Virus record (IMG/VR): IMGVR_UViG_3300044639_002247
Location: 1 to 53,398 of that record
Strand: one strand, 5' to 3'
DNA length: 53,398 nucleotides
Source: a virus
Shown: in pieces, positions 1 through 53,398 of the stretch
Layout of the letters: every line of letters begins with the position of its first letter
Position numbering within the stretch: the first letter of the stretch is position 1
Program-made: the position numbers and the translations under genes
The notes under the pieces: model-generated
The model's database searches: none
Seen by the model: the letters and a program-made list of their open reading frames with translations, nothing else
Told to the model about the DNA's origin: nothing

Positions 1-81
1 GGCACCAAAGTCTATGAAGGGCATTACCTTGCTTATTTTAATTCTAATGACTCTTTATATTTTTTTGCTGGCTTAAGTTAA
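1..81 (+). CDS. C-terminal end of an unknown gene, cut by the window edge
   Basis: Frame 1 is open from the first base and ends at a TAA one base before the next ATG, giving 26 visible residues rich in Tyr and Phe, ending LYFFAGLS. Nothing in it identifies a family. The tight spacing to the next reading frame is typical of the packed phage genes around it. The start lies outside the window. Confidence 0.5.
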   Translation, partial: GTKVYEGHYLAYFNSNDSLYFFAGLS

Positions 82-82
82 C

Positions 83-229
83 ATGCAAACTCCAACTTTT
101 ATTGTGCGCCTTCGTGGCTATGACGTTTACTATGCTAACGGGTGCTTTACCCTAGACCCCCAACCAGACTTGGTGACGTTGCAGTCAATTGTGTCTTATC
201 TCGTGGCTGAGGGGTTTATAAATGTATAA
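83..229 (+). CDS. Small unknown protein, 48 aa
   Basis: An ATG one base after the preceding stop opens a 48-codon frame beginning MQTPTFIVRLRGYDVYY and ending EGFINV. It has no signal peptide or membrane segment and looks like a small soluble protein. I do not recognise the family. Support comes only from the close packing between the previous stop and the lipoprotein gene 11 bp downstream, and from an amino acid composition that looks coding. Confidence 0.45.
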   Translation: MQTPTFIVRLRGYDVYYANGCFTLDPQPDLVTLQSIVSYLVAEGFINV

Positions 230-240
230 ATTCTTATAGT

Positions 241-501
241 ATGAAATTAATCTCTATTTGTTTTCTAGCGTGCTGCTTAACTAGTTGTGTAGTCGAGTAT
301 GTTCCCACTGTGTATTCAGTAACTCCTGGATACTCCAGTGATTATTTGTACTCTCATCGATTGAGACCACATAGTTACTACAAGAGTTATTATCGTCCTC
401 CAGAGATGTGTAATGACATTGATCTTTACCCCAGGACACGAACGGTGAAAAGATTCAACTATGTGGGATGGGACGGTTGCATATATTCTTCCAGACATTA
501 A
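241..501 (+). CDS. Small predicted lipoprotein, 86 aa
   Basis: The N-terminus is a classic lipoprotein signal: a Lys after Met, a short hydrophobic stretch (ISICFLACCL) and a lipobox LTSC with the lipidated Cys at residue 16. The mature part is about 70 residues, rich in Tyr, Arg and Pro, with no recognised domain. In phages such lipoproteins serve as outer-membrane spanin subunits, superinfection-exclusion proteins or surface modifiers. The sequence does not decide between these, and no inner-membrane spanin partner is visible next to it. A TATAAATT element (225-232), one base off the late octamer, lies 8 bp before the ATG, so late expression is possible. The lipobox is seen directly; the role is inference. 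Confidence 0.65.
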   Translation: MKLISICFLACCLTSCVVEYVPTVYSVTPGYSSDYLYSHRLRPHSYYKSYYRPPEMCNDIDLYPRTRTVKRFNYVGWDGCIYSSRH

Positions 502-512
502 ATATATTTAGT

Positions 513-1052
513 ATGTTAACAATACACGATCTTAGAAAAGTTTGTACTGATTCCTATATATTAGAATTATGTTTACCAGTACTCGATGATAGTCGATTTG
601 CAGTCTGCCCACTAAACCTTCAAGAAAATTCTCATTACGCCCATGAAGGCGGTGTATTACATTACACTGGTGAACTTGTAAGTTATGGAACACTCATGTG
701 TTCACTCTATACAAATTATAATGCTACTCATATCAACGTGCTAGAGTATCTCGTAAGTGCAGTGTGGTATAACTACGGAAAATGTTTTGAATATGAAGTT
801 GTAGATGGTGCGTGGTGTAAAGTTGATGCGCAGTCTAAATTAGATACATCTTGGCGAAGTGCACTTGAGTTTCGAAAACATGTACAAACGCATGCGTTAA
901 TTGAAACTGACTTTAATATATCTTACGACAACATACTATATAACATAATTTCCGCATCTACTCAGATTAAATCTACCTCAGAATCAATTCTTCTTTCATC
1001 AGCAATCTCTCTATCACAACAACTATATCAGTTCAAAACACATGAGCGCTAA
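513..1052 (+). CDS. Degenerate HD-domain-like protein, 179 aa
   Basis: I start at the ATG at 513 because an upstream in-frame ATG (468) would overlap the lipoprotein gene by 34 bp. Residues 37-60 carry HYAHEGGVLHYTGEL, which resembles the HH..GGLLEHT region of YhaM-type HD phosphohydrolases and 3'-5' exoribonucleases. Further on, around residues 72-90, the stretch LVSAVWYNYGKCFEYE lies where such enzymes have the metal-binding pair in a HDIGK-like motif. Here that pair is Tyr-Asn, so catalysis is probably lost. The 3' end overlaps the exonuclease gene by 11 bp, so the two are translated together. The family assignment is a pattern match, and an unrelated protein is possible. Confidence 0.55.
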   Translation: MLTIHDLRKVCTDSYILELCLPVLDDSRFAVCPLNLQENSHYAHEGGVLHYTGELVSYGTLMCSLYTNYNATHINVLEYLVSAVWYNYGKCFEYEVVDGAWCKVDAQSKLDTSWRSALEFRKHVQTHALIETDFNISYDNILYNIISASTQIKSTSESILLSSAISLSQQLYQFKTHER

Positions 1053-1644
1053 ATATCCTGGATACAAATACTTTTTTCTCGACACTGAGACAACTGGACT
1101 CGAGTCTCGCATTCACAATATTTTTCAAATTAGTGGAATATTGACTGATGCAAATTTAAATGTTCTTGAAACAATTGACTATAGGTTTACTCCCTTTTCT
1201 CTTGATGGTGTGGACCCTCAAGCACTTGAAAAAACTGGAATGACAATTGAAAGTTTGGCTGCATTGCCACTGTCACCACGCGAAGCCTATACAAGTTTAA
1301 TTGCTATACTTGAAAAACACTGTGATAGATATAACAAAGCTGATAAACTCCATTTTGTTGCATACAACGCCCGATTTGATGCTGACTTTATTCGAGCTTT
1401 TTTTGAAAAGAATGGAGACACCTATTTTGGCAGTTGGTTTTGGAACCCACCAATTTGTGTTATGCAAGCTGCTGCATGGATGACTACCCGAGTCCGCGGT
1501 GCCCTCCCAAATTTCAAACTTGGTACGTTATGCCAATGTGCTGAACTTGGCTGGGACGAGGCAGCTGCCCATGATGCATCCTATGACATCGTAAAAACAC
1601 TTGAACTTTATCGTTACTTGAGACGCGATATTCCACAACTATAA
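1042..1644 (+). CDS. DnaQ-like DEDDh 3'-5' exonuclease, 200 aa
   Basis: All three exonuclease motifs of the DEDDh family are present: Exo I FLDTETTG (Asp14, Glu16), Exo II YNARFDADF (Asp113) and Exo III HDASYD (His177, Asp182). Length and order fit a stand-alone proofreading or oligonucleotide-degrading exonuclease like the DNA polymerase III epsilon subunit. These enzymes hydrolyse 3' ends of DNA or RNA with two metal ions. There is no fused polymerase or BRCT part. The start ATGAGCGCTAA overlaps the stop of the HD-like gene. Which substrate it uses (host DNA scavenging, recombination, RNA) cannot be seen. Confidence 0.88.
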   Translation: MSAKYPGYKYFFLDTETTGLESRIHNIFQISGILTDANLNVLETIDYRFTPFSLDGVDPQALEKTGMTIESLAALPLSPREAYTSLIAILEKHCDRYNKADKLHFVAYNARFDADFIRAFFEKNGDTYFGSWFWNPPICVMQAAAWMTTRVRGALPNFKLGTLCQCAELGWDEAAAHDASYDIVKTLELYRYLRRDIPQL

Positions 1645-1655
1645 CCTAACTAATT

Positions 1656-1820
1656 ATGTCTACCCCACCCAACAACAAAAACGGTTCATTTGATTTATCT
1701 GATACAATGACACTTGTAGCAGGAATATTCCTAATGATCGACTCACTTGATAATACATACGGTCTACTAGGAGGGCTATTCCTCACCCTCGCAGCTTCGT
1801 TTAGAATTAATAGAAAATAA
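1656..1820 (+). CDS. Small predicted membrane protein, 54 aa
   Basis: An ATG 11 bp after the exonuclease stop opens a frame that closes one base before the next gene. The protein has a polar N-terminus (MSTPPNNKNGSFDLSD) and two short hydrophobic segments, MTLVAGIFLM and GLLGGLFLTLAA, followed by a basic tail RINRK. This suggests a small inner-membrane hairpin protein. Many phages carry such peptides of unknown role. Nothing indicates a holin beyond size and topology, and I do not claim one. Confidence 0.55.
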   Translation: MSTPPNNKNGSFDLSDTMTLVAGIFLMIDSLDNTYGLLGGLFLTLAASFRINRK

Positions 1821-1821
1821 T

Positions 1822-2139
1822 ATGGATAAATTTGCTATCTCTCTAAATAACTTTAAGGACCATATATTATATGAATGTATCTTACGTGGAAGCGCAGTAG
1901 CCGTAAAAGATAAGTTTAAGGATTATTATACACACAATGGGGAACCCAAGAATTGGAAAGATGATTTCCTCGAAGACGTAAATACTGCCCAACGAGTTGA
2001 GTATCGTGGAGCAGTATTTTACACATACATGGTTTTAGGCGAGATTGCCTTTATCTTCTATGACGGTCACGTATATTCATTTGATCGATACTTTACTGAT
2101 TGTGAAGTTTTTCGTGAAATCATCAAGGAAAACTTCTAA
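1822..2139 (+). CDS. Unknown protein, 105 aa
   Basis: A full reading frame starting MDKFAISLNNFKDH, with a mixed alpha/beta composition, no cysteine motif and no membrane segment. It follows the small membrane protein by one base and is the last gene before an intergenic promoter region, so it likely ends the first early transcription unit. The central stretch EYRGAVFYTYMVLGEIAF looks like paired beta strands. I do not recognise the family. Confidence 0.7.
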   Translation: MDKFAISLNNFKDHILYECILRGSAVAVKDKFKDYYTHNGEPKNWKDDFLEDVNTAQRVEYRGAVFYTYMVLGEIAFIFYDGHVYSFDRYFTDCEVFREIIKENF

Positions 2140-2206
2140 AACGGAGTATTTTTCTCTATACTGAGTATACGTCCGGCAACTATTTTCACTTTCTTGAAAA
2201 TAAATG

Positions 2207-2235
2207 TGTACATTTGCCGCGGTTTATGTTAGAAT
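2207..2235 (+). promoter_or_regulatory. Early promoter, conserved cassette copy 1
   Basis: A -35 box TGTACA (2207-2212), a 17-bp spacer and a -10 box TAGAAT (2230-2235) preceded by TG (extended -10). The upstream 10 bases GAAAATAAAT and the downstream ATGTAAGC are shared with the promoters at 3292 and 5032. The expected transcript start is near 2242, giving a leader of about 19 bases before the ATG at 2261. Confidence 0.75.
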
Positions 2236-2260
2236 AACTATGTAAGCCAACCATTACATT

Positions 2261-2596
2261 ATGACTATGACAAACAACACACGTTCAGATAATTATCGCT
2301 TCACGACCACAAATGACACTGCGGGTCATGACAAAATCGCTCAACTTCGAAAAGAAATTAGCATTTGGAACCTTGAGGAAAAGCTCAAGTCATTGAAGGA
2401 TCCGAATATTATTCGGCACACTGCTAAGGTTGATCTCTTTGGTCGTCTCGGCAAAAATAACCCCAATGCTCAAGGTTATCGTGACTCAGCAAAAAAGAAT
2501 AAGAACCGATGGTTTGGTGCTGGCGCCTATCAGCGTATTGCCATTGCCGACGCTGCGACGCTTGACGTCTATGTGCGTGTCATTAGAAATCGATAA
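2261..2596 (+). CDS. Unknown basic protein, 111 aa
   Basis: First gene after early promoter copy 1. The polar N-terminus (MTMTNNTRSDNYRF) is followed by a predicted helical region (KIAQLRKEISIWNLEEKLKS) and a basic C-terminal half with KKNKNRW and a final VRVIRNR. Overall Lys/Arg-rich, so nucleic-acid binding is possible, but no known motif is seen. An alternative start two codons downstream (2267) cannot be excluded. The tRNA gene starts 14 bp after its stop and is probably transcribed with it. Confidence 0.7.
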   Translation: MTMTNNTRSDNYRFTTTNDTAGHDKIAQLRKEISIWNLEEKLKSLKDPNIIRHTAKVDLFGRLGKNNPNAQGYRDSAKKNKNRWFGAGAYQRIAIADAATLDVYVRVIRNR

Positions 2597-2610
2597 ATAA
2601 ATCTAATATT

Positions 2611-2685
2611 GGGTCGTTCGTATAACGGATAATACCGATCTCTTCTAAAGATCTAATATAGGTTCGATTCCTGTACGACCCACCA
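2611..2685 (+). tRNA. tRNA-Arg (anticodon UCU)
   Basis: A complete 75-base cloverleaf. The 7-bp acceptor stem pairs GGGTCGT with ACGACCC. The anticodon stem GATCT/AGATC carries the 7-base loop CTTCTAA with anticodon TCT at 2644-2646. A T arm with TTCGATT loop follows, and the 3' CCA is encoded. It reads AGA and AGG arginine codons, which are favoured in AT-rich phage genes. It lies between two small early genes and no other tRNA is visible in the window. Confidence 0.93.
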
Positions 2686-2698
2686 TGCACTATACAAT

Positions 2699-2995
2699 AT
2701 GACAAACATTGAAAAACTAACGAAAGCAATTAACTTTATCGCTACAAACGGCCAGTCCCTCAACGATTTTGTCGTTGTAGAAGGTTTACCGTATAGGGTC
2801 ACTGGATATTTTCATGACTATCAAAAGGGAACATATGAAGTTACGAAAAAGGAAGCCATCACTGAGGAACAAGCGGGTGTAGCCATTGCGTGTTCTTCGA
2901 CTACAAATAAGATCAATGTGATATTGGTCGAAAGAGAGGAACGCATCGCTAAACAGCTCAGACTCGCTAATTTTTATGCATCAGAAGAATATTGA
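2699..2995 (+). CDS. Unknown protein, 98 aa
   Basis: Starts 13 bp after the tRNA. The sequence begins MTNIEKLTKAINFIATNG and continues with alternating short hydrophobic and charged segments (FVVVEGLPYRVTGYF, INVILVEREERIAKQL), suggesting a small alpha/beta fold. No family is recognised. Its 3' end overlaps the next gene by 20 bp, which supports joint translation. Probably part of the transcript from early promoter copy 1. Confidence 0.65.
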   Translation: MTNIEKLTKAINFIATNGQSLNDFVVVEGLPYRVTGYFHDYQKGTYEVTKKEAITEEQAGVAIACSSTTNKINVILVEREERIAKQLRLANFYASEEY

Positions 2996-3248
2996 AGAAT
3001 CGCCTAAATACTCGATTCTAGTACAGGTCTTTGGGTTTGGAATTTTCTGGTTATTGCCATCAATTTGGATCAGTTATCTACTAGAGAAAATTTGCGGACT
3101 CTATCCAAACGATATTCTACTTTGGATTGGCCTAATTATGCTAAATATGGCGGCATACTCGGTTAGCGACAGATTGTCTGAAAAACTTGCCGCACACACA
3201 TTGTGGATCCTAATAGTTCTCCAATTACTGGTGTGGGGATTGTCTTAA
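2976..3248 (+). CDS. Predicted integral membrane protein, 90 aa
   Basis: Three hydrophobic segments can be seen: around residues 13-36 (ILVQVFGFGIFWLLPSIWIS), 47-62 (DILLWIGLIMLNMAAY) and 74-89 (LWILIVLQLLVWGL). The N-terminus is polar. This predicts a small inner-membrane protein with three passes. It overlaps the preceding gene by 20 bp and is the last gene before early promoter copy 2. Phage early membrane proteins often act in superinfection exclusion or host-membrane takeover, but nothing here decides the role. Confidence 0.7.
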   Translation: MHQKNIEESPKYSILVQVFGFGIFWLLPSIWISYLLEKICGLYPNDILLWIGLIMLNMAAYSVSDRLSEKLAAHTLWILIVLQLLVWGLS

Positions 3249-3291
3249 CCAGTTTATTTTCACACAAAATGCACGTTTTCGAAAATAAATG

Positions 3292-3320
3292 TGTACAAAG
3301 CCCTGATTTCATGCTATAAT
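3292..3320 (+). promoter_or_regulatory. Early promoter, conserved cassette copy 2
   Basis: TGTACA (3292-3297), 17-bp spacer, TATAAT (3315-3320) with TG one base upstream of the -10. The region before the -35 is CGAAAATAAATG as in the other two copies, and the downstream TTGTAAGCAATAG is also shared. Expected start near 3327, about 19 bases before the ATG at 3346. Confidence 0.8.
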
Positions 3321-3345
3321 AGTCTTGTAAGCAATAGCAACTAAT

Positions 3346-3582
3346 ATGGATAAAGAATACATCGTAAAGACAAAAACTGGTGAAGAAGTGACTGTTCTCG
3401 GTCGGACCCCCGCCGAAGCCCTCGGCATCTTCATGAAACGTGGTAGATTTGGCGTCGGAGCCGCTTGGACGTTTACTCGCCAACCCGATGGTTGGATTGT
3501 ATGCATCAACACTGGACTGAGAACGCTTGAGCGAACATATCATAAGCTTCGTGAAAAGCAATATTCCCGCGGCATGCGTTAA
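3346..3582 (+). CDS. Unknown protein, 78 aa
   Basis: First gene after early promoter copy 2. The N-terminus EYIVKTKTGEEVTVLGRT looks like a small beta-rich domain, followed by a helix (PAEALGIFMKRG) and a Trp-containing beta region (AAWTFTRQPDGWIV). The C-terminus is basic (YHKLREKQYSRGMR). No recognised family. Small early T4-type proteins of this size often target host proteins, but that is only a class-level remark. Confidence 0.7.
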   Translation: MDKEYIVKTKTGEEVTVLGRTPAEALGIFMKRGRFGVGAAWTFTRQPDGWIVCINTGLRTLERTYHKLREKQYSRGMR

Positions 3583-3600
3583 TTCTAACCTAATAACTAT

Positions 3601-3882
3601 ATGAAAATTGGAGACACTCTAGTATCAATCTTCGGCTATGATGCCCGCATTGCAACCTTTTATAAGGTCGTTGGCTTTACGCCAAAAAGCGTAAAAGTTG
3701 CGGAATTTATCGATACACTCAACACTGGAAATTGGGATGATGGTACATGCATCCCAAACCCTCAGTCAAGAATGGGAAAAGTAATGACTAAACGCCTAAA
3801 GGGCGAAGCGCTTGACATGGGAACATATGGATTTGCCCGAGTTTGGAATGGCACCCCAGTACGCACATACAACCACCACTAA
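3601..3882 (+). CDS. Conserved small phage protein, 93 aa
   Basis: Opens with KIGDTLVSIFGYDARIATFY, a pattern (GD..V..wGYD..n..FYqVv) that I recall in many unnamed phage and bacterial proteins. It continues VVGFTPKSVKVAEF. The fold is probably a small SH3-like beta barrel, but no function is established to my knowledge. Its stop TAA shares the A with the ATG of the ligase gene (TAATG), so the two are translationally coupled. Transcribed from early promoter copy 2. Confidence 0.7.
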   Translation: MKIGDTLVSIFGYDARIATFYKVVGFTPKSVKVAEFIDTLNTGNWDDGTCIPNPQSRMGKVMTKRLKGEALDMGTYGFARVWNGTPVRTYNHH

Positions 3883-4994
3883 TGAAATTACCTACACTAT
3901 ACAGTCGTACGTCGACTGGGAGCATTCAAGAATGGACGATTGAAATCGAAGATGGGCGGTGTCGTACCCATCATGGTAAGGTTGGTGGAAAAATTGTGAC
4001 TACTCTGTGGACCACATGCGAAGCCACTAATGTCGGTCGATCTAACGAGCGCGACATTTCGGCTCAGGCGATTTTTGAAGCAACTGCACTTTGGAAAAAG
4101 AAAAATGAGAGTGGTTGCTTTGAGTCAATTGGCGATATTGATCAGTCTTTCTATGTTGAGCCAATGTTGGCAAAGAAGTGGGAAGATGTTGAGAAAAAGG
4201 TATCGTTTCCGCTCTTTTGTCAACCAAAGCTTGATGGCATGCGAGCAGTGATTAGTCGACACGGGGCATTCACTCGCAACGGTAAGCCGTGGCTGACAAT
4301 CCCTCATATCTTAGCAGACCTTGCACCGCTCTTCGAACGCTATCCAGACCTCATTCTAGACGGCGAGCTTTATTGTCATGGCTTACATGACGACTTCAAC
4401 AAGATTAGTTCTCTAATCAAGAAAACTAAACCGACTCTGGCAGACATTATCGAATCGTCTGAGATCATCGAGTTTTGGTGGTATGACATCGCCGACTCGA
4501 CTCGTAGCTTCAAACAACGTACAACCTTCATTCGAGAAGCGTATGAGCAACTGAACCTTAACAAAGGCAGCATTGTTCTTGTTGACACTTGCGAGGTTGC
4601 AAATAAGGAAACTCTCGACAACCTCTATGGTAAATTCATGGAGGATGGCTTCGAAGGTCAGATGATTCGTACTGATAAGCCATATGAGTTTAAGCGCTCG
4701 GCGACTCTGCTCAAGCGTAAGGAGTTTCAAGATGAGGAATATGAGATTGTTGGAATCCATGAAGGCAACGGGAATAAGTCTGGAATGGCAGGCTATGCTG
4801 TAATGAAACGCGAAGACGGCGTGACTTTTCGCTCAAACATCAAGGGATCCCACGAATTCCTGAAGAGCCTCCTCCCCCGAGCCTCATCCCTCGTTGGAAC
4901 ATATGCCACAATCAAATATTTCAACCTCACACCAGACGGCATTCCACGCTTCCCATACCTGATCCGCCTAAGATCTGGGCATGGAATTGACTAA
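3882..4994 (+). CDS. ATP-dependent DNA ligase with N-terminal WGR-like domain, 370 aa
   Basis: Seals nicks in duplex DNA through a lysyl-AMP intermediate. The nucleotidyltransferase core is clear: motif I QPKLDGMRAVI with catalytic Lys116, motif III LDGELY, motif IV EGQMIR and motif V LLKRKEF. An OB-fold-like C-terminus follows. Residues 1-75 match a WGR-type domain (HHGKVGGK, then NVGRSNERDISAQAI and LWKKK), which T4 gp30 lacks. The start at 3882 is chosen over an in-frame upstream ATG (3843) because of the TAATG coupling with the previous stop and because the WGR domain begins directly after it. Expected role: Okazaki-fragment joining and repair during phage replication. Confidence 0.9.
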   Translation: MKLPTLYSRTSTGSIQEWTIEIEDGRCRTHHGKVGGKIVTTLWTTCEATNVGRSNERDISAQAIFEATALWKKKNESGCFESIGDIDQSFYVEPMLAKKWEDVEKKVSFPLFCQPKLDGMRAVISRHGAFTRNGKPWLTIPHILADLAPLFERYPDLILDGELYCHGLHDDFNKISSLIKKTKPTLADIIESSEIIEFWWYDIADSTRSFKQRTTFIREAYEQLNLNKGSIVLVDTCEVANKETLDNLYGKFMEDGFEGQMIRTDKPYEFKRSATLLKRKEFQDEEYEIVGIHEGNGNKSGMAGYAVMKREDGVTFRSNIKGSHEFLKSLLPRASSLVGTYATIKYFNLTPDGIPRFPYLIRLRSGHGID

Positions 4995-5031
4995 AAATGT
5001 GAAAATAAGTCACTTTTCTCGAAAATAGTTG

Positions 5032-5060
5032 TGTACATTTACTGTAGTTTATGATAGAAT
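5032..5060 (+). promoter_or_regulatory. Early promoter, conserved cassette copy 3
   Basis: TGTACA (5032-5037), 17-bp spacer, TAGAAT (5055-5060) preceded by TG (extended -10). Upstream CGAAAATAGTTG and downstream ATGTAAGCAATAG match the other cassettes. Expected start near 5067, about 12 bases before the ATG at 5079. Confidence 0.78.
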
Positions 5061-5078
5061 AACTATGTAAGCAATAGT

Positions 5079-5417
5079 ATGACAAAAACAAAAATGACCA
5101 TTTCCGAAACAAGCACAGTAAGTATCTATCGCAGCCTAAGCAACCCATTTGCAAATGATGCCGGCGACCGTCAGCGTCATGTTACGTTTAAGTGCTGCCC
5201 TGAAACTTCAGACGTTATGGAGTGGTTGTTTGAAGCCACTAATGCGCCAGAAAGTTTTCTCAACGAGGAACAGTTGTTTGTGCGTAAGGTCTTTGCAGAC
5301 GCAAAAATGCATTCACTTTCCAATGGTGACGTTGTTTTAGTGAATGATGTGTTTTACAAATGTAAACCTATTGGATGGAAAAAAGTTGAAAATGCTAACG
5401 ACGATGTCGAATATTAG
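5079..5417 (+). CDS. Unknown protein with YodL-like C-terminus, 112 aa
   Basis: First gene after early promoter copy 3. The N-terminal half starts MTKTKMTISETSTVSIYRSL. The C-terminal part HSLSNGDVVLVNDVFYKCK followed by PIGWKKV resembles the phage/mobile-element pattern hSlSvGDvv.vdg..y.c..iGW.., seen in YodL-type small proteins. That family has no firm biochemical role that I can cite. The gene's 3' end overlaps a short downstream frame by 14 bp. Confidence 0.68.
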   Translation: MTKTKMTISETSTVSIYRSLSNPFANDAGDRQRHVTFKCCPETSDVMEWLFEATNAPESFLNEEQLFVRKVFADAKMHSLSNGDVVLVNDVFYKCKPIGWKKVENANDDVEY

Positions 5418-5496
5418 AAAGATGAAAAACGCTTGGGTATACACTGACACTCTGCATGGGTGGGTAAATGACGAGAAATACTCATCTAAGATGTAA
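5404..5496 (+). CDS. Possible micro-protein, 30 aa
   Basis: An ATG overlapping the end of the previous gene by 14 bp opens a 30-codon frame (MSNIRKMKNAWVYTD..., ending EKYSSKM). A second Met at residue 7 (5422) is an alternative start just after the previous stop. Charged and aromatic, no membrane segment. Supported only by position inside a dense operon, so it may not be real. Confidence 0.35.
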   Translation: MSNIRKMKNAWVYTDTLHGWVNDEKYSSKM

Positions 5497-5525
5497 TTGA
5501 ATCCAAACCTGGACGCTAAACGGAC

Positions 5526-5615
5526 ATGATTGATATACTACTAGCAATTTTGCTGGGAACTTTTATAGTCTTTTGTGTTTTTTATAACGCTTCTGACGAC
5601 GACTACTGGTACTAA
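5526..5615 (+). CDS. Single-pass membrane micro-protein, 29 aa
   Basis: The frame reads MIDILLAILLGTFIVFCVF then YNASDDDYWY: one transmembrane helix (residues 2-20) followed by a strongly acidic, aromatic tail. It ends 4 bp before the thyX start. The clean membrane-helix-plus-polar-tail layout and tight spacing argue that it is translated. Function unknown; tiny inner-membrane phage peptides often modulate host membrane enzymes. Confidence 0.5.
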   Translation: MIDILLAILLGTFIVFCVFYNASDDDYWY

Positions 5616-5619
5616 ACTT

Positions 5620-6297
5620 ATGAAAAATAAAATAGAATTAATTGGACACTATGGATCTGACCAAATCATTGCATGCAGCGCGTGGACAAGCACTTCACGT
5701 GACTTAAATGATTCAAAAATTTCCCGCATCCCCCACCTCATTGATATGTTATGGTCAAACGGCCATGAGACTCCCTTTGAAAAGGGGACTGTTCATTTCC
5801 TCGTTGATACCGACATTGCCTCTCACATTCATCTACTCAAGCATAGGATGTCTTCTATGAATGCAGAGTCTGCGCGGTATAAAGAACTAAACGACGACAA
5901 GTATTATATTCCTAAAGATTGGAAAGGTGTTCAAGCTAATACAACAGCACTCTTCCGCAACCTTAATGATGGTGCTGATTGGACTGATATTTTAACTCAA
6001 TACACTAATGTTGGCAATAAGCTTTATCATGACTGTCTTGCCGACCTTACACCAGTACTTGGTCGTGTACGCGCTAAAGAAAGTGCTCGATTCTTTAAGA
6101 CATACAACTCCCAAATTCAAGCAGATATTTCTTTTAATATGCGCGCATTTGCAAACTTTTTGAAGCTTCGTAACTCTGAGCATGCACAAAAGGAAATTAG
6201 AGAGATTGCGGCTGAAATGCTTCGACTTGTTGAGGAAATTGAAGGCGCGCCATTTAAACACACGTTGGCGGCTTGGAAAATGCACAAAAATAATTAA
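5620..6297 (+). CDS. thyX: Flavin-dependent thymidylate synthase ThyX, 225 aa
   Basis: Converts dUMP to dTMP using methylene-tetrahydrofolate, FAD and NADPH. The ThyX signature RHRx7S is present as KHR (residues 74-76), seven residues, then Ser84 (KHRMSSMNAESARY), with Lys in place of the first Arg. The conserved GHETPFEKGTVHF region (residues 48-60) and a C-terminal helix bundle complete the family pattern; length is usual. The start at 5620 is preferred over an upstream in-frame ATG at 5575, which would overlap the micro-protein. It supplies thymidine nucleotides for an AT-rich genome and is independent of host ThyA. Confidence 0.92.
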   Translation: MKNKIELIGHYGSDQIIACSAWTSTSRDLNDSKISRIPHLIDMLWSNGHETPFEKGTVHFLVDTDIASHIHLLKHRMSSMNAESARYKELNDDKYYIPKDWKGVQANTTALFRNLNDGADWTDILTQYTNVGNKLYHDCLADLTPVLGRVRAKESARFFKTYNSQIQADISFNMRAFANFLKLRNSEHAQKEIREIAAEMLRLVEEIEGAPFKHTLAAWKMHKNN

Positions 6298-6306
6298 AGT
6301 TTGTCA

Positions 6307-6335
6307 TTTACATATCTAAATAATTAGTGTATAAT
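6307..6335 (+). promoter_or_regulatory. Early/middle promoter before the gp33-gp59 operon
   Basis: TTTACA (6307-6312), 17-bp spacer, TATAAT (6330-6335), both one mismatch or less from the sigma70 consensus. The ATG at 6343 is only 7 bases after the -10, so the transcript start would fall on or next to it. It lacks the upstream cassette of the three TGTACA promoters. Confidence 0.78.
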
Positions 6336-6342
6336 ATATCAT

Positions 6343-6612
6343 ATGGAAATTGAATTGAATAAAGAAAGTATCAGGGGTGCCCTACAACTTGGCGCTCATG
6401 CCGTAACATTTACTAAGAAGGATGGTACAATCCGCGAAATGATCGCCTCGCTGTGTCCAGTTGATATTCCAAGCGAACACACTCCTAAGGGAACTGGAAT
6501 TATTAGTGATGCATCTGACTCTCCGCTACGCGTCTATGACGTCGCGAATGAAGGTTGGCGGTCAATTAATATCAACACAGTCATGAGTGTAGTTCCATTT
6601 ATATACGCATGA
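6343..6612 (+). CDS. WYL_2-type SH3 beta-barrel protein, 89 aa
   Basis: The sequence AVTFTKKDGTIREMIASLCP, then LRVYDVANEGWRSININTV, matches the small phage SH3-barrel family (Pfam WYL_2, formerly DUF2693), whose hallmark is vtFtKkdGt.R.m.at and l.VyDle..gWRsf. Length fits. No function is established that I know; a role in binding DNA or a transcription factor has been suggested for WYL-type folds in general. It is first in the operon with gp33 and gp59, and its stop overlaps the next start (ATGA at 6609). Confidence 0.75.
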   Translation: MEIELNKESIRGALQLGAHAVTFTKKDGTIREMIASLCPVDIPSEHTPKGTGIISDASDSPLRVYDVANEGWRSININTVMSVVPFIYA

Positions 6613-7829
6613 GTAGTCAATTTAAAGCGGGTCGCGTATTGGCTCCCGATAGCAAGTGGACTGGTGAAGAACCAGACTGGCACGGATGGGAAAAGTGGGA
6701 CACGGAAAAGTTTTATCGCACTCGATTCCGTGCTTTGCAGTTCTACAACTATTATCTTGACGCAACTTCAATGAAGCCAATGGTGCTGACTTGGATGAAA
6801 AAGGAAGGCTATACCCAAACCGAAATCAACACAATTAAAGAGGCTAATCCAAATGTGTTACCCAGCACCGTTGGTAAACTCGTTCGGTGTCTTGAACTCG
6901 GCATGCCAAGCATTCACCCAGACGCTCATGAGTATTATGCTGCACTCCCGGGTCATGAGACTCCGCCAATTCCCAAAGATGACCGCAGTATTGCTAAGAG
7001 TGAAATTAATGCAGCTTTGGTCCTTCTAAATAATGTTAAGTATACTGCTGCTCAGGAAAACAGTGCACCTAAAGCATATGTCCCATCACCATTGGAACGT
7101 ATTAGGAGTAAAGTTGAAAAGGAAATTATTGGCACTCTACTAGACCCACTTATTGATGCGTGGTGTGATACCAGTGTTGAAGTTGCTACAGTAAATCTCG
7201 TTAGTTACTTACGCGACGGTAAGGTACCAACTCAGGGGTGTAAATATATTCTTGAGTGGCTGAATGCTATACACGCTGAATATAATGGTGCATACACCAA
7301 GGAAGATCCACAGCTTGTTGAAGGCTATAACCACTTGTCTCGGGCAGACCTTCGTAAGATTGTGAAGAACATTGAAGTTATGATTGGCGATGTTAACTCT
7401 CATGCGCGAATCAAGGTTAGTATGCGCAAGCCACGAACCAAAAAGGTTAAGGATGCAAGCAAACAGGTTTCCAAACTAAAGTATCAAACTAACAGCGTTG
7501 AATATAACATTGACAGCATTAACCCATCACGCATTCCAACGGCACAACGGCTCTATGTGTTTAATACAAAGACTCGCCAACTTGGTGTATACTTTGCCAA
7601 AGGAAGCGCTGGGTTTGAAGTAAAGGGCACCTCACTAAAGGGATTTGATGAGTCAAATAGTTTTATTGCAACCCTACGCAAGCCACAAGAAATTCTAAAT
7701 AGTATTTTAAGTTCTACACCAAAACAACTTGAAAAATTGTTTGTTAACTTATCAGTAAAGAAAAAGCCAGCGAATGGCCGCATAAACGAACAAATCATAA
7801 TCTTAAAAGTAGTTGAACATAAAATCTAA
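6609..7829 (+). CDS. Conserved T4-type phage protein of unknown function, 406 aa
   Basis: Begins MSSQFKAGRVLAPDSKWTG. The N-terminal 110 residues are helical and Trp-rich (EEPDWHGWEKWDTEKFYRTR). A central basic linker (RKPRTKKVKDASKQVSKLKY) leads to a beta-rich C-terminal part containing RLYVFNTKTRQLGVYFAKG and VKGTSLKGFDESNS. I recall similar proteins in cyanophage-type T4 relatives next to the gp33-gp59 genes, always without a function. The basic linker and the operon (WYL_2-like, gp33, gp59) suggest a DNA-related role, which is inference. Start ATGA overlaps the upstream stop. Confidence 0.75.
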   Translation: MSSQFKAGRVLAPDSKWTGEEPDWHGWEKWDTEKFYRTRFRALQFYNYYLDATSMKPMVLTWMKKEGYTQTEINTIKEANPNVLPSTVGKLVRCLELGMPSIHPDAHEYYAALPGHETPPIPKDDRSIAKSEINAALVLLNNVKYTAAQENSAPKAYVPSPLERIRSKVEKEIIGTLLDPLIDAWCDTSVEVATVNLVSYLRDGKVPTQGCKYILEWLNAIHAEYNGAYTKEDPQLVEGYNHLSRADLRKIVKNIEVMIGDVNSHARIKVSMRKPRTKKVKDASKQVSKLKYQTNSVEYNIDSINPSRIPTAQRLYVFNTKTRQLGVYFAKGSAGFEVKGTSLKGFDESNSFIATLRKPQEILNSILSSTPKQLEKLFVNLSVKKKPANGRINEQIIILKVVEHKI

Positions 7830-7830
7830 T

Positions 7831-8067
7831 ATGACTGAAGAATTACCAGTAAAAATCCTAACAAAGCAAGAGTTTGCTCTTGCTATTGAACGCCGCGTCC
7901 GTAGCAAGTCTATGGGATATCTCGAAGCAATTATTGACTATTGTGACGACTTAAAGATCGACCCAGATGATATTTCAAAACTCGTAGTTGGTAGCCTAAA
8001 GGAAAAACTTGAAGCTGAAGCTCAGCGTAATAACTTATTGCCTAAAAGTTCATCACTATTTGCATGA
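7831..8067 (+). CDS. 33: gp33-like late transcription coactivator, 78 aa
   Basis: In T4, gp33 bridges host RNA polymerase (beta flap) and the gp45 sliding clamp so that gp55-bound polymerase fires late promoters. This protein has the size and pattern of the cyanophage-type gp33 family: an N-terminal segment (KILTKQEFALAIERRV), a YLEAIIDYCDDLKIDPDDI core and LKEKLEAEAQRNNLLPK. Its position directly before gp59 and gp32 matches the T4 order 33-59-32. The start at 7831 lies one base after the previous stop; an in-frame upstream ATG (7813) would overlap it. The many TATAAATA elements in this window are its expected targets. gp55 itself is not in the window. Confidence 0.75.
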   Translation: MTEELPVKILTKQEFALAIERRVRSKSMGYLEAIIDYCDDLKIDPDDISKLVVGSLKEKLEAEAQRNNLLPKSSSLFA

Positions 8068-8681
8068 CAGTTGAAGACACCCGAGTATCTGGTTTTGAAA
8101 CGTGGTCAATCTATATGGCCATGAAACTACACTTTGGCGAAAGCAATTATGATGCCTTTAAGTTTAATTTTAAGGGGCCACGTCTAAAGGAGAGTGCGTT
8201 TCAATGTCGGCGGGATCGTTACTTTTTTGAAAAACTTGCTCGTCGTTATCCTAAAAAGAAAACGGTTATAGACTTTTTCTTAGCAAATATACTCGTCGGC
8301 AATGAATGGATTGGAAATATGACTGACGAAGCATACACGCTATGGACCTCTAAAATACAGCGACTACAATATAGTTTTAAAGAGGAAATGACTGGGGTCG
8401 CCCCACGTGTGGAAAATTTTGACGCGCTACTGCGTCCGCAACATTCGCAAATCCCGCTCTATGACCTACACATGATGGGAAAAGTTTCTTTAGAGTCACT
8501 TTGTGTGCTTGATATACTATGCAACTATTCTGGTCGCATAAATAAAAACGTAATTGATCCAATGGGGATGTATCGAGAATTAACCCTAAAGGTAAAAGGC
8601 TACAAACAATTTATTCGTAACTTACCGTTACAGCAAAAATCTTTTCAGGAAATTGTAATAAATGCATTTACAAAGCCTTGA
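8064..8681 (+). CDS. 59: gp59-like loader of the replicative helicase, 205 aa
   Basis: T4 gp59 loads gp41 helicase onto gp32-coated forked DNA. This protein has the conserved N-terminal GFETWSIYMAMKLHFGES, followed by YDAFKFNFKGPRLKESAF and RYFFEKLARRY, and then FFLANILVGNEWIGNM. Length is close to T4 gp59 (217). The ATG overlaps the gp33 stop (ATGA), so both are translated together. The C-terminal half (GMYRELTLKVKGYKQFIRNL) also fits the family. It works with gp32, encoded immediately downstream from a separate promoter. Confidence 0.88.
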   Translation: MTVEDTRVSGFETWSIYMAMKLHFGESNYDAFKFNFKGPRLKESAFQCRRDRYFFEKLARRYPKKKTVIDFFLANILVGNEWIGNMTDEAYTLWTSKIQRLQYSFKEEMTGVAPRVENFDALLRPQHSQIPLYDLHMMGKVSLESLCVLDILCNYSGRINKNVIDPMGMYRELTLKVKGYKQFIRNLPLQQKSFQEIVINAFTKP

Positions 8682-8695
8682 AAATAGGTTATAAT
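8667..8695 (+). promoter_or_regulatory. Promoter of gene 32
   Basis: TTTACA (8667-8672), 17-bp spacer, TATAAT (8690-8695). The -35 lies inside the last codons of gp59. The expected start near 8702 gives a 52-base leader, the longest in this window, and falls in the centre of the palindrome at 8693-8710. Confidence 0.78.
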
Positions 8696-8710
8696 AACCA
8701 AGTGGTTATT
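8693..8710 (+). repeat. Palindrome over the gene 32 transcription start, candidate operator
   Basis: Perfect 8-bp arms AATAACCA / TGGTTATT around a 2-bp centre. It overlaps the 3' part of the -10 box and the predicted start site, so the RNA would contain only one arm. That favours a DNA operator over an RNA hairpin. T4 gp32 is known to control its own mRNA; no equivalent protein can be named for this site. Confidence 0.5.
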
Positions 8711-8753
8711 GTAACAACACAATAATACAAACAATACACTGCAATACAAAAAT

Positions 8754-9671
8754 ATGTCATTCGAAAAACTAAAACAAAATCGTTCAACTAGTATCAATAA
8801 ACTTGTTGAAGCCGCTGAAAAAATTAATACAACAAAAACTTATGGCGACGATCGTCTATGGAGTCCAGTTGTAGACAAAGCTGGAAACGGTTATGCTGTG
8901 ATTCGCTTTTTGCCTGCCCTTGAAGGTGAAGACCTCCCATGGGTTCGCTTTTGGGATCATGGCTTTAAGGGACCTACTGGTCGTTGGTACATTGAAAACT
9001 CCCTTACTAGTATTGGCCAACCCGATCCTGTAAGCGAAATTAATAGCGTACTTTGGAACAGCGGTAATGAAAAGGACAAGGAAATTGCCCGTGAACGCAA
9101 GCGTCGTTTGCACTACGTCAGTAATATTCTAGTCATTAGCGACCCGTCAAATCCAGACAATGAAGGCAAAGTTTTCTTGTATAAGTTTGGCAAGAAAATC
9201 TTTGATAAGATTATGGATATTATGCAACCACAGTTTCAAGACGAGTCCCCAATCAACCCGTTTGATTTTTGGGCTGGTGCAAACTTTAAGTTGAAGATCC
9301 GTAACTTTGAAGGCTATCGTAACTATGACAAGTCTGAGTTTGAGGGTTCATCTGAACTCTTCGCGGCTGATGAGGCAAAGCTTGAAAAAGTTTACAACTC
9401 ATTGTACTCTTTGAAGGACTTTACTGACCCATCGAACTACAAGTCATATGCTGATCTTAAGCGTAAACTTGTTGAGGTGCTTGGTGCCGATGCACTTGCT
9501 GGTTCTTCAACCGAACCGGCAAGTGTTAACGCTGCAGCTGCCGTAGTTGGCAAGTCTATTGAACCAGCACAAACCTATGCGAGTTCGGAGTCTACGTTTG
9601 CTGCGTCAACCAGTGATGACGATGATGACGAGTCACTTAGCTACTTTGCAAAACTTGCGCAAGGCGGTTGA
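8754..9671 (+). CDS. 32: gp32 single-stranded DNA-binding protein, 305 aa
   Basis: Coats single-stranded DNA during replication, recombination and repair. The basic N-terminal cooperativity segment (MSFEKLKQNRSTSINKL) and OB core are recognisable: YAVIRFLPALEGEDLPWVRF, GRWYIENSLT, YVSNILVISDPSNPDNEGKV and FLYKFGKKIFDKIMDIM align with T4 gp32. The four zinc ligands of T4 (one His, three Cys between the WYIE and NILV segments) are absent; the region reads SIGQPDPVSEINSVLW. The C-terminus is acidic (TSDDDDDESLSYF) as expected for partner binding. It has its own promoter with palindrome and a strong terminator, so it forms a single-gene unit. Confidence 0.93.
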   Translation: MSFEKLKQNRSTSINKLVEAAEKINTTKTYGDDRLWSPVVDKAGNGYAVIRFLPALEGEDLPWVRFWDHGFKGPTGRWYIENSLTSIGQPDPVSEINSVLWNSGNEKDKEIARERKRRLHYVSNILVISDPSNPDNEGKVFLYKFGKKIFDKIMDIMQPQFQDESPINPFDFWAGANFKLKIRNFEGYRNYDKSEFEGSSELFAADEAKLEKVYNSLYSLKDFTDPSNYKSYADLKRKLVEVLGADALAGSSTEPASVNAAAAVVGKSIEPAQTYASSESTFAASTSDDDDDESLSYFAKLAQGG

Positions 9672-9687
9672 TCATTAACGCTTAATT

Positions 9688-9721
9688 AAACGGGGGATAG
9701 AGCAATTCTATCCCCCGTTTT
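9688..9721 (+). terminator. Rho-independent terminator after gene 32
   Basis: A perfect 14-bp stem (AAACGGGGGATAGA pairing with TCTATCCCCCGTTT) with a 5-base loop, followed by one further T. The stem has a block of five G-C pairs plus the flanking C-G. It begins 16 bp after the gp32 stop. Confidence 0.88.
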
Positions 9722-9734
9722 CATATATACTTCT

Positions 9735-10013
9735 ATGATATTTTTAATAAAAGTATTTACATATCTAAACTGTAAAGACTGTTTGCGTCACATACAGACA
9801 CTTCGCGAATATTGTGATCGCACCCCAACACGTCTAGAGATTATTGACGTTGACGTGGAAGAAAATCTACCGCTTATATTTGAATATAAAATAGCTGGTG
9901 TACCTCACACTATATGTTATAACATACGCGGCGAAATTATGTACAGCTTTTTTGGCGTAAAGACGTCAGAAGAATTTGACAATATTGTCTATTATAGAAT
10001 AAACGATCAATAA
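9735..10013 (+). CDS. Thioredoxin-fold protein, 92 aa
   Basis: Starts MIFLIKVFTYLNCKDCLRHI: a beta strand followed by the redox motif Cys-Lys-Asp-Cys at the start of a helix, as in thioredoxins and glutaredoxins. IIDVDVEENLPLIFEYKIAG and the cis-proline element GVPHTICYN follow, and the final helix is present. It probably reduces disulfides, for example for ribonucleotide reductase, but the partner is not visible here. The gene starts 13 bp past the terminator, and its last 7 bases overlap the tail end of the tape-measure gene on the other strand, so the two transcription units converge. Confidence 0.8.
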   Translation: MIFLIKVFTYLNCKDCLRHIQTLREYCDRTPTRLEIIDVDVEENLPLIFEYKIAGVPHTICYNIRGEIMYSFFGVKTSEEFDNIVYYRINDQ

Positions 10014-12595
10014 CCTAAAGCAGTACCAGTAAATAATGGCATCATTGGAGATGCATTATTATTTACATTACTGCTGCTGACGTTACTCACGTTTCCTCCG
10101 CTGTTATTATTTACCACTACGGTTGTTGCCGTAGCTGCAACATTTCCAGCTGTTGCTAACGTATTACCGGTAGATGGTGGAACTGTTTGTATGTTATCTT
10201 TCTCTTTCCACGCAAATTTTGCTTTTTCATATTCATCATATGATTTATAGCCAGCCGCCGAAGCTTTTTCCTCCTTAGACATCTTTGAAAATCGTATGTC
10301 ATCTTTCTCTTTCCACGCAAAGTTTGCTTTTTCATATTCATCATATGATTTATAGCCAGCCGCTGAAGCTTTTTCCTCATCTGACATCTTTGAAAATTTA
10401 TCGGTTGAAGTAGCCTTTGCGATTTTTTCAATCTTATCAATCGGGAAATTATCTAGAGCCTCAATTTCATCTCCAAGTCCAGCCAATGCAGCTATCCCCT
10501 TTGATAGACTTAATACGCCCGCGCCAGCGGCAGCTAAACCTCCTCCAATAGCAGCAAATTTCTGTAATTGTTCTAGTGGACTATCAGATCCAAATCGCAA
10601 TAGGTTTCCAACAAATTGTCCTAACCCAGCCAAAGCGTCACCTGCACCAAAGGCAGCAAGTGCAAGAGCAAGAGCACTAATTGCCTTTGCAGAATCAAAT
10701 ATTTTTGCTGGATCCAACGCGTTCGAGAACGTCGTAAATTTTTCCATAAAATTTCCTATGCCGTCTCCAACTAAACCAGTTGCTGCACCAAGTGCAAGGA
10801 CTCCAACTGAGAATGGTATCATCGCCAAGCCGCCTAATGCTAAACCAGCCGCACCTTTGAGTAGACCCATTCCCAAATCGCCAATAGCTTTGCCAATCGG
10901 TCCTAATACATCAGAATCAATTTCGCTTATTTTCTTTAGTGAGTATGCAAGTGGAATTAATGAAGCTCCCAATAGAGCTATTACTACAGCACCAGTCGCA
11001 ATAAGAGGCGCAGCAGAACCAATTACTGCTGCTGCGATGCCCAATCCAGTAATTGCCGCAGCAACTATACCTAATGTTTCCCATTTTACCCCTTGAAGCA
11101 TTTTTAACGAGTATGCAAGTGGGATTATTGATGCGCCGAGAACGGCAATAGCGAGCGCGCCCTTTAAAACCATACCCATATTTTTACCAAGCACAGATGC
11201 GGCAAGGGCCAATCCGCCGAGGGCTGCGCCAGCAACTGCTATAGTTTTTAAATCAATATCCTTAAATAACTTTAGTGAATATGCCAGCGGAATCATTGAC
11301 GCGCTTAGCAACAGTATGCCAAAAGCACCCTTAATTATTGCTCCAGAAACTTTTCCAAGCTTTTCACCAAAATAGCCGAGTGAATCACTAATGCTTTTCA
11401 TTGGCTTAACAATGCCACTTGCTATTTTTTTAATTACATCAGTAAACTTTTTAATTATTTCTATAGGCAACTTAGAGAGTGAACCTAAAAATAACTTTAA
11501 TGCCTTTACTGATAAAAGAGTTTTAACCCATTTTATACTCGCAAATGCAGTCAATGACTCGCCAATACTTTCTAATGGCGTTAACGCAGCAGAAACCCGT
11601 TTTAAATTTTTAGCTGCCTTTAAATTTTCTGGTGAGGCCGCGCCCTTGAAGGCTATATTCAGCACCTTATTGAATATTTTAAATTTGACTAAGCCTATCA
11701 TAGCTTTAGTCAAATTAATATTTGCAATGCCATCAATAGCCGATGACAACAAATTCAATGGTTGTATTATTCCTTCTATAGTTGATTTGTCAATTCGTAT
11801 TTTTGAAACTTCGTCAACTAATTTTTGTATACCGCCAACGTAAGATTTAATAAGCGAAGTCGGTATTGCATTTAACATTAACCCCTTCGTTATACTAGAT
11901 AAATCTGGTAATTGTATATTGCCAAAACCGGCGACTGGCGAATTGGTGTTTGCAGCTACCGAAGTGTTTGTCCTACTCGGCGAATTGGTGTTTGCAGCTA
12001 CCAACGTGTTTGTCCTACTCGGCGAATTTAGTCTCACTAATGCACCAAGTTGTTTCTTTAAATCTGATGCAATGCTTATCAGTCTTTCTAGAAAGACTGG
12101 AACATCAGATGTATTATTTGCAACTAACTCGGTATTATTTACAACTAACTCGGCATTAGGTGCTAGCGATGATGTATTAGTATTATTTGCAACTAACTCG
12201 GTATTAGTTGCTAGCGATGATGTATTAGTATTATTTGCAACTAACTCGGTATTAGGTGCTAGCGATGATGTATTAGTATTATTTGCAACTAACTCGGTAT
12301 TATTTGCAACTAACTCGGTATTATTTGCAACTAACTCGGTATTAGGTGCTAGCGATGATGTATTATTAACACTAGCTAAATTTAGTCTCACTAATGCACC
12401 AAGTTGTTTCTTTAAATCTAATGCAATGCTTATCAGTCTTTCTAAAAAGACTGGAACATCAGTTGTATTTTCTCTCGCAGCAGCCGACGCCAACGTAAAA
12501 TTATAGTTATCAACTGTATCAAGAATTAAATCTTGAGACAAATTGGAACTCTGTAATTCTTTTACTATTTGTGTTAGCGCCGTATTTTCGTTCAT
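10007..12595 (-). CDS. 29: Tail tape measure protein (gp29 position), 862 aa
   Basis: Sets tail length. Residues 1-60 are helical (MNENTALTQIVKELQSSN). A highly repetitive Asn/Thr-rich part follows, then long hydrophobic and helical stretches with at least three copies of a IPLAYSLK-centred unit of about 50 residues, and a duplicated 35-residue unit near the end (KASAAGYKSYDEYEKA twice). The Ser/Asn-rich C-terminus ends SPMMPLFTGTALGY. It follows the gp26 chaperone, as tape measures follow their chaperones in other tailed phages. I start at 12595: this ATG overlaps the stop of the -1 chaperone frame (ATGA), while the longer frame from 12664 would only read that frame's DNA. By the usual 0.15 nm per residue the tail would be about 130 nm. 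Confidence 0.8.
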   Translation of the reverse strand: MNENTALTQIVKELQSSNLSQDLILDTVDNYNFTLASAAARENTTDVPVFLERLISIALDLKKQLGALVRLNLASVNNTSSLAPNTELVANNTELVANNTELVANNTNTSSLAPNTELVANNTNTSSLATNTELVANNTNTSSLAPNAELVVNNTELVANNTSDVPVFLERLISIASDLKKQLGALVRLNSPSRTNTLVAANTNSPSRTNTSVAANTNSPVAGFGNIQLPDLSSITKGLMLNAIPTSLIKSYVGGIQKLVDEVSKIRIDKSTIEGIIQPLNLLSSAIDGIANINLTKAMIGLVKFKIFNKVLNIAFKGAASPENLKAAKNLKRVSAALTPLESIGESLTAFASIKWVKTLLSVKALKLFLGSLSKLPIEIIKKFTDVIKKIASGIVKPMKSISDSLGYFGEKLGKVSGAIIKGAFGILLLSASMIPLAYSLKLFKDIDLKTIAVAGAALGGLALAASVLGKNMGMVLKGALAIAVLGASIIPLAYSLKMLQGVKWETLGIVAAAITGLGIAAAVIGSAAPLIATGAVVIALLGASLIPLAYSLKKISEIDSDVLGPIGKAIGDLGMGLLKGAAGLALGGLAMIPFSVGVLALGAATGLVGDGIGNFMEKFTTFSNALDPAKIFDSAKAISALALALAAFGAGDALAGLGQFVGNLLRFGSDSPLEQLQKFAAIGGGLAAAGAGVLSLSKGIAALAGLGDEIEALDNFPIDKIEKIAKATSTDKFSKMSDEEKASAAGYKSYDEYEKANFAWKEKDDIRFSKMSKEEKASAAGYKSYDEYEKAKFAWKEKDNIQTVPPSTGNTLATAGNVAATATTVVVNNNSGGNVSNVSSSNVNNNASPMMPLFTGTALGY
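10191..10400 (-). repeat. Two tandem 105-bp units in the tape-measure C-terminus
   Basis: Units 10191-10295 and 10296-10400 are nearly identical and each encodes 35 residues containing FSKMS.EEKASAAGYKSYD. They mark a recent duplication near the C-terminal end of the tape measure. Confidence 0.85.
11937..12020 (-). repeat. Two tandem 42-bp units in the tape-measure gene
   Basis: Two copies of a 42-bp unit beginning GGCGAATTGGTGTTTGCAGC (forward strand), differing in a few bases, encoding a 14-residue Ser/Asn/Thr-rich repeat (SPSRTNT.VAANTN). They adjoin the downstream 84-bp repeat. Confidence 0.82.
12025..12462 (-). repeat. 84-bp direct repeats flanking a minisatellite in the tape-measure gene
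   Basis: Two 84-bp copies (12025-12108 and 12379-12462, two mismatches seen) encode VFLERLISIA.DLKKQLGAL. Between them, about 12111-12366, lies a tandem array built from a 21-bp unit (ATTTGCAACTAACTCGGTATT) and a longer unit carrying GGTGCTAGCGATGATG. The protein reads NTELVANN many times over. All unit lengths are multiples of three, so copy changes keep the frame. Confidence 0.85.
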
Positions 12596-12768
12596 TTTTT
12601 CTGTTTTGCTTCTTCTTCTTTTATATAATTTATTAATAGCGTGATATAAATCTCCCTCTCCCATGGCAACATATTATCCAATTCCGTTAAACTATACTTG
12701 TGATGCTGAAGTAATGAAAAATTAGTTTGATAATAATTACTTAATGATTCATGTGAGAGGGCTATTCG
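12592..12768 (-). CDS. -1 frame extension of the gp26 tail chaperone, 58 aa
   Basis: An open frame in the -1 phase relative to gp26. It is open from 12798 and ends at TGA 12592-12594, which overlaps the tape-measure ATG. After the slippery site it adds 58 residues: RIALSHESLSNYYQTNFSLL, then QHHKYSLTELDNM, then LPWEREIYITLLINYIKEEE and a Lys-rich end. The LPWEREIYI..L element resembles the second domain of frameshifted tape-measure chaperones (the lambda T, P2 E' type). No ATG, GTG or TTG lies near its beginning; the only internal ATG (12672) would leave 26 residues. The frame is best explained by frameshifting. In T4 its counterpart may be gp51, which I cannot confirm. Confidence 0.72.
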   Translation of the reverse strand, partial: RIALSHESLSNYYQTNFSLLQHHKYSLTELDNMLPWEREIYITLLINYIKEEEAKQKK

Positions 12769-13475
12769 AAAAAAGATTGTATTCCAGATAGAGTCATATC
12801 ATTATCTTTTTTACACTTAACGCACTTAAATTTAATATTATGTTCAAGTTTGGGTGACTGTGCAATATATTGCTCTATTTTAGAAAGTTGAGCGCGATTT
12901 AAACTATTGACAAATGTCAATAATTCCTCATGCGACGTTTCATCGGCTCTATAGACGCCATTGTCATCAAAAATTGTCTCGATCGATGCAATAATCATGT
13001 TTGTTATTGCATCCATATTAATATTAGAGTCGTCGCCAACAACAGACGACATATCATTAACTTTAATATATTGTAAAATTATACCTATTTTATCGGTTAG
13101 CATAATTTTATTACTTAATTTGGCTTCTGGCCAAACGAGTTGTATTTCATCAATGTTTATAGCAACTTCGTTATATGTTTCGCAATGTTCACACTTACAT
13201 TTAATATTACTAATTTCGCCTACGCTTTTTGCTCGTAACTTTAAGAAAATATATTCAATATCAAATGATGTTAATTGCTCAGTCTTTATATTGTTAAATG
13301 TACATACGTGTATAATATCTTTAATAGCAGATATCATTTCAGCAGAACTATTTGCTTCCTGCGCAAGTAGTAATATCTTTTCTTCTTTTACAAGAAATGG
13401 GCGATACTCAATTGACTGCGACGTTGATGGTACAGTCAATACATATTTTGGTGATTCAAGTGTTGGTAATGGCAT
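12762..13475 (-). CDS. 26: gp26-like baseplate hub / tape-measure chaperone, 237 aa
   Basis: Matches the T4 base plate protein family (Pfam PF12322, from memory): the start MPLPTLESPKYVLTVPSTSQ followed by the conserved YRPFLVKEEKILLLA, then a helical domain. Two Cys clusters (CKCEHC near residues 92-97 and CVKCKK near the C-terminus) probably bind one zinc. In T4, gp26 acts in hub assembly. Its place right before the tape measure and the overlapping -1 frame make it the likely short form of a tail chaperone pair. The coding end is CAA TCT TTT TTC GAA TAG, which contains the slippery heptamer. A weak late-like AATAAATA lies upstream. Confidence 0.85.
   Translation of the reverse strand: MPLPTLESPKYVLTVPSTSQSIEYRPFLVKEEKILLLAQEANSSAEMISAIKDIIHVCTFNNIKTEQLTSFDIEYIFLKLRAKSVGEISNIKCKCEHCETYNEVAINIDEIQLVWPEAKLSNKIMLTDKIGIILQYIKVNDMSSVVGDDSNINMDAITNMIIASIETIFDDNGVYRADETSHEELLTFVNSLNRAQLSKIEQYIAQSPKLEHNIKFKCVKCKKDNDMTLSGIQSFFE
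12768..12774 (-). promoter_or_regulatory. Slippery heptamer T_TTT_TTC, candidate -1 frameshift site
   Basis: In the gp26 frame the codons are TCT TTT TTC GAA TAG, giving T TTT TTC, which fits X_XXY_YYZ. Slipping both Phe tRNAs back by one base gives TTT TTT and continues as CGA ATA GCC into the open -1 frame. The stop lies two codons downstream. A GGA about 10 bases upstream could act as a Shine-Dalgarno-like stimulator. No strong downstream hairpin is evident by eye. Confidence 0.7.
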
Positions 13476-13483
13476 AATGTTAT

Positions 13484-13491
13484 TATTTATT
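13484..13491 (-). promoter_or_regulatory. Weak late-promoter-like AATAAATA before gp26
   Basis: On the minus strand AATAAATA (one mismatch to the late octamer) ends 8 bp before the gp26 ATG. It is weaker than the exact octamers elsewhere, and gp26 could also be read through from the upstream promoter at 14703. Confidence 0.35.
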
Positions 13492-13508
13492 ATATAGTTT
13501 TTTTATAT

Positions 13509-14111
13509 TCAGGCTAGATTAATATTGGCTCTGCCAAAGTCATTGGTGTCAATTGTTGCGTTTTGCACCGAGCTTCCAGAGGTCGGATTAATTTTAAGTT
13601 CGTCATATGTAAATACAACAGTTACTTTTGAAATACTTGATTCGGCACCGTTATCTAAATCAATTGAACCTATTGAAATGGGATAAGCATTTACTAGTTG
13701 TACGGCGTAAACTACACCATCGCTTTCGTCTAGTTGTGCAATTGCTATATCTCGTTTATACTCTGCATCATACGAGAGTAAATACGAATTGATGTTTATT
13801 ATTTTTTCCATCCAACTATCCAATGCGGTTTTAACCACATAGTTATTTGTTAGGTTAAAGTTCATAGTAACATCATCCTCAGTATACCCAGTTGGTATTT
13901 TTAAAGGACGAGCCATGCCTATTCTGTCATACTCTATAGTGTTAATTTGCTTGCTTGGTATATTAACAGTTTCACATAAAAAATTTAAATCACGTGTGTC
14001 TAGTTCTCCGCTCCCGGGTATGTCAGTAATTTGTATTTTAAATCGGTTTGACCTAGCAAATCCTTTATTTTTTAAGATAGCGCTTTTAAAGTCTCGTATT
14101 GAAGATGACAT
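13509..14111 (-). CDS. Tail-tube-fold protein, gp54/gp19 type, 200 aa
   Basis: Begins MSSSIRDFKSAILKNKGFAR followed by SNRFKIQITDIPG. It has the layout of the T4 gp19-like tube fold: an early RFKI strand, a region with LCETVNIPSKQINTIEYDR, and RPLKIPTGYTEDDVTMNF leading to a conserved WMEKI helix. Tube (gp19) and tube initiator (gp54) share this fold. Because the sheath and major tube genes are not here while gp26, gp29 and gp48 are, I favour the gp54 role: nucleating the tube on the baseplate together with gp48. Its start lies one base past the stop of the upstream gene, so both share the 14703 promoter. Confidence 0.65.
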   Translation of the reverse strand: MSSSIRDFKSAILKNKGFARSNRFKIQITDIPGSGELDTRDLNFLCETVNIPSKQINTIEYDRIGMARPLKIPTGYTEDDVTMNFNLTNNYVVKTALDSWMEKIININSYLLSYDAEYKRDIAIAQLDESDGVVYAVQLVNAYPISIGSIDLDNGAESSISKVTVVFTYDELKINPTSGSSVQNATIDTNDFGRANINLA

Positions 14112-14112
14112 A

Positions 14113-14697
14113 TTAGATTAGTGTGCGTGTTTTTTGCCAAATTGAAACGTTCTTTTTACCAATGAAAGAATCAGTTGGTAAAAATAGTGCTATTTCCCAT
14201 TCGTTTGGAAGCACCTCAACTGTTTTGGAGACGATATGTTTGTATAGGTAATGCTTAAAGCAGGGAGCATATGCCCGTAGTTTTGCAGTGCTACTTAACA
14301 TATTGTAAGATAACCTAAATCGCGTAGTCTCATCTAATTTTTTATTATTCATATTATCCATTAGACGATCAAAAAACATTGCGCGTTGACGTGGTGGTAA
14401 GTAATGTAAGTTTAGACCATAGAACCCTTTTTTAGCCGGTCCTATCATGAGTATAAGCGGAAAGCGGTCATAGTATGGTAATGTCTCTTTATGTTTTGGA
14501 TCATATAAAAACATAAACATGCGGCCAATAAGAGGTCTGCTTCTAACTTCTAGTGAATCGTCATTTAATATTCTCGTGGGGGTTATATTTGTTATGCTGC
14601 GTATTTTACGCAAGAACCAGTCACGCGACTCTGCCGTTCGTGGCAAAAAACCCGCACGCTCAGCGTCAGATTGTATCTTCGAAAAAAGAGACGGCAT
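14113..14697 (-). CDS. Conserved T4-type virion protein next to gp4, 194 aa
   Basis: The core stretch GRMFMFLYDPKHKETLPYYD, continuing RFPLILMIGPAKKGFYGLNL and HYLPPRQRAMFFDRLMD, is one I recall as strongly conserved in T4-related phages. The N-terminus (MPSLFSKIQSDAERAGFLPR) and the end (EWEIALFLPTDSF, then WQKTRTLI) also fit. In T4 the neighbours of gene 4 are genes 2 (DNA end protector) and 53, so gp2 is a candidate name, but I am not sure which T4 protein it corresponds to and leave the symbol empty. It starts 5 bp after an exact minus-strand late promoter. Confidence 0.7.
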   Translation of the reverse strand: MPSLFSKIQSDAERAGFLPRTAESRDWFLRKIRSITNITPTRILNDDSLEVRSRPLIGRMFMFLYDPKHKETLPYYDRFPLILMIGPAKKGFYGLNLHYLPPRQRAMFFDRLMDNMNNKKLDETTRFRLSYNMLSSTAKLRAYAPCFKHYLYKHIVSKTVEVLPNEWEIALFLPTDSFIGKKNVSIWQKTRTLI

Positions 14698-14702
14698 ATA
14701 TC

Positions 14703-14710
14703 TATTTATA
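14703..14710 (-). promoter_or_regulatory. T4-type late promoter (TATAAATA), minus strand
   Basis: Exact octamer on the minus strand, followed by GATAT and then the ATG of the 14113-14697 gene. With the T4 spacing the transcript begins at the ATG. It lies in the 21 bp between the stop of gp4 and this gene. Confidence 0.82.
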
Positions 14711-14718
14711 CTGTTTTT

Positions 14719-15174
14719 TTATGTCAATAGCTTAATTCCAAGACCTTTAATTACGTCTTCTGTCCAAATTTCAAATACCCATCCACGGTCAGCACAATAT
14801 TCTTTTGCTGCTTCCCACTTTGATATATTTTTAGCATAGGTTAGCACCTCCGTAATATACCTCTTTGTTTTTATGGCGCGGACAACTGGTTCCTGTGTTT
14901 GCTTTTTTGGTTTTATTTCAATAAGATATGTAGTTCCAGTTTTAAATGTTACTTTTAAGTCTACAAAATATCTATGGCTCTTTCCATCTGACCGGCATCG
15001 ATATGGCACAATCGTTTCTTCGCTACTCCAAGAGACAACTGCTGGGTTGTTGTCACACCATTTAAAAACCTGGCGTTCCCATGATGATCTATAGACTACA
15101 GCGGATGCGTCTCCATTATATTTTTCTCTGTGTATTACGCGATATTTACCACTATAATAATGCCGTTTTGTCAT
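14719..15174 (-). CDS. 4: gp4-like head completion protein, 151 aa
   Basis: T4 gp4 (150 aa, also called gp50/65) completes filled heads before tail joining. This protein matches in length and in the pattern YRVIHREKYNGDASAVVYRS, SSWERQVFKWCD, VSWSSEETIVPY, HRYFVDL and YLIEIKPKKQTQEP. The residues Glu33 (SSWER), Asp72 (YFVD), Glu86 and Lys88 (EIK) form a PD-(D/E)XK-like nuclease arrangement similar to the TnsA N-terminal domain. A nuclease activity is therefore plausible but not shown. It is transcribed leftwards from a promoter overlapping that of gp48. Confidence 0.85.
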   Translation of the reverse strand: MTKRHYYSGKYRVIHREKYNGDASAVVYRSSWERQVFKWCDNNPAVVSWSSEETIVPYRCRSDGKSHRYFVDLKVTFKTGTTYLIEIKPKKQTQEPVVRAIKTKRYITEVLTYAKNISKWEAAKEYCADRGWVFEIWTEDVIKGLGIKLLT

Positions 15175-15181
15175 ATAAATA
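15174..15181 (+). promoter_or_regulatory. T4-type late promoter (TATAAATA) for gp48
   Basis: Exact octamer followed by CTTAT and then the ATG at 15187 (5-bp gap). Its first base overlaps the start codon of gp4 on the other strand. Confidence 0.85.
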
Positions 15182-15187
15182 CTTATA
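15180..15187 (-). promoter_or_regulatory. Late-promoter variant (TATAAGTA) for gp4
   Basis: On the minus strand TATAAGTA (one mismatch) is followed by TTTAT and then the gp4 ATG, again a 5-bp gap. It overlaps the gp48 promoter by two bases, so the two cannot be occupied at the same time. Confidence 0.65.
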
Positions 15188-15921
15188 TGGCAACAACTTC
15201 TTTTCCAGACAACCGAGATAAAATGGCGCGGCGTCCTACTATTAGATTTTCATGTGATGGAGCTAATTCGGCTATTATCATATTGCCTATGCCAGGATCG
15301 TTGCAGTTTGGTGATGGGGCGTCATATAATAATGCCGAGTTGGGTGTTAGGGGCAACCTGGTTGCAGGCGCAGCTGCGAGTGCCCCAGGCAGCGGTGGCG
15401 ACCCTGCTTCACTAGCAAAGACGTTTGATGGAATAAAAGATGCGGGATCAAATGCTTCAGTGGCAAGTATACTGCAAGGAATTGCTAGTACAATGAATAT
15501 TGGAGAAAATGTGGCAAGTGCAATTAGTATTGGTACTGGAACAACATTAAATAAAAACATAACTACAGAATTTACTGCTACAAACACACGAGTCTTTTCG
15601 TTTGCCTTTCAATTAATTTCTACTAGTATATCAGAAACAGCAAAGATTAGAGAAATAGTAAATGCGTTTCGTTTAAATCTTTATCCAGAGGGAGATGAGT
15701 TACAATTAAAATATCCACCCAAGTGGGATATAAAGTTTCTAGCTGATGGTGGTGATATACCAGACATACCTAAAATAGGTAAAACATACTTAACCGAAGT
15801 TAGTACAACATTTAACGGCTCGGCTAATATGTGGAGGACTGATGGCTCACCGCTTGAAACGTCTATTCAATTACAATTTATGGAAACTAAAGCATACAGA
15901 CGAGACACTTTACCAAAATAA
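15187..15921 (+). CDS. 48: gp48-like baseplate tail-tube cap protein, 244 aa
   Basis: T4 gp48 sits on the hub and, with gp54, starts the tail tube. Recognisable elements are the N-terminal IIILPMPGSLQFGDGASYNN, a Gly/Ala-rich helical middle, and the C-terminal part FSFAFQLISTSISETAKIRE, LNLYPEGDELQLKYPPKWDI and IGKTYLTEVSTTFNG, typical of gp48 in cyanophage-type relatives (ypp.w.i.f). The start at 15187 is set by the late promoter 5 bp upstream; the longer in-frame ORF would run back through the gp4 start. First gene of the rightward baseplate operon gp48-gp53-gp27-gp5. Confidence 0.75.
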   Translation: MATTSFPDNRDKMARRPTIRFSCDGANSAIIILPMPGSLQFGDGASYNNAELGVRGNLVAGAAASAPGSGGDPASLAKTFDGIKDAGSNASVASILQGIASTMNIGENVASAISIGTGTTLNKNITTEFTATNTRVFSFAFQLISTSISETAKIREIVNAFRLNLYPEGDELQLKYPPKWDIKFLADGGDIPDIPKIGKTYLTEVSTTFNGSANMWRTDGSPLETSIQLQFMETKAYRRDTLPK

Positions 15922-15924
15922 ACA

Positions 15925-16980
15925 ATGTTATTTTTTTCAAAGTATCCCAAAATAAACTATGATTTATTTTCAGATGGTTCGGTATTTGAACTTACTGACA
16001 TTTCTCGTGCTATTATTCTAAATTCAAATCGTATAGGCGATGACGACACGCCATATACATACTACACTATAAATGACGGTGATAGACCAGATGTAGTTTC
16101 ACACAAGCTTTATGGTGACTCTTCATATTATTGGACTTTTTTCATATTAAATGAGTTTTTACGCGACGGTTACACCTCCTCTTGGCCGCTCTCATATCAC
16201 AATTTTATAAAAATGATAGAGCGTGAGTATAGTAGGTTTTCATCGATATCTATACTTCCGACAGTTGAACCAGAAAAAGACCTCAATGGCACTGCCACGC
16301 TTGATATATCATTTATACCACTAACTTCGCAATACGCGCCATACTTAAAATTTGCATCTGGCGATGGCAGTTATTTTTCAACATTTGTTAGGTATGATGC
16401 CAAACGCAACCAATGTATTATAAGCGATATATACAAAATTAATAAGAGTGCTGGAATTGGTAATACTATTATTTCTACACGAATTGATAATATACCTAGA
16501 GAAGATTTTGTAGAAAATACTGGCTTGTCATATAAAATAGCATGGGATGATACTGTGCGTGAACGCGGATTGTCTATTACTGACGCGAAAAATAAGAATA
16601 TTGCGCTTAAAGCAGAATGGATTGATACTATATATTCTAATATCAAAAAATATGATCTAATTGGCATAGGGGAACATATCGCTGCAGCAAGTTCAAAGGA
16701 AGAATATATCGCGTCTAAGAAACTTGCAGTTGCAAAAAAGGAATTTAGGTGGAGTGATTACGCAAATGCGGCATACCAGTATCGTTCTCTCGATGACACC
16801 ATTTTATCATCATATGATGTATTAACAAATCCAAATATAATTAATCCACTAATAACATCATTTTATGATTATGAGACGTCAATTAATGACTCAAAACGTA
16901 TGATAAAAACAATACGTCCAGAATTTATAATTAACTTTTCTGATAAATATTTTGAAGAATTAAACGATACGTTGCTATAA
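15925..16980 (+). CDS. 53: gp53 baseplate wedge protein, 351 aa
   Basis: The N-terminal half has the gp53 signature: MLFFSKYPKINYDLF, then YTYYTINDGDRPDVVSHKLY and GDSSYYWTFFILNEFLRDGY, with the turn SSWPLSYHNF. T4 gp53 (196 aa) links neighbouring wedges. The protein here is longer, with about 150 extra C-terminal residues containing a helical region (KKEFRWSDYANAAYQYRSLD). The gene starts 3 bp after the gp48 stop and ends 2 bp before the hub gene, so it belongs to the same operon. Confidence 0.87.
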   Translation: MLFFSKYPKINYDLFSDGSVFELTDISRAIILNSNRIGDDDTPYTYYTINDGDRPDVVSHKLYGDSSYYWTFFILNEFLRDGYTSSWPLSYHNFIKMIEREYSRFSSISILPTVEPEKDLNGTATLDISFIPLTSQYAPYLKFASGDGSYFSTFVRYDAKRNQCIISDIYKINKSAGIGNTIISTRIDNIPREDFVENTGLSYKIAWDDTVRERGLSITDAKNKNIALKAEWIDTIYSNIKKYDLIGIGEHIAAASSKEEYIASKKLAVAKKEFRWSDYANAAYQYRSLDDTILSSYDVLTNPNIINPLITSFYDYETSINDSKRMIKTIRPEFIINFSDKYFEELNDTLL

Positions 16981-16982
16981 TT

Positions 16983-18890
16983 ATGTCAACAAATTCAAAT
17001 GCGCCAACACATACTAAAAATACTCCTAAATCGGGTTATTCTGGACAGGGCGAGGCGAGGCCACCAGGTGCGTTTAATGTGGTAAAACTAGACTTAATTA
17101 GTTCGACTGGAGTAAGAAAAGATATAAGAAGCCTAGTTGAATCATTTACAATTACTTCGGAATTATTTTCTCCAGTAGTAACATTTTCTGCAACAATACG
17201 CGATAACCAAAAATTATTTGAGCCGGCGGCTGGAGAAGCATTTCAAATATGTGGCCAAGAAAATATTGAAATAGAAATTGATCCAATTCACCCAGTTGAC
17301 CTTGGCTCGACCCCAATTAAACATACATTCTCAGTAAAGGAGTATCCAACACTTACACGCACTTTAGACTTTCCAGACGTCCAAATTTATACTGTTTTGG
17401 CAATTTCTGAATTTGCATATCGTAGTAGTCTAATGAATATATGTAGACCACTTTTTGAGGATCAACCTTTAGAAAAAAATATAGAAAGTATTTTTAAAGA
17501 TGATTTGGGACAACGGGAATTTAATGTTAGAGGAAAAGTTGACAATTATTTTGACGGAATTATAAACATTCAGCGACCGTTGAAGGCGGCGGATTGGTTG
17601 AGATCGCGATCATTTGATGGTAACTCTCCATTTTTCTTACATAGCGATACTACCAAGCCGGGGGTAATATTCATGTCGTCATGGAAGTATTTGTCTGATA
17701 AGTCTCAAAACGGCTCAAAGGTAAAATATAGTTTTAGACCGTTTTCTACTAAAGAACCAGGCACGCCCGGTCATACTTTTGAGGAGCGAACCCGAATATT
17801 AAGTATGACGTCTGCAATTAAACTTGATCGCTTGAAGTCTGCAAATTCTGGAGCATATGCCAGTCGATATAATATTACCGATTTTGCGTCAAAGTCATTT
17901 TATATTTCAGATTTTATAAGCGCGACACCAGACCCAAAATCTGATTGGATTCCACGAAAATATAAAATTACAAAAAGAGACGGAACTATTGCGGCTGAAC
18001 CTATGAATAGTATACCAAGTTCAGCTGTTGTAAGTGCACACACTAATAGCACTCCTACCGGCTCTGTCTATAACTCTATTACGACGGGTATAGAAAAACT
18101 ACCATATACTAGGGCATTACTAGCCAGGTTAAATGAATCAACACATGAGATTGTTGTGTATGGTCGCTCTTTACTGCAAGCAGGGGCAATAATAGAATTA
18201 AAAGTATTGAAACCCAAAGCGGGAAATGACGCGGCAGCAAAACCACAATCAGAACCACAAATTGACCCACTTGCTTCTGGAAAATATATTATACTTGTCG
18301 TGTCATCAATTTTTTCAGAAGGAATATATACAAATAAACTAAAACTTGCTAAAATGGTTCCCAGTTTGATTGGCGAAATTATGGAACCAACCGGAGGGTT
18401 GGCCGCAAATAAAAGCGGAATAGAAGGCATTACTAGCACCATAAACCCGCCACCTAGCGCTGACGCAAATAACGACGGTACTATCAGTGACTCTGAACGC
18501 GATAATTATGTTAAGAGTTTAGGCAATACTACACGTGGTGGAACTACTGGGGTTAAAATAACCAGTTATGGTCAAGCGAATGACAGCACTGGAGATAGCA
18601 ACACGCAGGCGCAGAGGGGATTTGCCAACAACCTACTCAGGGAGGGATCTGTTGCCCTTTCCCCGGATATTTACAACCAATATAAACCACCAATCGGGTC
18701 GGCAGTGTATGTTAATGGTCAACATGTCGGCTATTATGAAGATAGAACTCCAGCTAGTTATAATGGACAAAATTTTGGCCAGACTATTGACGTATATGAC
18801 CCCAATAATCGCTTAGGTTCTGTTCTAAAAAATGCGGGTGATGCACAGCTCACTTTCGGACCTGCGCGGCCACAAATCTCAAACCCATGA
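16983..18890 (+). CDS. 27: gp27-like baseplate hub protein with C-terminal EF-hand, 635 aa
   Basis: The region from about residue 30 to 470 has the layout of gp27/VgrG-type hubs: FNVVKLDLISSTG, then SFTITSELFSPVVTFSATIR, a long middle with RPLKAADWLRSRSFDGNSPF and FEERTRILSMTSAIKLDR, and a closing ASGKYIILVVSSIFSEGIYT with NKLKLAKMVPSL. T4 gp27 is 391 aa. The extra C-terminus contains a canonical EF-hand loop DANNDGTISDSE (residues 494-505) and a Gly/Asn-rich tail. It follows gp53 and precedes the gp5-type genes, its expected partners in the central spike. Its stop overlaps the ATG of a 30-residue frame (ATGA). Confidence 0.8.
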   Translation: MSTNSNAPTHTKNTPKSGYSGQGEARPPGAFNVVKLDLISSTGVRKDIRSLVESFTITSELFSPVVTFSATIRDNQKLFEPAAGEAFQICGQENIEIEIDPIHPVDLGSTPIKHTFSVKEYPTLTRTLDFPDVQIYTVLAISEFAYRSSLMNICRPLFEDQPLEKNIESIFKDDLGQREFNVRGKVDNYFDGIINIQRPLKAADWLRSRSFDGNSPFFLHSDTTKPGVIFMSSWKYLSDKSQNGSKVKYSFRPFSTKEPGTPGHTFEERTRILSMTSAIKLDRLKSANSGAYASRYNITDFASKSFYISDFISATPDPKSDWIPRKYKITKRDGTIAAEPMNSIPSSAVVSAHTNSTPTGSVYNSITTGIEKLPYTRALLARLNESTHEIVVYGRSLLQAGAIIELKVLKPKAGNDAAAKPQSEPQIDPLASGKYIILVVSSIFSEGIYTNKLKLAKMVPSLIGEIMEPTGGLAANKSGIEGITSTINPPPSADANNDGTISDSERDNYVKSLGNTTRGGTTGVKITSYGQANDSTGDSNTQAQRGFANNLLREGSVALSPDIYNQYKPPIGSAVYVNGQHVGYYEDRTPASYNGQNFGQTIDVYDPNNRLGSVLKNAGDAQLTFGPARPQISNP

Positions 18891-18979
18891 TAATTGATAC
18901 ATTAACATTTGCCGACTGCAAGGAAAATGCAGTACAACAGTATAGGTGTGTCGTTTTAATCACCACAAAATTAATATGA
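18887..18979 (+). CDS. Micro-gene coupled to both neighbours, 30 aa
   Basis: ATGA overlaps on both sides: its ATG (18887) overlaps the hub stop, and its TGA (18977-18979) overlaps the ATG of the gp5-type gene. It reads MIIDTLTFADCKENAVQQYR, then CVVLITTKLI. Such double coupling rarely arises by chance and would carry ribosomes from the hub gene to the peptidase gene across an 85-bp gap. Function unknown; it may serve as a translational relay or as a tiny hub factor. Confidence 0.55.
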   Translation: MIIDTLTFADCKENAVQQYRCVVLITTKLI

Positions 18980-19929
18980 GAATTGATAACTGGTTTGCCG
19001 CTATTGTAACAAATATTGCTGATCCACTGGGTGCAGGTCGTATACAGGTTCGGTGCTATGAGTATCACGAACTCGACGATGCAAATAGAATACCAGACGA
19101 AAGATTACCATGGGCCACACCAATGTTGCCAATTACAAGTGCCAGTAGTTCTGGTGTAGGCACCAGCGCTACTGGATTAATGGTCGGCAGCTGGGTATTT
19201 GGTTTTTTTAGAGATGAAGATTTGCAAGATCCAGTTGTAATTGCAACAATACCCGGATCTACAAACCTAAGTGGAGGAGGCGCCGATATACCAGATGACG
19301 CATCGGCAGCTTCTGTTGGTGCTTCATTTGCCAGTGCAACAAATACTTCTCAGTATGTGGGGGATGCGCCAGTGGCAAATACTGCAAACACTACAGCCTT
19401 TGGTGACAAAGCTATGCCTGGAGCGGCGGGCGGGATTGTAGGACCACCTGCACCAGCCACAGTATATACAAAGACTCTTGAAAATACATCTAATTTTATT
19501 ACTAATGGTGCAGATATGGCTGGTCTAAATTCCGAATTTAGACAGCGATGTGAAAATATGGCAGCGGAATACACACAACTGACCGGTAAAAGAATGACTG
19601 TAACTGGTAAAAGAAGTGCCTATAGAACATATGACCAACAGGTTCAGATTTATAACACTGCTAGAAAAGGATATGCGGCGACACCCGGTACATCTAATCA
19701 TGGTTTTGGATTTGCCCTCGATGTTAATTCCGCAGACGTCAATAAAGCTGCTCAACTAGGTCTTTTAACAAAACACCGTCTATTTAGGCCAATGATGAGT
19801 GCTAAGTTGTTTGAACCATGGCATATAGAACCTATAGGACTTGACAGATCTTATCTGGCACAATATCGTGGCCGAAAAGAGTCTGGGAAATTTACTGGAG
19901 ATCAACTTGGTGCTGCCTTGCCAACATAA
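18976..19929 (+). CDS. 5: gp5-type hub OB-fold protein fused to an M15 peptidase, 317 aa
   Basis: The N-terminal domain (DNWFAAIVTNIADPLGAGRI, QVRCYEYH, LPWATPMLPI, VGSWVFGFFRDEDLQDPVVI) is the OB fold of T4 gp5. In place of the T4 lysozyme there is a peptidase M15 (VanY/D-Ala-D-Ala carboxypeptidase-like) domain: SNHGFGFALDV with Ser240, His242 and Asp249, and EPWHIEP with catalytic Glu280 and zinc ligand His283. It would cleave peptide cross-links of the cell wall during DNA injection. The beta-helical needle of gp5 is encoded by the next gene. The start at 18976 is set by the ATGA coupling. Confidence 0.85.
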   Translation: MRIDNWFAAIVTNIADPLGAGRIQVRCYEYHELDDANRIPDERLPWATPMLPITSASSSGVGTSATGLMVGSWVFGFFRDEDLQDPVVIATIPGSTNLSGGGADIPDDASAASVGASFASATNTSQYVGDAPVANTANTTAFGDKAMPGAAGGIVGPPAPATVYTKTLENTSNFITNGADMAGLNSEFRQRCENMAAEYTQLTGKRMTVTGKRSAYRTYDQQVQIYNTARKGYAATPGTSNHGFGFALDVNSADVNKAAQLGLLTKHRLFRPMMSAKLFEPWHIEPIGLDRSYLAQYRGRKESGKFTGDQLGAALPT

Positions 19930-19964
19930 CAGTTAATTTTAATTATATATAGAATACGTAAACT

Positions 19965-20801
19965 ATGTCAAATAATACATATAATCAGCCATTCCCAGTT
20001 GATCAGTCTGTGTATCCATACAATCATGTGACACAGACTAGAGCTGGACATATATTTGAAGTTGATGACACCCTCGGCAATGAACGTATACACGAAAAAC
20101 ATAAGACAGGTACATTTCGTGAAATACGCCCTGACGGGTCAAAGGTTACTGTTATAGTATCAGATCGGCATACTACAGTATGCGGAAGCGACTTTGTAAC
20201 AATTACTGGTGATGCGAATATTACAATAAACGGTTCTGCAAACTTAACAGTTAATGGAAACTATAACCTAGAAGTTAATGGTAGTATGAATACAACTGTA
20301 AAAGGTGAATATAAATTAAAGGTTGGTGCAGCATATAAAAATGAAGTTGGCGGAGATAAGGCAGAAAATATTGTTGGTAAAAAAGATAGTATAGTTGGTA
20401 ATGGTGTAAGCAATACAGTTAGAGCTGGAGGAGTAACTAGTATGGTGATTGGTAGTATTGAGGAAACTGTCCTTGGTGGTTATACTGGAGCATTTACTGG
20501 TTCATGCGACATAACAGGAGCGCTTGGAGTAAGTCTATCAGCACCAGCTGGAGCAGCTACCCTGGGTGGACTCTCTGCTTCGGTTGATAGTGCAACAGTA
20601 CTCAATTTAACTTCACTCGCCGCAACAAACATGACTTCAACTTATACTAATATATCTACTGCATTAGTAACTATATTGGTGGGTTCGTTAATTGCAACTG
20701 GAGATGTTAGATCATTGGCTGGCACACGAGGCTTAAATACTCACATGCATGCCGCTGGTGGATATATGAGCGGCTTAACTACTATACCATTGGTTGGATA
20801 A
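19965..20801 (+). CDS. Central spike (gp5 C-terminal type) protein, 278 aa
   Basis: After an N-terminal stretch with GHIFEVDDTLGNERIHEKHK and REIRPDGSKVTVIV comes a repeat-rich beta-helical region of alternating short strands (ITGDANITINGSANLTVNGN, YNLEVNGSMNTTVKG). This is the pattern of trimeric membrane-piercing spikes of T4 gp5, VgrG and P2 gpV. Near the end THMHAAGG (His260 and His262) resembles the H-x-H iron-binding tip of P2 gpV and phi92 gp138. The OB/hydrolase part is in the preceding gene, so gp5 is split in two. It would puncture the outer membrane. Confidence 0.8.
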   Translation: MSNNTYNQPFPVDQSVYPYNHVTQTRAGHIFEVDDTLGNERIHEKHKTGTFREIRPDGSKVTVIVSDRHTTVCGSDFVTITGDANITINGSANLTVNGNYNLEVNGSMNTTVKGEYKLKVGAAYKNEVGGDKAENIVGKKDSIVGNGVSNTVRAGGVTSMVIGSIEETVLGGYTGAFTGSCDITGALGVSLSAPAGAATLGGLSASVDSATVLNLTSLAATNMTSTYTNISTALVTILVGSLIATGDVRSLAGTRGLNTHMHAAGGYMSGLTTIPLVG

Positions 20802-20805
20802 TATT

Positions 20806-22950
20806 ATGCCAGTAATTGATCCATTTTTATATATTGTACTTGCCGACGAGCCGGGGCGCAAGTATGATAAGTGGAGTCCGGTCGAAAAAACATATGACGG
20901 AACTACGAAGGATGTTATAGATCTAATTGATACAATCTTTATAGTTACCCAAGTGGCGGTTCCAGCAAGTGGTATAATTGCGCGTATTCCGTGGGAGATT
21001 CAAGAAATACCATTAAATCAAATAACGTATGAATTAGAATATAATAGTGGAATAGCAGCATTGCCGGATGATCCGATAAACGTTGGTCGCTATGACTACA
21101 CCTTTTCTGCTACATACGTTCGTACTTCAGGGCCATATAGTGGAACATATAAATGTTATTTTAGTACAAATTATAATGCGGTTATTCCGGCGGGCATACC
21201 TACTCCAAATATCGAATTAGTTAGTTTTGCTCCCGGTCCATCTCCAGATCCAGATTTTGACAATGATACTGGTTTACAATATCCTGAAGCACGCATAAAT
21301 CAATATAAGTATCTTATTATAGAGCCAGCTCCGCTGACCATTACATTTACTGATACTGAAATATCACACACTGGAAGTCCATTAAATCCAGAATATGTTA
21401 CAGTTCCCGAAAATGTACCAATAAGACTGCAATATACTGGTGATAACACACTTTCTCCCCTTGCTGCACCAATAAAAATTGGTACATATTCAGTAACTGC
21501 AATATCTCTTGATTTTAATTATAGTGGAACGCAGCAGGCAATATTTAATATTATTCCAGTATCTACTACTGCCGCAGCATCAATCGCAGCAGTAGATCAG
21601 CGGAAAATAGATATTCTTGAGGTAGAAGTATTGCCTGCACTTTATAGGTCATCCACTGGGTCATCTTCAGAAAAAATGACAGCAAAAGAGTTTGCGCAAA
21701 CTGGAGTATTGAGTATACTAGATGAAACTGATATACGTGGACTTGCTGGCGCAGCTGTTGGCGCAGCTGGAACAGTAAATGCTATTGCTGACTGTGCTAA
21801 AAATTTACCACAGAAATTAATGAAAGCCGTGGTTGCAAAGGTTGCCATGTTTCTATTAAGTTATATACCAGGCCTAGCTATTATAAACTTAATAACAAAA
21901 GTGTTAGAACTTATAGAGACTATACAGAAAATATTAGATCTTATTAAATTTATCAAAGACAACCCATTTGCATTTTTAAATATGGTACTAGAAGCAAGCG
22001 GAGCATATGCTGCGGTTGGTCAACTTGCAAATGATACGGTTGCATCACTTACAAACCAATTTCCGGCTGTTACTGGGGCAATTGGAGATGTTGGTGGCTT
22101 TGTAAAAGGTGTGGCTAATGGAGCCATAGATATTTGTAATGCACTAGATGCAGCCGGTTCTCCTATCTCCCCATACGTAAAGGCAGATAATACAAAGTCA
22201 CCAGAAGCAGTAATTGGATTTAATCCAGCAGTGTTTCGTCAACCATTAGAAGCAAAAGCAAAGTATGATCAATTTCAACTTCAAATTCGCGGATCGCTTA
22301 ATAAAGATAATGATAAACTTAATACATTGCGAAATGAAGGAGACGAAATTGGCTTATATGAATATGCTTCAATGCTTACATCTGTGCATGAGCTTGCATA
22401 CAATTACCACGACCAAGTTGCCTCTAGGGGCGGTGGAACGGGACTAATGACTGGAAATAGTCTGTCATCGAGTGGGTTGGATTCTGACTCTTTGTATGAC
22501 ATGCTTGGAGAGGCCGCCGGCACAATAGCCGCATTAACACCAGCTGGCTCAAGTTCAACAAACTCCGGCTTAAGTTCTAGCATAAATGCAGCTTCAAATG
22601 CTATTGGTGGAGTAACAGCTGGCGCTTCAGCTGTTGGAAATTTCTTAGTTGGAGGAAACATTGCTTCTTTGGCTGGACTAAAGAGTGCTTTTAATTTTGC
22701 TGTAAAAGATACTCTAACCAAAAACCCAACATGGTCATCTGAAACTATTAATGACTATAACAAACGAGTAAATGCAATAAAGGGTGACATAGAAAGTAAT
22801 GCTGACGCAATACAAAATAACCCAGCAAATCTCACATTAACACCAGCTGCTCAGATTAGTTCATCGTCTTCATCATCGCCATCTAGTTCGTCTTCATTGA
22901 CTGCAAGTTTATCCAAGTCTTCACCGCTGTTTGCCAGTATTGTAAAATAA
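20806..22950 (+). CDS. Baseplate/tail protein with Ig-like MBG-type domain, 714 aa
   Basis: Starts MPVIDPFLYIVLADEPGRKY at the ATG (20806); a TTG four codons upstream overlaps the spike gene and is not used here. Residues 165-255 (PAPLTITFTDTEISHTGSPL, IKIGTYSVTAISLDFNYSGT) look like an MBG-type Ig domain found in adhesins. The middle is helical and hydrophobic (AVVAKVAMFLLSYIPGLAII), and the C-terminus is Ser-rich (SSSSSSPSSSSSLTASLSKS). Its place between the spike and gp25 suggests a baseplate-associated structural role. I do not know a T4 counterpart. Confidence 0.65.
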   Translation: MPVIDPFLYIVLADEPGRKYDKWSPVEKTYDGTTKDVIDLIDTIFIVTQVAVPASGIIARIPWEIQEIPLNQITYELEYNSGIAALPDDPINVGRYDYTFSATYVRTSGPYSGTYKCYFSTNYNAVIPAGIPTPNIELVSFAPGPSPDPDFDNDTGLQYPEARINQYKYLIIEPAPLTITFTDTEISHTGSPLNPEYVTVPENVPIRLQYTGDNTLSPLAAPIKIGTYSVTAISLDFNYSGTQQAIFNIIPVSTTAAASIAAVDQRKIDILEVEVLPALYRSSTGSSSEKMTAKEFAQTGVLSILDETDIRGLAGAAVGAAGTVNAIADCAKNLPQKLMKAVVAKVAMFLLSYIPGLAIINLITKVLELIETIQKILDLIKFIKDNPFAFLNMVLEASGAYAAVGQLANDTVASLTNQFPAVTGAIGDVGGFVKGVANGAIDICNALDAAGSPISPYVKADNTKSPEAVIGFNPAVFRQPLEAKAKYDQFQLQIRGSLNKDNDKLNTLRNEGDEIGLYEYASMLTSVHELAYNYHDQVASRGGGTGLMTGNSLSSSGLDSDSLYDMLGEAAGTIAALTPAGSSSTNSGLSSSINAASNAIGGVTAGASAVGNFLVGGNIASLAGLKSAFNFAVKDTLTKNPTWSSETINDYNKRVNAIKGDIESNADAIQNNPANLTLTPAAQISSSSSSSPSSSSSLTASLSKSSPLFASIVK

Positions 22951-22958
22951 ATAACTTG

Positions 22959-22966
22959 TATAAATA
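22959..22966 (+). promoter_or_regulatory. T4-type late promoter (TATAAATA) for gp25-gp6
   Basis: Exact octamer followed by GAAT and the ATG of gp25 (4-bp gap), the shortest gap in the set. It begins 8 bp after the previous stop. Confidence 0.85.
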
Positions 22967-22970
22967 GAAT

Positions 22971-23402
22971 ATGAGCCGTAACTTGTCAGACTATAATGAC
23001 TCCAGGGCAACAGTTGTCGCCAGAAAAAATTTGTATTCAGATATTGATAATAGTTTTAACGTGCATCCAATTTATAATGATATATTACCAATAGTTGACA
23101 TTGACTCGATAAAACAAAGTTTAAAAAACTTATTACTAACTAATCAATATGACCGCTGTTTTCAACCAAACATATACTCTGATGTATCAGCACTATTGTT
23201 TGAAAATGCTGATATATTTTCAGAATTAGAATTAAAAGAAAAAATAGAAAACGTAATTGATATATATGAACCGCGAATAAGTAACTATGAAGTTACAGTT
23301 TCCGATGACTCTGACAGAAATGCATATAAAGTTTTTATTAAATTCGAAACATCATATGATTCATCTTCTGAAATAACAATATATTTAACTCGTATACGAT
23401 AA
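22971..23402 (+). CDS. 25: gp25 baseplate wedge protein, 143 aa
   Basis: Belongs to the gp25/GpW lysozyme-like wedge family (T4 gp25, 132 aa). It has VARKNLYSDIDNSFNVHPIY near the N-terminus, DSIKQSLKNLLLTNQYDRCF (the conserved i..si.nLl.T..gER.F region, with DR instead of ER), QPNIYSDVSALLFEN, and a closing IDIYEPRISNYEVTV. It anchors sheath polymerisation on the wedge together with gp53 and gp6. Its stop shares one base with the gp6 start (TAATG). Confidence 0.92.
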   Translation: MSRNLSDYNDSRATVVARKNLYSDIDNSFNVHPIYNDILPIVDIDSIKQSLKNLLLTNQYDRCFQPNIYSDVSALLFENADIFSELELKEKIENVIDIYEPRISNYEVTVSDDSDRNAYKVFIKFETSYDSSSEITIYLTRIR

Positions 23403-25288
23403 TGGAAATCCCTACACAATCAGTAGCAGTCACAGAATTAGATTTTGATGCCATAAAGACATCATTAATAGAATATTTTAAAACTCAAGACAGTCCGTTT
23501 AAGGATTGGGACTATACTGGCTCTGGTTTGAATATGTTAGTTGATGTGCTTTCTCATAATACCCACTATAACGCAATACTTGCACATATGGCAGTAAATG
23601 AGAGCTTTATTGATTCTGCTCAATTGCGGCAAAATGTTGTATCTGCAGCAAAATTGATTGGATATACACCACGTAGCGCATCGGCACCAAAGGCAACGGT
23701 TTCAATTGAAGTAATCCCACGCAATAATACTATAAATGAGTTTGTATTACCAGCTGGTGGGATTTTCTCTTCAAATATAAGCAGTCAAACAAACAAGGGT
23801 ACAACATACCGTTTTACTAATCTATCCGATATTATTTGTAGTAGAAATTTAAACGGAACCTTAACCGCGACAAATGTTGATATTTTTCAGGGAGAACTTG
23901 TAACAAAGAGAATTCAGATAAATTCTGCTCAAAGTAATAATGAGTATATTATAGACGACAAAAATATAGATATAAGCACATTAAATGTAGCAGTCTTTCA
24001 AAACGGACGATCAGAAATAAACGAAGTATATTATAGATTTTCTGATATAAACTCTGTTGATAGTTTGTCACCTGTTTATTTCCTATATGAAAATTATAAC
24101 GGGAACTATGTAATATCATTTGGTAATGGAGTCGTAGGTAAAAAACCCGACAACCTTAATATTTTACAGCTCACATATTTGGTTACTGCTGGCGACGGGG
24201 CAAATGGCTCAAATGTTTTTGACTATGTTAGTTATTTGCCTGATGCTCAAATTACGACTCGCCCACAACTAGTTACTATATTTTCTGCACGCGGTGGATC
24301 AACACCCGAATCAACTAGTAGTATAAAATATAACGCGCCGCTGCAATACATCTCACAAAATCGTGCTGTAACTGCGGATGACTATAAAACTTTAATACAC
24401 GGTAATTTTCCAAATGTAAAATCTATATCTGTATGGGGCGGAGAAGAAAATGACCCACCGCGATACGGAACAGTTTTTGTATCAATTAGGAAAAGTAAAG
24501 ATGTTAATACCGAGTCTGACTTTTTAACGGCTAACGAAAAGCAAGATATATTAACTTATCTACGTGATAAAAAAGTACTTTCAATATTTCCAGAAATAAT
24601 TGACCCAGACTATGTAAATATTGTGCTTGATGTGTTATTTAAGTATAATCGTAACCTCACTACTCACAGCAAGGTTGGCCTTGAAACTAAGGTTAAAGAA
24701 ACAATATCTAATTTTAATACCCAATATTTGGATTCATTTGATGGCGTGTTTCGTCATTCATTTTTAACAAAAACAATTGACGGCTCAAACCCGTCAATTT
24801 TAAACTCACATGTCAGAATTTATATTTCTAAGAGTGTATCTTTTGTTGCTGGCAATCCAGAAAAAATAACTATTAAGTATGGGGTTCCTCTTACAGTAGA
24901 CAATGATGTTGCTATTGTATATTCTAGCGGCTGGAATTATGATGGAGTAACATACTATATAGGAGACAATGAAAGCACAACATCACCCGACATTAGATCG
25001 CTATTCATATACTACTATGATTCTGATAATACACCAATTATAAAGGAAACAAATATTGGAACAATTACATTAAGTACTGGAACGGTTGAATTAAGCGCAA
25101 TACTCACTGATGAAACTACTAAAATAACTCTAGACCTTATACCTCTCTCAAATGATATTGCTCCTAAGAGAAATCAACTTATACAAATTGATACTACGCG
25201 ATTAAATGTGTATGGTGAAGTTGACACAATAGCAGTTGGAGGATCAAGCCGGGCAGTTGGATATAAAACTTTTAGTAGAGACCGATAA
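23402..25288 (+). CDS. 6: gp6 baseplate wedge protein, 628 aa
   Basis: T4 gp6 (660 aa) forms the inner baseplate ring that holds wedges together. The N-terminal part is diagnostic: TELDFDAIKTSLIEYFKTQD, FKDWDYTGSGLNMLVDVLSH, NTHYNAILAHMAVNESFIDS, AQLRQNVVSAAKLIGYTPRS. The middle has the baseplate-J-like region with YLVTAGDGANGSNVFDYV and RAVTADDYKTLIHGNFPNVK. Length is normal. Translationally coupled to gp25 through TAATG, and 2 bp from the next gene. Confidence 0.92.
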   Translation: MEIPTQSVAVTELDFDAIKTSLIEYFKTQDSPFKDWDYTGSGLNMLVDVLSHNTHYNAILAHMAVNESFIDSAQLRQNVVSAAKLIGYTPRSASAPKATVSIEVIPRNNTINEFVLPAGGIFSSNISSQTNKGTTYRFTNLSDIICSRNLNGTLTATNVDIFQGELVTKRIQINSAQSNNEYIIDDKNIDISTLNVAVFQNGRSEINEVYYRFSDINSVDSLSPVYFLYENYNGNYVISFGNGVVGKKPDNLNILQLTYLVTAGDGANGSNVFDYVSYLPDAQITTRPQLVTIFSARGGSTPESTSSIKYNAPLQYISQNRAVTADDYKTLIHGNFPNVKSISVWGGEENDPPRYGTVFVSIRKSKDVNTESDFLTANEKQDILTYLRDKKVLSIFPEIIDPDYVNIVLDVLFKYNRNLTTHSKVGLETKVKETISNFNTQYLDSFDGVFRHSFLTKTIDGSNPSILNSHVRIYISKSVSFVAGNPEKITIKYGVPLTVDNDVAIVYSSGWNYDGVTYYIGDNESTTSPDIRSLFIYYYDSDNTPIIKETNIGTITLSTGTVELSAILTDETTKITLDLIPLSNDIAPKRNQLIQIDTTRLNVYGEVDTIAVGGSSRAVGYKTFSRDR

Positions 25289-25290
25289 AT

Positions 25291-28227
25291 ATGCTCTTAA
25301 GTATAGCAAATTCTCGTCCCCGTAATATGGAGTCTATTGGGGTAGCTGGACTCTATCCGCCTTCTTTGCAAGAATCAGCAGGCTCAATTATTAATTTCAT
25401 TGAACTTTATTATGACTATTTGAATAGTACTGGTTTGCCATCAAACGAGATTGCAAATATCACACGAGATAAGGACATTGATATTGTATCAAACAAATAT
25501 TTAACAGAAATACAAAGTTTAATAGGACGAAATATACCAAACAGTCGTGTGATTGATAAAGTTACGTTGTATAGAATTATTATACAATATTATCGTACTC
25601 GCGGATCAGAAGATAGTATACATACATTTTTTAAAATTTTCTTTGACGAAATTGTAGATATATTCTATCCTCGCGAATATCTTTTTGACCTGTCTGGCGG
25701 TCGCGGCGGGTGGAAGCCACTTAATATATCTTCTCTTCGTACGACAAATACAAATCCAAATAAAGTTACATTACTGGTAAAGTCGGATTATAAAATAGGA
25801 CCATTCCCGTTATCTGATAGTGGTCCATATACAGTAACACTAAAGGCAATTAGTAAGAATATGTGGACATATGGTGGTGGTCCAAAATCTTACAACTTGC
25901 CATATGTTGAAAAAACAAATATCGCAGTCGGAACAGCACCACCAATTTATAGATGGGTTTATCGTTATGCTGATTTGTTTGAAATCTATAGCACAAATGA
26001 CACGCTGTGGCCAGACGAAGCCGCATGGGAAATAGTGTCTCGCAATATTGAGTATTCTCAACAACCGGGCGAAGGTGCGCCCGTCGAAACTAAAAATATT
26101 GATTATGGCACGCTCACTGTTACAGTAGATACGCCAGTATTTGAAGATGAATTCATCGTTGATGAGACTAAGACTGAGTTGAACCCCGGTCAATCTTTGA
26201 TTGACGAAAAGGTTCCGTCAAACTTACTCGTGACGGAGCGTTTAATAGAAAATCGCAGTGAACTTGATGAATTGGCTGATATTGAGTATTTTGGTATTAC
26301 TACTGAAGCAGAATTACAGTTAGAAGTTGAACGCGTTGCAGACCTTCGAGTAACTGCAATTGTAACAGAAGAAGCAGGTGGACTTAGATACGAGGTTAAT
26401 AATACAAATATTGAGTATTACCATACGTTTGAAGTGACAGCTTTTCCAGAATATACCGTTAAAACTGGAGACATTGTTCATTCACTTGAAGATGTCACTG
26501 ACTTAACCGATAATACTGATTTTTCTTATTCGAAAATTTATCGTTGTAGTGATTTAGACCCGATAACTTGGGTCGAAATTGATAAGAATATTAACGTTTG
26601 GAGTTACGAAGATAACAAGTCATTTGCGTCAGACTTATATAAACTACATGACGGCGAATATTGGCAAAAATATTCATATCGTATACGCTCGCAACTTCCA
26701 CAGGAAGACTGGGTAAATGACTATTTGCGATTTGTTCATCCAGCTGGATTAAAACTATTTAGTGCAATACTCTATGAATTTATTGCACGCACAGCCTGGA
26801 ACAATTTAATTGATTATTCAGTTAAAAAGCCACAGGATAGTTATCTCTGGCTAAATGAGTATGAACCTCCAGTCATAGGCTATCACACTCCTAGGTATCA
26901 ACCAGGATGGTTATCAGTTAACGAACGTCTGCTAACTATAATTCTAGAATATCTAAAGAGTCCGGGTAGTGAAGATGACTATGTGAGACTAATAACTTGT
27001 ATTATTGGTATTTTCAGTCAAAATAATAATCCACGAAATAAGACTGTATACACAGATTATCAAGGGTGGTTAAAATATCTTGATCCAAATGAACTTATAT
27101 GTGGAATAGCCGATAAGACTATTGATGAAGCAAGTTCTGCGTGGGGCGAGACGACGGGAAACATTTTTAGTAACATTTCATCCTTTGTTAGCTTTACAAT
27201 TAAAGACAAATCGTATTATCCATGGTTCTATAGCGAACTTATTCCGCTTGATTTAATATACGAAGACACTGACCCAGATTATTTTGAAGGTTTAGTTGAA
27301 TTAATTAATGCTGAAGTACAACCAAACTTTATTGTGAGTACTATAGAAAATAGGGTGCCCCTGATATATAGATACCCGCTTGAAAAACAAGATGGTGTGG
27401 ACGATTTTATAACTGAAGATGCAACAGATTCATTTATTACTGAAGGCCAAATTAATCCTCGTACAGTATCAAGTCTATTTTCAAATAAGACAATACTGGG
27501 GGAAAATGAAGTGGTGCGCTTTTATGCACTCACTAAATATATACCAGACGGCACAACTCTATATTGGAGCGTTTCAAACTCAAATGTGTCTCAGCAGTCT
27601 GGCGAGTGTGTCGTAAAAAATGGAGTAGCGGTCTTTAAGTTAGTTCCACTCTTAAGTATGTCAAGCGGGACAGACGTACAGTTTATAGCAACTATTCGTC
27701 AGGCATCTCCTGATGGGCTTATACTCGCCCACAGCGCGCCAGTTACAGTAAATGACAACCTGACTGCGCCAACATACTCGATAACCTCGGGTGTAACCAA
27801 TACAATTGAGGGCGGCGGAATTCCTTTTACAGTATCAACTACGAACGTTCCTGACAATAAGGCATTGTACTATGTGGCCTCACTTCCAAATGACTTAACG
27901 CCTTCAGTCGGTGGCTTGGTTGTAAAAAATAATAGCGCATCATTTACACTTATTGCAACCCCAGACACATTAAACACTGAAGGATCTGAACTGTTTAATG
28001 TTAAGCTTTATGCGTGCGGTACCGCTGGATTAGCTGCCGCGACTAGCGCTGACATAGAAATATTAGATGCATATAAATTATGGGATTTTTCCCCAACATC
28101 TTCAACTACTTTAAGTGGATTTACCGTTACTACATCAGACGCGTCACCTATAAAAATTGGTTGGACTGATGGCTCACTAGAACAAACGGTGAGTAGCGCC
28201 GTCGCTACTACACATACCTACTCGTAA
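25291..28227 (+). CDS. Large baseplate-wedge-associated protein in gp7 position, 978 aa
   Basis: It follows gp6 where T4 has gp7 (1032 aa), but I cannot confirm homology. The N-terminus (SAGSIINFIELYYDYLNSTG, YLTEIQSLIGRNIPNSRVID, IIIQYYRTRGSEDSIHTFFK, IFFDEIVDIFYPREYL) is a domain I recall in phage structural proteins of marine T4 relatives. The C-terminal third has two Calx-beta/Ig-like repeats (around residues 730-830 and 830-930; FTVSTTNVPDNKALYYVASL) and ends in a PKD-like module of about 48 residues (LSGFTVTTSDASPIKIGW ... HTYS). That end module is repeated as a separate gene at 49322. Confidence 0.7.
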   Translation: MLLSIANSRPRNMESIGVAGLYPPSLQESAGSIINFIELYYDYLNSTGLPSNEIANITRDKDIDIVSNKYLTEIQSLIGRNIPNSRVIDKVTLYRIIIQYYRTRGSEDSIHTFFKIFFDEIVDIFYPREYLFDLSGGRGGWKPLNISSLRTTNTNPNKVTLLVKSDYKIGPFPLSDSGPYTVTLKAISKNMWTYGGGPKSYNLPYVEKTNIAVGTAPPIYRWVYRYADLFEIYSTNDTLWPDEAAWEIVSRNIEYSQQPGEGAPVETKNIDYGTLTVTVDTPVFEDEFIVDETKTELNPGQSLIDEKVPSNLLVTERLIENRSELDELADIEYFGITTEAELQLEVERVADLRVTAIVTEEAGGLRYEVNNTNIEYYHTFEVTAFPEYTVKTGDIVHSLEDVTDLTDNTDFSYSKIYRCSDLDPITWVEIDKNINVWSYEDNKSFASDLYKLHDGEYWQKYSYRIRSQLPQEDWVNDYLRFVHPAGLKLFSAILYEFIARTAWNNLIDYSVKKPQDSYLWLNEYEPPVIGYHTPRYQPGWLSVNERLLTIILEYLKSPGSEDDYVRLITCIIGIFSQNNNPRNKTVYTDYQGWLKYLDPNELICGIADKTIDEASSAWGETTGNIFSNISSFVSFTIKDKSYYPWFYSELIPLDLIYEDTDPDYFEGLVELINAEVQPNFIVSTIENRVPLIYRYPLEKQDGVDDFITEDATDSFITEGQINPRTVSSLFSNKTILGENEVVRFYALTKYIPDGTTLYWSVSNSNVSQQSGECVVKNGVAVFKLVPLLSMSSGTDVQFIATIRQASPDGLILAHSAPVTVNDNLTAPTYSITSGVTNTIEGGGIPFTVSTTNVPDNKALYYVASLPNDLTPSVGGLVVKNNSASFTLIATPDTLNTEGSELFNVKLYACGTAGLAAATSADIEILDAYKLWDFSPTSSTTLSGFTVTTSDASPIKIGWTDGSLEQTVSSAVATTHTYS

Positions 28228-28233
28228 CCGCAT

Positions 28234-28241
28234 TATAAATA
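28234..28241 (+). promoter_or_regulatory. T4-type late promoter (TATAAATA) for the first fibre gene
   Basis: Exact octamer followed by ATAGTAT and the ATG at 28249 (7-bp gap). Located in the 21-bp space after the previous stop. Confidence 0.83.
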
Positions 28242-28248
28242 ATAGTAT

Positions 28249-30093
28249 ATGTCAGACATAAAATTTTCACAACTCACGCAAATAACAAACGCGTCACCAT
28301 TAGATCTCGTGCCAATAATCGACGTCTCTAATCCGCTTATGTCAGAGAACGGAAGCAATGCCATTGTTAGTGTTGGCGACCTCGCGTCTTCGTTTTTTAA
28401 TGGTCTTGGAAATGGATCAATAAGTAGCGCACAAATACAGACGAGTCCAGAATTCTTTGGCAACGTAAAGTTACCAATCACCACATCTATTGGGCCAATA
28501 ACTGGAACTGAGATTGGTTTCTTAACTGGTTTGCGTAATAACATACAATATCAGTTTGACAACCTAGTTTATTATGGCACAACAATTTTTGGACCAGGAA
28601 CAACTAGTGCTGCGCCACTTAAAATTCTAGCTGGTACAAATACAATAACACCAAGTCCTGGAAATATTGAGTTTGATGGCACAAGTCTGTATTATACAAA
28701 CAATAATCCAACCCCAGCACGTCAGACGCTTGCGACCACAACCTATGTAGATAGTATAATAGACGGCGCGCCCGGGGTTTTAAACACACTTAATGAATTG
28801 GCGTTTGCTCTTAATGATGATGCAAACTATGCAACAACTATTACTACAGCGTTATCTGGTAAAGAGCCGGCAATAACAGCTGGAACGACTGCTCAATATT
28901 GGCGTGGTGATAAAACGTGGCAGACTTTAAATAAAGCAAGTGTTGATTTGAGCAATGTTACCAATGAAAGCAAGGCTACAATGTTTAGTAACCCCACTTT
29001 CTCTGGAACAACAACACTGCCAGCCGGAACAACTACAGTTGCACCATTAAAATTAACGGCTGGAACAAATTTAACTTCTCCAGTTGCTGGTAGTGTTGAA
29101 TTTGATGGCACTGAAATATACATTACAAATTCAGTTGGCTCTAGAAAAACATTAACCTACACAGATCACACCCATACTACTGCAACAATAAGTGTAGCTG
29201 GGTTTATGTCAGCGGCTGATAAGGTTAGGCTTGACGGAATAGCAGCTGGTGCTGAAGTAAATGTTCAAGCTGATTGGAACGCGTCATCTGGTGATGCTGC
29301 AATCTTAAATAAACCCGATAATGCAACAATAAGTGTAGCTGGGTTTATGTCAGCGACTGATAAAAGTCGTTTAGACGACGCTTCTGGCGTTAATGGATTG
29401 GTTAAGTGTAATGGCTCGGGAGACTTTTCAGTTGCGTCTGCTGGCACAGACTATGCAGCTACTTCACATACGCATGGCAGCATAACCAATGATGGTAAAC
29501 TTGGAACGACAACCAATTTGCCACTTATAACTACCACGGGTGGTACAATATCTACTGGATCATTTGGAACTGCAGCAAACACATTTTGTGCTGGAAATGA
29601 CACTCGATTAAGTGATGCTCGTACTCCTGCTTCACATACGCATGGCAGCATAACCAATGATGGTAAACTTGGAACGACAACCAATTTGCCACTTATAACT
29701 ACCACGGGTGGTACAATATCTACTGGATCATTTGGCACAACTGCCAATACATTTTGCGCTGGAAATGACACTCGTATTGATAATTTGCATACTGTCGTTA
29801 ATACTTCAGCGGCAACACTCACTATAACTGAAGCGGATAACAATGAATATATACGTTGCTCTGCAGCAGGCGGAACTGCAATAACATTAAATGGAGCTGG
29901 AGCATGGACAGACGGTATGACGGTAACAGTTCGACGAGTTGGAGGAACGTCACCTGCAGGTGCATTAACATTAACTACTTCAAACGCAACAATAAATGAT
30001 AATGATATTGCAAATATTTTAGCTGGAGACACGTTTGCACTAAAATGCGTTGACATTAGCAGTCCTACAAATAAGGTATTTGATTTTATTTAA
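28249..30093 (+). CDS. Modular tail fibre protein, 614 aa
   Basis: The N-terminus IKFSQLTQITNASPLDLVPI followed by IDVSNPL is a virion-anchor pattern shared with the fibres at 31316 and 32702. The body has typical fibre repeats (TISVAGFMSAADKVRLDGIA, twice) and a 56-residue duplication containing SHTHGSITNDGKLGTTTNLP. The C-terminus (LTITEADNNEYIRCSAAGGT, VTVRRVGGTSPAGALTL) looks like a small beta-structured tip domain of the kind seen at fibre ends. It probably binds host surface glycans or another fibre segment. First of three fibre genes with their own or shared late promoters. Confidence 0.8.
   Translation: MSDIKFSQLTQITNASPLDLVPIIDVSNPLMSENGSNAIVSVGDLASSFFNGLGNGSISSAQIQTSPEFFGNVKLPITTSIGPITGTEIGFLTGLRNNIQYQFDNLVYYGTTIFGPGTTSAAPLKILAGTNTITPSPGNIEFDGTSLYYTNNNPTPARQTLATTTYVDSIIDGAPGVLNTLNELAFALNDDANYATTITTALSGKEPAITAGTTAQYWRGDKTWQTLNKASVDLSNVTNESKATMFSNPTFSGTTTLPAGTTTVAPLKLTAGTNLTSPVAGSVEFDGTEIYITNSVGSRKTLTYTDHTHTTATISVAGFMSAADKVRLDGIAAGAEVNVQADWNASSGDAAILNKPDNATISVAGFMSATDKSRLDDASGVNGLVKCNGSGDFSVASAGTDYAATSHTHGSITNDGKLGTTTNLPLITTTGGTISTGSFGTAANTFCAGNDTRLSDARTPASHTHGSITNDGKLGTTTNLPLITTTGGTISTGSFGTTANTFCAGNDTRIDNLHTVVNTSAATLTITEADNNEYIRCSAAGGTAITLNGAGAWTDGMTVTVRRVGGTSPAGALTLTTSNATINDNDIANILAGDTFALKCVDISSPTNKVFDFI
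29462..29735 (+). repeat. Exact 106-bp direct repeat inside a fibre gene
   Basis: The segment 29462-29567 recurs without a mismatch at 29630-29735 (period 168 bp, 56 codons). It encodes HTHGSITNDGKLGTTTNLPL. Perfect identity at silent sites indicates a recent duplication or ongoing homogenisation. Confidence 0.9.
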
Positions 30094-30096
30094 TAT

Positions 30097-31296
30097 ATGT
30101 TATCATCAGTAATACAAGGAAAGCGCAAACGGCGTCGTGGTAATGGTAATCAAATTATCCATACTATAAGAAATTGGTCTCTCAAAGGACAAGCTTATAC
30201 TGAAAGTGAAGCTATAGGCGGCTATGCTACCAGTGTTAACGCTGATGGCGCAGTAGTTGTGAATGCAGGCAGAAACGCTTTAAACGCTCCGTTTTTAAAT
30301 GTAGGGCGATGGAACAGCGGTTCGCAGTCTTGGTCGTACAGCAAAATTAATCTAGCACCACAGGATGGAGAGATAGTTACAAGCATAAGTGACGATGGCA
30401 ACGTTATAGCTGTAGGATTTGAAGGATTTGGTGGCGGTAACGTATATACAAGCACCACAAACGTCATCATCTATGCATGGAACAGTTCTTCGTGGTCACA
30501 ACGCGGATCTGCTATTTCTACTCGCAGCGTATCGAGCAGCATTGATATTAGTGGAGATGGATCTGTGCTAGCAATAGGTGAGCCATATTTTGCCGACGAG
30601 ACCCCTTCGTCAAATACAAGAGTTAGAATCTTTAGATGGTCTGGAATTTCCTGGATCGCACATGGTAATACAATACTTAAACTTGGCCTCACCGACGTTA
30701 CGCGTCTTTTTGGTTGGAAAGTTTCTCTTGACGGTTCCGGAGATACGGTAGCAATAGGCACACAAAGCGTCGATGCCGGTGTAGATATATACAGACTCAA
30801 CGGCAGTACTTGGTCTCAACTCGGAAACAGATCACAATATGAGACAGTTTCGGATGGTTGGAATGGTTGTGATGCTGTAAAACTTGACTCTACAGGAAAT
30901 TTTATGGTGGTTGCCGGATATCAAGAATCATCTCAAGGTGGTTCAGATACTCTTGGAGTTATTCGTGTTTTTAGATGGACAGGTTCTACGTGGACTAAAG
31001 TAGGTAATGATATAACTCAACCTGCTTTTTATAGCAATAATGAACCAGATGTAAGCTTATCTATGGACGGCACTGCTTCTAGAATAATAGTAGGAACTAG
31101 ACAATTAGCATCAGACGGCGGAGATAGTTCTATTAAAGTCTATGACTGGAATGGTACGGGTTGGGAACTATCAGCAACTGTAACACATGGAGCTACAGAC
31201 AGCAACAACGGATTTAATCCAAAACTTTCACTAGACGGTCAAACAATAACGTTTGGTGCGCCTAACACAAAGACTAGTGCAGTCTATACAACATAA
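30097..31296 (+). CDS. FG-GAP-type beta-propeller adhesin, 399 aa
   Basis: Apart from a basic start (IQGKRKRRRGNGNQ) the whole protein is built of repeats of about 55-60 residues of the form sv.adG.vvaig......v.vy.w.g..W.q.G, for example SISDDGNVIAVGFEGFGGGN, IDISGDGSVLAIGEPYFADE, VSLDGSGDTVAIGTQSVDAG. This predicts a seven-blade FG-GAP or WD-like propeller. It lacks the fibre anchor of its neighbours, so it may be a tip that attaches to another fibre. The same repeat type is found inside the fibre at 43626. It starts 3 bp after the previous stop and has no octamer, so it shares the 28234 transcript. Confidence 0.75.
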   Translation: MLSSVIQGKRKRRRGNGNQIIHTIRNWSLKGQAYTESEAIGGYATSVNADGAVVVNAGRNALNAPFLNVGRWNSGSQSWSYSKINLAPQDGEIVTSISDDGNVIAVGFEGFGGGNVYTSTTNVIIYAWNSSSWSQRGSAISTRSVSSSIDISGDGSVLAIGEPYFADETPSSNTRVRIFRWSGISWIAHGNTILKLGLTDVTRLFGWKVSLDGSGDTVAIGTQSVDAGVDIYRLNGSTWSQLGNRSQYETVSDGWNGCDAVKLDSTGNFMVVAGYQESSQGGSDTLGVIRVFRWTGSTWTKVGNDITQPAFYSNNEPDVSLSMDGTASRIIVGTRQLASDGGDSSIKVYDWNGTGWELSATVTHGATDSNNGFNPKLSLDGQTITFGAPNTKTSAVYTT

Positions 31297-31301
31297 ATTA
31301 T

Positions 31302-31309
31302 TATAAATA
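31302..31309 (+). promoter_or_regulatory. T4-type late promoter (TATAAATA)
   Basis: Exact octamer followed by TAGCAT and the ATG at 31316 (6-bp gap), in the 19 bp between two adhesin genes. Confidence 0.83.
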
Positions 31310-31315
31310 TAGCAT

Positions 31316-32686
31316 ATGGCCACAATAAAGATTTCAGCGTTACCAGCAATTACTAGTAATAGCGTTACTAGTAATGATCTTTTTCATGTTATTGATGTAG
31401 ACGCCACGAGTCAAACATATCCTACTGGCACAAACAAAAAGGTAACTGCGTCGATCTTGGCAGAACGCCTTGCGGCACTTAATACTACTACAATACCTCC
31501 AGTAGTACAGACCGAATTAGACTTAAAGTTATCAATCGCTGACTTTAATGGCGTCGGGCTTAAAATTGCAGCTCCAGTTGTTGCTGCTACTATTGCGCCA
31601 GTAACACTTACTGGTCTGACTGCAATCTTTGCTAATGCCATTATTGACGGAGTGACTCTTGTAGCTGGAGATCGTCTACTTGTAAAAAACCAAAGTACCA
31701 CGTCAGAAAATGGTATCTATATAATTTCAACTACACCGACAATACCGGTTCGAGCAACTGACTTTAATGAACCAACTGAAATTAATAATGGCTTTGTACT
31801 TGTAAATGGAGGCACAACTCAGAACGGCAGCGGCTGGGCAGTAACAAGCACAGTCACAGTCTCTCCATCTGGAGTAGGGACCGACCCAATCGTTTTTACT
31901 CAATTTGCATCTGGTCTTTCCGGCCTTTCAAAGTCGTCTGTAGGACTGGGCAATGTTGATAACACGAGCGATATTAGTAAGCCGCTGTCGACAGCAACGA
32001 TCACCGCATTAGCTGGCAAGCAAGGCCTGATAGGCGGCGCAGCATCAACAATAACAACTAGTAACTTAGGTGCTAGTCGAGCATTAGTTTCAGATGTCAC
32101 CGGTAAAGTGGCAGCATCAGCGACAGTAACGAGTGCTCAGTTGGGCTACTTAACTGATGTCACGAGTAACATTCAAGCACAACTAGATAACAAAGCTCCT
32201 CTTGCATCTCCAACATTTACTGGGAATGTTGCACTACCAAGTACAACTACTGTTGGTGGTACTGTAATTGGCACAATTCCAGCTGGAGCAGTTATGGCTT
32301 TTGCCATGAATTCCGCTCCTGCCGGGTGGTTAGTTGCTGATGGAACTGCAGTGTCTCGCGCCACTTACGCGAATTTATTTACGGCGATTGGAACATTATA
32401 TCCCGGAGGAGATGGAGCAACAACATTTGCTGTGCCAGACTTGCGTGGCTATTTTGTTCGCGGAACAGGAACAAATAGTGATGGGACGGTATCTGGAACA
32501 TTTGCAGCAAAGCAAGCTGACGAGTTTAAGTCTCACACTCATACTGTTGATAACATTGTATTAGTTCCTGGTTATCAAGGAAGCGGTGGTGGACTCGTTG
32601 GAAGAAGTTCTGCAAATTCTGGCAGCACAGGAGGAACTGAAACTCGCCCTAGAAACATCGCAATGCTTTATTGCATTAAATTTTAA
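31316..32686 (+). CDS. Tail fibre with C-terminal tail-collar domain, 456 aa
   Basis: N-terminal anchor IKISALPAITSNSVTSNDLF followed by HVIDVDA. Residues 85-195 carry a domain I recall from phage fibres (IIDGVTLVAGDRLLVKNQST, ENGIYIISTTPTIPVRATDF). The C-terminal 130 residues are a tail-collar domain (Pfam PF07484): PAGAVMAFAMNSAPAGWLVA, YANLFTAIGTLYPGGDGATT, FAVPDLRGYFVRGTGTNSDG, then SHTHTVDN and ETRPRNIAMLYCIKF. In T4 gp12 and related fibres this domain is the receptor-binding or trimerising tip, with His-x-His metal sites; SHTH may have that role. Confidence 0.88.
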   Translation: MATIKISALPAITSNSVTSNDLFHVIDVDATSQTYPTGTNKKVTASILAERLAALNTTTIPPVVQTELDLKLSIADFNGVGLKIAAPVVAATIAPVTLTGLTAIFANAIIDGVTLVAGDRLLVKNQSTTSENGIYIISTTPTIPVRATDFNEPTEINNGFVLVNGGTTQNGSGWAVTSTVTVSPSGVGTDPIVFTQFASGLSGLSKSSVGLGNVDNTSDISKPLSTATITALAGKQGLIGGAASTITTSNLGASRALVSDVTGKVAASATVTSAQLGYLTDVTSNIQAQLDNKAPLASPTFTGNVALPSTTTVGGTVIGTIPAGAVMAFAMNSAPAGWLVADGTAVSRATYANLFTAIGTLYPGGDGATTFAVPDLRGYFVRGTGTNSDGTVSGTFAAKQADEFKSHTHTVDNIVLVPGYQGSGGGLVGRSSANSGSTGGTETRPRNIAMLYCIKF

Positions 32687-32688
32687 TT

Positions 32689-32696
32689 TATAAATA
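32689..32696 (+). promoter_or_regulatory. T4-type late promoter (TATAAATA)
   Basis: Exact octamer followed by ATCTT and the ATG at 32702 (5-bp gap). It begins two bases after the previous stop, which leaves no room for a separate leader. Confidence 0.84.
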
Positions 32697-32701
32697 ATCT
32701 T

Positions 32702-35700
32702 ATGCCAGTTAAAATTACATCACTAGCCCCAATTGATACAATTGCTCAAAATGATCTTATACATATCATTGACGTCGGCAATAAGACCATGGGCGATAGT
32801 GGCACAAATACACATATAACTGCCGGAGCCGCGGCAAATCAATTGGGTGCCTTGCTAACTGCTGTTCCAGCAGTTATACAGACTGAAATTGATGAAAAGG
32901 CTAACATCAACAATCCTATATTTACAGGAAATGTAACTCTTCCAAGTACGACATCGATTGGCGAAGTTACTGCTGGTGAAATCGCATTTGTACATGACGT
33001 TACGAGTCCAATTCAAACTCAACTAGACAGTAAAGTACCAGCATTCAATTCTGCTTTTACCGGAACAATTACTTCATCAAATAACGCTGCCCAGTCATTA
33101 ACTTCAGCTGCATTACATTGCACGGGAACGACTGGTGCCATATTAATGGATAGTGCTGGCCACAAAAGAATCTCATGGAATGACGGCGACGGTAACTTTA
33201 ACATACGTGCTGGACATTATTATAATGGTACAGCCGTTGTCTATGCGAAGCAGTCAAATGAAAATAATGGAGGAGCAGCAGCCATAGCATTTGGTTCAGA
33301 CGGCGCCGACGGCAACATCACGATGAGTGCTGCACCGATTGGTGTGTCTGGCACAACAGTAGCCTGGGCAAACAACTTTATACTAAATAAAGACGCTGCA
33401 TATACAGATAAAAACTTTGGTATTGGAACAACGTCTCCAGTGGATACGTTAGACGCCAACGGATCAGTAGTATTACGTGGTAACTCTGCTGGAGCCATAA
33501 TGTTTGCTCCTAAATTTGGATGGGCGCCGTACGGCACTAACTATGATAGGTTTGAAATCTATGTAGATCCAAATGCGCAAATTACAACTATTGGAAACTC
33601 ACATGGTGGCACCGGGGTCGCCAGAGCACTTGGTCTTAAAACATCTGGCGCCAACAGAATGACAATTATGGCCGATGGCAAAGTCGGTATTGGAACAAGC
33701 GCTCCTACTACTGCGCTTGAAGTAAATGGTACAATAACTGCAACTGCATTTAGCGGATCATTCGTTGGTCAGTTTTCAGGAAATATAGCCACCTCTACGC
33801 TTGCGGCAAAGGCAAGTACCCTTGCTGCTGGCGGTGGTAACGGCACCGCAATGACATTTAACTGGGTAGCGGGGAATCCAACAAATGGACAACCATTGTG
33901 GTTATGGGGCGGCAGTGACGCCGCAAACATGTACGTCTATAATCCAAGCAACTTTAGTGTAGCAACTGCCACCAGTGCGACGACTGCCACCAGTGCGGGG
34001 AGTTTCACTGGTTCGCTGGCAGGAGATGTGACCGGCACCCAAGGTGCGACGACAATCTCTGCGGGGACGGTGACGGGTAAGGCGCTCACTGGCTATGTTT
34101 CTGGAGCGGGGACGATTGCTGCGACCGACACGATTTTAGGCGCAATCAACAAACTCAATGGCAATGTCGGGCTAAAGGCGAATATTGCCAGTCCAACCTT
34201 ATCAGGTTTAACGTTGAGTGATTCAAGCATAGTTTTTGAAGGATCGTCTGCAGATGAATTTGAAACTACTCTGACAGTCACTAATCCCACCGCAGATCGC
34301 ACTATAACTCTACCAAATGTTACAGGAACAATAGTCACAAGTGGTGACACCGGTAGTGTGACATCTACAATGATTTTAGATGGCACAATTAATAATGCTG
34401 ACATAAGCACATCCGCGGCAATTGCCGACACCAAACTAGCTACAATAAGCACAAGCGGAAAGGTTGCTAACAGCGCCACAACCGCAACAAGTAACAATAA
34501 TCCCAATACAATAGTTACTCGTGATGCCTCTGGAAACTTTAGTGCTGGTACGATTACTGGTGACGTCACTGGAAATGTGACTGGCTCGTCTGGTTATGCG
34601 ACAACTGCTGGCTCTTGTACAGGAAATGCTGCAACTGCTAGTTATGCAACAGCTGCAGGATCTACAATAAACGTACGTGGAGTATCTAAATTTCCTGAAA
34701 AAAGCAATTCTGGTGCGCTGCTGTTAGGATATGGTTTTACCTTTATTGATTCAGATAACGAAATACGAGCTATTGGTTCTTCGACCGCGGCGAATGCATT
34801 GCCTGCAACTTTCGATCAATATGCTCCAGCTGGAGTATATGGCCCGCTATTTGAAAATATTATACCTGACAAACTTTATGTAAATCAGCAGTCAGCATTT
34901 GTGATAACGACGACTGGCAAAGTATTTGCGGCGGGTGTTAATACTTCCGGCGGGTTGGGCGTCGCCGTCGTCGGTGAAACTAAGACTTTACTTGATGTTA
35001 AGTTACCGGACACTGAGGTTTGTGTGAAAATTGCTCTTAGTGCAGAACGAAATACTCAAAATACATACTTCTTAACAGCATCTGGAAAAGTATATGTCTC
35101 GGGAGATAATACTCGCGGGCAACTGGGATTTGCCGGTCGGTCGACCTCGTATGATGCAACCGCTCCCGAATTAACAATTGGTCCGGGGAGTCCAAGTCAA
35201 ACCACGGCCGTTACAGATATTCAAACAGTTGGCAGTGGTAGCTCCCACACTGCGATAGCATTGTTAAGTAACGGTACAGTATGGGTTTGTGGATACGGCG
35301 ACTACGGACAAATGGGAAATGGTACCTCTAATGCGGTCAATACCACGTGGACACAGGTTAGGACGACTGGTACTACCCTTGGTAATATTAAAAAAATATA
35401 TGCTGCTGGCGCCGATTCGAAAACTTCGCTTTATGCACTAGATACGAATAATAGACTATGGGGGTGGGGCAATAGCTCATGGGGTCAATTAGCGCAAAAT
35501 AATACAAACGAGCAAACGTATGCAGTGAAAGTATCAGATGGCGTTGACAAGTTTTGGGCATTTGGTGCTTCTTGTTTTATAAAGAGACTACCGGGTGCGG
35601 AGCAGGCTGGCATACCTGGCCTCAACTACAGCATTGGACAAATACATTCATGGGGATACAACGGCTACGGCCAATTAGGCATAGGGACTACGACCAACCG

Positions 35701-36088
35701 CACGGTCGTGGGAGACTTTGAATTCCCGTTGAAAAATATTAATATTGAAAATATGTATGGATCGCAAGACGACGGCACGCCCGGCCTTCATGTTTTTGCC
35801 AAACCGCTTAGTTCAAATAACATTTATTCAGCTGGACGCGGGGAGGATGGAGAATTGGGTATAAATCAAGTTACAGATTCAACTTTTTTTGGCAGAGCTA
35901 TTTTCCCAGTAGGTTCTCAAATTATCGATATTATATGTTCGTTTTATACTGGGGTTGGCAGTGAAACGTGGGTTCGTACTGCAGATAACAAACTATATCA
36001 CACTGGCTATAGGAATTGGCTACATGGACCCAACGGCAGCAATAAATCTGCAGTATTTAGTAATGTTACTAATTTAGTGTGCGGCTAA
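32702..36088 (+). CDS. Long tail fibre with RCC1-like beta-propeller tip, 1128 aa
   Basis: Anchor VKITSLAPIDTIAQNDLIHI followed by IDVGNK. A fibre body contains IGIGTT-type repeats (NFGIGTTSPVDTLDANGSVV, KVGIGTSAPTTALEVNGTIT). From about residue 670 to the end come RCC1-type repeats: TKVFAAGVNTSGGLG-like blades, TASGKVYVSGDNTRGQLGFA, LSNGTVWVCGYGDYGQMGNG, NRLWGWGNSSWGQLAQNNTN, IHSWGYNGYGQLGIGTTTNR, IYSAGRGEDGELGINQVTDS. The propeller is complete here, unlike the related one at 43626. RCC1 repeats in a phage fibre most likely serve as an adhesin tip for protein or glycan receptors. Confidence 0.85.
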   Translation: MPVKITSLAPIDTIAQNDLIHIIDVGNKTMGDSGTNTHITAGAAANQLGALLTAVPAVIQTEIDEKANINNPIFTGNVTLPSTTSIGEVTAGEIAFVHDVTSPIQTQLDSKVPAFNSAFTGTITSSNNAAQSLTSAALHCTGTTGAILMDSAGHKRISWNDGDGNFNIRAGHYYNGTAVVYAKQSNENNGGAAAIAFGSDGADGNITMSAAPIGVSGTTVAWANNFILNKDAAYTDKNFGIGTTSPVDTLDANGSVVLRGNSAGAIMFAPKFGWAPYGTNYDRFEIYVDPNAQITTIGNSHGGTGVARALGLKTSGANRMTIMADGKVGIGTSAPTTALEVNGTITATAFSGSFVGQFSGNIATSTLAAKASTLAAGGGNGTAMTFNWVAGNPTNGQPLWLWGGSDAANMYVYNPSNFSVATATSATTATSAGSFTGSLAGDVTGTQGATTISAGTVTGKALTGYVSGAGTIAATDTILGAINKLNGNVGLKANIASPTLSGLTLSDSSIVFEGSSADEFETTLTVTNPTADRTITLPNVTGTIVTSGDTGSVTSTMILDGTINNADISTSAAIADTKLATISTSGKVANSATTATSNNNPNTIVTRDASGNFSAGTITGDVTGNVTGSSGYATTAGSCTGNAATASYATAAGSTINVRGVSKFPEKSNSGALLLGYGFTFIDSDNEIRAIGSSTAANALPATFDQYAPAGVYGPLFENIIPDKLYVNQQSAFVITTTGKVFAAGVNTSGGLGVAVVGETKTLLDVKLPDTEVCVKIALSAERNTQNTYFLTASGKVYVSGDNTRGQLGFAGRSTSYDATAPELTIGPGSPSQTTAVTDIQTVGSGSSHTAIALLSNGTVWVCGYGDYGQMGNGTSNAVNTTWTQVRTTGTTLGNIKKIYAAGADSKTSLYALDTNNRLWGWGNSSWGQLAQNNTNEQTYAVKVSDGVDKFWAFGASCFIKRLPGAEQAGIPGLNYSIGQIHSWGYNGYGQLGIGTTTNRTVVGDFEFPLKNINIENMYGSQDDGTPGLHVFAKPLSSNNIYSAGRGEDGELGINQVTDSTFFGRAIFPVGSQIIDIICSFYTGVGSETWVRTADNKLYHTGYRNWLHGPNGSNKSAVFSNVTNLVCG

Positions 36089-36188
36089 TTAATATTTTAA
36101 ACTAAAAACCACAACAATAAAAATACGACTATGCCATATAAAATCTCGTACTTTGTATAATTGGTTAGTATTAACATAAAATTTTCTA

Positions 36189-36196
36189 TATAAATA
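36189..36196 (+). promoter_or_regulatory. T4-type late promoter (TATAAATA) for gp8
   Basis: Exact octamer, but 19 bp from the ATG at 36216, so this transcript would have a leader of about 14 bases, the exception in the set. The 127-bp space before gp8 (36089-36215) holds nothing else that I can identify. Confidence 0.75.
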
Positions 36197-36215
36197 CATT
36201 AAATAATAACACCTT

Positions 36216-37598
36216 ATGGCAGCAATCGTAACAGACTCTTTTCGTAGAAACAATGCGCAACTCTTTTTAGGGGATGTAGCGTCTAGCAGCACAAACTATT
36301 ATGTAGGACTCGGAAAATCTGATAAGTGGGTTCTTGATGAAGAAGCTTTACTTCCTGGTGACATTCCTCTTTCACTTGGAATAGAAGGTGACGACTCAGA
36401 TATAAAATCAAATCTAGTAACATTACTTAAGATTAATGATACTCATACGGAACTCGTAATTCCACATATAAAATGGAAAACTGGAGCATATTATAAAGCT
36501 TATAGCCCATATGATCTAGATTGTTTTTATCCGGGTGTTCTCGAAGGTGATGCAGAAATAAATCCATGCTATGCAGTTGTAAGTGGTCGCATCTACCTTT
36601 GCCTTCAACGCGGTGTAGGAGTTACAGCTGGTATTCCAGTAGCAACTGACTATCGCGCAACAATATATGCCAATGACGGCTATGTTTGGATGCTTGTTGA
36701 TAATGTATCAACTGCGTTATCAAAATTAATTACTGACCAGTTTATTAACATAACTTCTGGAGTTGTACCACAAACCATTGCCCCATCTATTGAGGCCAGT
36801 GGAGGAGGGTTACTATACGGTTTTAGTGTGATGTCGGGTGGCTTAGGTTATGGCTCACTCAACGAGGTTACATTTGTTGCTCAATACTCTGATGGCAGTG
36901 AGCTTGAAATTGAGTGTGGAGCGATAGCAGATGCAACTACTGGAGTGCTTAAAAATGTGTTACTACCACCTGATTGGTCATACACCGCAGTCGGTTCAAA
37001 ACGAATAGTAAGCGGTTACTTTAAAATAGATTCAACTGGTTCAGGCGCTGTTATAGTTCCTCACATCGCGCCACTACTCGGCTTTGGTTATGAACCTTCA
37101 AAAATATTACCATCGTGGTTTATAGGAATTGCAGTTGATGCAGTTGATAGTATTTCAAGTGACGGGTTCTATATCCCGTATCGTCAAATTTCGGTTTTAA
37201 GAAATGTTGAATATACTGAAAATAGTAGTCCAGACACTCTTGGTGCACTTCGTTACATTACAATCCCAACTCCCCCATCTGCTGGAATTTCAGTAGGAGA
37301 CAAGTTAACGTTTGGAACAACTGGTATAACCGCATATTTTGATTCATATTCTAGTGTTGAGATTGCTGGAGTAACTTCACGCCGAATATACTTTCATCAA
37401 AATTCAACAACTGGGTTTGGAGCTATTCCAAGTACTGGTACAGTTACTGACTCTAAAGGTACGTCTGTGCAATATAGTGCAGTAAGTAATAACGAATATA
37501 TTCCTCACAGTGGTAAAGTAGTATTTACTGAAAATCGTAAACCGATTAACCGCCAAAGCGGACAAACTGAAGAAATTAAGATTATTATACAATTCTAA
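36216..37598 (+). CDS. 8: gp8-like baseplate wedge protein, 460 aa
   Basis: Matches the gp8 pattern of cyanophage-type T4 relatives: MAAIVTDSFRRNNAQLFLGD, SSTNYYVGLGKSDKWVLDEE, a middle strand VIPHIKWKTGAYYKAYSPYD, YAVVSGRIYLCLQRGVGV and NDGYVWMLVDNVSTALSKLI. T4 gp8 is 334 aa; longer versions are usual in this branch. gp8 joins gp7 and gp10 in the wedge. The stop shares one base with the next start (TAATG). Confidence 0.78.
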   Translation: MAAIVTDSFRRNNAQLFLGDVASSSTNYYVGLGKSDKWVLDEEALLPGDIPLSLGIEGDDSDIKSNLVTLLKINDTHTELVIPHIKWKTGAYYKAYSPYDLDCFYPGVLEGDAEINPCYAVVSGRIYLCLQRGVGVTAGIPVATDYRATIYANDGYVWMLVDNVSTALSKLITDQFINITSGVVPQTIAPSIEASGGGLLYGFSVMSGGLGYGSLNEVTFVAQYSDGSELEIECGAIADATTGVLKNVLLPPDWSYTAVGSKRIVSGYFKIDSTGSGAVIVPHIAPLLGFGYEPSKILPSWFIGIAVDAVDSISSDGFYIPYRQISVLRNVEYTENSSPDTLGALRYITIPTPPSAGISVGDKLTFGTTGITAYFDSYSSVEIAGVTSRRIYFHQNSTTGFGAIPSTGTVTDSKGTSVQYSAVSNNEYIPHSGKVVFTENRKPINRQSGQTEEIKIIIQF

Positions 37599-40500
37599 TG
37601 TCTATTACATCATACAACACAATCTATCATGATGATTATATTTCATCCGGGAATGACGATAAAAATTATCTTCGCGTATTATTTAAACCAGGTTACAGTG
37701 TACAGGTAAGAGAACTAAACCAGTTACAATCTTCTCTACAAGATCAAATAAACCGGTTGGGTGGCAGCGTATGGAAAGCTGATACTGCCGTAGTTGGTGG
37801 CGGTACTTCCTTTTTACCTGAATTATTTTCATTGACCTTTGACCTCTCAACCGCAGAGTTAAATGTTGCTGGAAATGTTCTTACGCTTGCAGAGATTGCC
37901 GAAGCCGCTAAATCCATTGCCTACCTCGATAGCACATTACGTGGCGAGATACTCGGTTATGTTAAGCGTGAGGATGCAAAATATACATTCTACTTTAACT
38001 ATACAAATACTGATGAGGATGGCGTTGGTGTATTTGGTGGAGAGTTTGAAAATGGTTATAAACTTATACTACGTTCGAGTGACACCTCTTTGCCAGAGAG
38101 CGAATTACCAGTAGTAAACTATGTCTCATATGTTAGTGAGGGCCCTGCTTCAGGATTAGTCTGCGAAGAGGGAGTCTTTTATACAAAGGGATCTTTCGTG
38201 GCACTGCCGCGCCAAACATTTTTTATTGATAAAACCGAGACTGACGAGTCTTTAACGGGTTATGCTGTATTAAAGATTGATGAAAATATCACAACATACT
38301 TTGATGATTCTAGCCTATTAGACAACGCTAATGGTACACCAAACTATAGTGCACCTGGTGCAGATCGATACTCAATTGATCTAACTTTAGACTGGATAAC
38401 TTCTGATGACTATGAGACTAGCACAGATTCATATATAAAATTATTGGTAATAAAGGCTTCGCGTCCAGTTGAAATTGTTGAGACTGCTGAGTATACTGAA
38501 ATTATTGATATACTCGCAAAACGTACAAGTGAAGAGTCTGGAAACTATACTGTAAATCCATTTCCTATAGGCATTCGCGAAACCTTTGATGGTGATAACC
38601 TGCCAGTTGACTGCATTGTCGTTGGTCGCAAGTATCGTATTCAAGATCTTGGTGTAACAACCGGCGAACTTACTAATTGGGTAGGTTTAGGAGCAACTGC
38701 GCCCGTGAGTGTTGGATCAGAGTTTACTGCGGTTAAGTATGCAAGCACGGAAAATACCAGCACAACCGCATTTGTTAACGGAGGAAAAGTAAGCGATCTT
38801 GCTTATCCATACGGTGCGTATCAAGCTGATAATTTAGATCAAATCGGATATGATATTACATCAACTGAAAAAAAAGTTAATGCAATAGAAAGTGCGCGAG
38901 ACCAGTATACAGTCACACTCGACTCTTCAGTTGCATATGTTGATGGCTATCGGGTTGCACTTAATAAGAGCTTAAATGTTACTTCTAAAAAGGCGCGGGA
39001 CGAGGCAGAATTATTAACTAGCATCAGCGCAACAACGGGTAGTTACTTTATTGGTACTATCCAAACAGCCAATACGGATGATTCCACGTTTCCAACAATA
39101 TCAACAGTTACAAATGTTTATAATTTGTATGCATACGAAGATAACGCCGATATTACAGCAACCCCACCAGAAGAGAGCGCCTCAGTTGTAAAGATTGGAA
39201 CTTGTCGTATAAAGGCATTTGAATCTGTTACTGGTAGCAGTTTGTATCGTTGTTATGTGTATGACGTAGAATTTACTGGCGCGTCTACTGCAGAATGGAA
39301 TGCTCGACGATTTGATAATGTTGAGCAGATTTATGGGCATAACTTTATGTTTAATATTGATACCGCGAATAACGGTACTTTGTTAGAAGCAACGGGTGAC
39401 ACCGCGATTTTCCAATGTCCATATCCACAGTCGCGTCAAATGAGTAATACTACGTTTTATGCACAACGACTGTTTACTGGCACAGTTCCATCAACTGGAA
39501 CTCCATCAATTACTCTTTCAGTAAGTGGCGGTAGAATATTTACTGATACTAGTGATGTATTGGTAATGATAGCTGGTGACATAGCATCATCTACTACAGT
39601 TAGTCCATCGGGTGACCTCACAACATTAACTATAACTGGCACGGAAGTGACAGCTTCAGCTAAATATTCGGTACTTGCAAAAATAGCCGTAACAAATGCT
39701 GATAATATTGCGCGGGTCACCAAAAGTCGCAAGATAGTTAGTGATACAATAGTGGGCGGTGGCATCAATGGGAGAATATTCTCATTACAAAATACAGACG
39801 TAATCCGAATAGTTTCAGTAAACACCATCGACGGCGACAGTAAAGACATTACATCACTATTTAAGCTTATAGATGATGGTCAGCGTAATAGTATTTACAC
39901 AAATGCCCGCGTGCAATATTCAGGTCTACCGTTCACTGAAACTATTGAAATTGAGTATGAATATTATGAACGTCTTGGTGGCGTCGGGCGGGATCTGGTA
40001 ATGTATAATGTTGATTCATATAGATCAAATAACAACAGTGTCGGCACAGCATATGAAAATATACCTACATACAAGGGGGTAAGTCTTTCAGATGTGATAG
40101 ACTTTAGACAGGATGTAGTGTATCCAGTAACTAATGGAGTAGCTGGAATAACTGCCATAGCAAATACAAATAAAAGTCAAATTGATCCAAATACGCCAAT
40201 TACTTCACTTATTAAATTTTACTTACCTCGGATCGACGCGGTTACAGTAAATTCCGGCGGAGAATTTACTATTATAAATGGTGTCTCATCCCTGACCCCA
40301 GTTGAGCCGTCTGTGCCTAAAAATTCGATGACGCTCTATACCTTAAAGGTTCCAGCATACACGCCAAATGTATCTGATATAGTTAAAGTATATAATGACA
40401 ATCGTCGTTATACTATGCGTGATATTGGTGCAATTGAAAAGCGTATTAGTAATATAGAGTATTATACGTCACTTTCACTTCTTGAACGTTCAGCCACAGA

Positions 40501-43384
40501 AAAAAATATATTTGATGACGTGGGTGCACGTTTTAAAAATGGTATTTTAGTTGATAACTTTATTGGTCATGGCGTGGGAGATGTATTTAATCCAGACTAT
40601 AGTTGCTCAACTGATCGTGAAAATGGAATTTTGCGTCCACGCTATAATACGTACAACTCTGATCTTGCTATCGATAGTCCACAAATTAGTATAAATGGAA
40701 GTATTTCAAAACTAGTAGATGATGGGAAAATAAGAGTTCATGACAGCATTATTACCTTAAACTACAATGAAGTTGAACTTATATCACACCTAAAGGCGAC
40801 CGCTCATATTAGTGTACATCCTCATGTCTATGCAAAAATTAATGGACACATACGTCTGTCACCAGCAGCAGATAACTGGAAAGATACTGTTACCCGCCCA
40901 GACCTTATTGTAACTGACGATAGCGCATTTGACGCAATTAAATTTATTGCTGAAGACCCCGCGCTTGACATACTTGGTTCAGACTGGAATAACTGGGAAC
41001 GTGAATGGGGCGGCACCACAACTACAAGAGCTCCACTCCGAAACTGGCGCAGACGTGGTACAACTACGACTACTGTGCAAGAATTTACTGAGTCTCGTGA
41101 GGGCACAAACACTACTCTTGGATCTACATTTGTTCCAAAAAGTCTTGGAACAAATGTTGTAGACACTGTAATTATACCATTTATTCGCTCACGAATTGTC
41201 TATTTCCACGCTACTGGCTTAAAGGCGTCTACGCAAGTCTATCCTTTCTTTGAAGATCGTGACATATCGGCATACACAAATCAAGTAATTGGTAATGATA
41301 GCACAAAATTTATTGTGCCTTCAACAATAAATGATAATAGTACTCGTATATTTAATAACATACTATCAGCGGATCTACCAGCTCCATTGAGTGGATATAC
41401 TCCATATGGTACCACACTAAAAACAGATTCAGCGGGAGAACTCTATGGATCATTTATTATACCAAATAATACATCAATGCGTTTTCGCACTGGTGATCGT
41501 GTTTTTAAATTAACGGATGACTCGCGAAATGCTTCTTCAGAAACTTCGTATGCATTTTCAAAATATAACGCGAGCGGAATACTTGAAACGGTGCAAGAAA
41601 CTATACTTTCAACCAAAACCCCGCAATTTGCAGTAACCCCGATTGAAGAAGAGCGTTCTGGTAGTGTGACTACAACTACGACTGCATATCATGACCCACT
41701 TGCTCAGTCATTTATAATTAGTACAGATGACTATCCAACCGGGGTGTTTATAACATCAGTTGATATATATTTTGCTGAAAAAGCACGTTTACAACCAGTT
41801 GAAATTTATATTGTAACAATGACAAATGGAGCTCCTACTCGCACGGTTGTTCCATATTCAAGGGTTTTCCGCCGTCCAAGTGAAGTGCAAGTCAGCGCAA
41901 ATGGTTCAGCAGCAACAAACTTTAAATTCAGTGACCCAGTCTTTTTGAAGACCGGCGAAGAGTATTCAATAATTGTATCATCGAACAGTGGAGACTATCG
42001 TTGCTGGTATGCAATACTTGGTGAAACAGACGTAGTTTCTGGCAAACGTATTGAAAAGCAAGAGTATCTTGGAACGTTCTTTACGAGTGCAAATGCATAT
42101 ACGTGGACTCCTCAACAAGAACAAGACCTTAAATTTCGCATTAACCGTGCAGAATTTTTTAATATCGGTTCTACATCAAAGTCAGGAGATATACAATTTA
42201 GAACAAATCTGCATAGCGGCGTAGATAAAATAACAATAGAGGAACCCGGTGTTGGTTATAGTTTGCCACCCGCTATAACATTTGATCCGTCAAATGGCGG
42301 TGCTCGTGCCTCCGCGGTACTAAATCCAATTGATGGCAGTATTTCAGAAATAATACTGCATGATCGTGGATCTGGATATTCAGCCGCCGTCGATATCGTA
42401 GTTACACCTGTAGTCGGCAGTCAGACTCCCACCACAGTCGCTACTATTCGCGCCAAACTCGCGGAAATTCCAGTATCAATGTTTAATTTACGCCAACCAA
42501 GCTTAACATTTAACAGTACTGCAATAGATTATAGCATACAATTTAAATCCGAAACTCCTAAAAAATTCGAAACAGCGGCAAATATATATTTGCCTAGCAG
42601 TTATGGTAACTTAAATTCGCATACATTAAATGTAATTGGGCAAAATCAGTTGTTTGGGCCTCGAGCTCTTATAACTGCAAGCCTAACAACTACAGACCGC
42701 GCAATATCTCCAATTATTGATGTTGACGGATCATCATTACTTACTGTTACAAATCTTATAAATTCTGACAGTACAGATGAAGCATACGCTCGCTATCAAA
42801 GTGGAACTGCAACTGGAGGAACCGTTAATACTTTAATTGACAACGCAAAATCTTGGGTCGTCAATTCATTGGTAGGAAACACATTAAAAATTACAAGTGG
42901 TACCTATATTGGAACAGTATATCGAATTACTGATAATACCGATACTCAAATTACATTTAGTCCTAGTACCGGAGCACCGGGAACCGAGGGAATTATTTCT
43001 ACTAACACATATAAAATATTGATTCCTGAACGGCGAGGCGCAGCTCTTGCTCGATATATTACTCGTAAAGTTGTTTTAAATTCTCCTTCTGATTGGTTAA
43101 ATGTTTATATATCGACTAACCGCCCAACTGATCAAACTGATATTAAGGTGTATGTAAAGTTAGGATTTGATACTACAACATCAGATGATCTAATTGATTG
43201 GCAGGAATTAACACCAAGAGTGCCTATTCCTATTAGCAGCGACCCTAATAAATATAGTGAAAGCGAGTATAAAATTGATCCTAATGATGATTTTATTTCT
43301 TTCCAAGTTAAAATTGTGTTGCTATCAAATAATATTTTTGATATTCCAACGATTCGTGACTTTAGAGCAATTGCAACAGTATAA
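37598..43384 (+). CDS. Giant DUF4815-type baseplate/virion protein, 1928 aa
   Basis: The N-terminus YLRVLFKPGYSVQVRELNQL, then QSSLQDQINRLGGSVWKADT, is the hallmark of the DUF4815 family (LFrPG..vQaRELtqlQsilq.Qi.r.g..i). Such proteins are among the largest virion proteins of marine T4-like phages. Further elements include ISNIEYYTSLSLLERSATEK (around residue 955), DPLAQSFIISTDDYPTGVFI (around 1370) and a C-terminal region with IYISTNRPTDQTDIKVYVKL-like strands. Coupled to gp8 by TAATG. Its position after gp8 suggests the outer baseplate region held by gp10 and gp9 in T4; the exact role is inference. Confidence 0.82.
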   Translation: MSITSYNTIYHDDYISSGNDDKNYLRVLFKPGYSVQVRELNQLQSSLQDQINRLGGSVWKADTAVVGGGTSFLPELFSLTFDLSTAELNVAGNVLTLAEIAEAAKSIAYLDSTLRGEILGYVKREDAKYTFYFNYTNTDEDGVGVFGGEFENGYKLILRSSDTSLPESELPVVNYVSYVSEGPASGLVCEEGVFYTKGSFVALPRQTFFIDKTETDESLTGYAVLKIDENITTYFDDSSLLDNANGTPNYSAPGADRYSIDLTLDWITSDDYETSTDSYIKLLVIKASRPVEIVETAEYTEIIDILAKRTSEESGNYTVNPFPIGIRETFDGDNLPVDCIVVGRKYRIQDLGVTTGELTNWVGLGATAPVSVGSEFTAVKYASTENTSTTAFVNGGKVSDLAYPYGAYQADNLDQIGYDITSTEKKVNAIESARDQYTVTLDSSVAYVDGYRVALNKSLNVTSKKARDEAELLTSISATTGSYFIGTIQTANTDDSTFPTISTVTNVYNLYAYEDNADITATPPEESASVVKIGTCRIKAFESVTGSSLYRCYVYDVEFTGASTAEWNARRFDNVEQIYGHNFMFNIDTANNGTLLEATGDTAIFQCPYPQSRQMSNTTFYAQRLFTGTVPSTGTPSITLSVSGGRIFTDTSDVLVMIAGDIASSTTVSPSGDLTTLTITGTEVTASAKYSVLAKIAVTNADNIARVTKSRKIVSDTIVGGGINGRIFSLQNTDVIRIVSVNTIDGDSKDITSLFKLIDDGQRNSIYTNARVQYSGLPFTETIEIEYEYYERLGGVGRDLVMYNVDSYRSNNNSVGTAYENIPTYKGVSLSDVIDFRQDVVYPVTNGVAGITAIANTNKSQIDPNTPITSLIKFYLPRIDAVTVNSGGEFTIINGVSSLTPVEPSVPKNSMTLYTLKVPAYTPNVSDIVKVYNDNRRYTMRDIGAIEKRISNIEYYTSLSLLERSATEKNIFDDVGARFKNGILVDNFIGHGVGDVFNPDYSCSTDRENGILRPRYNTYNSDLAIDSPQISINGSISKLVDDGKIRVHDSIITLNYNEVELISHLKATAHISVHPHVYAKINGHIRLSPAADNWKDTVTRPDLIVTDDSAFDAIKFIAEDPALDILGSDWNNWEREWGGTTTTRAPLRNWRRRGTTTTTVQEFTESREGTNTTLGSTFVPKSLGTNVVDTVIIPFIRSRIVYFHATGLKASTQVYPFFEDRDISAYTNQVIGNDSTKFIVPSTINDNSTRIFNNILSADLPAPLSGYTPYGTTLKTDSAGELYGSFIIPNNTSMRFRTGDRVFKLTDDSRNASSETSYAFSKYNASGILETVQETILSTKTPQFAVTPIEEERSGSVTTTTTAYHDPLAQSFIISTDDYPTGVFITSVDIYFAEKARLQPVEIYIVTMTNGAPTRTVVPYSRVFRRPSEVQVSANGSAATNFKFSDPVFLKTGEEYSIIVSSNSGDYRCWYAILGETDVVSGKRIEKQEYLGTFFTSANAYTWTPQQEQDLKFRINRAEFFNIGSTSKSGDIQFRTNLHSGVDKITIEEPGVGYSLPPAITFDPSNGGARASAVLNPIDGSISEIILHDRGSGYSAAVDIVVTPVVGSQTPTTVATIRAKLAEIPVSMFNLRQPSLTFNSTAIDYSIQFKSETPKKFETAANIYLPSSYGNLNSHTLNVIGQNQLFGPRALITASLTTTDRAISPIIDVDGSSLLTVTNLINSDSTDEAYARYQSGTATGGTVNTLIDNAKSWVVNSLVGNTLKITSGTYIGTVYRITDNTDTQITFSPSTGAPGTEGIISTNTYKILIPERRGAALARYITRKVVLNSPSDWLNVYISTNRPTDQTDIKVYVKLGFDTTTSDDLIDWQELTPRVPIPISSDPNKYSESEYKIDPNDDFISFQVKIVLLSNNIFDIPTIRDFRAIATV

Positions 43385-43389
43385 AATTT

Positions 43390-43620
43390 ATGGCAACTCG
43401 TAAAAAAATAAAAGTAGAAGACAATCCTTCATTGGAGAGAGATTCCTTTTCAGGCGCAATTTTAAACTCGGACATAACTGCATATACATCAGCGGTGCGT
43501 CGTAAAAAACGTATGCGCAGTCAAGAGCAGCTAATTGCTGAGTTAAGTAGAAAAGTTGGAGAATTATTGCTTTGGAAAGAAGAAATAATCAAATTATTAG
43601 CAAAAAAAGAGAATAAATAA
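43390..43620 (+). CDS. Small coiled-coil virion-associated protein, 76 aa
   Basis: Basic start (MATRKKIKVEDNPSLERDSF), then SGAILNSDITAYTSAVRRKK and a heptad-like C-terminal helix (EQLIAELSRKVGELLLWKEE). I recall similar small proteins (ERDs.SgAIlntD) beside large structural genes in cyanophage-type T4 relatives, without a known function. A trimeric coiled coil for fibre attachment is plausible. It starts 5 bp after the giant gene and contains in its last codons the AATAAATA element of the next gene. Confidence 0.72.
   Translation: MATRKKIKVEDNPSLERDSFSGAILNSDITAYTSAVRRKKRMRSQEQLIAELSRKVGELLLWKEEIIKLLAKKENK
43612..43619 (+). promoter_or_regulatory. Late-promoter variant (AATAAATA)
   Basis: One mismatch to the octamer, overlapping the stop of the coiled-coil gene, followed by AACATA and the ATG at 43626 (6-bp gap). 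The spacing agrees with the exact octamers. Confidence 0.6.
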
Positions 43621-43625
43621 ACATA

Positions 43626-46600
43626 ATGGATTCAATTCAATTTTCAGAGTTTTCTACGACTGGTGTTAATAATAGTGATACTTTTGACGTCTGGCGTAAA
43701 AAGACGAATGGTGTTATAGGTCAACTTGTTACTATAAATGATAGCATTTCACCATTATTCTACGGGGCAGGACAAACGCAGTCTGCATTGCTACGAACAG
43801 TTACGTTAGATGATTCTCAAACAATAACCGGAGCAAAAACTTTCTCGGGTGGTACAAAGGCTTTTCCAATTTTAAAAGTTGGCACTGCTGGATTCTATGA
43901 AGATAGTGGAGTTTTGGGAACTACTGGAGCATTTATTAGTGACCGAATAATAATTAATTCTGAGTTACAATTTGGTACACATTCTTATACAATTCCAAAT
44001 AACAATCCGGTAGAATCTTCACTATTAGAAAAGTCTGGTAATAGTTTATCATGGAAGACACTAAGTAGCATAATTTCTGTTATACAGCAGGAGGGGGCAG
44101 TAAATGTTGTTACTACAAATATAGTATTGCCTGTTGGTTCAATTATTGACTATGCTGTTTCGGCTGGAAGCGTTCCATCAAATTGGTTACGTCTCAGCGG
44201 AGGTCGTTTTAAAGGCGGAGACTATCCAGAACTTGCTGCTCTTATACTCAATGCGTATGGTATCATTTATACAACACAAACTGGCACTACACAGGCGCCA
44301 ACAGTTTCATATAATTCTAACTGGTGGTATACGTTACCTAATACGTCTGGCAAAATTATAAAGGCAGTTGCTGATTCAGTAGTTAATACCTTTATAGATC
44401 GTGGTAATGCCTTTGATATAATCAAAAATGGATCATCAATACAGTCTTTATCACTTGCAAATGGTGGTACTGGAATTTTAAATTTAAGGCATGACAATAC
44501 CTTACGTATTGACACGGCTACCCGCGAACTTGGTGTGGCTCCATTTTCAGTTGGTGCAGATAAAATAGCATCTAACGCGATTGATCCTAGTAAACTCAGT
44601 TTTGGGGGTCCTTCATGGGACACTAGCAGTTCATTATATGAGGGAAGCGATCCCAATACCCGGGCTCGCGTTGCTACTCGCGACTATGTTGACTCAAAAA
44701 TATCTAAAGCTGGACCAGTTAAAAAATTGGTGTCTCGCTTAGCATCTAACCCGCATTCATCTGCCCCAGCTTTTGGAGAATTTTGTTATATAAATCATGA
44801 TGGCGTGCCAATTATAACTGGCGTAAATACGAGCAGCCGTTTTGGTTTTGCTGATAAATATGCGCACACTGAAATGCCACTTCCAGACAACCGCCACGCA
44901 GTTGAGTTACATGTCGGCTATGATCATATGTGTGCTCTAGACGAAACTGGAGAGTTATGGGCGATTGGTAATAATAGTTACAATAAGTTTAATATTGTGC
45001 CGGGCGGCGATTCGATCACCCGCGCCATATGGACGAAAGCTTTTACTCCACTCTATACGTATAGTACAAACAATAAAATTCGCAAAGTTATACTCTCGGG
45101 TGACATCACTACAACTAATGTTGCTGTTATTGATACTTCAAATCGTTTGTGGATAGCTGGCAGAAATTATGCTGGAGTGCTTGGCCGCGGCGTCTCAGGT
45201 GACGCGACTAGCACTAACACCAAACCGGCGGGTGAAGCTACTCCAGTTTTAGAAAATGTGCTTGACGCGTTTCTAGTTGGATCCTCTGCATATGAAGTAT
45301 GTATTGCGCTAACTTCAGCCGGAATACATATGTCTGGTTATGGCGGAGTTGGACAAAATGGGATTGGTAATTCCAATGTTGCTAACGGTACCTTTAATAC
45401 AATACCAATAGATGGAATTTCTAATTATGGCGCGTGCAGTATATACGGTTCAGGCGAAGATCAATATACAACAATATACGTAAAAACCCCAAATAACTTA
45501 GTTTATGGTTGGGGTTATAATGGAAATAGTGTTTTAGGAAATGGTGGCACCGCAACTATAACACGCCCAACAGCAATCTTCGATAATCCAGATTTAAATA
45601 TTGATAGTTTGTATACTAATGTCAATAAAGGTCCTATTGACAAGACCGGGACGTATGCAGATGAAGCTGCAACAGGCGCGGCCTATATTTCTGGCGTAAG
45701 GAATAATGCGACTGCTCCTCGAGGAGCAACTATACAAAGCACAGTGGCCGGACATACATTAGGGACATCAATTAGTTCAAGTGATTCTGGTAATATAATC
45801 GCTGTTGGGGCTCCTGGCGCAAATGGACGGGTACAATGCCATGTTTACACCAATAATGTATGGTCAAACTATGGGCCAGTTATATCTGGCGCCGAGACTC
45901 TCTCATTATTTGGCCAATCTGTAAGTTTAAATTCTGAAGGATCACGACTTTGTATTGGTGTGCCAGACGGCCAATTAGTTGGTTCTTCGCGATCCGGTCA
46001 AGTGCGTATATATGACTATTCTATACAGGGCGCATCATGGATGCAACGTAACCTTTCATTTAATGGCGAGTTGGCTGCGTCTAAATTAGGATCATCTGTT
46101 GCATTATCTGGAGACGGCAATACATTTATTGCTGGAGCTCCGGGTTATAATAGCAACACCGGAAGAGTCTATATCAGACGAATAACTGCTACAGGAACTG
46201 AGACAGTTGGTGACCCTATAACAGGTACTGCAGCAAGTCAACAATGCGGCATAAAGGTTGCAATTAATACTTCAGGAACAGTAATAGCAATTGCCTCAAA
46301 TGGTATATCAACAGCGGGCGTTGTAAGAGTGTATACTCTAGTTGGTGGTACTTGGGTACGGGTCGGAGGTGATATAGTAGGAAGAGCTGCTACAGATGAC
46401 GCGATTAATATTTCTTTAAATGGTGCTGGTACTCTATTGGTGGTCGGTGCCCCGGGATCTGATATTGCAGGATCTAATAGCGGATCGACCCGAGTATTTA
46501 GTTATAATCCACAAACACTGGAATGGGTTCAACTTGGTGCTGATATACTTGGCCAATCAGTAAATGAAAGTAGTGGTTCAAGTGTTGCATTTTCACGCGA

Positions 46601-47315
46601 CGGCGCAGTTTTAGCAGTTGGCGCACCAGGTGCTGATGCTCTTAATCTTACTGATAATGGTGTCGTTCGACTATTTAAGTATGACGACAATAAATGGAAA
46701 CTATTAACGGCAGCACTCATTGGAACAATGGCTGGCGAAGGGTTTGGTAGAGCGGTTGCTATTTCAGCAACTGGTACAAATATTTTAGCGAGCTCGCCAA
46801 CATGGAACTCTAGCCGCGGCCAAGTGAATTCAATAGGGTTTGTGAGTGCGCCGACTATTTCATACGAAGTATGGTGTACAGGAACTAATACTGGAAATAA
46901 ATTTTCATTTGCTGGAAATGTAACTACGTGGAGACGTGTTGGAGAGCTTCCAACTGGATATGCTATTGAAGACTTTTGGCCTGGTAGTGGTTACTATGCT
47001 AATAGCGTTAACTTTATAAAGGCTAGGCGTTTGTTGGATGGTATTAATTATTTATTTGTTGTTGGTGCAAACTCGAGGTATGAATCTGGGTATGGTAATA
47101 AGACTGTCTTAAATACCTGGACGCGCTTAAATTTACAATCGCATATAGTGGATCGTATAATTGATATACAATCAGTAAGTCCTTATGCTGGCGAAGCCTA
47201 CACAATTTTACACCTAAATGACGGCACTCTCTACTTTGCGGGTTATAATAGTTATAGCATTGATCCAAATTTACCAACTAGTACTTACAGAACAAACTTT
47301 ACACGCATAAAATAA
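43626..47315 (+). CDS. Fibre with collar-like domain and an FG-GAP propeller nested in an RCC1 propeller, 1229 aa
   Basis: N-terminus IQFSEFSTTGVNNSDTFDVW, distantly like the fibre anchors at 28249-32702. Residues 165-250 form a collar-like domain (VLPVGSIIDYAVSAGSVPSN, WLRLSGGRFKGGDYPELAAL). RCC1 blades follow (GYDHMCALDETGELWAIGNN, IDTSNRLWIAGRNYAGVLGR, NNLVYGWGYNGNSVLGNGGT). From about residue 670 FG-GAP repeats take over (SVALSGDGNTFIAGAPGYNS, NISLNGAGTLLVVGAPGSDI, SVAFSRDGAVLAVGAPGADA). At about residue 1080 RCC1-like sequence resumes (YEVWCTGTNTGNKFSFAGNV, ILHLNDGTLYFAGYNSYSID). This order implies one propeller inserted into a loop of another. Likely a receptor-binding adhesin. Confidence 0.82.
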   Translation: MDSIQFSEFSTTGVNNSDTFDVWRKKTNGVIGQLVTINDSISPLFYGAGQTQSALLRTVTLDDSQTITGAKTFSGGTKAFPILKVGTAGFYEDSGVLGTTGAFISDRIIINSELQFGTHSYTIPNNNPVESSLLEKSGNSLSWKTLSSIISVIQQEGAVNVVTTNIVLPVGSIIDYAVSAGSVPSNWLRLSGGRFKGGDYPELAALILNAYGIIYTTQTGTTQAPTVSYNSNWWYTLPNTSGKIIKAVADSVVNTFIDRGNAFDIIKNGSSIQSLSLANGGTGILNLRHDNTLRIDTATRELGVAPFSVGADKIASNAIDPSKLSFGGPSWDTSSSLYEGSDPNTRARVATRDYVDSKISKAGPVKKLVSRLASNPHSSAPAFGEFCYINHDGVPIITGVNTSSRFGFADKYAHTEMPLPDNRHAVELHVGYDHMCALDETGELWAIGNNSYNKFNIVPGGDSITRAIWTKAFTPLYTYSTNNKIRKVILSGDITTTNVAVIDTSNRLWIAGRNYAGVLGRGVSGDATSTNTKPAGEATPVLENVLDAFLVGSSAYEVCIALTSAGIHMSGYGGVGQNGIGNSNVANGTFNTIPIDGISNYGACSIYGSGEDQYTTIYVKTPNNLVYGWGYNGNSVLGNGGTATITRPTAIFDNPDLNIDSLYTNVNKGPIDKTGTYADEAATGAAYISGVRNNATAPRGATIQSTVAGHTLGTSISSSDSGNIIAVGAPGANGRVQCHVYTNNVWSNYGPVISGAETLSLFGQSVSLNSEGSRLCIGVPDGQLVGSSRSGQVRIYDYSIQGASWMQRNLSFNGELAASKLGSSVALSGDGNTFIAGAPGYNSNTGRVYIRRITATGTETVGDPITGTAASQQCGIKVAINTSGTVIAIASNGISTAGVVRVYTLVGGTWVRVGGDIVGRAATDDAINISLNGAGTLLVVGAPGSDIAGSNSGSTRVFSYNPQTLEWVQLGADILGQSVNESSGSSVAFSRDGAVLAVGAPGADALNLTDNGVVRLFKYDDNKWKLLTAALIGTMAGEGFGRAVAISATGTNILASSPTWNSSRGQVNSIGFVSAPTISYEVWCTGTNTGNKFSFAGNVTTWRRVGELPTGYAIEDFWPGSGYYANSVNFIKARRLLDGINYLFVVGANSRYESGYGNKTVLNTWTRLNLQSHIVDRIIDIQSVSPYAGEAYTILHLNDGTLYFAGYNSYSIDPNLPTSTYRTNFTRIK

Positions 47316-47316
47316 T

Positions 47317-49320
47317 ATGGCAATAGATTATAAAAAAATAGTTTTAAAAAATAGTGCGACTCCCGGTGCGATTCCGATCCCGGATTTTTTAAGTAGTGGT
47401 GAACTTGCATTAAACTATGCAGACAATAAAATATATTATAAGACTCTCGATGGCAGCATTGTGGTTCACGAGACTCCAGATATTGATGTTGATCCTAGCC
47501 CAAATTCAATTGTCCGCCGGAACCTAGATGGTTCTGGTATATTTAATGGTGTGATTAGTGAAAGCACTGATGCTGATATCTATAGCATATATGCTACACA
47601 CAGTACGTGCACTGCCGCAAAAATTATTAATACTGGACTGTGTGCTGGAGCAGAAATATCATCTGACCTTGGAACCGGAGCAGAAATAAGCAGTATATCT
47701 GGAACCGGAGCAATAATAAGCAGCAACACATCTGGAACCGGAGCAATAATAAGCAGTATATCTGGGACTGGAGCAGAAATAAGCAGCAACACATCCGGAA
47801 CTGGAGCAATAATAAGCAGCACATCTGGAACGGGAGCAATAATAAGCAGTGTATCTGGTATTAGTTTGTCTGCGTCATCTGAAACAGAAACTGGAGCAAT
47901 AATAAGCAGCACATCTGGAACGGGAGCAGAAATAACAAGTTTTAGTGGAACCGCCGCAGAAATCTATACCGAAGATGGAGACTATCATGCAACGTTTGGC
48001 GATCCAAGCGTGAATGTTCTCGGGATTAGCAATAATGACAATGGTTCGGTTGACATTGATTGGTTAACTGTGTCTAATGAAATTATTACTTCAACTAGTA
48101 AATTAAAGTCGGGAGCTACGGCTAATCAGACATGGACACTGCCCAATGAGACTGGTACATTGGCTACTAAAGAATACGTAAATATACTCGCGCAAGGTCT
48201 ACATATTCATGCTTCTGTGCACGTTATCTTAAAAACTTCTCTTGAAAGTTTGGGTGCAGGAACGGTCACATACACCAACGGGACTGCAGGTGTTGGAGCG
48301 AAGTTGACGTTACAAAATCCTTTGACTCAGGCGATGCTCGATGGCGATCCAGATGCGCTTACAGTAGGTGCCCGAATAATTGTTGCCGGACAAAGCAATC
48401 AAGCTATTAATGGAATATATACATATTCGACAAGTACAGAATTGATTCGCGCTACGGATTTTGATGAACCAGCAGAAGTTGCAGGTGGAGATTTTGTGTT
48501 CGTCACGCATGGTACTATCGGCGCTAATACTGGATGGGTATTATCTGAGAAAGTCACGTCTATTAGTTCAACTGGCAGTCCTTTCATTTTCCAACAATTC
48601 TCTGGAGTCGGAACGTTTACTGCCGGTAATGGTTTAACATTGGTGGGTGGAACTGATTTTAATGTTAACTCTACTACGCTCACGGTTGGCGCCGATGCAG
48701 TCGACTTAGCCTCTGGAATCGCAACAGCTGGTACATATCAAAGCGTCACGGTCGATACATACGGCAGAGTCACAGCTGGCACCAACCCAACAACCGTAAC
48801 GTATACCGCTGGTAACGGCTTAACATTGGCGGATGGAACTGATTTTAATGTTAACTCTACTGGAGCCGGTTCACTTACAGTTGGGGCAGATACAATCAAC
48901 CTGACATCTGGCATCGCAACAGCTGGTACATATAAAAGCGTCACGGTCGATACATACGGCAGAGTCACAGCTGGCACCAATCCAACGACACTTGCCGGTT
49001 ATGGTATAACAGATGCAGTAAATGCGGTTGCGACTATTGTACCGATTAGCGCAGCAACTGAATTTATTTCTACTGATAATGCAAAAATATTCCATGTATC
49101 TGGCACAACTACATTGACACTCCCGTCTGCCGGTTCCATTCTAGACGGATGGAGCATTGGTATTGTAAATGTCGGAGGAGCTCCATTAACGGTTAATCGC
49201 AGTTCTACCGATACTATCAATGGCGCATTGACTACTTTTAGCAATACCGTACCATATTCCGCCTTTTACATTTACAAGTCGAGCTCTAGCACATTTGTCG
49301 CAATAGGTATATTGTATTAA
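47317..49320 (+). CDS. Tail fibre with tandem-repeat shaft, 667 aa
   Basis: The N-terminus KKIVLKNSATPGAIPIPDFL, then SSGELALNYADNKIYYKTLD, is a common fibre start (k.S.tpG..P....l..GElaln..d.klY.k). Residues 105-205 are a tandem array of about 10-residue units (SGTGAIISS), then a conserved middle (ILAQGLHIHASVHVILKTSL, GQSNQAINGIYTYSTSTELI), which also occurs in the 31316 fibre in related form. Two copies of a 62-65-residue unit (NGLTLVGGTDFNVNS..., SVTVDTYGRVTAGTNPTT) and a C-terminal beta domain follow. Starts 1 bp after the preceding stop. Confidence 0.8.
   Translation: MAIDYKKIVLKNSATPGAIPIPDFLSSGELALNYADNKIYYKTLDGSIVVHETPDIDVDPSPNSIVRRNLDGSGIFNGVISESTDADIYSIYATHSTCTAAKIINTGLCAGAEISSDLGTGAEISSISGTGAIISSNTSGTGAIISSISGTGAEISSNTSGTGAIISSTSGTGAIISSVSGISLSASSETETGAIISSTSGTGAEITSFSGTAAEIYTEDGDYHATFGDPSVNVLGISNNDNGSVDIDWLTVSNEIITSTSKLKSGATANQTWTLPNETGTLATKEYVNILAQGLHIHASVHVILKTSLESLGAGTVTYTNGTAGVGAKLTLQNPLTQAMLDGDPDALTVGARIIVAGQSNQAINGIYTYSTSTELIRATDFDEPAEVAGGDFVFVTHGTIGANTGWVLSEKVTSISSTGSPFIFQQFSGVGTFTAGNGLTLVGGTDFNVNSTTLTVGADAVDLASGIATAGTYQSVTVDTYGRVTAGTNPTTVTYTAGNGLTLADGTDFNVNSTGAGSLTVGADTINLTSGIATAGTYKSVTVDTYGRVTAGTNPTTLAGYGITDAVNAVATIVPISAATEFISTDNAKIFHVSGTTTLTLPSAGSILDGWSIGIVNVGGAPLTVNRSSTDTINGALTTFSNTVPYSAFYIYKSSSSTFVAIGILY
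47671..47856 (+). repeat. Tandem 30/33-bp repeats in a fibre shaft
   Basis: Six adjacent units begin GGAACCGGAGCA (with small variation) at 47671, 47701, 47734, 47764, 47797 and 47827, with lengths 30 or 33 bp. Each encodes GTGA.ISS followed by IS, NTS, TS or VS and Gly. A further similar unit lies near 47889-47940. Unit lengths are multiples of three. Confidence 0.87.
48625..48980 (+). repeat. Two-copy repeat of about 190 bp in the same fibre gene
   Basis: The block starting at 48625 (GGTAATGGTTTAACATTGG) recurs from 48811. The 3' parts (GCAACAGCTGGTACATAT at 48721 and 48916, followed by AAAGCGTCACGGTCGATAC) are nearly identical, including silent sites. The second copy carries 9 extra bases in its first half. 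Confidence 0.85.
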
Positions 49321-49321
49321 T

Positions 49322-49522
49322 ATGAACATACTAGATTTTAAACGTGCTATCACAGCTCAACCACTATTTGATGGTTTTTGGACATTTGATTCAACTGCAA
49401 GTGCATTAAGCGGTTTTACAATAACAACAAGTAATCCCAGTGAAATCGTAATAGTATGGGGTGATAATACCACTTCAACTGTAGCATCATCACCTGTCGT
49501 TACATCACATACCTATAGTTAA
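49322..49522 (+). CDS. Stand-alone PKD-like module, 66 aa
   Basis: After MNILDFKRAITAQPLFDG the protein consists of one module WTFDSTASALSGFTITTSNP, EIVIVWGDNTTSTVASSP, ending HTYS. The same module ends the 25291-28227 protein (WDFSPTSSTTLSGFTVTTSD, IKIGWTDGSLEQTVSSAV, HTYS). PKD-like beta sandwiches usually continue past HTY, so both copies stop at the same early point. It lies before the LRR gene and could be an N-terminal domain separated from it by a stop, or a small adaptor. Starts one base after the fibre stop. Confidence 0.65.
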   Translation: MNILDFKRAITAQPLFDGFWTFDSTASALSGFTITTSNPSEIVIVWGDNTTSTVASSPVVTSHTYS

Positions 49523-49536
49523 AAATCTTGTGACGG

Positions 49537-49544
49537 AATAAATA
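49537..49544 (+). promoter_or_regulatory. Possible late-promoter variant (AATAAATA) before the LRR gene
   Basis: One mismatch to the octamer and 21 bp from the ATG at 49566. It sits in the 43-bp gap between the PKD-like module and the LRR gene. Spacing resembles the gp8 case rather than the majority. Confidence 0.4.
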
Positions 49545-49565
49545 ATTTTCAATATATATAGTAAT

Positions 49566-50657
49566 ATGCCAAGTCGATCAATCACATTGTTACCGCAAAA
49601 TGGTAATGCATCAATCACTACAATTAATTGTGGAAGTAGTTTTTCAAGACTTGGAGGAGTTGTAGACGTTTCAGCTTTTCTGAATTTAACAAATTTTACT
49701 TGTAATAATAATAATATAACTGAGATTTCGGGTTATTCTAATAACAGCAACTTAATAACTTTATCATTTGTTGATAATTTACTTACTGAAAGTTTGCCGT
49801 CTTTAAGTGGGATGACCAATTTACAAGAATTTAAATATAATCGAAATCAGATTAGTGGAAGCATTCCCCCCAGTTTAAGTGACTTGGCAGCATTACGAAT
49901 TTTCCAAGGTTTTAATAATGCGCATACTGGAAGCATCCCCAGTTTAAGTAGTCTTGTTAATCTTCGAATCTTCCAGTGTGATTTAAATAATCTAACTGGC
50001 ACTATTCCAGCTCTTAATGCAAATACAGAGCTTACTAGTTTTTCTTGTAATTCTCAAAGAGGCGCAACAAAACTTACTGGGTCTATTCCAAGCTTGGCCG
50101 GGTTGACGAATTTACTAAATTTCTATTGTTATAACAATCAACTGTCTGACTTTGCAGGTGGTTCGGTATCAAATAAGTTAGGCGATTTTAAAGCTCAAAA
50201 TAATCTATTACCAGCATCAGCGGTAGACGCGATATTATCAGCCTTTGTTACCGCCAATAAAACAACTGGAACAAGGATACTAAGCTTACATGGTAATGGA
50301 AATGCATCTCCGACTAGTGTAGGGGTAATCAAAACAACATTGAGTGGAACTGCTTTTTCACGATCTGACACAACTGTTACAGTCAACTCTACGGCACATG
50401 GATATGTCACAGGTGATTATGTAACAGTTAAAGATATAGCAGAAACTGATTTCCAAGGAACATTTGCAATAACTCGTATAAACGACAATACGTTTCAATA
50501 TACAACACTTACAACTGGGGCATTAACTGGATCTGGAACCGCAACGTTGCGAAAAACATCCACTGGCAATACTAGCGGATTTAGAAGTTATCAAAATCTT
50601 GCTCTTGTATCGCGAACGGGCGGTCCATGGGACATAAACATTAATTTTCCGGCATAA
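49566..50657 (+). CDS. Leucine-rich-repeat adhesin, 363 aa
   Basis: Residues 15-225 are LRRs of the plant-like and bacterial type: LTNFTCNNNNITEISGYSNN, TNLQEFKYNRNQISGSIPPS, LVNLRIFQCDLNNLTGTIPA, LTNLLNFYCYNNQLSDFAGG. Residues 265-335 contain VTVNSTAHGYVTGDYVTVKD and ITRINDNTFQYTTLTTGALT, a pattern known as the FCCH-like fold in phage and bacterial surface proteins. The end (GGPWDININFPA) is short. Such proteins occur in tail-fibre regions of marine T4-like phages and probably bind host surface proteins or glycans. No signal peptide, so it is a virion part rather than a secreted protein. Confidence 0.85.
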   Translation: MPSRSITLLPQNGNASITTINCGSSFSRLGGVVDVSAFLNLTNFTCNNNNITEISGYSNNSNLITLSFVDNLLTESLPSLSGMTNLQEFKYNRNQISGSIPPSLSDLAALRIFQGFNNAHTGSIPSLSSLVNLRIFQCDLNNLTGTIPALNANTELTSFSCNSQRGATKLTGSIPSLAGLTNLLNFYCYNNQLSDFAGGSVSNKLGDFKAQNNLLPASAVDAILSAFVTANKTTGTRILSLHGNGNASPTSVGVIKTTLSGTAFSRSDTTVTVNSTAHGYVTGDYVTVKDIAETDFQGTFAITRINDNTFQYTTLTTGALTGSGTATLRKTSTGNTSGFRSYQNLALVSRTGGPWDININFPA

Positions 50658-50660
50658 CTT

Positions 50661-50909
50661 ATGATAAAAACTTACAAACAGGCAGTAATAACAGTTGATG
50701 AAAATGTATGGGCATTTGTATATGATACAGATTCTAAGAAAATACTAATGGAACCTCAACAGTGTTCTGGAACATATACATGTTCTCAAACTCTTGTGAT
50801 TGCAGATAGTTTAGAAGAGTGTGAAGAATATATTGAAACTAATGCTATAACAAACAGTTTATATGAAGTTATGCCAGCTGATGAAGAATATATTGAACCT
50901 GAGTCTTAA
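50661..50909 (+). CDS. Small paralogous protein A, 82 aa
   Basis: MIKTYKQAVITVDENVWAFV, then FCSGTYTCSQ-like sequence (actual QCSGTYTCSQTLVIADSLEE) and CEEYIETNAI. It is clearly related to the 51017 gene: W.f.Y......l.eP....G.Y.C...LV.AD.LEEC..fI. Located 3 bp after the LRR gene. Small proteins beside fibre genes often are fibre assembly chaperones; here that is inference from position only. Confidence 0.72.
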   Translation: MIKTYKQAVITVDENVWAFVYDTDSKKILMEPQQCSGTYTCSQTLVIADSLEECEEYIETNAITNSLYEVMPADEEYIEPES

Positions 50910-50915
50910 TAAATA
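50908..50915 (+). promoter_or_regulatory. Late-promoter variant (AATAAATA)
   Basis: One mismatch to the octamer, overlapping the stop of paralogue A, followed by GTAAT and an ATG at 50921 (5-bp gap). It would drive the short frame 50921-50995 and the downstream paralogue B. Confidence 0.55.
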
Positions 50916-50920
50916 GTAAT

Positions 50921-50995
50921 ATGTCAGTTATTACACTACGACCGGTTGGCTCTAGTACACTCTACACCGCTAAGGAGGCGGACCGTGTAGCGTAA
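50921..50995 (+). CDS. Possible micro-ORF over a structured element, 24 aa
   Basis: A 24-codon frame (MSVITLRPVGSSTLYTAKEA, then DRVA) begins exactly where a late transcript from the AATAAATA at 50908 would start. It covers the left part of the hairpin element and stops inside it. It could be a leader peptide that controls paralogue B, or a chance frame. Confidence 0.35.
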   Translation: MSVITLRPVGSSTLYTAKEADRVA

Positions 50996-51008
50996 CAATA
51001 GACCAACC
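50944..51008 (+). other. Candidate structured RNA element between two paralogues
   Basis: Three nested pairings are visible. The outer stem pairs GGTTGG-TCTA (50944-50954, one bulged C) with TAGACCAACC (50999-51008), 10 bp. The middle stem pairs CTACAC (50962-50967) with GTGTAG (50985-50990). The inner stem pairs CGC (50968-50970, with part of the preceding C) with GCG (50978-50980). The apical loop contains TAAGGAG, part of AAGGAGG, the best Shine-Dalgarno-like sequence I saw. No T-run follows, so it is not a simple terminator. It ends 8 bp before the ATG of paralogue B. Confidence 0.5.
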
Positions 51009-51016
51009 ATCATGGC

Positions 51017-51253
51017 ATGATTACCGAGCATAAATTAACTATAATTGATGTAACAGCTGACAAGTGGTTGTTATTCTATAATGAGGAAACAAATATTATG
51101 TTATGTGAACCATTTCAGGGCAGCGGGTCGTATATATGTGCATCTGTTTTAGTAGTGGCGGACACGCTTGAAGAATGTAATGCATTTATCGCGCAGAAAA
51201 AAATAGCAAACCCGTTTAGGTTTGTACAAGATAACACACCAGAATCTGAATAA
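51017..51253 (+). CDS. Small paralogous protein B, 78 aa
   Basis: MITEHKLTIIDVTADKWLLF, then NIMLCEPFQGSGSYICASVL and VVADTLEECNAFIAQKKIAN. Shares the framework of the 50661 protein (about one residue in three by eye, with conserved W, EP, GSY.C and LEEC). It follows the structured element and precedes the S74 fibre. A role as a fibre-specific chaperone or accessory is possible; nothing in the sequence proves it. The in-frame upstream ATG (51012) is out of phase and stops at once, so 51017 is the start. Confidence 0.72.
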   Translation: MITEHKLTIIDVTADKWLLFYNEETNIMLCEPFQGSGSYICASVLVVADTLEECNAFIAQKKIANPFRFVQDNTPESE

Positions 51254-51260
51254 GATCATT

Positions 51261-51268
51261 TATAAATA
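51261..51268 (+). promoter_or_regulatory. T4-type late promoter (TATAAATA) for the S74 fibre
   Basis: Exact octamer followed by AGTAT and the ATG at 51274 (5-bp gap), located 8 bp after the previous stop. Confidence 0.85.
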
Positions 51269-51273
51269 AGTAT

Positions 51274-52893
51274 ATGCCAATTCAACCAATTAATTTAGGG
51301 CCGTATGTATTAAACTCTCCAACCGAGGCAGAGAAAGGGCATATACGCGAGAGTTTGAATCTTGGATCGTCTGCTTTATTAGACGGTGCCTTCGTTGATA
51401 GTAACAGAATTGTTTTCACCGACCCAAATAATAATCAGCGTACAATTACTCTTGATAAAACTTTGCTAACTTCGCCGGTAGCTGATCGCTTACGGACACC
51501 TCGTGTTTTAGCAGTGACTGGTCACGTTACGACGACCAGTCCAATCCCAACCTTCGATGGTACTGCTAACGTTAATATTCCAGTTACAATCAATGATGGA
51601 GTAATTAGTGAATCAAAATTAGCAGCTAATGCAGTAGTTGGCGCAAAGATTAAAAACGGTACAATAACTCCAGACAAATTATCAGCCGGAGCTCCTACAT
51701 GGACGTCAAACTCAATTAATTTACCTCCTGGAATTGATCTTGGATACGATATAACTGTAGCTGGTGATAGTTATATAGACTTTCATTCGTCTTTCCCAAT
51801 AGTTGAATATGATGCTCGTATATGGCGCAAATCTGGAGTCAATGGTGCACTTGATATACTCAATATTGGAACTGGAAACATAAATATTGGTGGTGGACTC
51901 TCTGTAGAACAATCAAATACAGTTACCTCTACGCGTCAGCGTATTGGAGCACTGGAAATTATTGACAATCAAATTAATGGTACACATGCAAGTTATGTTG
52001 AGCTTGCACTTAACTATGAAAATAGCGATAGTACATTTACAAATTTCTTAAATACTACGGTCTATAATGGCAAAAGAGAAATGGTTGCAAAGTTTTTTGG
52101 AGAGACAAAAACACTCGAGACATCCGGCCCATGTCGTTCTATAACAAATAATCAGACTAATCAAGCATCTGCCGGACTTGAATCACGCACAGCTTCTGCT
52201 GGAAATGCTTTGATTGCGTTAAATGCAAACTCATCTGCAACTCTGCTACGTCATGTTCGTAACGGATCTGGAGTTGAAATACGCAATTCAGCTGACACTG
52301 AGTATGCTCCGCTGAAAGCTTCTAGTATTACATCAATAGGTAATACTATTGTAAACAATAACAGTCCTACTTTAATCTTGCAAGACACCGATGGTCGTAG
52401 CGGAATGGTGCAAGTAAATGCTAATGAATTTTCTGTACTGCGAGGAAGCGGCACAAATTCTATAGACTCGACTGCTTTTAACAACCTTTGGCCACTCGTA
52501 ATTGACTTAGAAACTAATGCCTCTGCATTTGGTGGGGATGTGACTGTTAACGGCACACTACGCTCAACTGGAGATATTATTGCTTATTCGACATCAGATA
52601 AAAGTCTTAAAACTAATATACAGCCGATTAGTCAGCCACTAAGTAAATTACAAAAAATAAATGGAGTAACATTTGACTGGGATACGTCTAAGCAAGATAC
52701 CTTTTCCGGTTCTGACATTGGTGTCCTTGCCCAAGAAATTGAAGAGATTTTACCAGATGCAGTTTGTACCCGAGAAGATGGATACAAAGCAGTTAAGTAT
52801 GAAAAAATAATTCCACTACTAATTGAATCTGTAAAAGAACTTACGGCGTTGGTAGAAACTCTTCAAACAAAAATAGCAAATTTAGAAAATTAA
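51274..52893 (+). CDS. Tail fibre with C-terminal S74 self-cleaving chaperone, 539 aa
   Basis: N-terminal fibre region (IQPINLGPYVLNSPTEAEKG) and a body with ISESKLAANAVVGAKIKNGT and TPDKLSAG. The C-terminal 100 residues are the intramolecular chaperone domain of peptidase family S74 (Pfam PF13884): STSDKSLKTNIQPI with the catalytic pair Ser441 and Lys446, INGVTFDWDT, DIGVLAQEIEEILPDAV, YKAVKYEKIIPLLIESVKEL and a closing coiled coil. The domain helps the fibre trimerise and then cuts itself off before Ser441, releasing about 99 residues. It is a receptor-binding fibre with its own late promoter. Confidence 0.9.
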   Translation: MPIQPINLGPYVLNSPTEAEKGHIRESLNLGSSALLDGAFVDSNRIVFTDPNNNQRTITLDKTLLTSPVADRLRTPRVLAVTGHVTTTSPIPTFDGTANVNIPVTINDGVISESKLAANAVVGAKIKNGTITPDKLSAGAPTWTSNSINLPPGIDLGYDITVAGDSYIDFHSSFPIVEYDARIWRKSGVNGALDILNIGTGNINIGGGLSVEQSNTVTSTRQRIGALEIIDNQINGTHASYVELALNYENSDSTFTNFLNTTVYNGKREMVAKFFGETKTLETSGPCRSITNNQTNQASAGLESRTASAGNALIALNANSSATLLRHVRNGSGVEIRNSADTEYAPLKASSITSIGNTIVNNNSPTLILQDTDGRSGMVQVNANEFSVLRGSGTNSIDSTAFNNLWPLVIDLETNASAFGGDVTVNGTLRSTGDIIAYSTSDKSLKTNIQPISQPLSKLQKINGVTFDWDTSKQDTFSGSDIGVLAQEIEEILPDAVCTREDGYKAVKYEKIIPLLIESVKELTALVETLQTKIANLEN

Positions 52894-52899
52894 TAAATT

Positions 52900-53398
52900 A
52901 TGCCAAGTACATTTATTGAAAGTACAAATATTAGTTTTTCGTCTTTAAACACTCTAAAAAATACATTAGAGACAACAAGTGCAACTACAGCAAATACATC
53001 GCTAAATGCATTGCGCAATTGGTTTAGGGATCGTGTTGGAAATACTGGAAATTTTACTCATACCGGCGCCGATAATACTGCTATTAACATATCGCAATTT
53101 TCTGAACGATTTATCTATGGGTTTTATGCAAATGGTTTTAGTGAAAGTATAGACAATACATATTATGATAATAATGATGGCGGAGTGACATTTCAGTGGG
53201 CATGGGGCGACAATAATGCAAACCAATTCGCGTTTTATCTTGCTGGGCGTGGATGGGTAACCCCAAATGCTAATGGAGGGACAAATACTGGAACTGCTTT
53301 TCATTCTTTAAGTGGAGCATTTAACGCGTCAAATACGTCTACTAATTACCAATGTTATGTGCAACATCGTGGAGATACATCTAGAGTTGGTTTTACTA
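52900..53398 (+). CDS. Start of a further fibre/adhesin gene, runs off the window
   Basis: An ATG 6 bp after the S74 fibre stop opens a frame without stop to the last base (166 residues). It begins MPSTFIESTNISFSSLNTLK with a helical stretch (ETTSATTANTSLNALRNWFR), then beta-rich sequence FIYGFYANGFSESIDNTYYD and VTFQWAWGDNNANQFAFYLA. The Asn/Thr-rich composition and position indicate another tail fibre or tip protein. The family cannot be named from this part. There is no exact late octamer; TTAATAAATT precedes the ATG. Confidence 0.75.
   Translation, partial: MPSTFIESTNISFSSLNTLKNTLETTSATTANTSLNALRNWFRDRVGNTGNFTHTGADNTAINISQFSERFIYGFYANGFSESIDNTYYDNNDGGVTFQWAWGDNNANQFAFYLAGRGWVTPNANGGTNTGTAFHSLSGAFNASNTSTNYQCYVQHRGDTSRVGFT

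Follow-up and report, generated by a model that had tools for sequence, protein, structure and literature searches.

Does the gp26-like gene of this viral genome give rise to one protein or to two? In the window (the whole stretch of DNA analysed, 53,398 nucleotides) the corresponding ORF ends ATA CAA TCT TTT TTC GAA TAG. It includes a T_TTT_TTC heptamer in phase (12774..12768, minus strand), and a slip of one base backwards on this sequence leads into a second open frame. A sequence-only reading of the window had suggested that the two frames are joined by a programmed -1 frameshift. The features concerned are the following.

12762..13475, minus strand: gp26-like gene (short form, TAC-N), 237 amino acids (aa), TAG stop at 12764-12762
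12768..12774, minus strand: slippery heptamer T_TTT_TTC, in phase with the gp26-like ORF
12592..12768, minus strand: -1 frame extension (TAC-C), 58 codons (12768..12595) and a TGA stop (12594..12592); 294-aa fusion
12755..12761, minus strand: 5' arm of the RNA stem (CCCUCUC), beginning 6 nt past the heptamer
12654..12660, minus strand: 3' arm of the RNA stem (GAGAGGG), overlying the PWERE codons of the extension
12782..12786, minus strand: position of the Shine-Dalgarno (SD)-like element; the window has just UGGAA there, weak or absent
10007..12595, minus strand: probable tape-measure gene, 862 aa, labelled from its position, length and internal repeats

What that reading had taken directly from the window holds throughout: the end of the gp26-like gene, the lengths of the two forms and of the open -1 frame, the F-R-I-A-L junction of the fused form, the LPWEREIYI element in the extension and an ATGA overlap (12595..12592) in which the TGA of the extension meets the ATG of the 862-aa ORF. 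It is also correct that the extension has no usable start near its beginning. The first ATG, GTG or TTG is codon 30 of 58, the first ATG is codon 33, and the open -1 stretch upstream of the slip contains no start codon at all. The 862-aa ORF is probably the tape measure to judge from its position, length and repeats, as had been assumed, but a profile search did not recognise it as such.

Relationship to gp26 and gp51 of T4

The gp26-like protein matches PF12322 (T4_baseplate, E 1.1e-58) and phrog_150 (baseplate hub, E 7.4e-64), and the short form can be aligned with T4 gp26 (E 4e-14). The extension matches phrog_634 ('baseplate hub assembly catalyst', E 1.2e-27), with similarity also to the C-terminal end of T4 gp51 (residues 201-244, E 1e-5); Pfam and NCBIfam scans with the extension alone as query returned nothing usable. 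By sequence similarity in both its N- and C-terminal domains, the locus is placed in the T4-superfamily gp26/gp51 chaperone family. Predicting the structure of the short form with no alignment as input yielded a low-quality model (mean pLDDT 38.7).

T4 had been cited as having separate genes 26 and 51. There are indeed two genes, located on opposite strands and with neither heptamer nor frameshift, but T4 gp51 (249 aa) does not correspond to the extension alone: it aligns with the whole fused protein. It is thus an in-frame fusion of both parts that the window splits across frames, and T4-type gp51 genes carry no heptamer. Since gp26 resembles the short form and gp51 the fused form, T4 encodes both forms as two paralogous genes. 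The gp26-domain tree neither favours nor dismisses an origin of T4 gp26 and gp51 from one duplication (support 81/91).

Conservation of the slippery site and of the -1 frame

The comparisons proposed with the frameshift, a search for the heptamer at the same place in relatives and for purifying selection on the extension, both favour it. T_TTT_TT[C/T/A] is found in phase in all 81 sequences compared (the window and 80 relatives). In a wider survey TTTTTTN is kept in 253 of the 255 loci having a -1 extension (TTTTTTC in 206 of the 253 and T_TTT_TTT in 45). Vibrio and Aeromonas phage genes used as queries yielded only two and four loci. The rate of in-phase X_XXY_YYZ heptamers in the rest of the gp26 genes is 0.005 per codon. 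If relatives are treated as independent, the probability that 50 divergent relatives would keep xxT TTT by codon usage alone is about 10^-21. The median dN/dS of the extension is 0.23 across relatives (0.12 for the window against the relative L001), and each of the other two frames over this stretch contains about 5.7 stops. These values indicate that the extension is not a chance frame and is under purifying selection. Taken together, the comparative evidence strongly supports a programmed -1 frameshift that would produce tape-measure chaperones of 237 and 294 aa.

Homopolymer runs are prone to error and in T4 gp51 the two parts form one ORF, so a sequencing or assembly mistake in the T run might conceal one fused gene of the T4 gp51 type. 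However, the same frame break occurs in 80/80 relatives from separate metagenomes and in isolates including S-PM2, P-SSM2 and phiM19, and at most loci (TTTTTTC) the run comprises only six Ts. Independent genomes sharing the break refute this explanation in practice, and we regard it as barely conceivable.

It might also be argued that the extension is made as a small protein of its own, annotated 'gp51', by reinitiation near the gp26 stop. Cyanophage annotations as deposited do list short separate gp51 genes, and a TAATG is found at the stop in some loci of Vibrio phages and Ackermannviridae. In the window, however, the first start codon lies half-way through the extension. The annotated gp51 starts vary among phages and truncate the conserved domain, in T4 the homologue is a fusion, and reinitiation would leave the conservation of the heptamer without a reason. 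This makes reinitiation very improbable compared with a frameshift.

An RNA stem downstream of the slip site

A conserved, covarying RNA stem is predicted 6 nt past the slip site and may stimulate slippage. It had been missed by the sequence-only reading. RNA windows of 50-80 nt also missed it because the stem of the main class of relatives closes only at about 115 nt. In the window the region folds with an MFE of -26.9 kcal/mol (z -2.42), all seven pairs of the arms (7/7) are formed and none of 60 synonymous-codon controls is as stable as the native sequence. In the main group the 5' arm finds its partner in the PWER(E/Q) codons some 100 nt further on, and relatives show compensatory changes in this pairing.

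Across 50 relatives the mean z against the synonymous-codon control is -2.31, and in 49 of them pairing at nt +7 to +14 exceeds that of the control; an independent set (n = 41) gave a mean z of -2.30 and a pairing peak at +8 to +13. The absolute z values overstate the effect, since gp26 interiors also fold somewhat better than their synonymous controls (z -0.5 to -0.8, with one region at -1.6). The best-helix score reaches its peak (19.2) only when the 5' arm starts 6-7 nt past the heptamer, compared with 9-11.6 at other non-overlapping starts. Cells in which both sides of a pair have changed number 33 in the unselected 50 rows, against 17.7 in shuffles; the 32 stem-competent rows have 28 such cells, where shuffles give 10.9 and slid versions 0-8. 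Tree-aware counts of compensatory changes rest on few supported branches, with a clear direction at pair 15-120 and none at pair 14-121.

The stem is not uniform. In about one third of the divergent relatives the stem is not formed in the register seen in the window, and in a few there is no structure beyond that of the control. In other lineages the 5' arm stays 6 nt past the heptamer and the 3' arm lies elsewhere, as read from single-sequence folds. S-PM2, for example, has a local 14-bp hairpin at this position. No Rfam family matches the region.

The stem and the heptamer bear on a further explanation of the long form, in which slippage takes place during transcription of the T run, by RNA polymerase, and the altered mRNA is translated without ribosome slippage. 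The 45/253 loci with T_TTT_TTT, and hence runs of seven to eight Ts, would suit such a mechanism. The short run in the 206/253 TTTTTTC loci would not; moreover, the phase is exactly that required for tandem tRNA-Phe slippage, and an mRNA stem at a fixed distance of 6 nt is appropriate for a ribosome, not a polymerase. We therefore give polymerase slippage very little credence.

Alternatively, the frameshift may be real and the stem may serve another purpose, such as masking the SD-like GGGAGAGG at the PWERE codons or adjusting how well the following gene is translated. The 3' arm of the main class is itself SD-like, and the next gene begins shortly past the extension. Against this, other lineages retain the 5' arm 6 nt past the heptamer while the 3' arm is elsewhere, and the hairpin of S-PM2 is local. 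We consider such a role unlikely, though less so than the other alternatives, and prefer a stem that assists the frameshift.

An SD-like core is found in 40 of 50 relatives, and in 37 of these it lies 8-9 nt before the heptamer. Its value in the relatives is -5.97 kcal/mol, and synonymous shuffles are exceeded solely at the position immediately before the heptamer. None of the strong SD-like cores is present in the window.

Proposed mechanism and comparison with known systems

Computation shows the heptamer to be in phase, the -1 frame to be under selection and homologous to T4 gp51, and the stem to be conserved; that slippage occurs, its rate, its stimulation by the stem and the chaperone function are inferred. 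For the majority of ribosomes translation would end at the TAG, with the 237-aa gp26-like short form as the product. The remaining fraction, in which tRNA-Phe occupies UUU and UUC, would shift back one base on U_UUU_UUC, bypass the stop and append the C-terminal domain of 58 residues; the resulting long form of 294 aa would be equivalent to the whole of T4 gp51. With a ribosome positioned on the heptamer, the stem would lie at its mRNA entrance; the stem probably aids slippage, as probably does the upstream SD-like sequence in most relatives. If lambda G/GT is a guide, the tape measure would be coated with many copies of the short form and few of the long, and these would bring in the tube subunits. 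We consider this explanation as a whole, a stem-aided ribosomal -1 slip on T_TTT_TTC yielding both chaperones, to be very probable.

T4 was singled out in a 2016 review as the exception to conserved frameshifting in tail chaperones, and in a genome comparison of 2010 cyanophage gp51 was noted to lack the first ~200 residues and Aeh1 to have no gp51. In cyanophages (S-PM2, P-SSM2 and others) the layout, heptamer and -1 extension are as in the window; gp26 and gp51 are deposited as separate genes, with an arbitrary gp51 start. S-PM2 and P-SSM2 have local hairpins at the stem position, in contrast to the long-range stem of the window. A frameshift would explain the short cyanophage gp51. In Aeromonas phage CC2 the same extension is present and unannotated. 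Many deposited genomes would therefore list a truncated 'gp51' or none.

In the Vladimirov study frameshifting is reportedly conserved in several T4-like groups, and the window would therefore fall under that report. The proposal that T4-type tails join the general scheme is not new. According to papers that cite them (PMC10885494, PMC12846349), Vladimirov, Gautam and Davidson (2022, Virology 566:9-15) identified the T4-like tail assembly chaperone genes, and one citing paper adds that some T4-like phages have separate short and fused genes. The frameshift idea for these chaperones is already published, and the window adds another case. In phage Adele (Vandenendeviridae/Andersonviridae) the chaperone likewise has a conserved -1 extension at a poly-T site, with the motif reported as GTTTTT, and the passages covered of that paper (PMC12846349) do not mention an RNA stem. 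No description of the conserved stem was found in the literature searched, in which Vladimirov et al. 2022 was represented by the citing papers. The stem provides a concrete candidate for the stimulator and an example of one coding stretch serving protein and RNA simultaneously.

The genome position and the logic are those of lambda G/GT and P2 E/E+E' (P2 slips on T_TTT_TTG): a gene just upstream of the next long ORF, here the presumed tape measure, with an ATGA overlap and a short and a long form. The extension had been called gp51/E'-like. The gp51 part agrees with the matches given above. The likeness to E' is one of analogy only: the extension profile has no significant match to P2 E' (hhalign E 0.11, six columns) or to lambda T (hhalign E 0.71).

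A parallel for the signals is the Escherichia coli dnaX cassette, whose order (SD-like element, heptamer, downstream stem) is common to most of the relatives. Unlike in dnaX, the shift here would make the long form, the stem is long-range and the SD-like element of the window is weak. On balance, we lean slightly towards the view that a previously undescribed dnaX-like cassette drives chaperone frameshifting in the T4 superfamily. Its 5' arm would have remained fixed at 6 nt while its 3' arm moved between coding stretches among lineages, and the pairing would restrict the choice of codons in the chaperone's C-terminal domain and even that of amino acids (A with E, G/S/C with Q).

Organization of the gp26 locus

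On the minus strand of the window, genes for head closure, the DNA end protector and the tail tube are followed by a gp26-like gene and then by a long gene that is probably the tape measure. The gp26-like gene ends as follows:

13475..12762, minus strand: gp26-like gene, 3' end TCT TTT TTC GAA TAG
12774..12768, minus strand: slippery heptamer T_TTT_TTC, in the correct phase
12594..12592, minus strand: TGA closing the extension after 58 open codons in the -1 frame, overlapping the next ATG as ATGA

The predicted products are a short form of 237 residues and a fused form of 294. The sequence-only reading had given the end of gp26, the in-phase heptamer, the 58-codon frame, the overlap and both lengths exactly. 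Its claim that the extension has no usable start near its beginning also holds: the earliest possible start is codon 30, and the part of the frame that is open before the slip contains none. The probable tape measure includes two tandem repeats, one of 48 bp (about five copies, 12111-12365) and one of 105 bp (two copies, 10189-10397).

Conservation of the heptamer and extension

A scan of viral contigs provided 80 relatives (35-73% identity). Conservation of the heptamer at the same place and purifying selection on the -1 frame had been proposed as tests, and both are found. T_TTT_TT is present near the gp26 end, in phase, in all 80 relatives as well as the window (81/81; the next base is C in 52, T in 28 and A in one), compared with a background of 0.005 in-phase heptamers per codon elsewhere in gp26 genes. 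Median pairwise dN/dS is 0.23 for the extension and 0.33 for gp26 in the same pairs; between the window and its relative L001 the extension gives 0.12. The other two frames are open in no case across this stretch (mean 5.7 stops). The slip site and extension at the gp26 end are not a chance occurrence.

A wider survey covered 261 loci. The extension lies in the -1 frame in 255, of which 253 carry a TTTTTT heptamer; the other two are Ackermannviridae phages. Three Ackermannviridae loci (L094, L095 and L104) have gp26 homologues with a -1 extension and PW element, without a canonical heptamer. L094 and L104 carry TAATG at the gp26 stop, and may have another way of making the long form, or of making a small protein on its own.

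RNA elements flanking the slip site

Folding 120 nt downstream of the slip gives a clear excess of structure, which 50-80 nt windows miss. In the window the stem has two arms:

12761..12755, minus strand: 5' arm CCCUCUC, starting 6 nt past the heptamer
12660..12654, minus strand: 3' arm GAGAGGG, over the PWERE codons, pairing with CCCUCUC

The region has an MFE of -26.9 kcal/mol. Relative to dinucleotide shuffles its z is -2.42, and none of 60 synonymous recodings folds as well. Set against the synonymous-codon control, 50 divergent sequences have a mean z of -2.31, an absolute value that overstates the effect: in that control gp26 interiors average -0.5 to -0.8, with one region at -1.6, and T4-type gp51 genes are below zero too (-0.5 to -1.6). 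The extension is clearly beyond both. Some relatives (L039, L065, L073, L078 and Aeromonas phage CC2) have no excess over the control. Codons 20-63 of gp26 in the relatives form a second stretch with more structure than the control (mean z -1.61).

Nucleotides +7 to +14 are more paired than in the control in 49 of the 50 sequences. A separate set of 41 relatives, sharing less than 70% identity with the first set and with one another, gives a mean z of -2.30 and a pairing peak at +8 to +13. With the 5' arm start left free, the best-helix score is maximal (19.2) at 6-7 nt past the heptamer, against 15.7 at the overlapping 8-9 nt and 9-11.6 at other starts; scores of at least 20 occur in 44% of real sequences and 3% of synonymous shuffles. 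The 3' arm lies over the PWER codons in 34/61 and elsewhere in the remainder.

The arms co-vary (CCCUCUC/GAGAGGG, CUCUCUC/GAGAGAG, GCCUUUC/GAAAGGC and CCCUUUC/GAAAGGG), and one pair ties the E or Q after P-W-E-R to the amino acid preceding L-S-H (A, or G/S/C). All 50 rows give 33 cells changed on both sides (17.7 in shuffles). This is the fairer result, because picking the 32 stem-competent rows favours the stem; these give 28 (10.9 shuffled, 0-8 in slid versions), and RNAalifold recovers the same stem from them. On the tree, 4.7 of 6 independent comparisons show a joint change at pair 15-120 and none goes against it; pair 18-117 goes the same way in few comparisons, and pair 14-121 has no clear direction.

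An SD-like core lies upstream of the heptamer in 40/50 sequences, in 37 of them 8-9 nt before it; the window has only UGGAA there. Anti-SD pairing at this site averages -5.97 kcal/mol, compared with -0.3 to -2.7 in the rest of gp26, and only here exceeds synonymous recoding (-1.15 +/- 0.26).

Comparison with T4 and lambda

As the sequence-only reading stated, T4 has separate genes 26 and 51; they lie on opposite strands. The short form aligns with T4 gp26 (E 4e-14). Residues 16 to 244 of T4 gp51 align with the fused form, the extension included (E 7e-8, and 1e-5 for the extension by itself). In the other T4-type phages that were compared (IME13, Acj9, Aeromonas 31 and a Klebsiella phage), gp51 is likewise encoded separately and has 248-252 aa. 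KVP40-type Vibrio phages and Aeromonas phage CC2 belong to the Straboviridae as well and retain the frameshift layout. In a gp26-domain tree T4-type gp26 and gp51 group against the rest (support 81/91), which is compatible with, though no proof of, one duplication. The window's gp5-like hub protein (18946-19929, plus strand) joins a Gp5 OB domain to a VanY/M15-type D-Ala-D-Ala carboxypeptidase domain, where T4 gp5 has a lysozyme.

Vladimirov and colleagues reportedly found frameshifting conserved in several T4-like groups, T4 itself having separate genes. The PRFect paper cites Vladimirov et al. (2022) for T4-like phages with one short and one fused gene, and the Adele paper (PMC12846349) does so for slip sites of the poly-T type in the chaperone genes of T4-like phages. 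Because of these earlier reports, the probable frameshift in the window is a further case of an already known kind. A 2016 review had described the G-T frameshift as conserved among long-tailed phages 'except T4'. Sullivan et al. (2010) reported about 200 N-terminal residues missing from cyanophage and vibriophage gp51, and Aeh1 without gp51. CC2 (L090) has T_TTT_TTC and the -1 extension with gp51 unannotated; an unannotated extension of this sort may explain the gp51 reported missing in Aeh1.

By analogy with established cases, the simplest account would be tandem slippage of tRNA-Phe on U_UUU_UUC while the stem, lying at the mRNA entrance of the ribosome, makes it pause. On the tape measure, the short and the long form would then act like their proposed counterparts, lambda gpG and gpGT.

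Follow-up and report, generated by a model that had tools for sequence, protein, structure and literature searches.

T4-type late promoters at a predicted leaderless distance from start codons in an uncultured clade of T4-related phages

The analyzed DNA is a 53 kb virus record (53,398 nt, hereafter the window) of a T4-related phage. A near-identity search against phage genomes gave no match to the window. Judged by gp6, the nearest named phages are the Methylophilales phage Melnitz (38%) and the Pelagibacter phages Mosig and HTVC008M (35% each), followed by cyanophages (~33%). Related contigs with 58–87% gp6 identity were collected, including one of 174 kb (G004, 69% gp6 identity). The features of the window considered here are listed in Table 1. 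Exact TATAAATA octamers occur eight times, and seven of them are located 4–7 nt upstream of an ATG that opens an ORF of 143–1128 codons. The genes headed in this way are of the late type and code for gp2, a gp48-like tail tube cap, gp25, and tail-fibre-like proteins. The initial annotation had reported these seven sites, the exception in front of gp8, and three variant octamers, and its coordinates and gaps proved correct throughout. Two further variants were found, at 49553 and 13484(-).

Table 1. Predicted promoters and associated genes of the window (gap, distance between the octamer and the ATG in nt).
Feature	Position	Strand	Details
gp2 late promoter, TATAAATA	14703..14710	-	gap 5 to ATG 14697
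gp2, DNA end protector, predicted leaderless late gene	14113..14697	-	phrog_429, E 2e-53
Overlapping divergent late promoters	15174..15187		TATAAATA(+) 15174-15181 for gp48; TATAAGTA(-) 15180-15187 for gp4
gp4, head closure, predicted leaderless	14719..15174	-	variant octamer, gap 5; phrog_218, E 3e-56
gp48-like baseplate tail tube cap, predicted leaderless	15187..15921	+	gap 5; phrog_230
gp25 late promoter, TATAAATA	22959..22966	+	gap 4 to ATG 22971
gp25, baseplate wedge	22971..23402	+	phrog_261
TATAAATA	28234..28241	+	gap 7 to ATG 28249; tail fibre-like gene 28249-30093
TATAAATA	31302..31309	+	gap 6 to ATG 31316; tail collar fibre-like gene 31316-32686
TATAAATA	32689..32696	+	gap 5 to ATG 32702; RCC1-repeat protein 32702-36088
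gp8 TATAAATA, exception	36189..36196	+	gap 19 to ATG 36216
Variant AATAAATA	43612..43619	+	gap 6 to ATG 43626
Variant TATATATA	49553..49560	+	gap 5 to ATG 49566
TATAAATA	51261..51268	+	gap 5 to ATG 51274; tail fibre gene 51274-52893
Variant AATAAATA	50908..50915	+	gap 5 to ATG 50921, which opens a 24-codon ORF only
Variant AATAAATA	13484..13491	-	gap 8 to ATG 13475, baseplate hub gene
gp33, late promoter coactivator	7831..8067	+	phrog_254, E 4e-23
Host-type (sigma70) promoter, -10 TATAAT	6304..6345	+	7 nt to ATG 6343; predicted near-leaderless non-late gene

The number of exact octamers in the window is not above chance (7.6 expected), so the claim is carried by their placement and not by their count. 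When the same letters were permuted, 21 of 571 such octamers (3.7%) had an ORF ATG 3–8 nt downstream. Compared with this background, the short-gap placement of seven of the eight TATAAATA copies has a binomial P of ~7e-10.

The geometry of the sites was compared with that of T4, for which 50 late promoters served by gp55, gp33, and gp45 are listed. Their octamer occupies positions -13 to -6, and A replaces T at -13 in nine of them (PMC2988020). The assumption made for the window, that the T4 octamer ends about 5 bases before the transcript start, agrees with this geometry. With the octamer at -13 to -6, a gap of 5 sets +1 on the A of the ATG. By the same rule, gaps of 6 and 7 would leave a leader of 1–2 nt, and the gap of 4 at gp25 needs a +1 one nucleotide closer than is normal for T4. 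The prediction that the late mRNAs of the window have leaders of 0–2 nt at gaps of 4–7 is thus supported, and the placement of the promoter element would put +1 at the start codon, as is characteristic of leaderless genes. The initial annotation had taken the AUG itself as the 5′ end of the mRNA. All sequence tests were in line with this proposal, but the predicted leader is 0–2 nt and not strictly zero. In the case of the divergent genes gp4 and gp48, the start codons are only 12 bp apart, and the two octamers overlap, each reaching into the opposite start codon. Any leader would therefore begin within the opposite gene, and there is no room for leaders.

Ordinary leaders could exist if the start codons were misassigned and the true starts lay downstream. 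The starts were called from ORFs only, and the variant at 50908 faces just a very short ORF. Against this explanation, the similarity of the proteins to those of relatives starts at these methionines, the five octamer-adjacent ATGs of HTVC008M described below are annotated starts, and no Shine-Dalgarno (SD) sequence is present near the sites. For gp25, an upstream start is excluded by an in-frame TAG just 5′ of the ATG. We consider misassignment very improbable.

The assignment of gp33, the coactivator of such promoters, to the gene at 7831 was borne out by its profile match (Table 1). The window is a fragment of 53 kb, and gp55 and gp45 were not found in it. The 174 kb relative encodes gp33 (88% identical to that of the window) as well as gp55 and gp45 (41% and 45% identical, respectively, to their HTVC008M counterparts). 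With the octamer at late genes and the three proteins encoded in a close relative, the octamers of the window can be regarded as putative T4-type late promoters.

The initial annotation also proposed counting octamer-to-ATG distances in relatives. The count showed that the gaps peak at 5–7 nt in close relatives; for at least half of the octamers in the relatives, the ATG is farther off or none follows within 60 nt. Of all 8-mers located 4–7 nt before an ORF ATG in the clade, TATAAATA shows the strongest enrichment (50 observed vs. 1.29 expected). It stands at starts in 51 of 112 cases, compared with 4.2% for same-letter permutations. The start codons found 4–7 nt behind it are ATG in 51 cases, GTG in one, and TTG in none. 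Leaderless initiation in E. coli favours AUG (PMC9031893), and the clade has the same AUG preference expected of leaderless genes. At orthologous starts, the octamer and its gap are kept gene by gene, and the DNA 5′ of the octamer is variable. The gap at gp2 is 5 nt in most orthologous loci and 5–12 nt in all of them, including relatives of 39–54% identity. The divergent gp4/gp48 arrangement is also kept in relatives, as is the gap of 6 at the variant AATAAATA of 43612, and gp8 has a gap of 17–18 nt in close relatives.

These data also bear on the idea that the octamers are AU-rich translation enhancers of the mRNA, such as sites for ribosomal protein S1, and not promoters. All starts of the clade are indeed preceded by AU-rich, G-poor sequence. 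The signal is nevertheless specific to the octamer, as shown by the permutations; the octamer matches a known late promoter whose factors gp33, gp55, and gp45 are encoded, and octamers are found on both strands at divergent operon heads. There is little chance that the enhancer explanation is correct.

To score SD sequences, GGAG, GAGG, or AGGA was searched for at -20 to -4, with identical gene-calling for all genomes. None of the 39 window genes has an SD, compared with 56% in T4 (late region examined), 52% in Melnitz, and 43% in HTVC008M. We agree with the initial annotation that an SD cannot fit into the gaps between octamer and ATG. Among loci with gp6 identity of at least 54%, 5.2% of 251 genes have an SD vs. 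38% of 366 genes at loci below 45%. In the gp6 tree, the SD-less rows cluster as a single group with support of 100/100, which corresponds to one change. The lack of SD in the window and its near absence from the clade are as expected of leaderless genes. No alternative fixed SD-like motif was found before the starts, where the enriched 5-mers are pieces of AU-rich promoters. Position -1 is U at a frequency of 0.61–0.71 in the window and its four closest relatives vs. 0.12–0.50 in more distant phages. This U is favoured in every gene class (61–83%), which hints that a part of initiation reads sequence 5′ of the AUG.

In the late region, the start codons of most octamer-free genes are located -1 to +5 nt from the preceding stop codon, also without an SD. 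This spacing fits termination-reinitiation within operons, by which such genes may be translated. In contrast, a distance of 15–21 nt to the preceding stop on the same strand, just sufficient for the promoter, is seen at six of the seven genes that have an exact octamer at a gap of 4–7; the seventh, gp48, is the head of a divergent operon. Coupling has apparently been abandoned at the genes spaced by 15–21 nt. No convincing terminators were found between genes in the 14–33 kb region, so read-through mRNAs with internal SD-less AUGs are probably also present. It is conceivable that such mRNAs dominate, that their AUGs are used in an SD-independent or coupled way, and that the octamers are real promoters of minor importance in translation, adjacent to the ATG owing to genome compactness. 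The lack of terminators, the SD-less genes abutting the preceding stop, and the general preference for U at -1 speak for this explanation. It does not account for the 15–21 nt spacing of the octamer-headed genes, and in the case of the divergent gp4 and gp48, no same-strand upstream gene is near enough for coupling. It also leaves the AUG-only usage and the conserved gaps without a reason. We judge a dominant role of read-through mRNAs to be unlikely.

Sigma70-like promoters of the clade consist of TTTACA or TGTACA, a spacer of 17 nt, and TATAAT, and they form two sets. In the first, the -10 box is 5–9 nt 5′ of the ATG, often at 5–7 nt. In the second, the ATG is 18–28 nt away, and a conserved GTAA(C/G)C(A)A is located just past the predicted +1. 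Host-type -10 boxes near the ATG suggest that the leaderless design is wider than the late promoters.

Candidate leads to the host were also checked. WhiB, an actinophage marker, is absent from the clade contigs. For the borrowed genes of IMPDH, ThyX, and UDP-galactopyranose mutase, the matches were distant or mixed and provided no lead; MW202828, the best ThyX match, was rejected as a relative because it is a podovirus. The initial annotation had left open whether the host ribosome or a phage factor accepts leaderless messages. No candidate for a phage factor emerged, and neither bS21 nor IF3 was found in the clade; the contigs searched for bS21 included G004, which is possibly incomplete. 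Within the control set, Corynebacterium, Thermus, and Deinobacterium likewise lack bS21, and their groups are rich in leaderless genes (PMC3160421). The shared lack of bS21 in the clade and in bacteria rich in leaderless genes is only suggestive as a pointer to the host. The loss of SD, together with promoters hugging the AUG, suggests dependence on a host that translates leaderless mRNAs. As a tentative scenario, which we hold to be possible but not the likelier course of events, there may have been one clade-wide switch, in which SD and bS21 were dropped, late and many host-type promoters were set at leaderless distance, and the remaining genes became stop-start coupled. Such a switch could be an adaptation to a new, mainly SD-free and maybe bS21-less host, e.g., an actinobacterium.

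T4 itself has the same octamer, TATAAATA, and the gp33 of the window and the gp55, gp45, and gp33 of G004 have their counterparts there. It differs in that its octamers lie 14–32 nt before the ATG, which leaves space for an SD in the leader. The cyanomyoviruses S-PM2, Syn9, and P-HM2 have homologous late genes in common with the window. The late motif of marine cyanomyoviruses is NATAAATA (PMC2984593), and a whole-genome pattern search showed that TATAAATA-N4-7-ATG is absent from S-PM2, P-HM2, Syn9, P-SSM2, and S-RIM44. The octamer-ATG gaps of P-HM2 are 21–26, unlike those of the window. The same search gave seven sites in HTVC008M and three each in Mosig and Melnitz. Five of the seven HTVC008M sites are on annotated starts: 6280, 7562, 18916(-) (gp2), 31132 (gp25), and 49760. 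As in the window, TATAAATA has a gap of 5 at gp2 in HTVC008M and Melnitz and at gp25 in HTVC008M. In contrast to the window, these three phages have an SD on 30–52% of genes and short gaps mixed with gaps of 16–57 nt, and they encode bS21, which was not detected in the window's clade. Many distant loci also have a gap of 5 at gp2 and gp25, and several of these loci use SD sequences at other genes. The simplest history would be that gp2 and gp25 became leaderless first and that the window's clade then spread the design.

Outside phages, the closest parallel is given by the TA-led leaderless genes of Actinobacteria and Deinococcus-Thermus, which have a -10-type element ~12 bp before the start and no SD (PMC3160421). 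The -10-type spacing and the lack of SD are as observed here. The element there is a host sigma70 box, whereas that of the window would mainly be a late promoter of the phage, which has a dedicated sigma factor and is activated by the clamp. In a survey of pelagimyophages, late-promoter prediction was unsuccessful (PMC7029224). In the open-licence literature, we found no report of T4-like phages or cyanophages with leaderless late transcripts, although a subscription paper could exist.

Taken together, it is probable, judging from sequence, that T4-type late promoters of the window are fixed for leaderless, SD-free translation, with coupled genes downstream. In the proposed mechanism, the octamers would be read by the RNA polymerase of the host with the phage proteins gp55 and gp33 bound to it, and the gp45 clamp would act as activator. 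Since the octamers are fixed at 4–7 nt, transcription would begin at the AUG or 1–2 nt before it. The ribosome, probably as 70S, would bind the 5′-terminal AUG directly, without an SD, and the downstream genes of the same mRNA would be reached via termination-reinitiation.

The leaderless phage mRNAs known so far are mostly single cases, such as that of lambda cI. The predicted leaderless design can be tested in a cultured phage, as the pelagiphage HTVC008M has the 5-nt arrangement at gp2 and gp25. If the proposed reading is true, a T4-related phage expresses many of its structural genes from leaderless mRNAs via a much-studied promoter system. It would also mean that the position of promoters and the mode of translation can change jointly across a genome, and it would provide a sequence signature for hosts with SD-free translation.

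The gene for gp8 (window 36216) is the sole gene with an exact late-promoter octamer that has a long gap between this motif and the start codon. The TATAAATACATTAAATA sequence is conserved among close relatives, which suggests that this leader of 17-19 nt may contain some feature that is retained for a function.

The gene for ribosomal protein bS21 is present in the relatives HTVC008M, Mosig, and Melnitz (NC_020484, MT647606, and MZ577097), which use Shine-Dalgarno sites. It was not found in the searched contigs of the Shine-Dalgarno-less clade (G000, G002-G004, and G009-G011).

In one class of host-type (sigma70-like) promoters, a conserved TATAATnnnnnnGTAA[CG]C element lies directly past the predicted +1 and is followed by ATG. 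Three copies were counted in the window. The pattern matched 12 times in the 174 kb relative contig G004 and 0-1 times in the tested phages that are more distant. The start-stop pair AUGUAA is frequent inside this element.

Features of the window and related loci
Feature	Position	Remarks
Host-type promoters with element past +1	2194-2261, 3281-3346, 5010-5079; loci L090-L098	
tRNA-Arg (TCT)	2611-2685	single tRNA gene
86-aa protein	241-501	carries a signal like that of lipoproteins (MKLISICFLACCLTSC); may be a spanin or a surface lipoprotein
Strong terminator-like hairpin	9690-9721	3' of gp32; gggggataga...tctatccccc

Some host-type promoters (window 6343; L090-L098) are located only 5-7 nt before the ATG, and for this reason some of the non-late genes also look leaderless.
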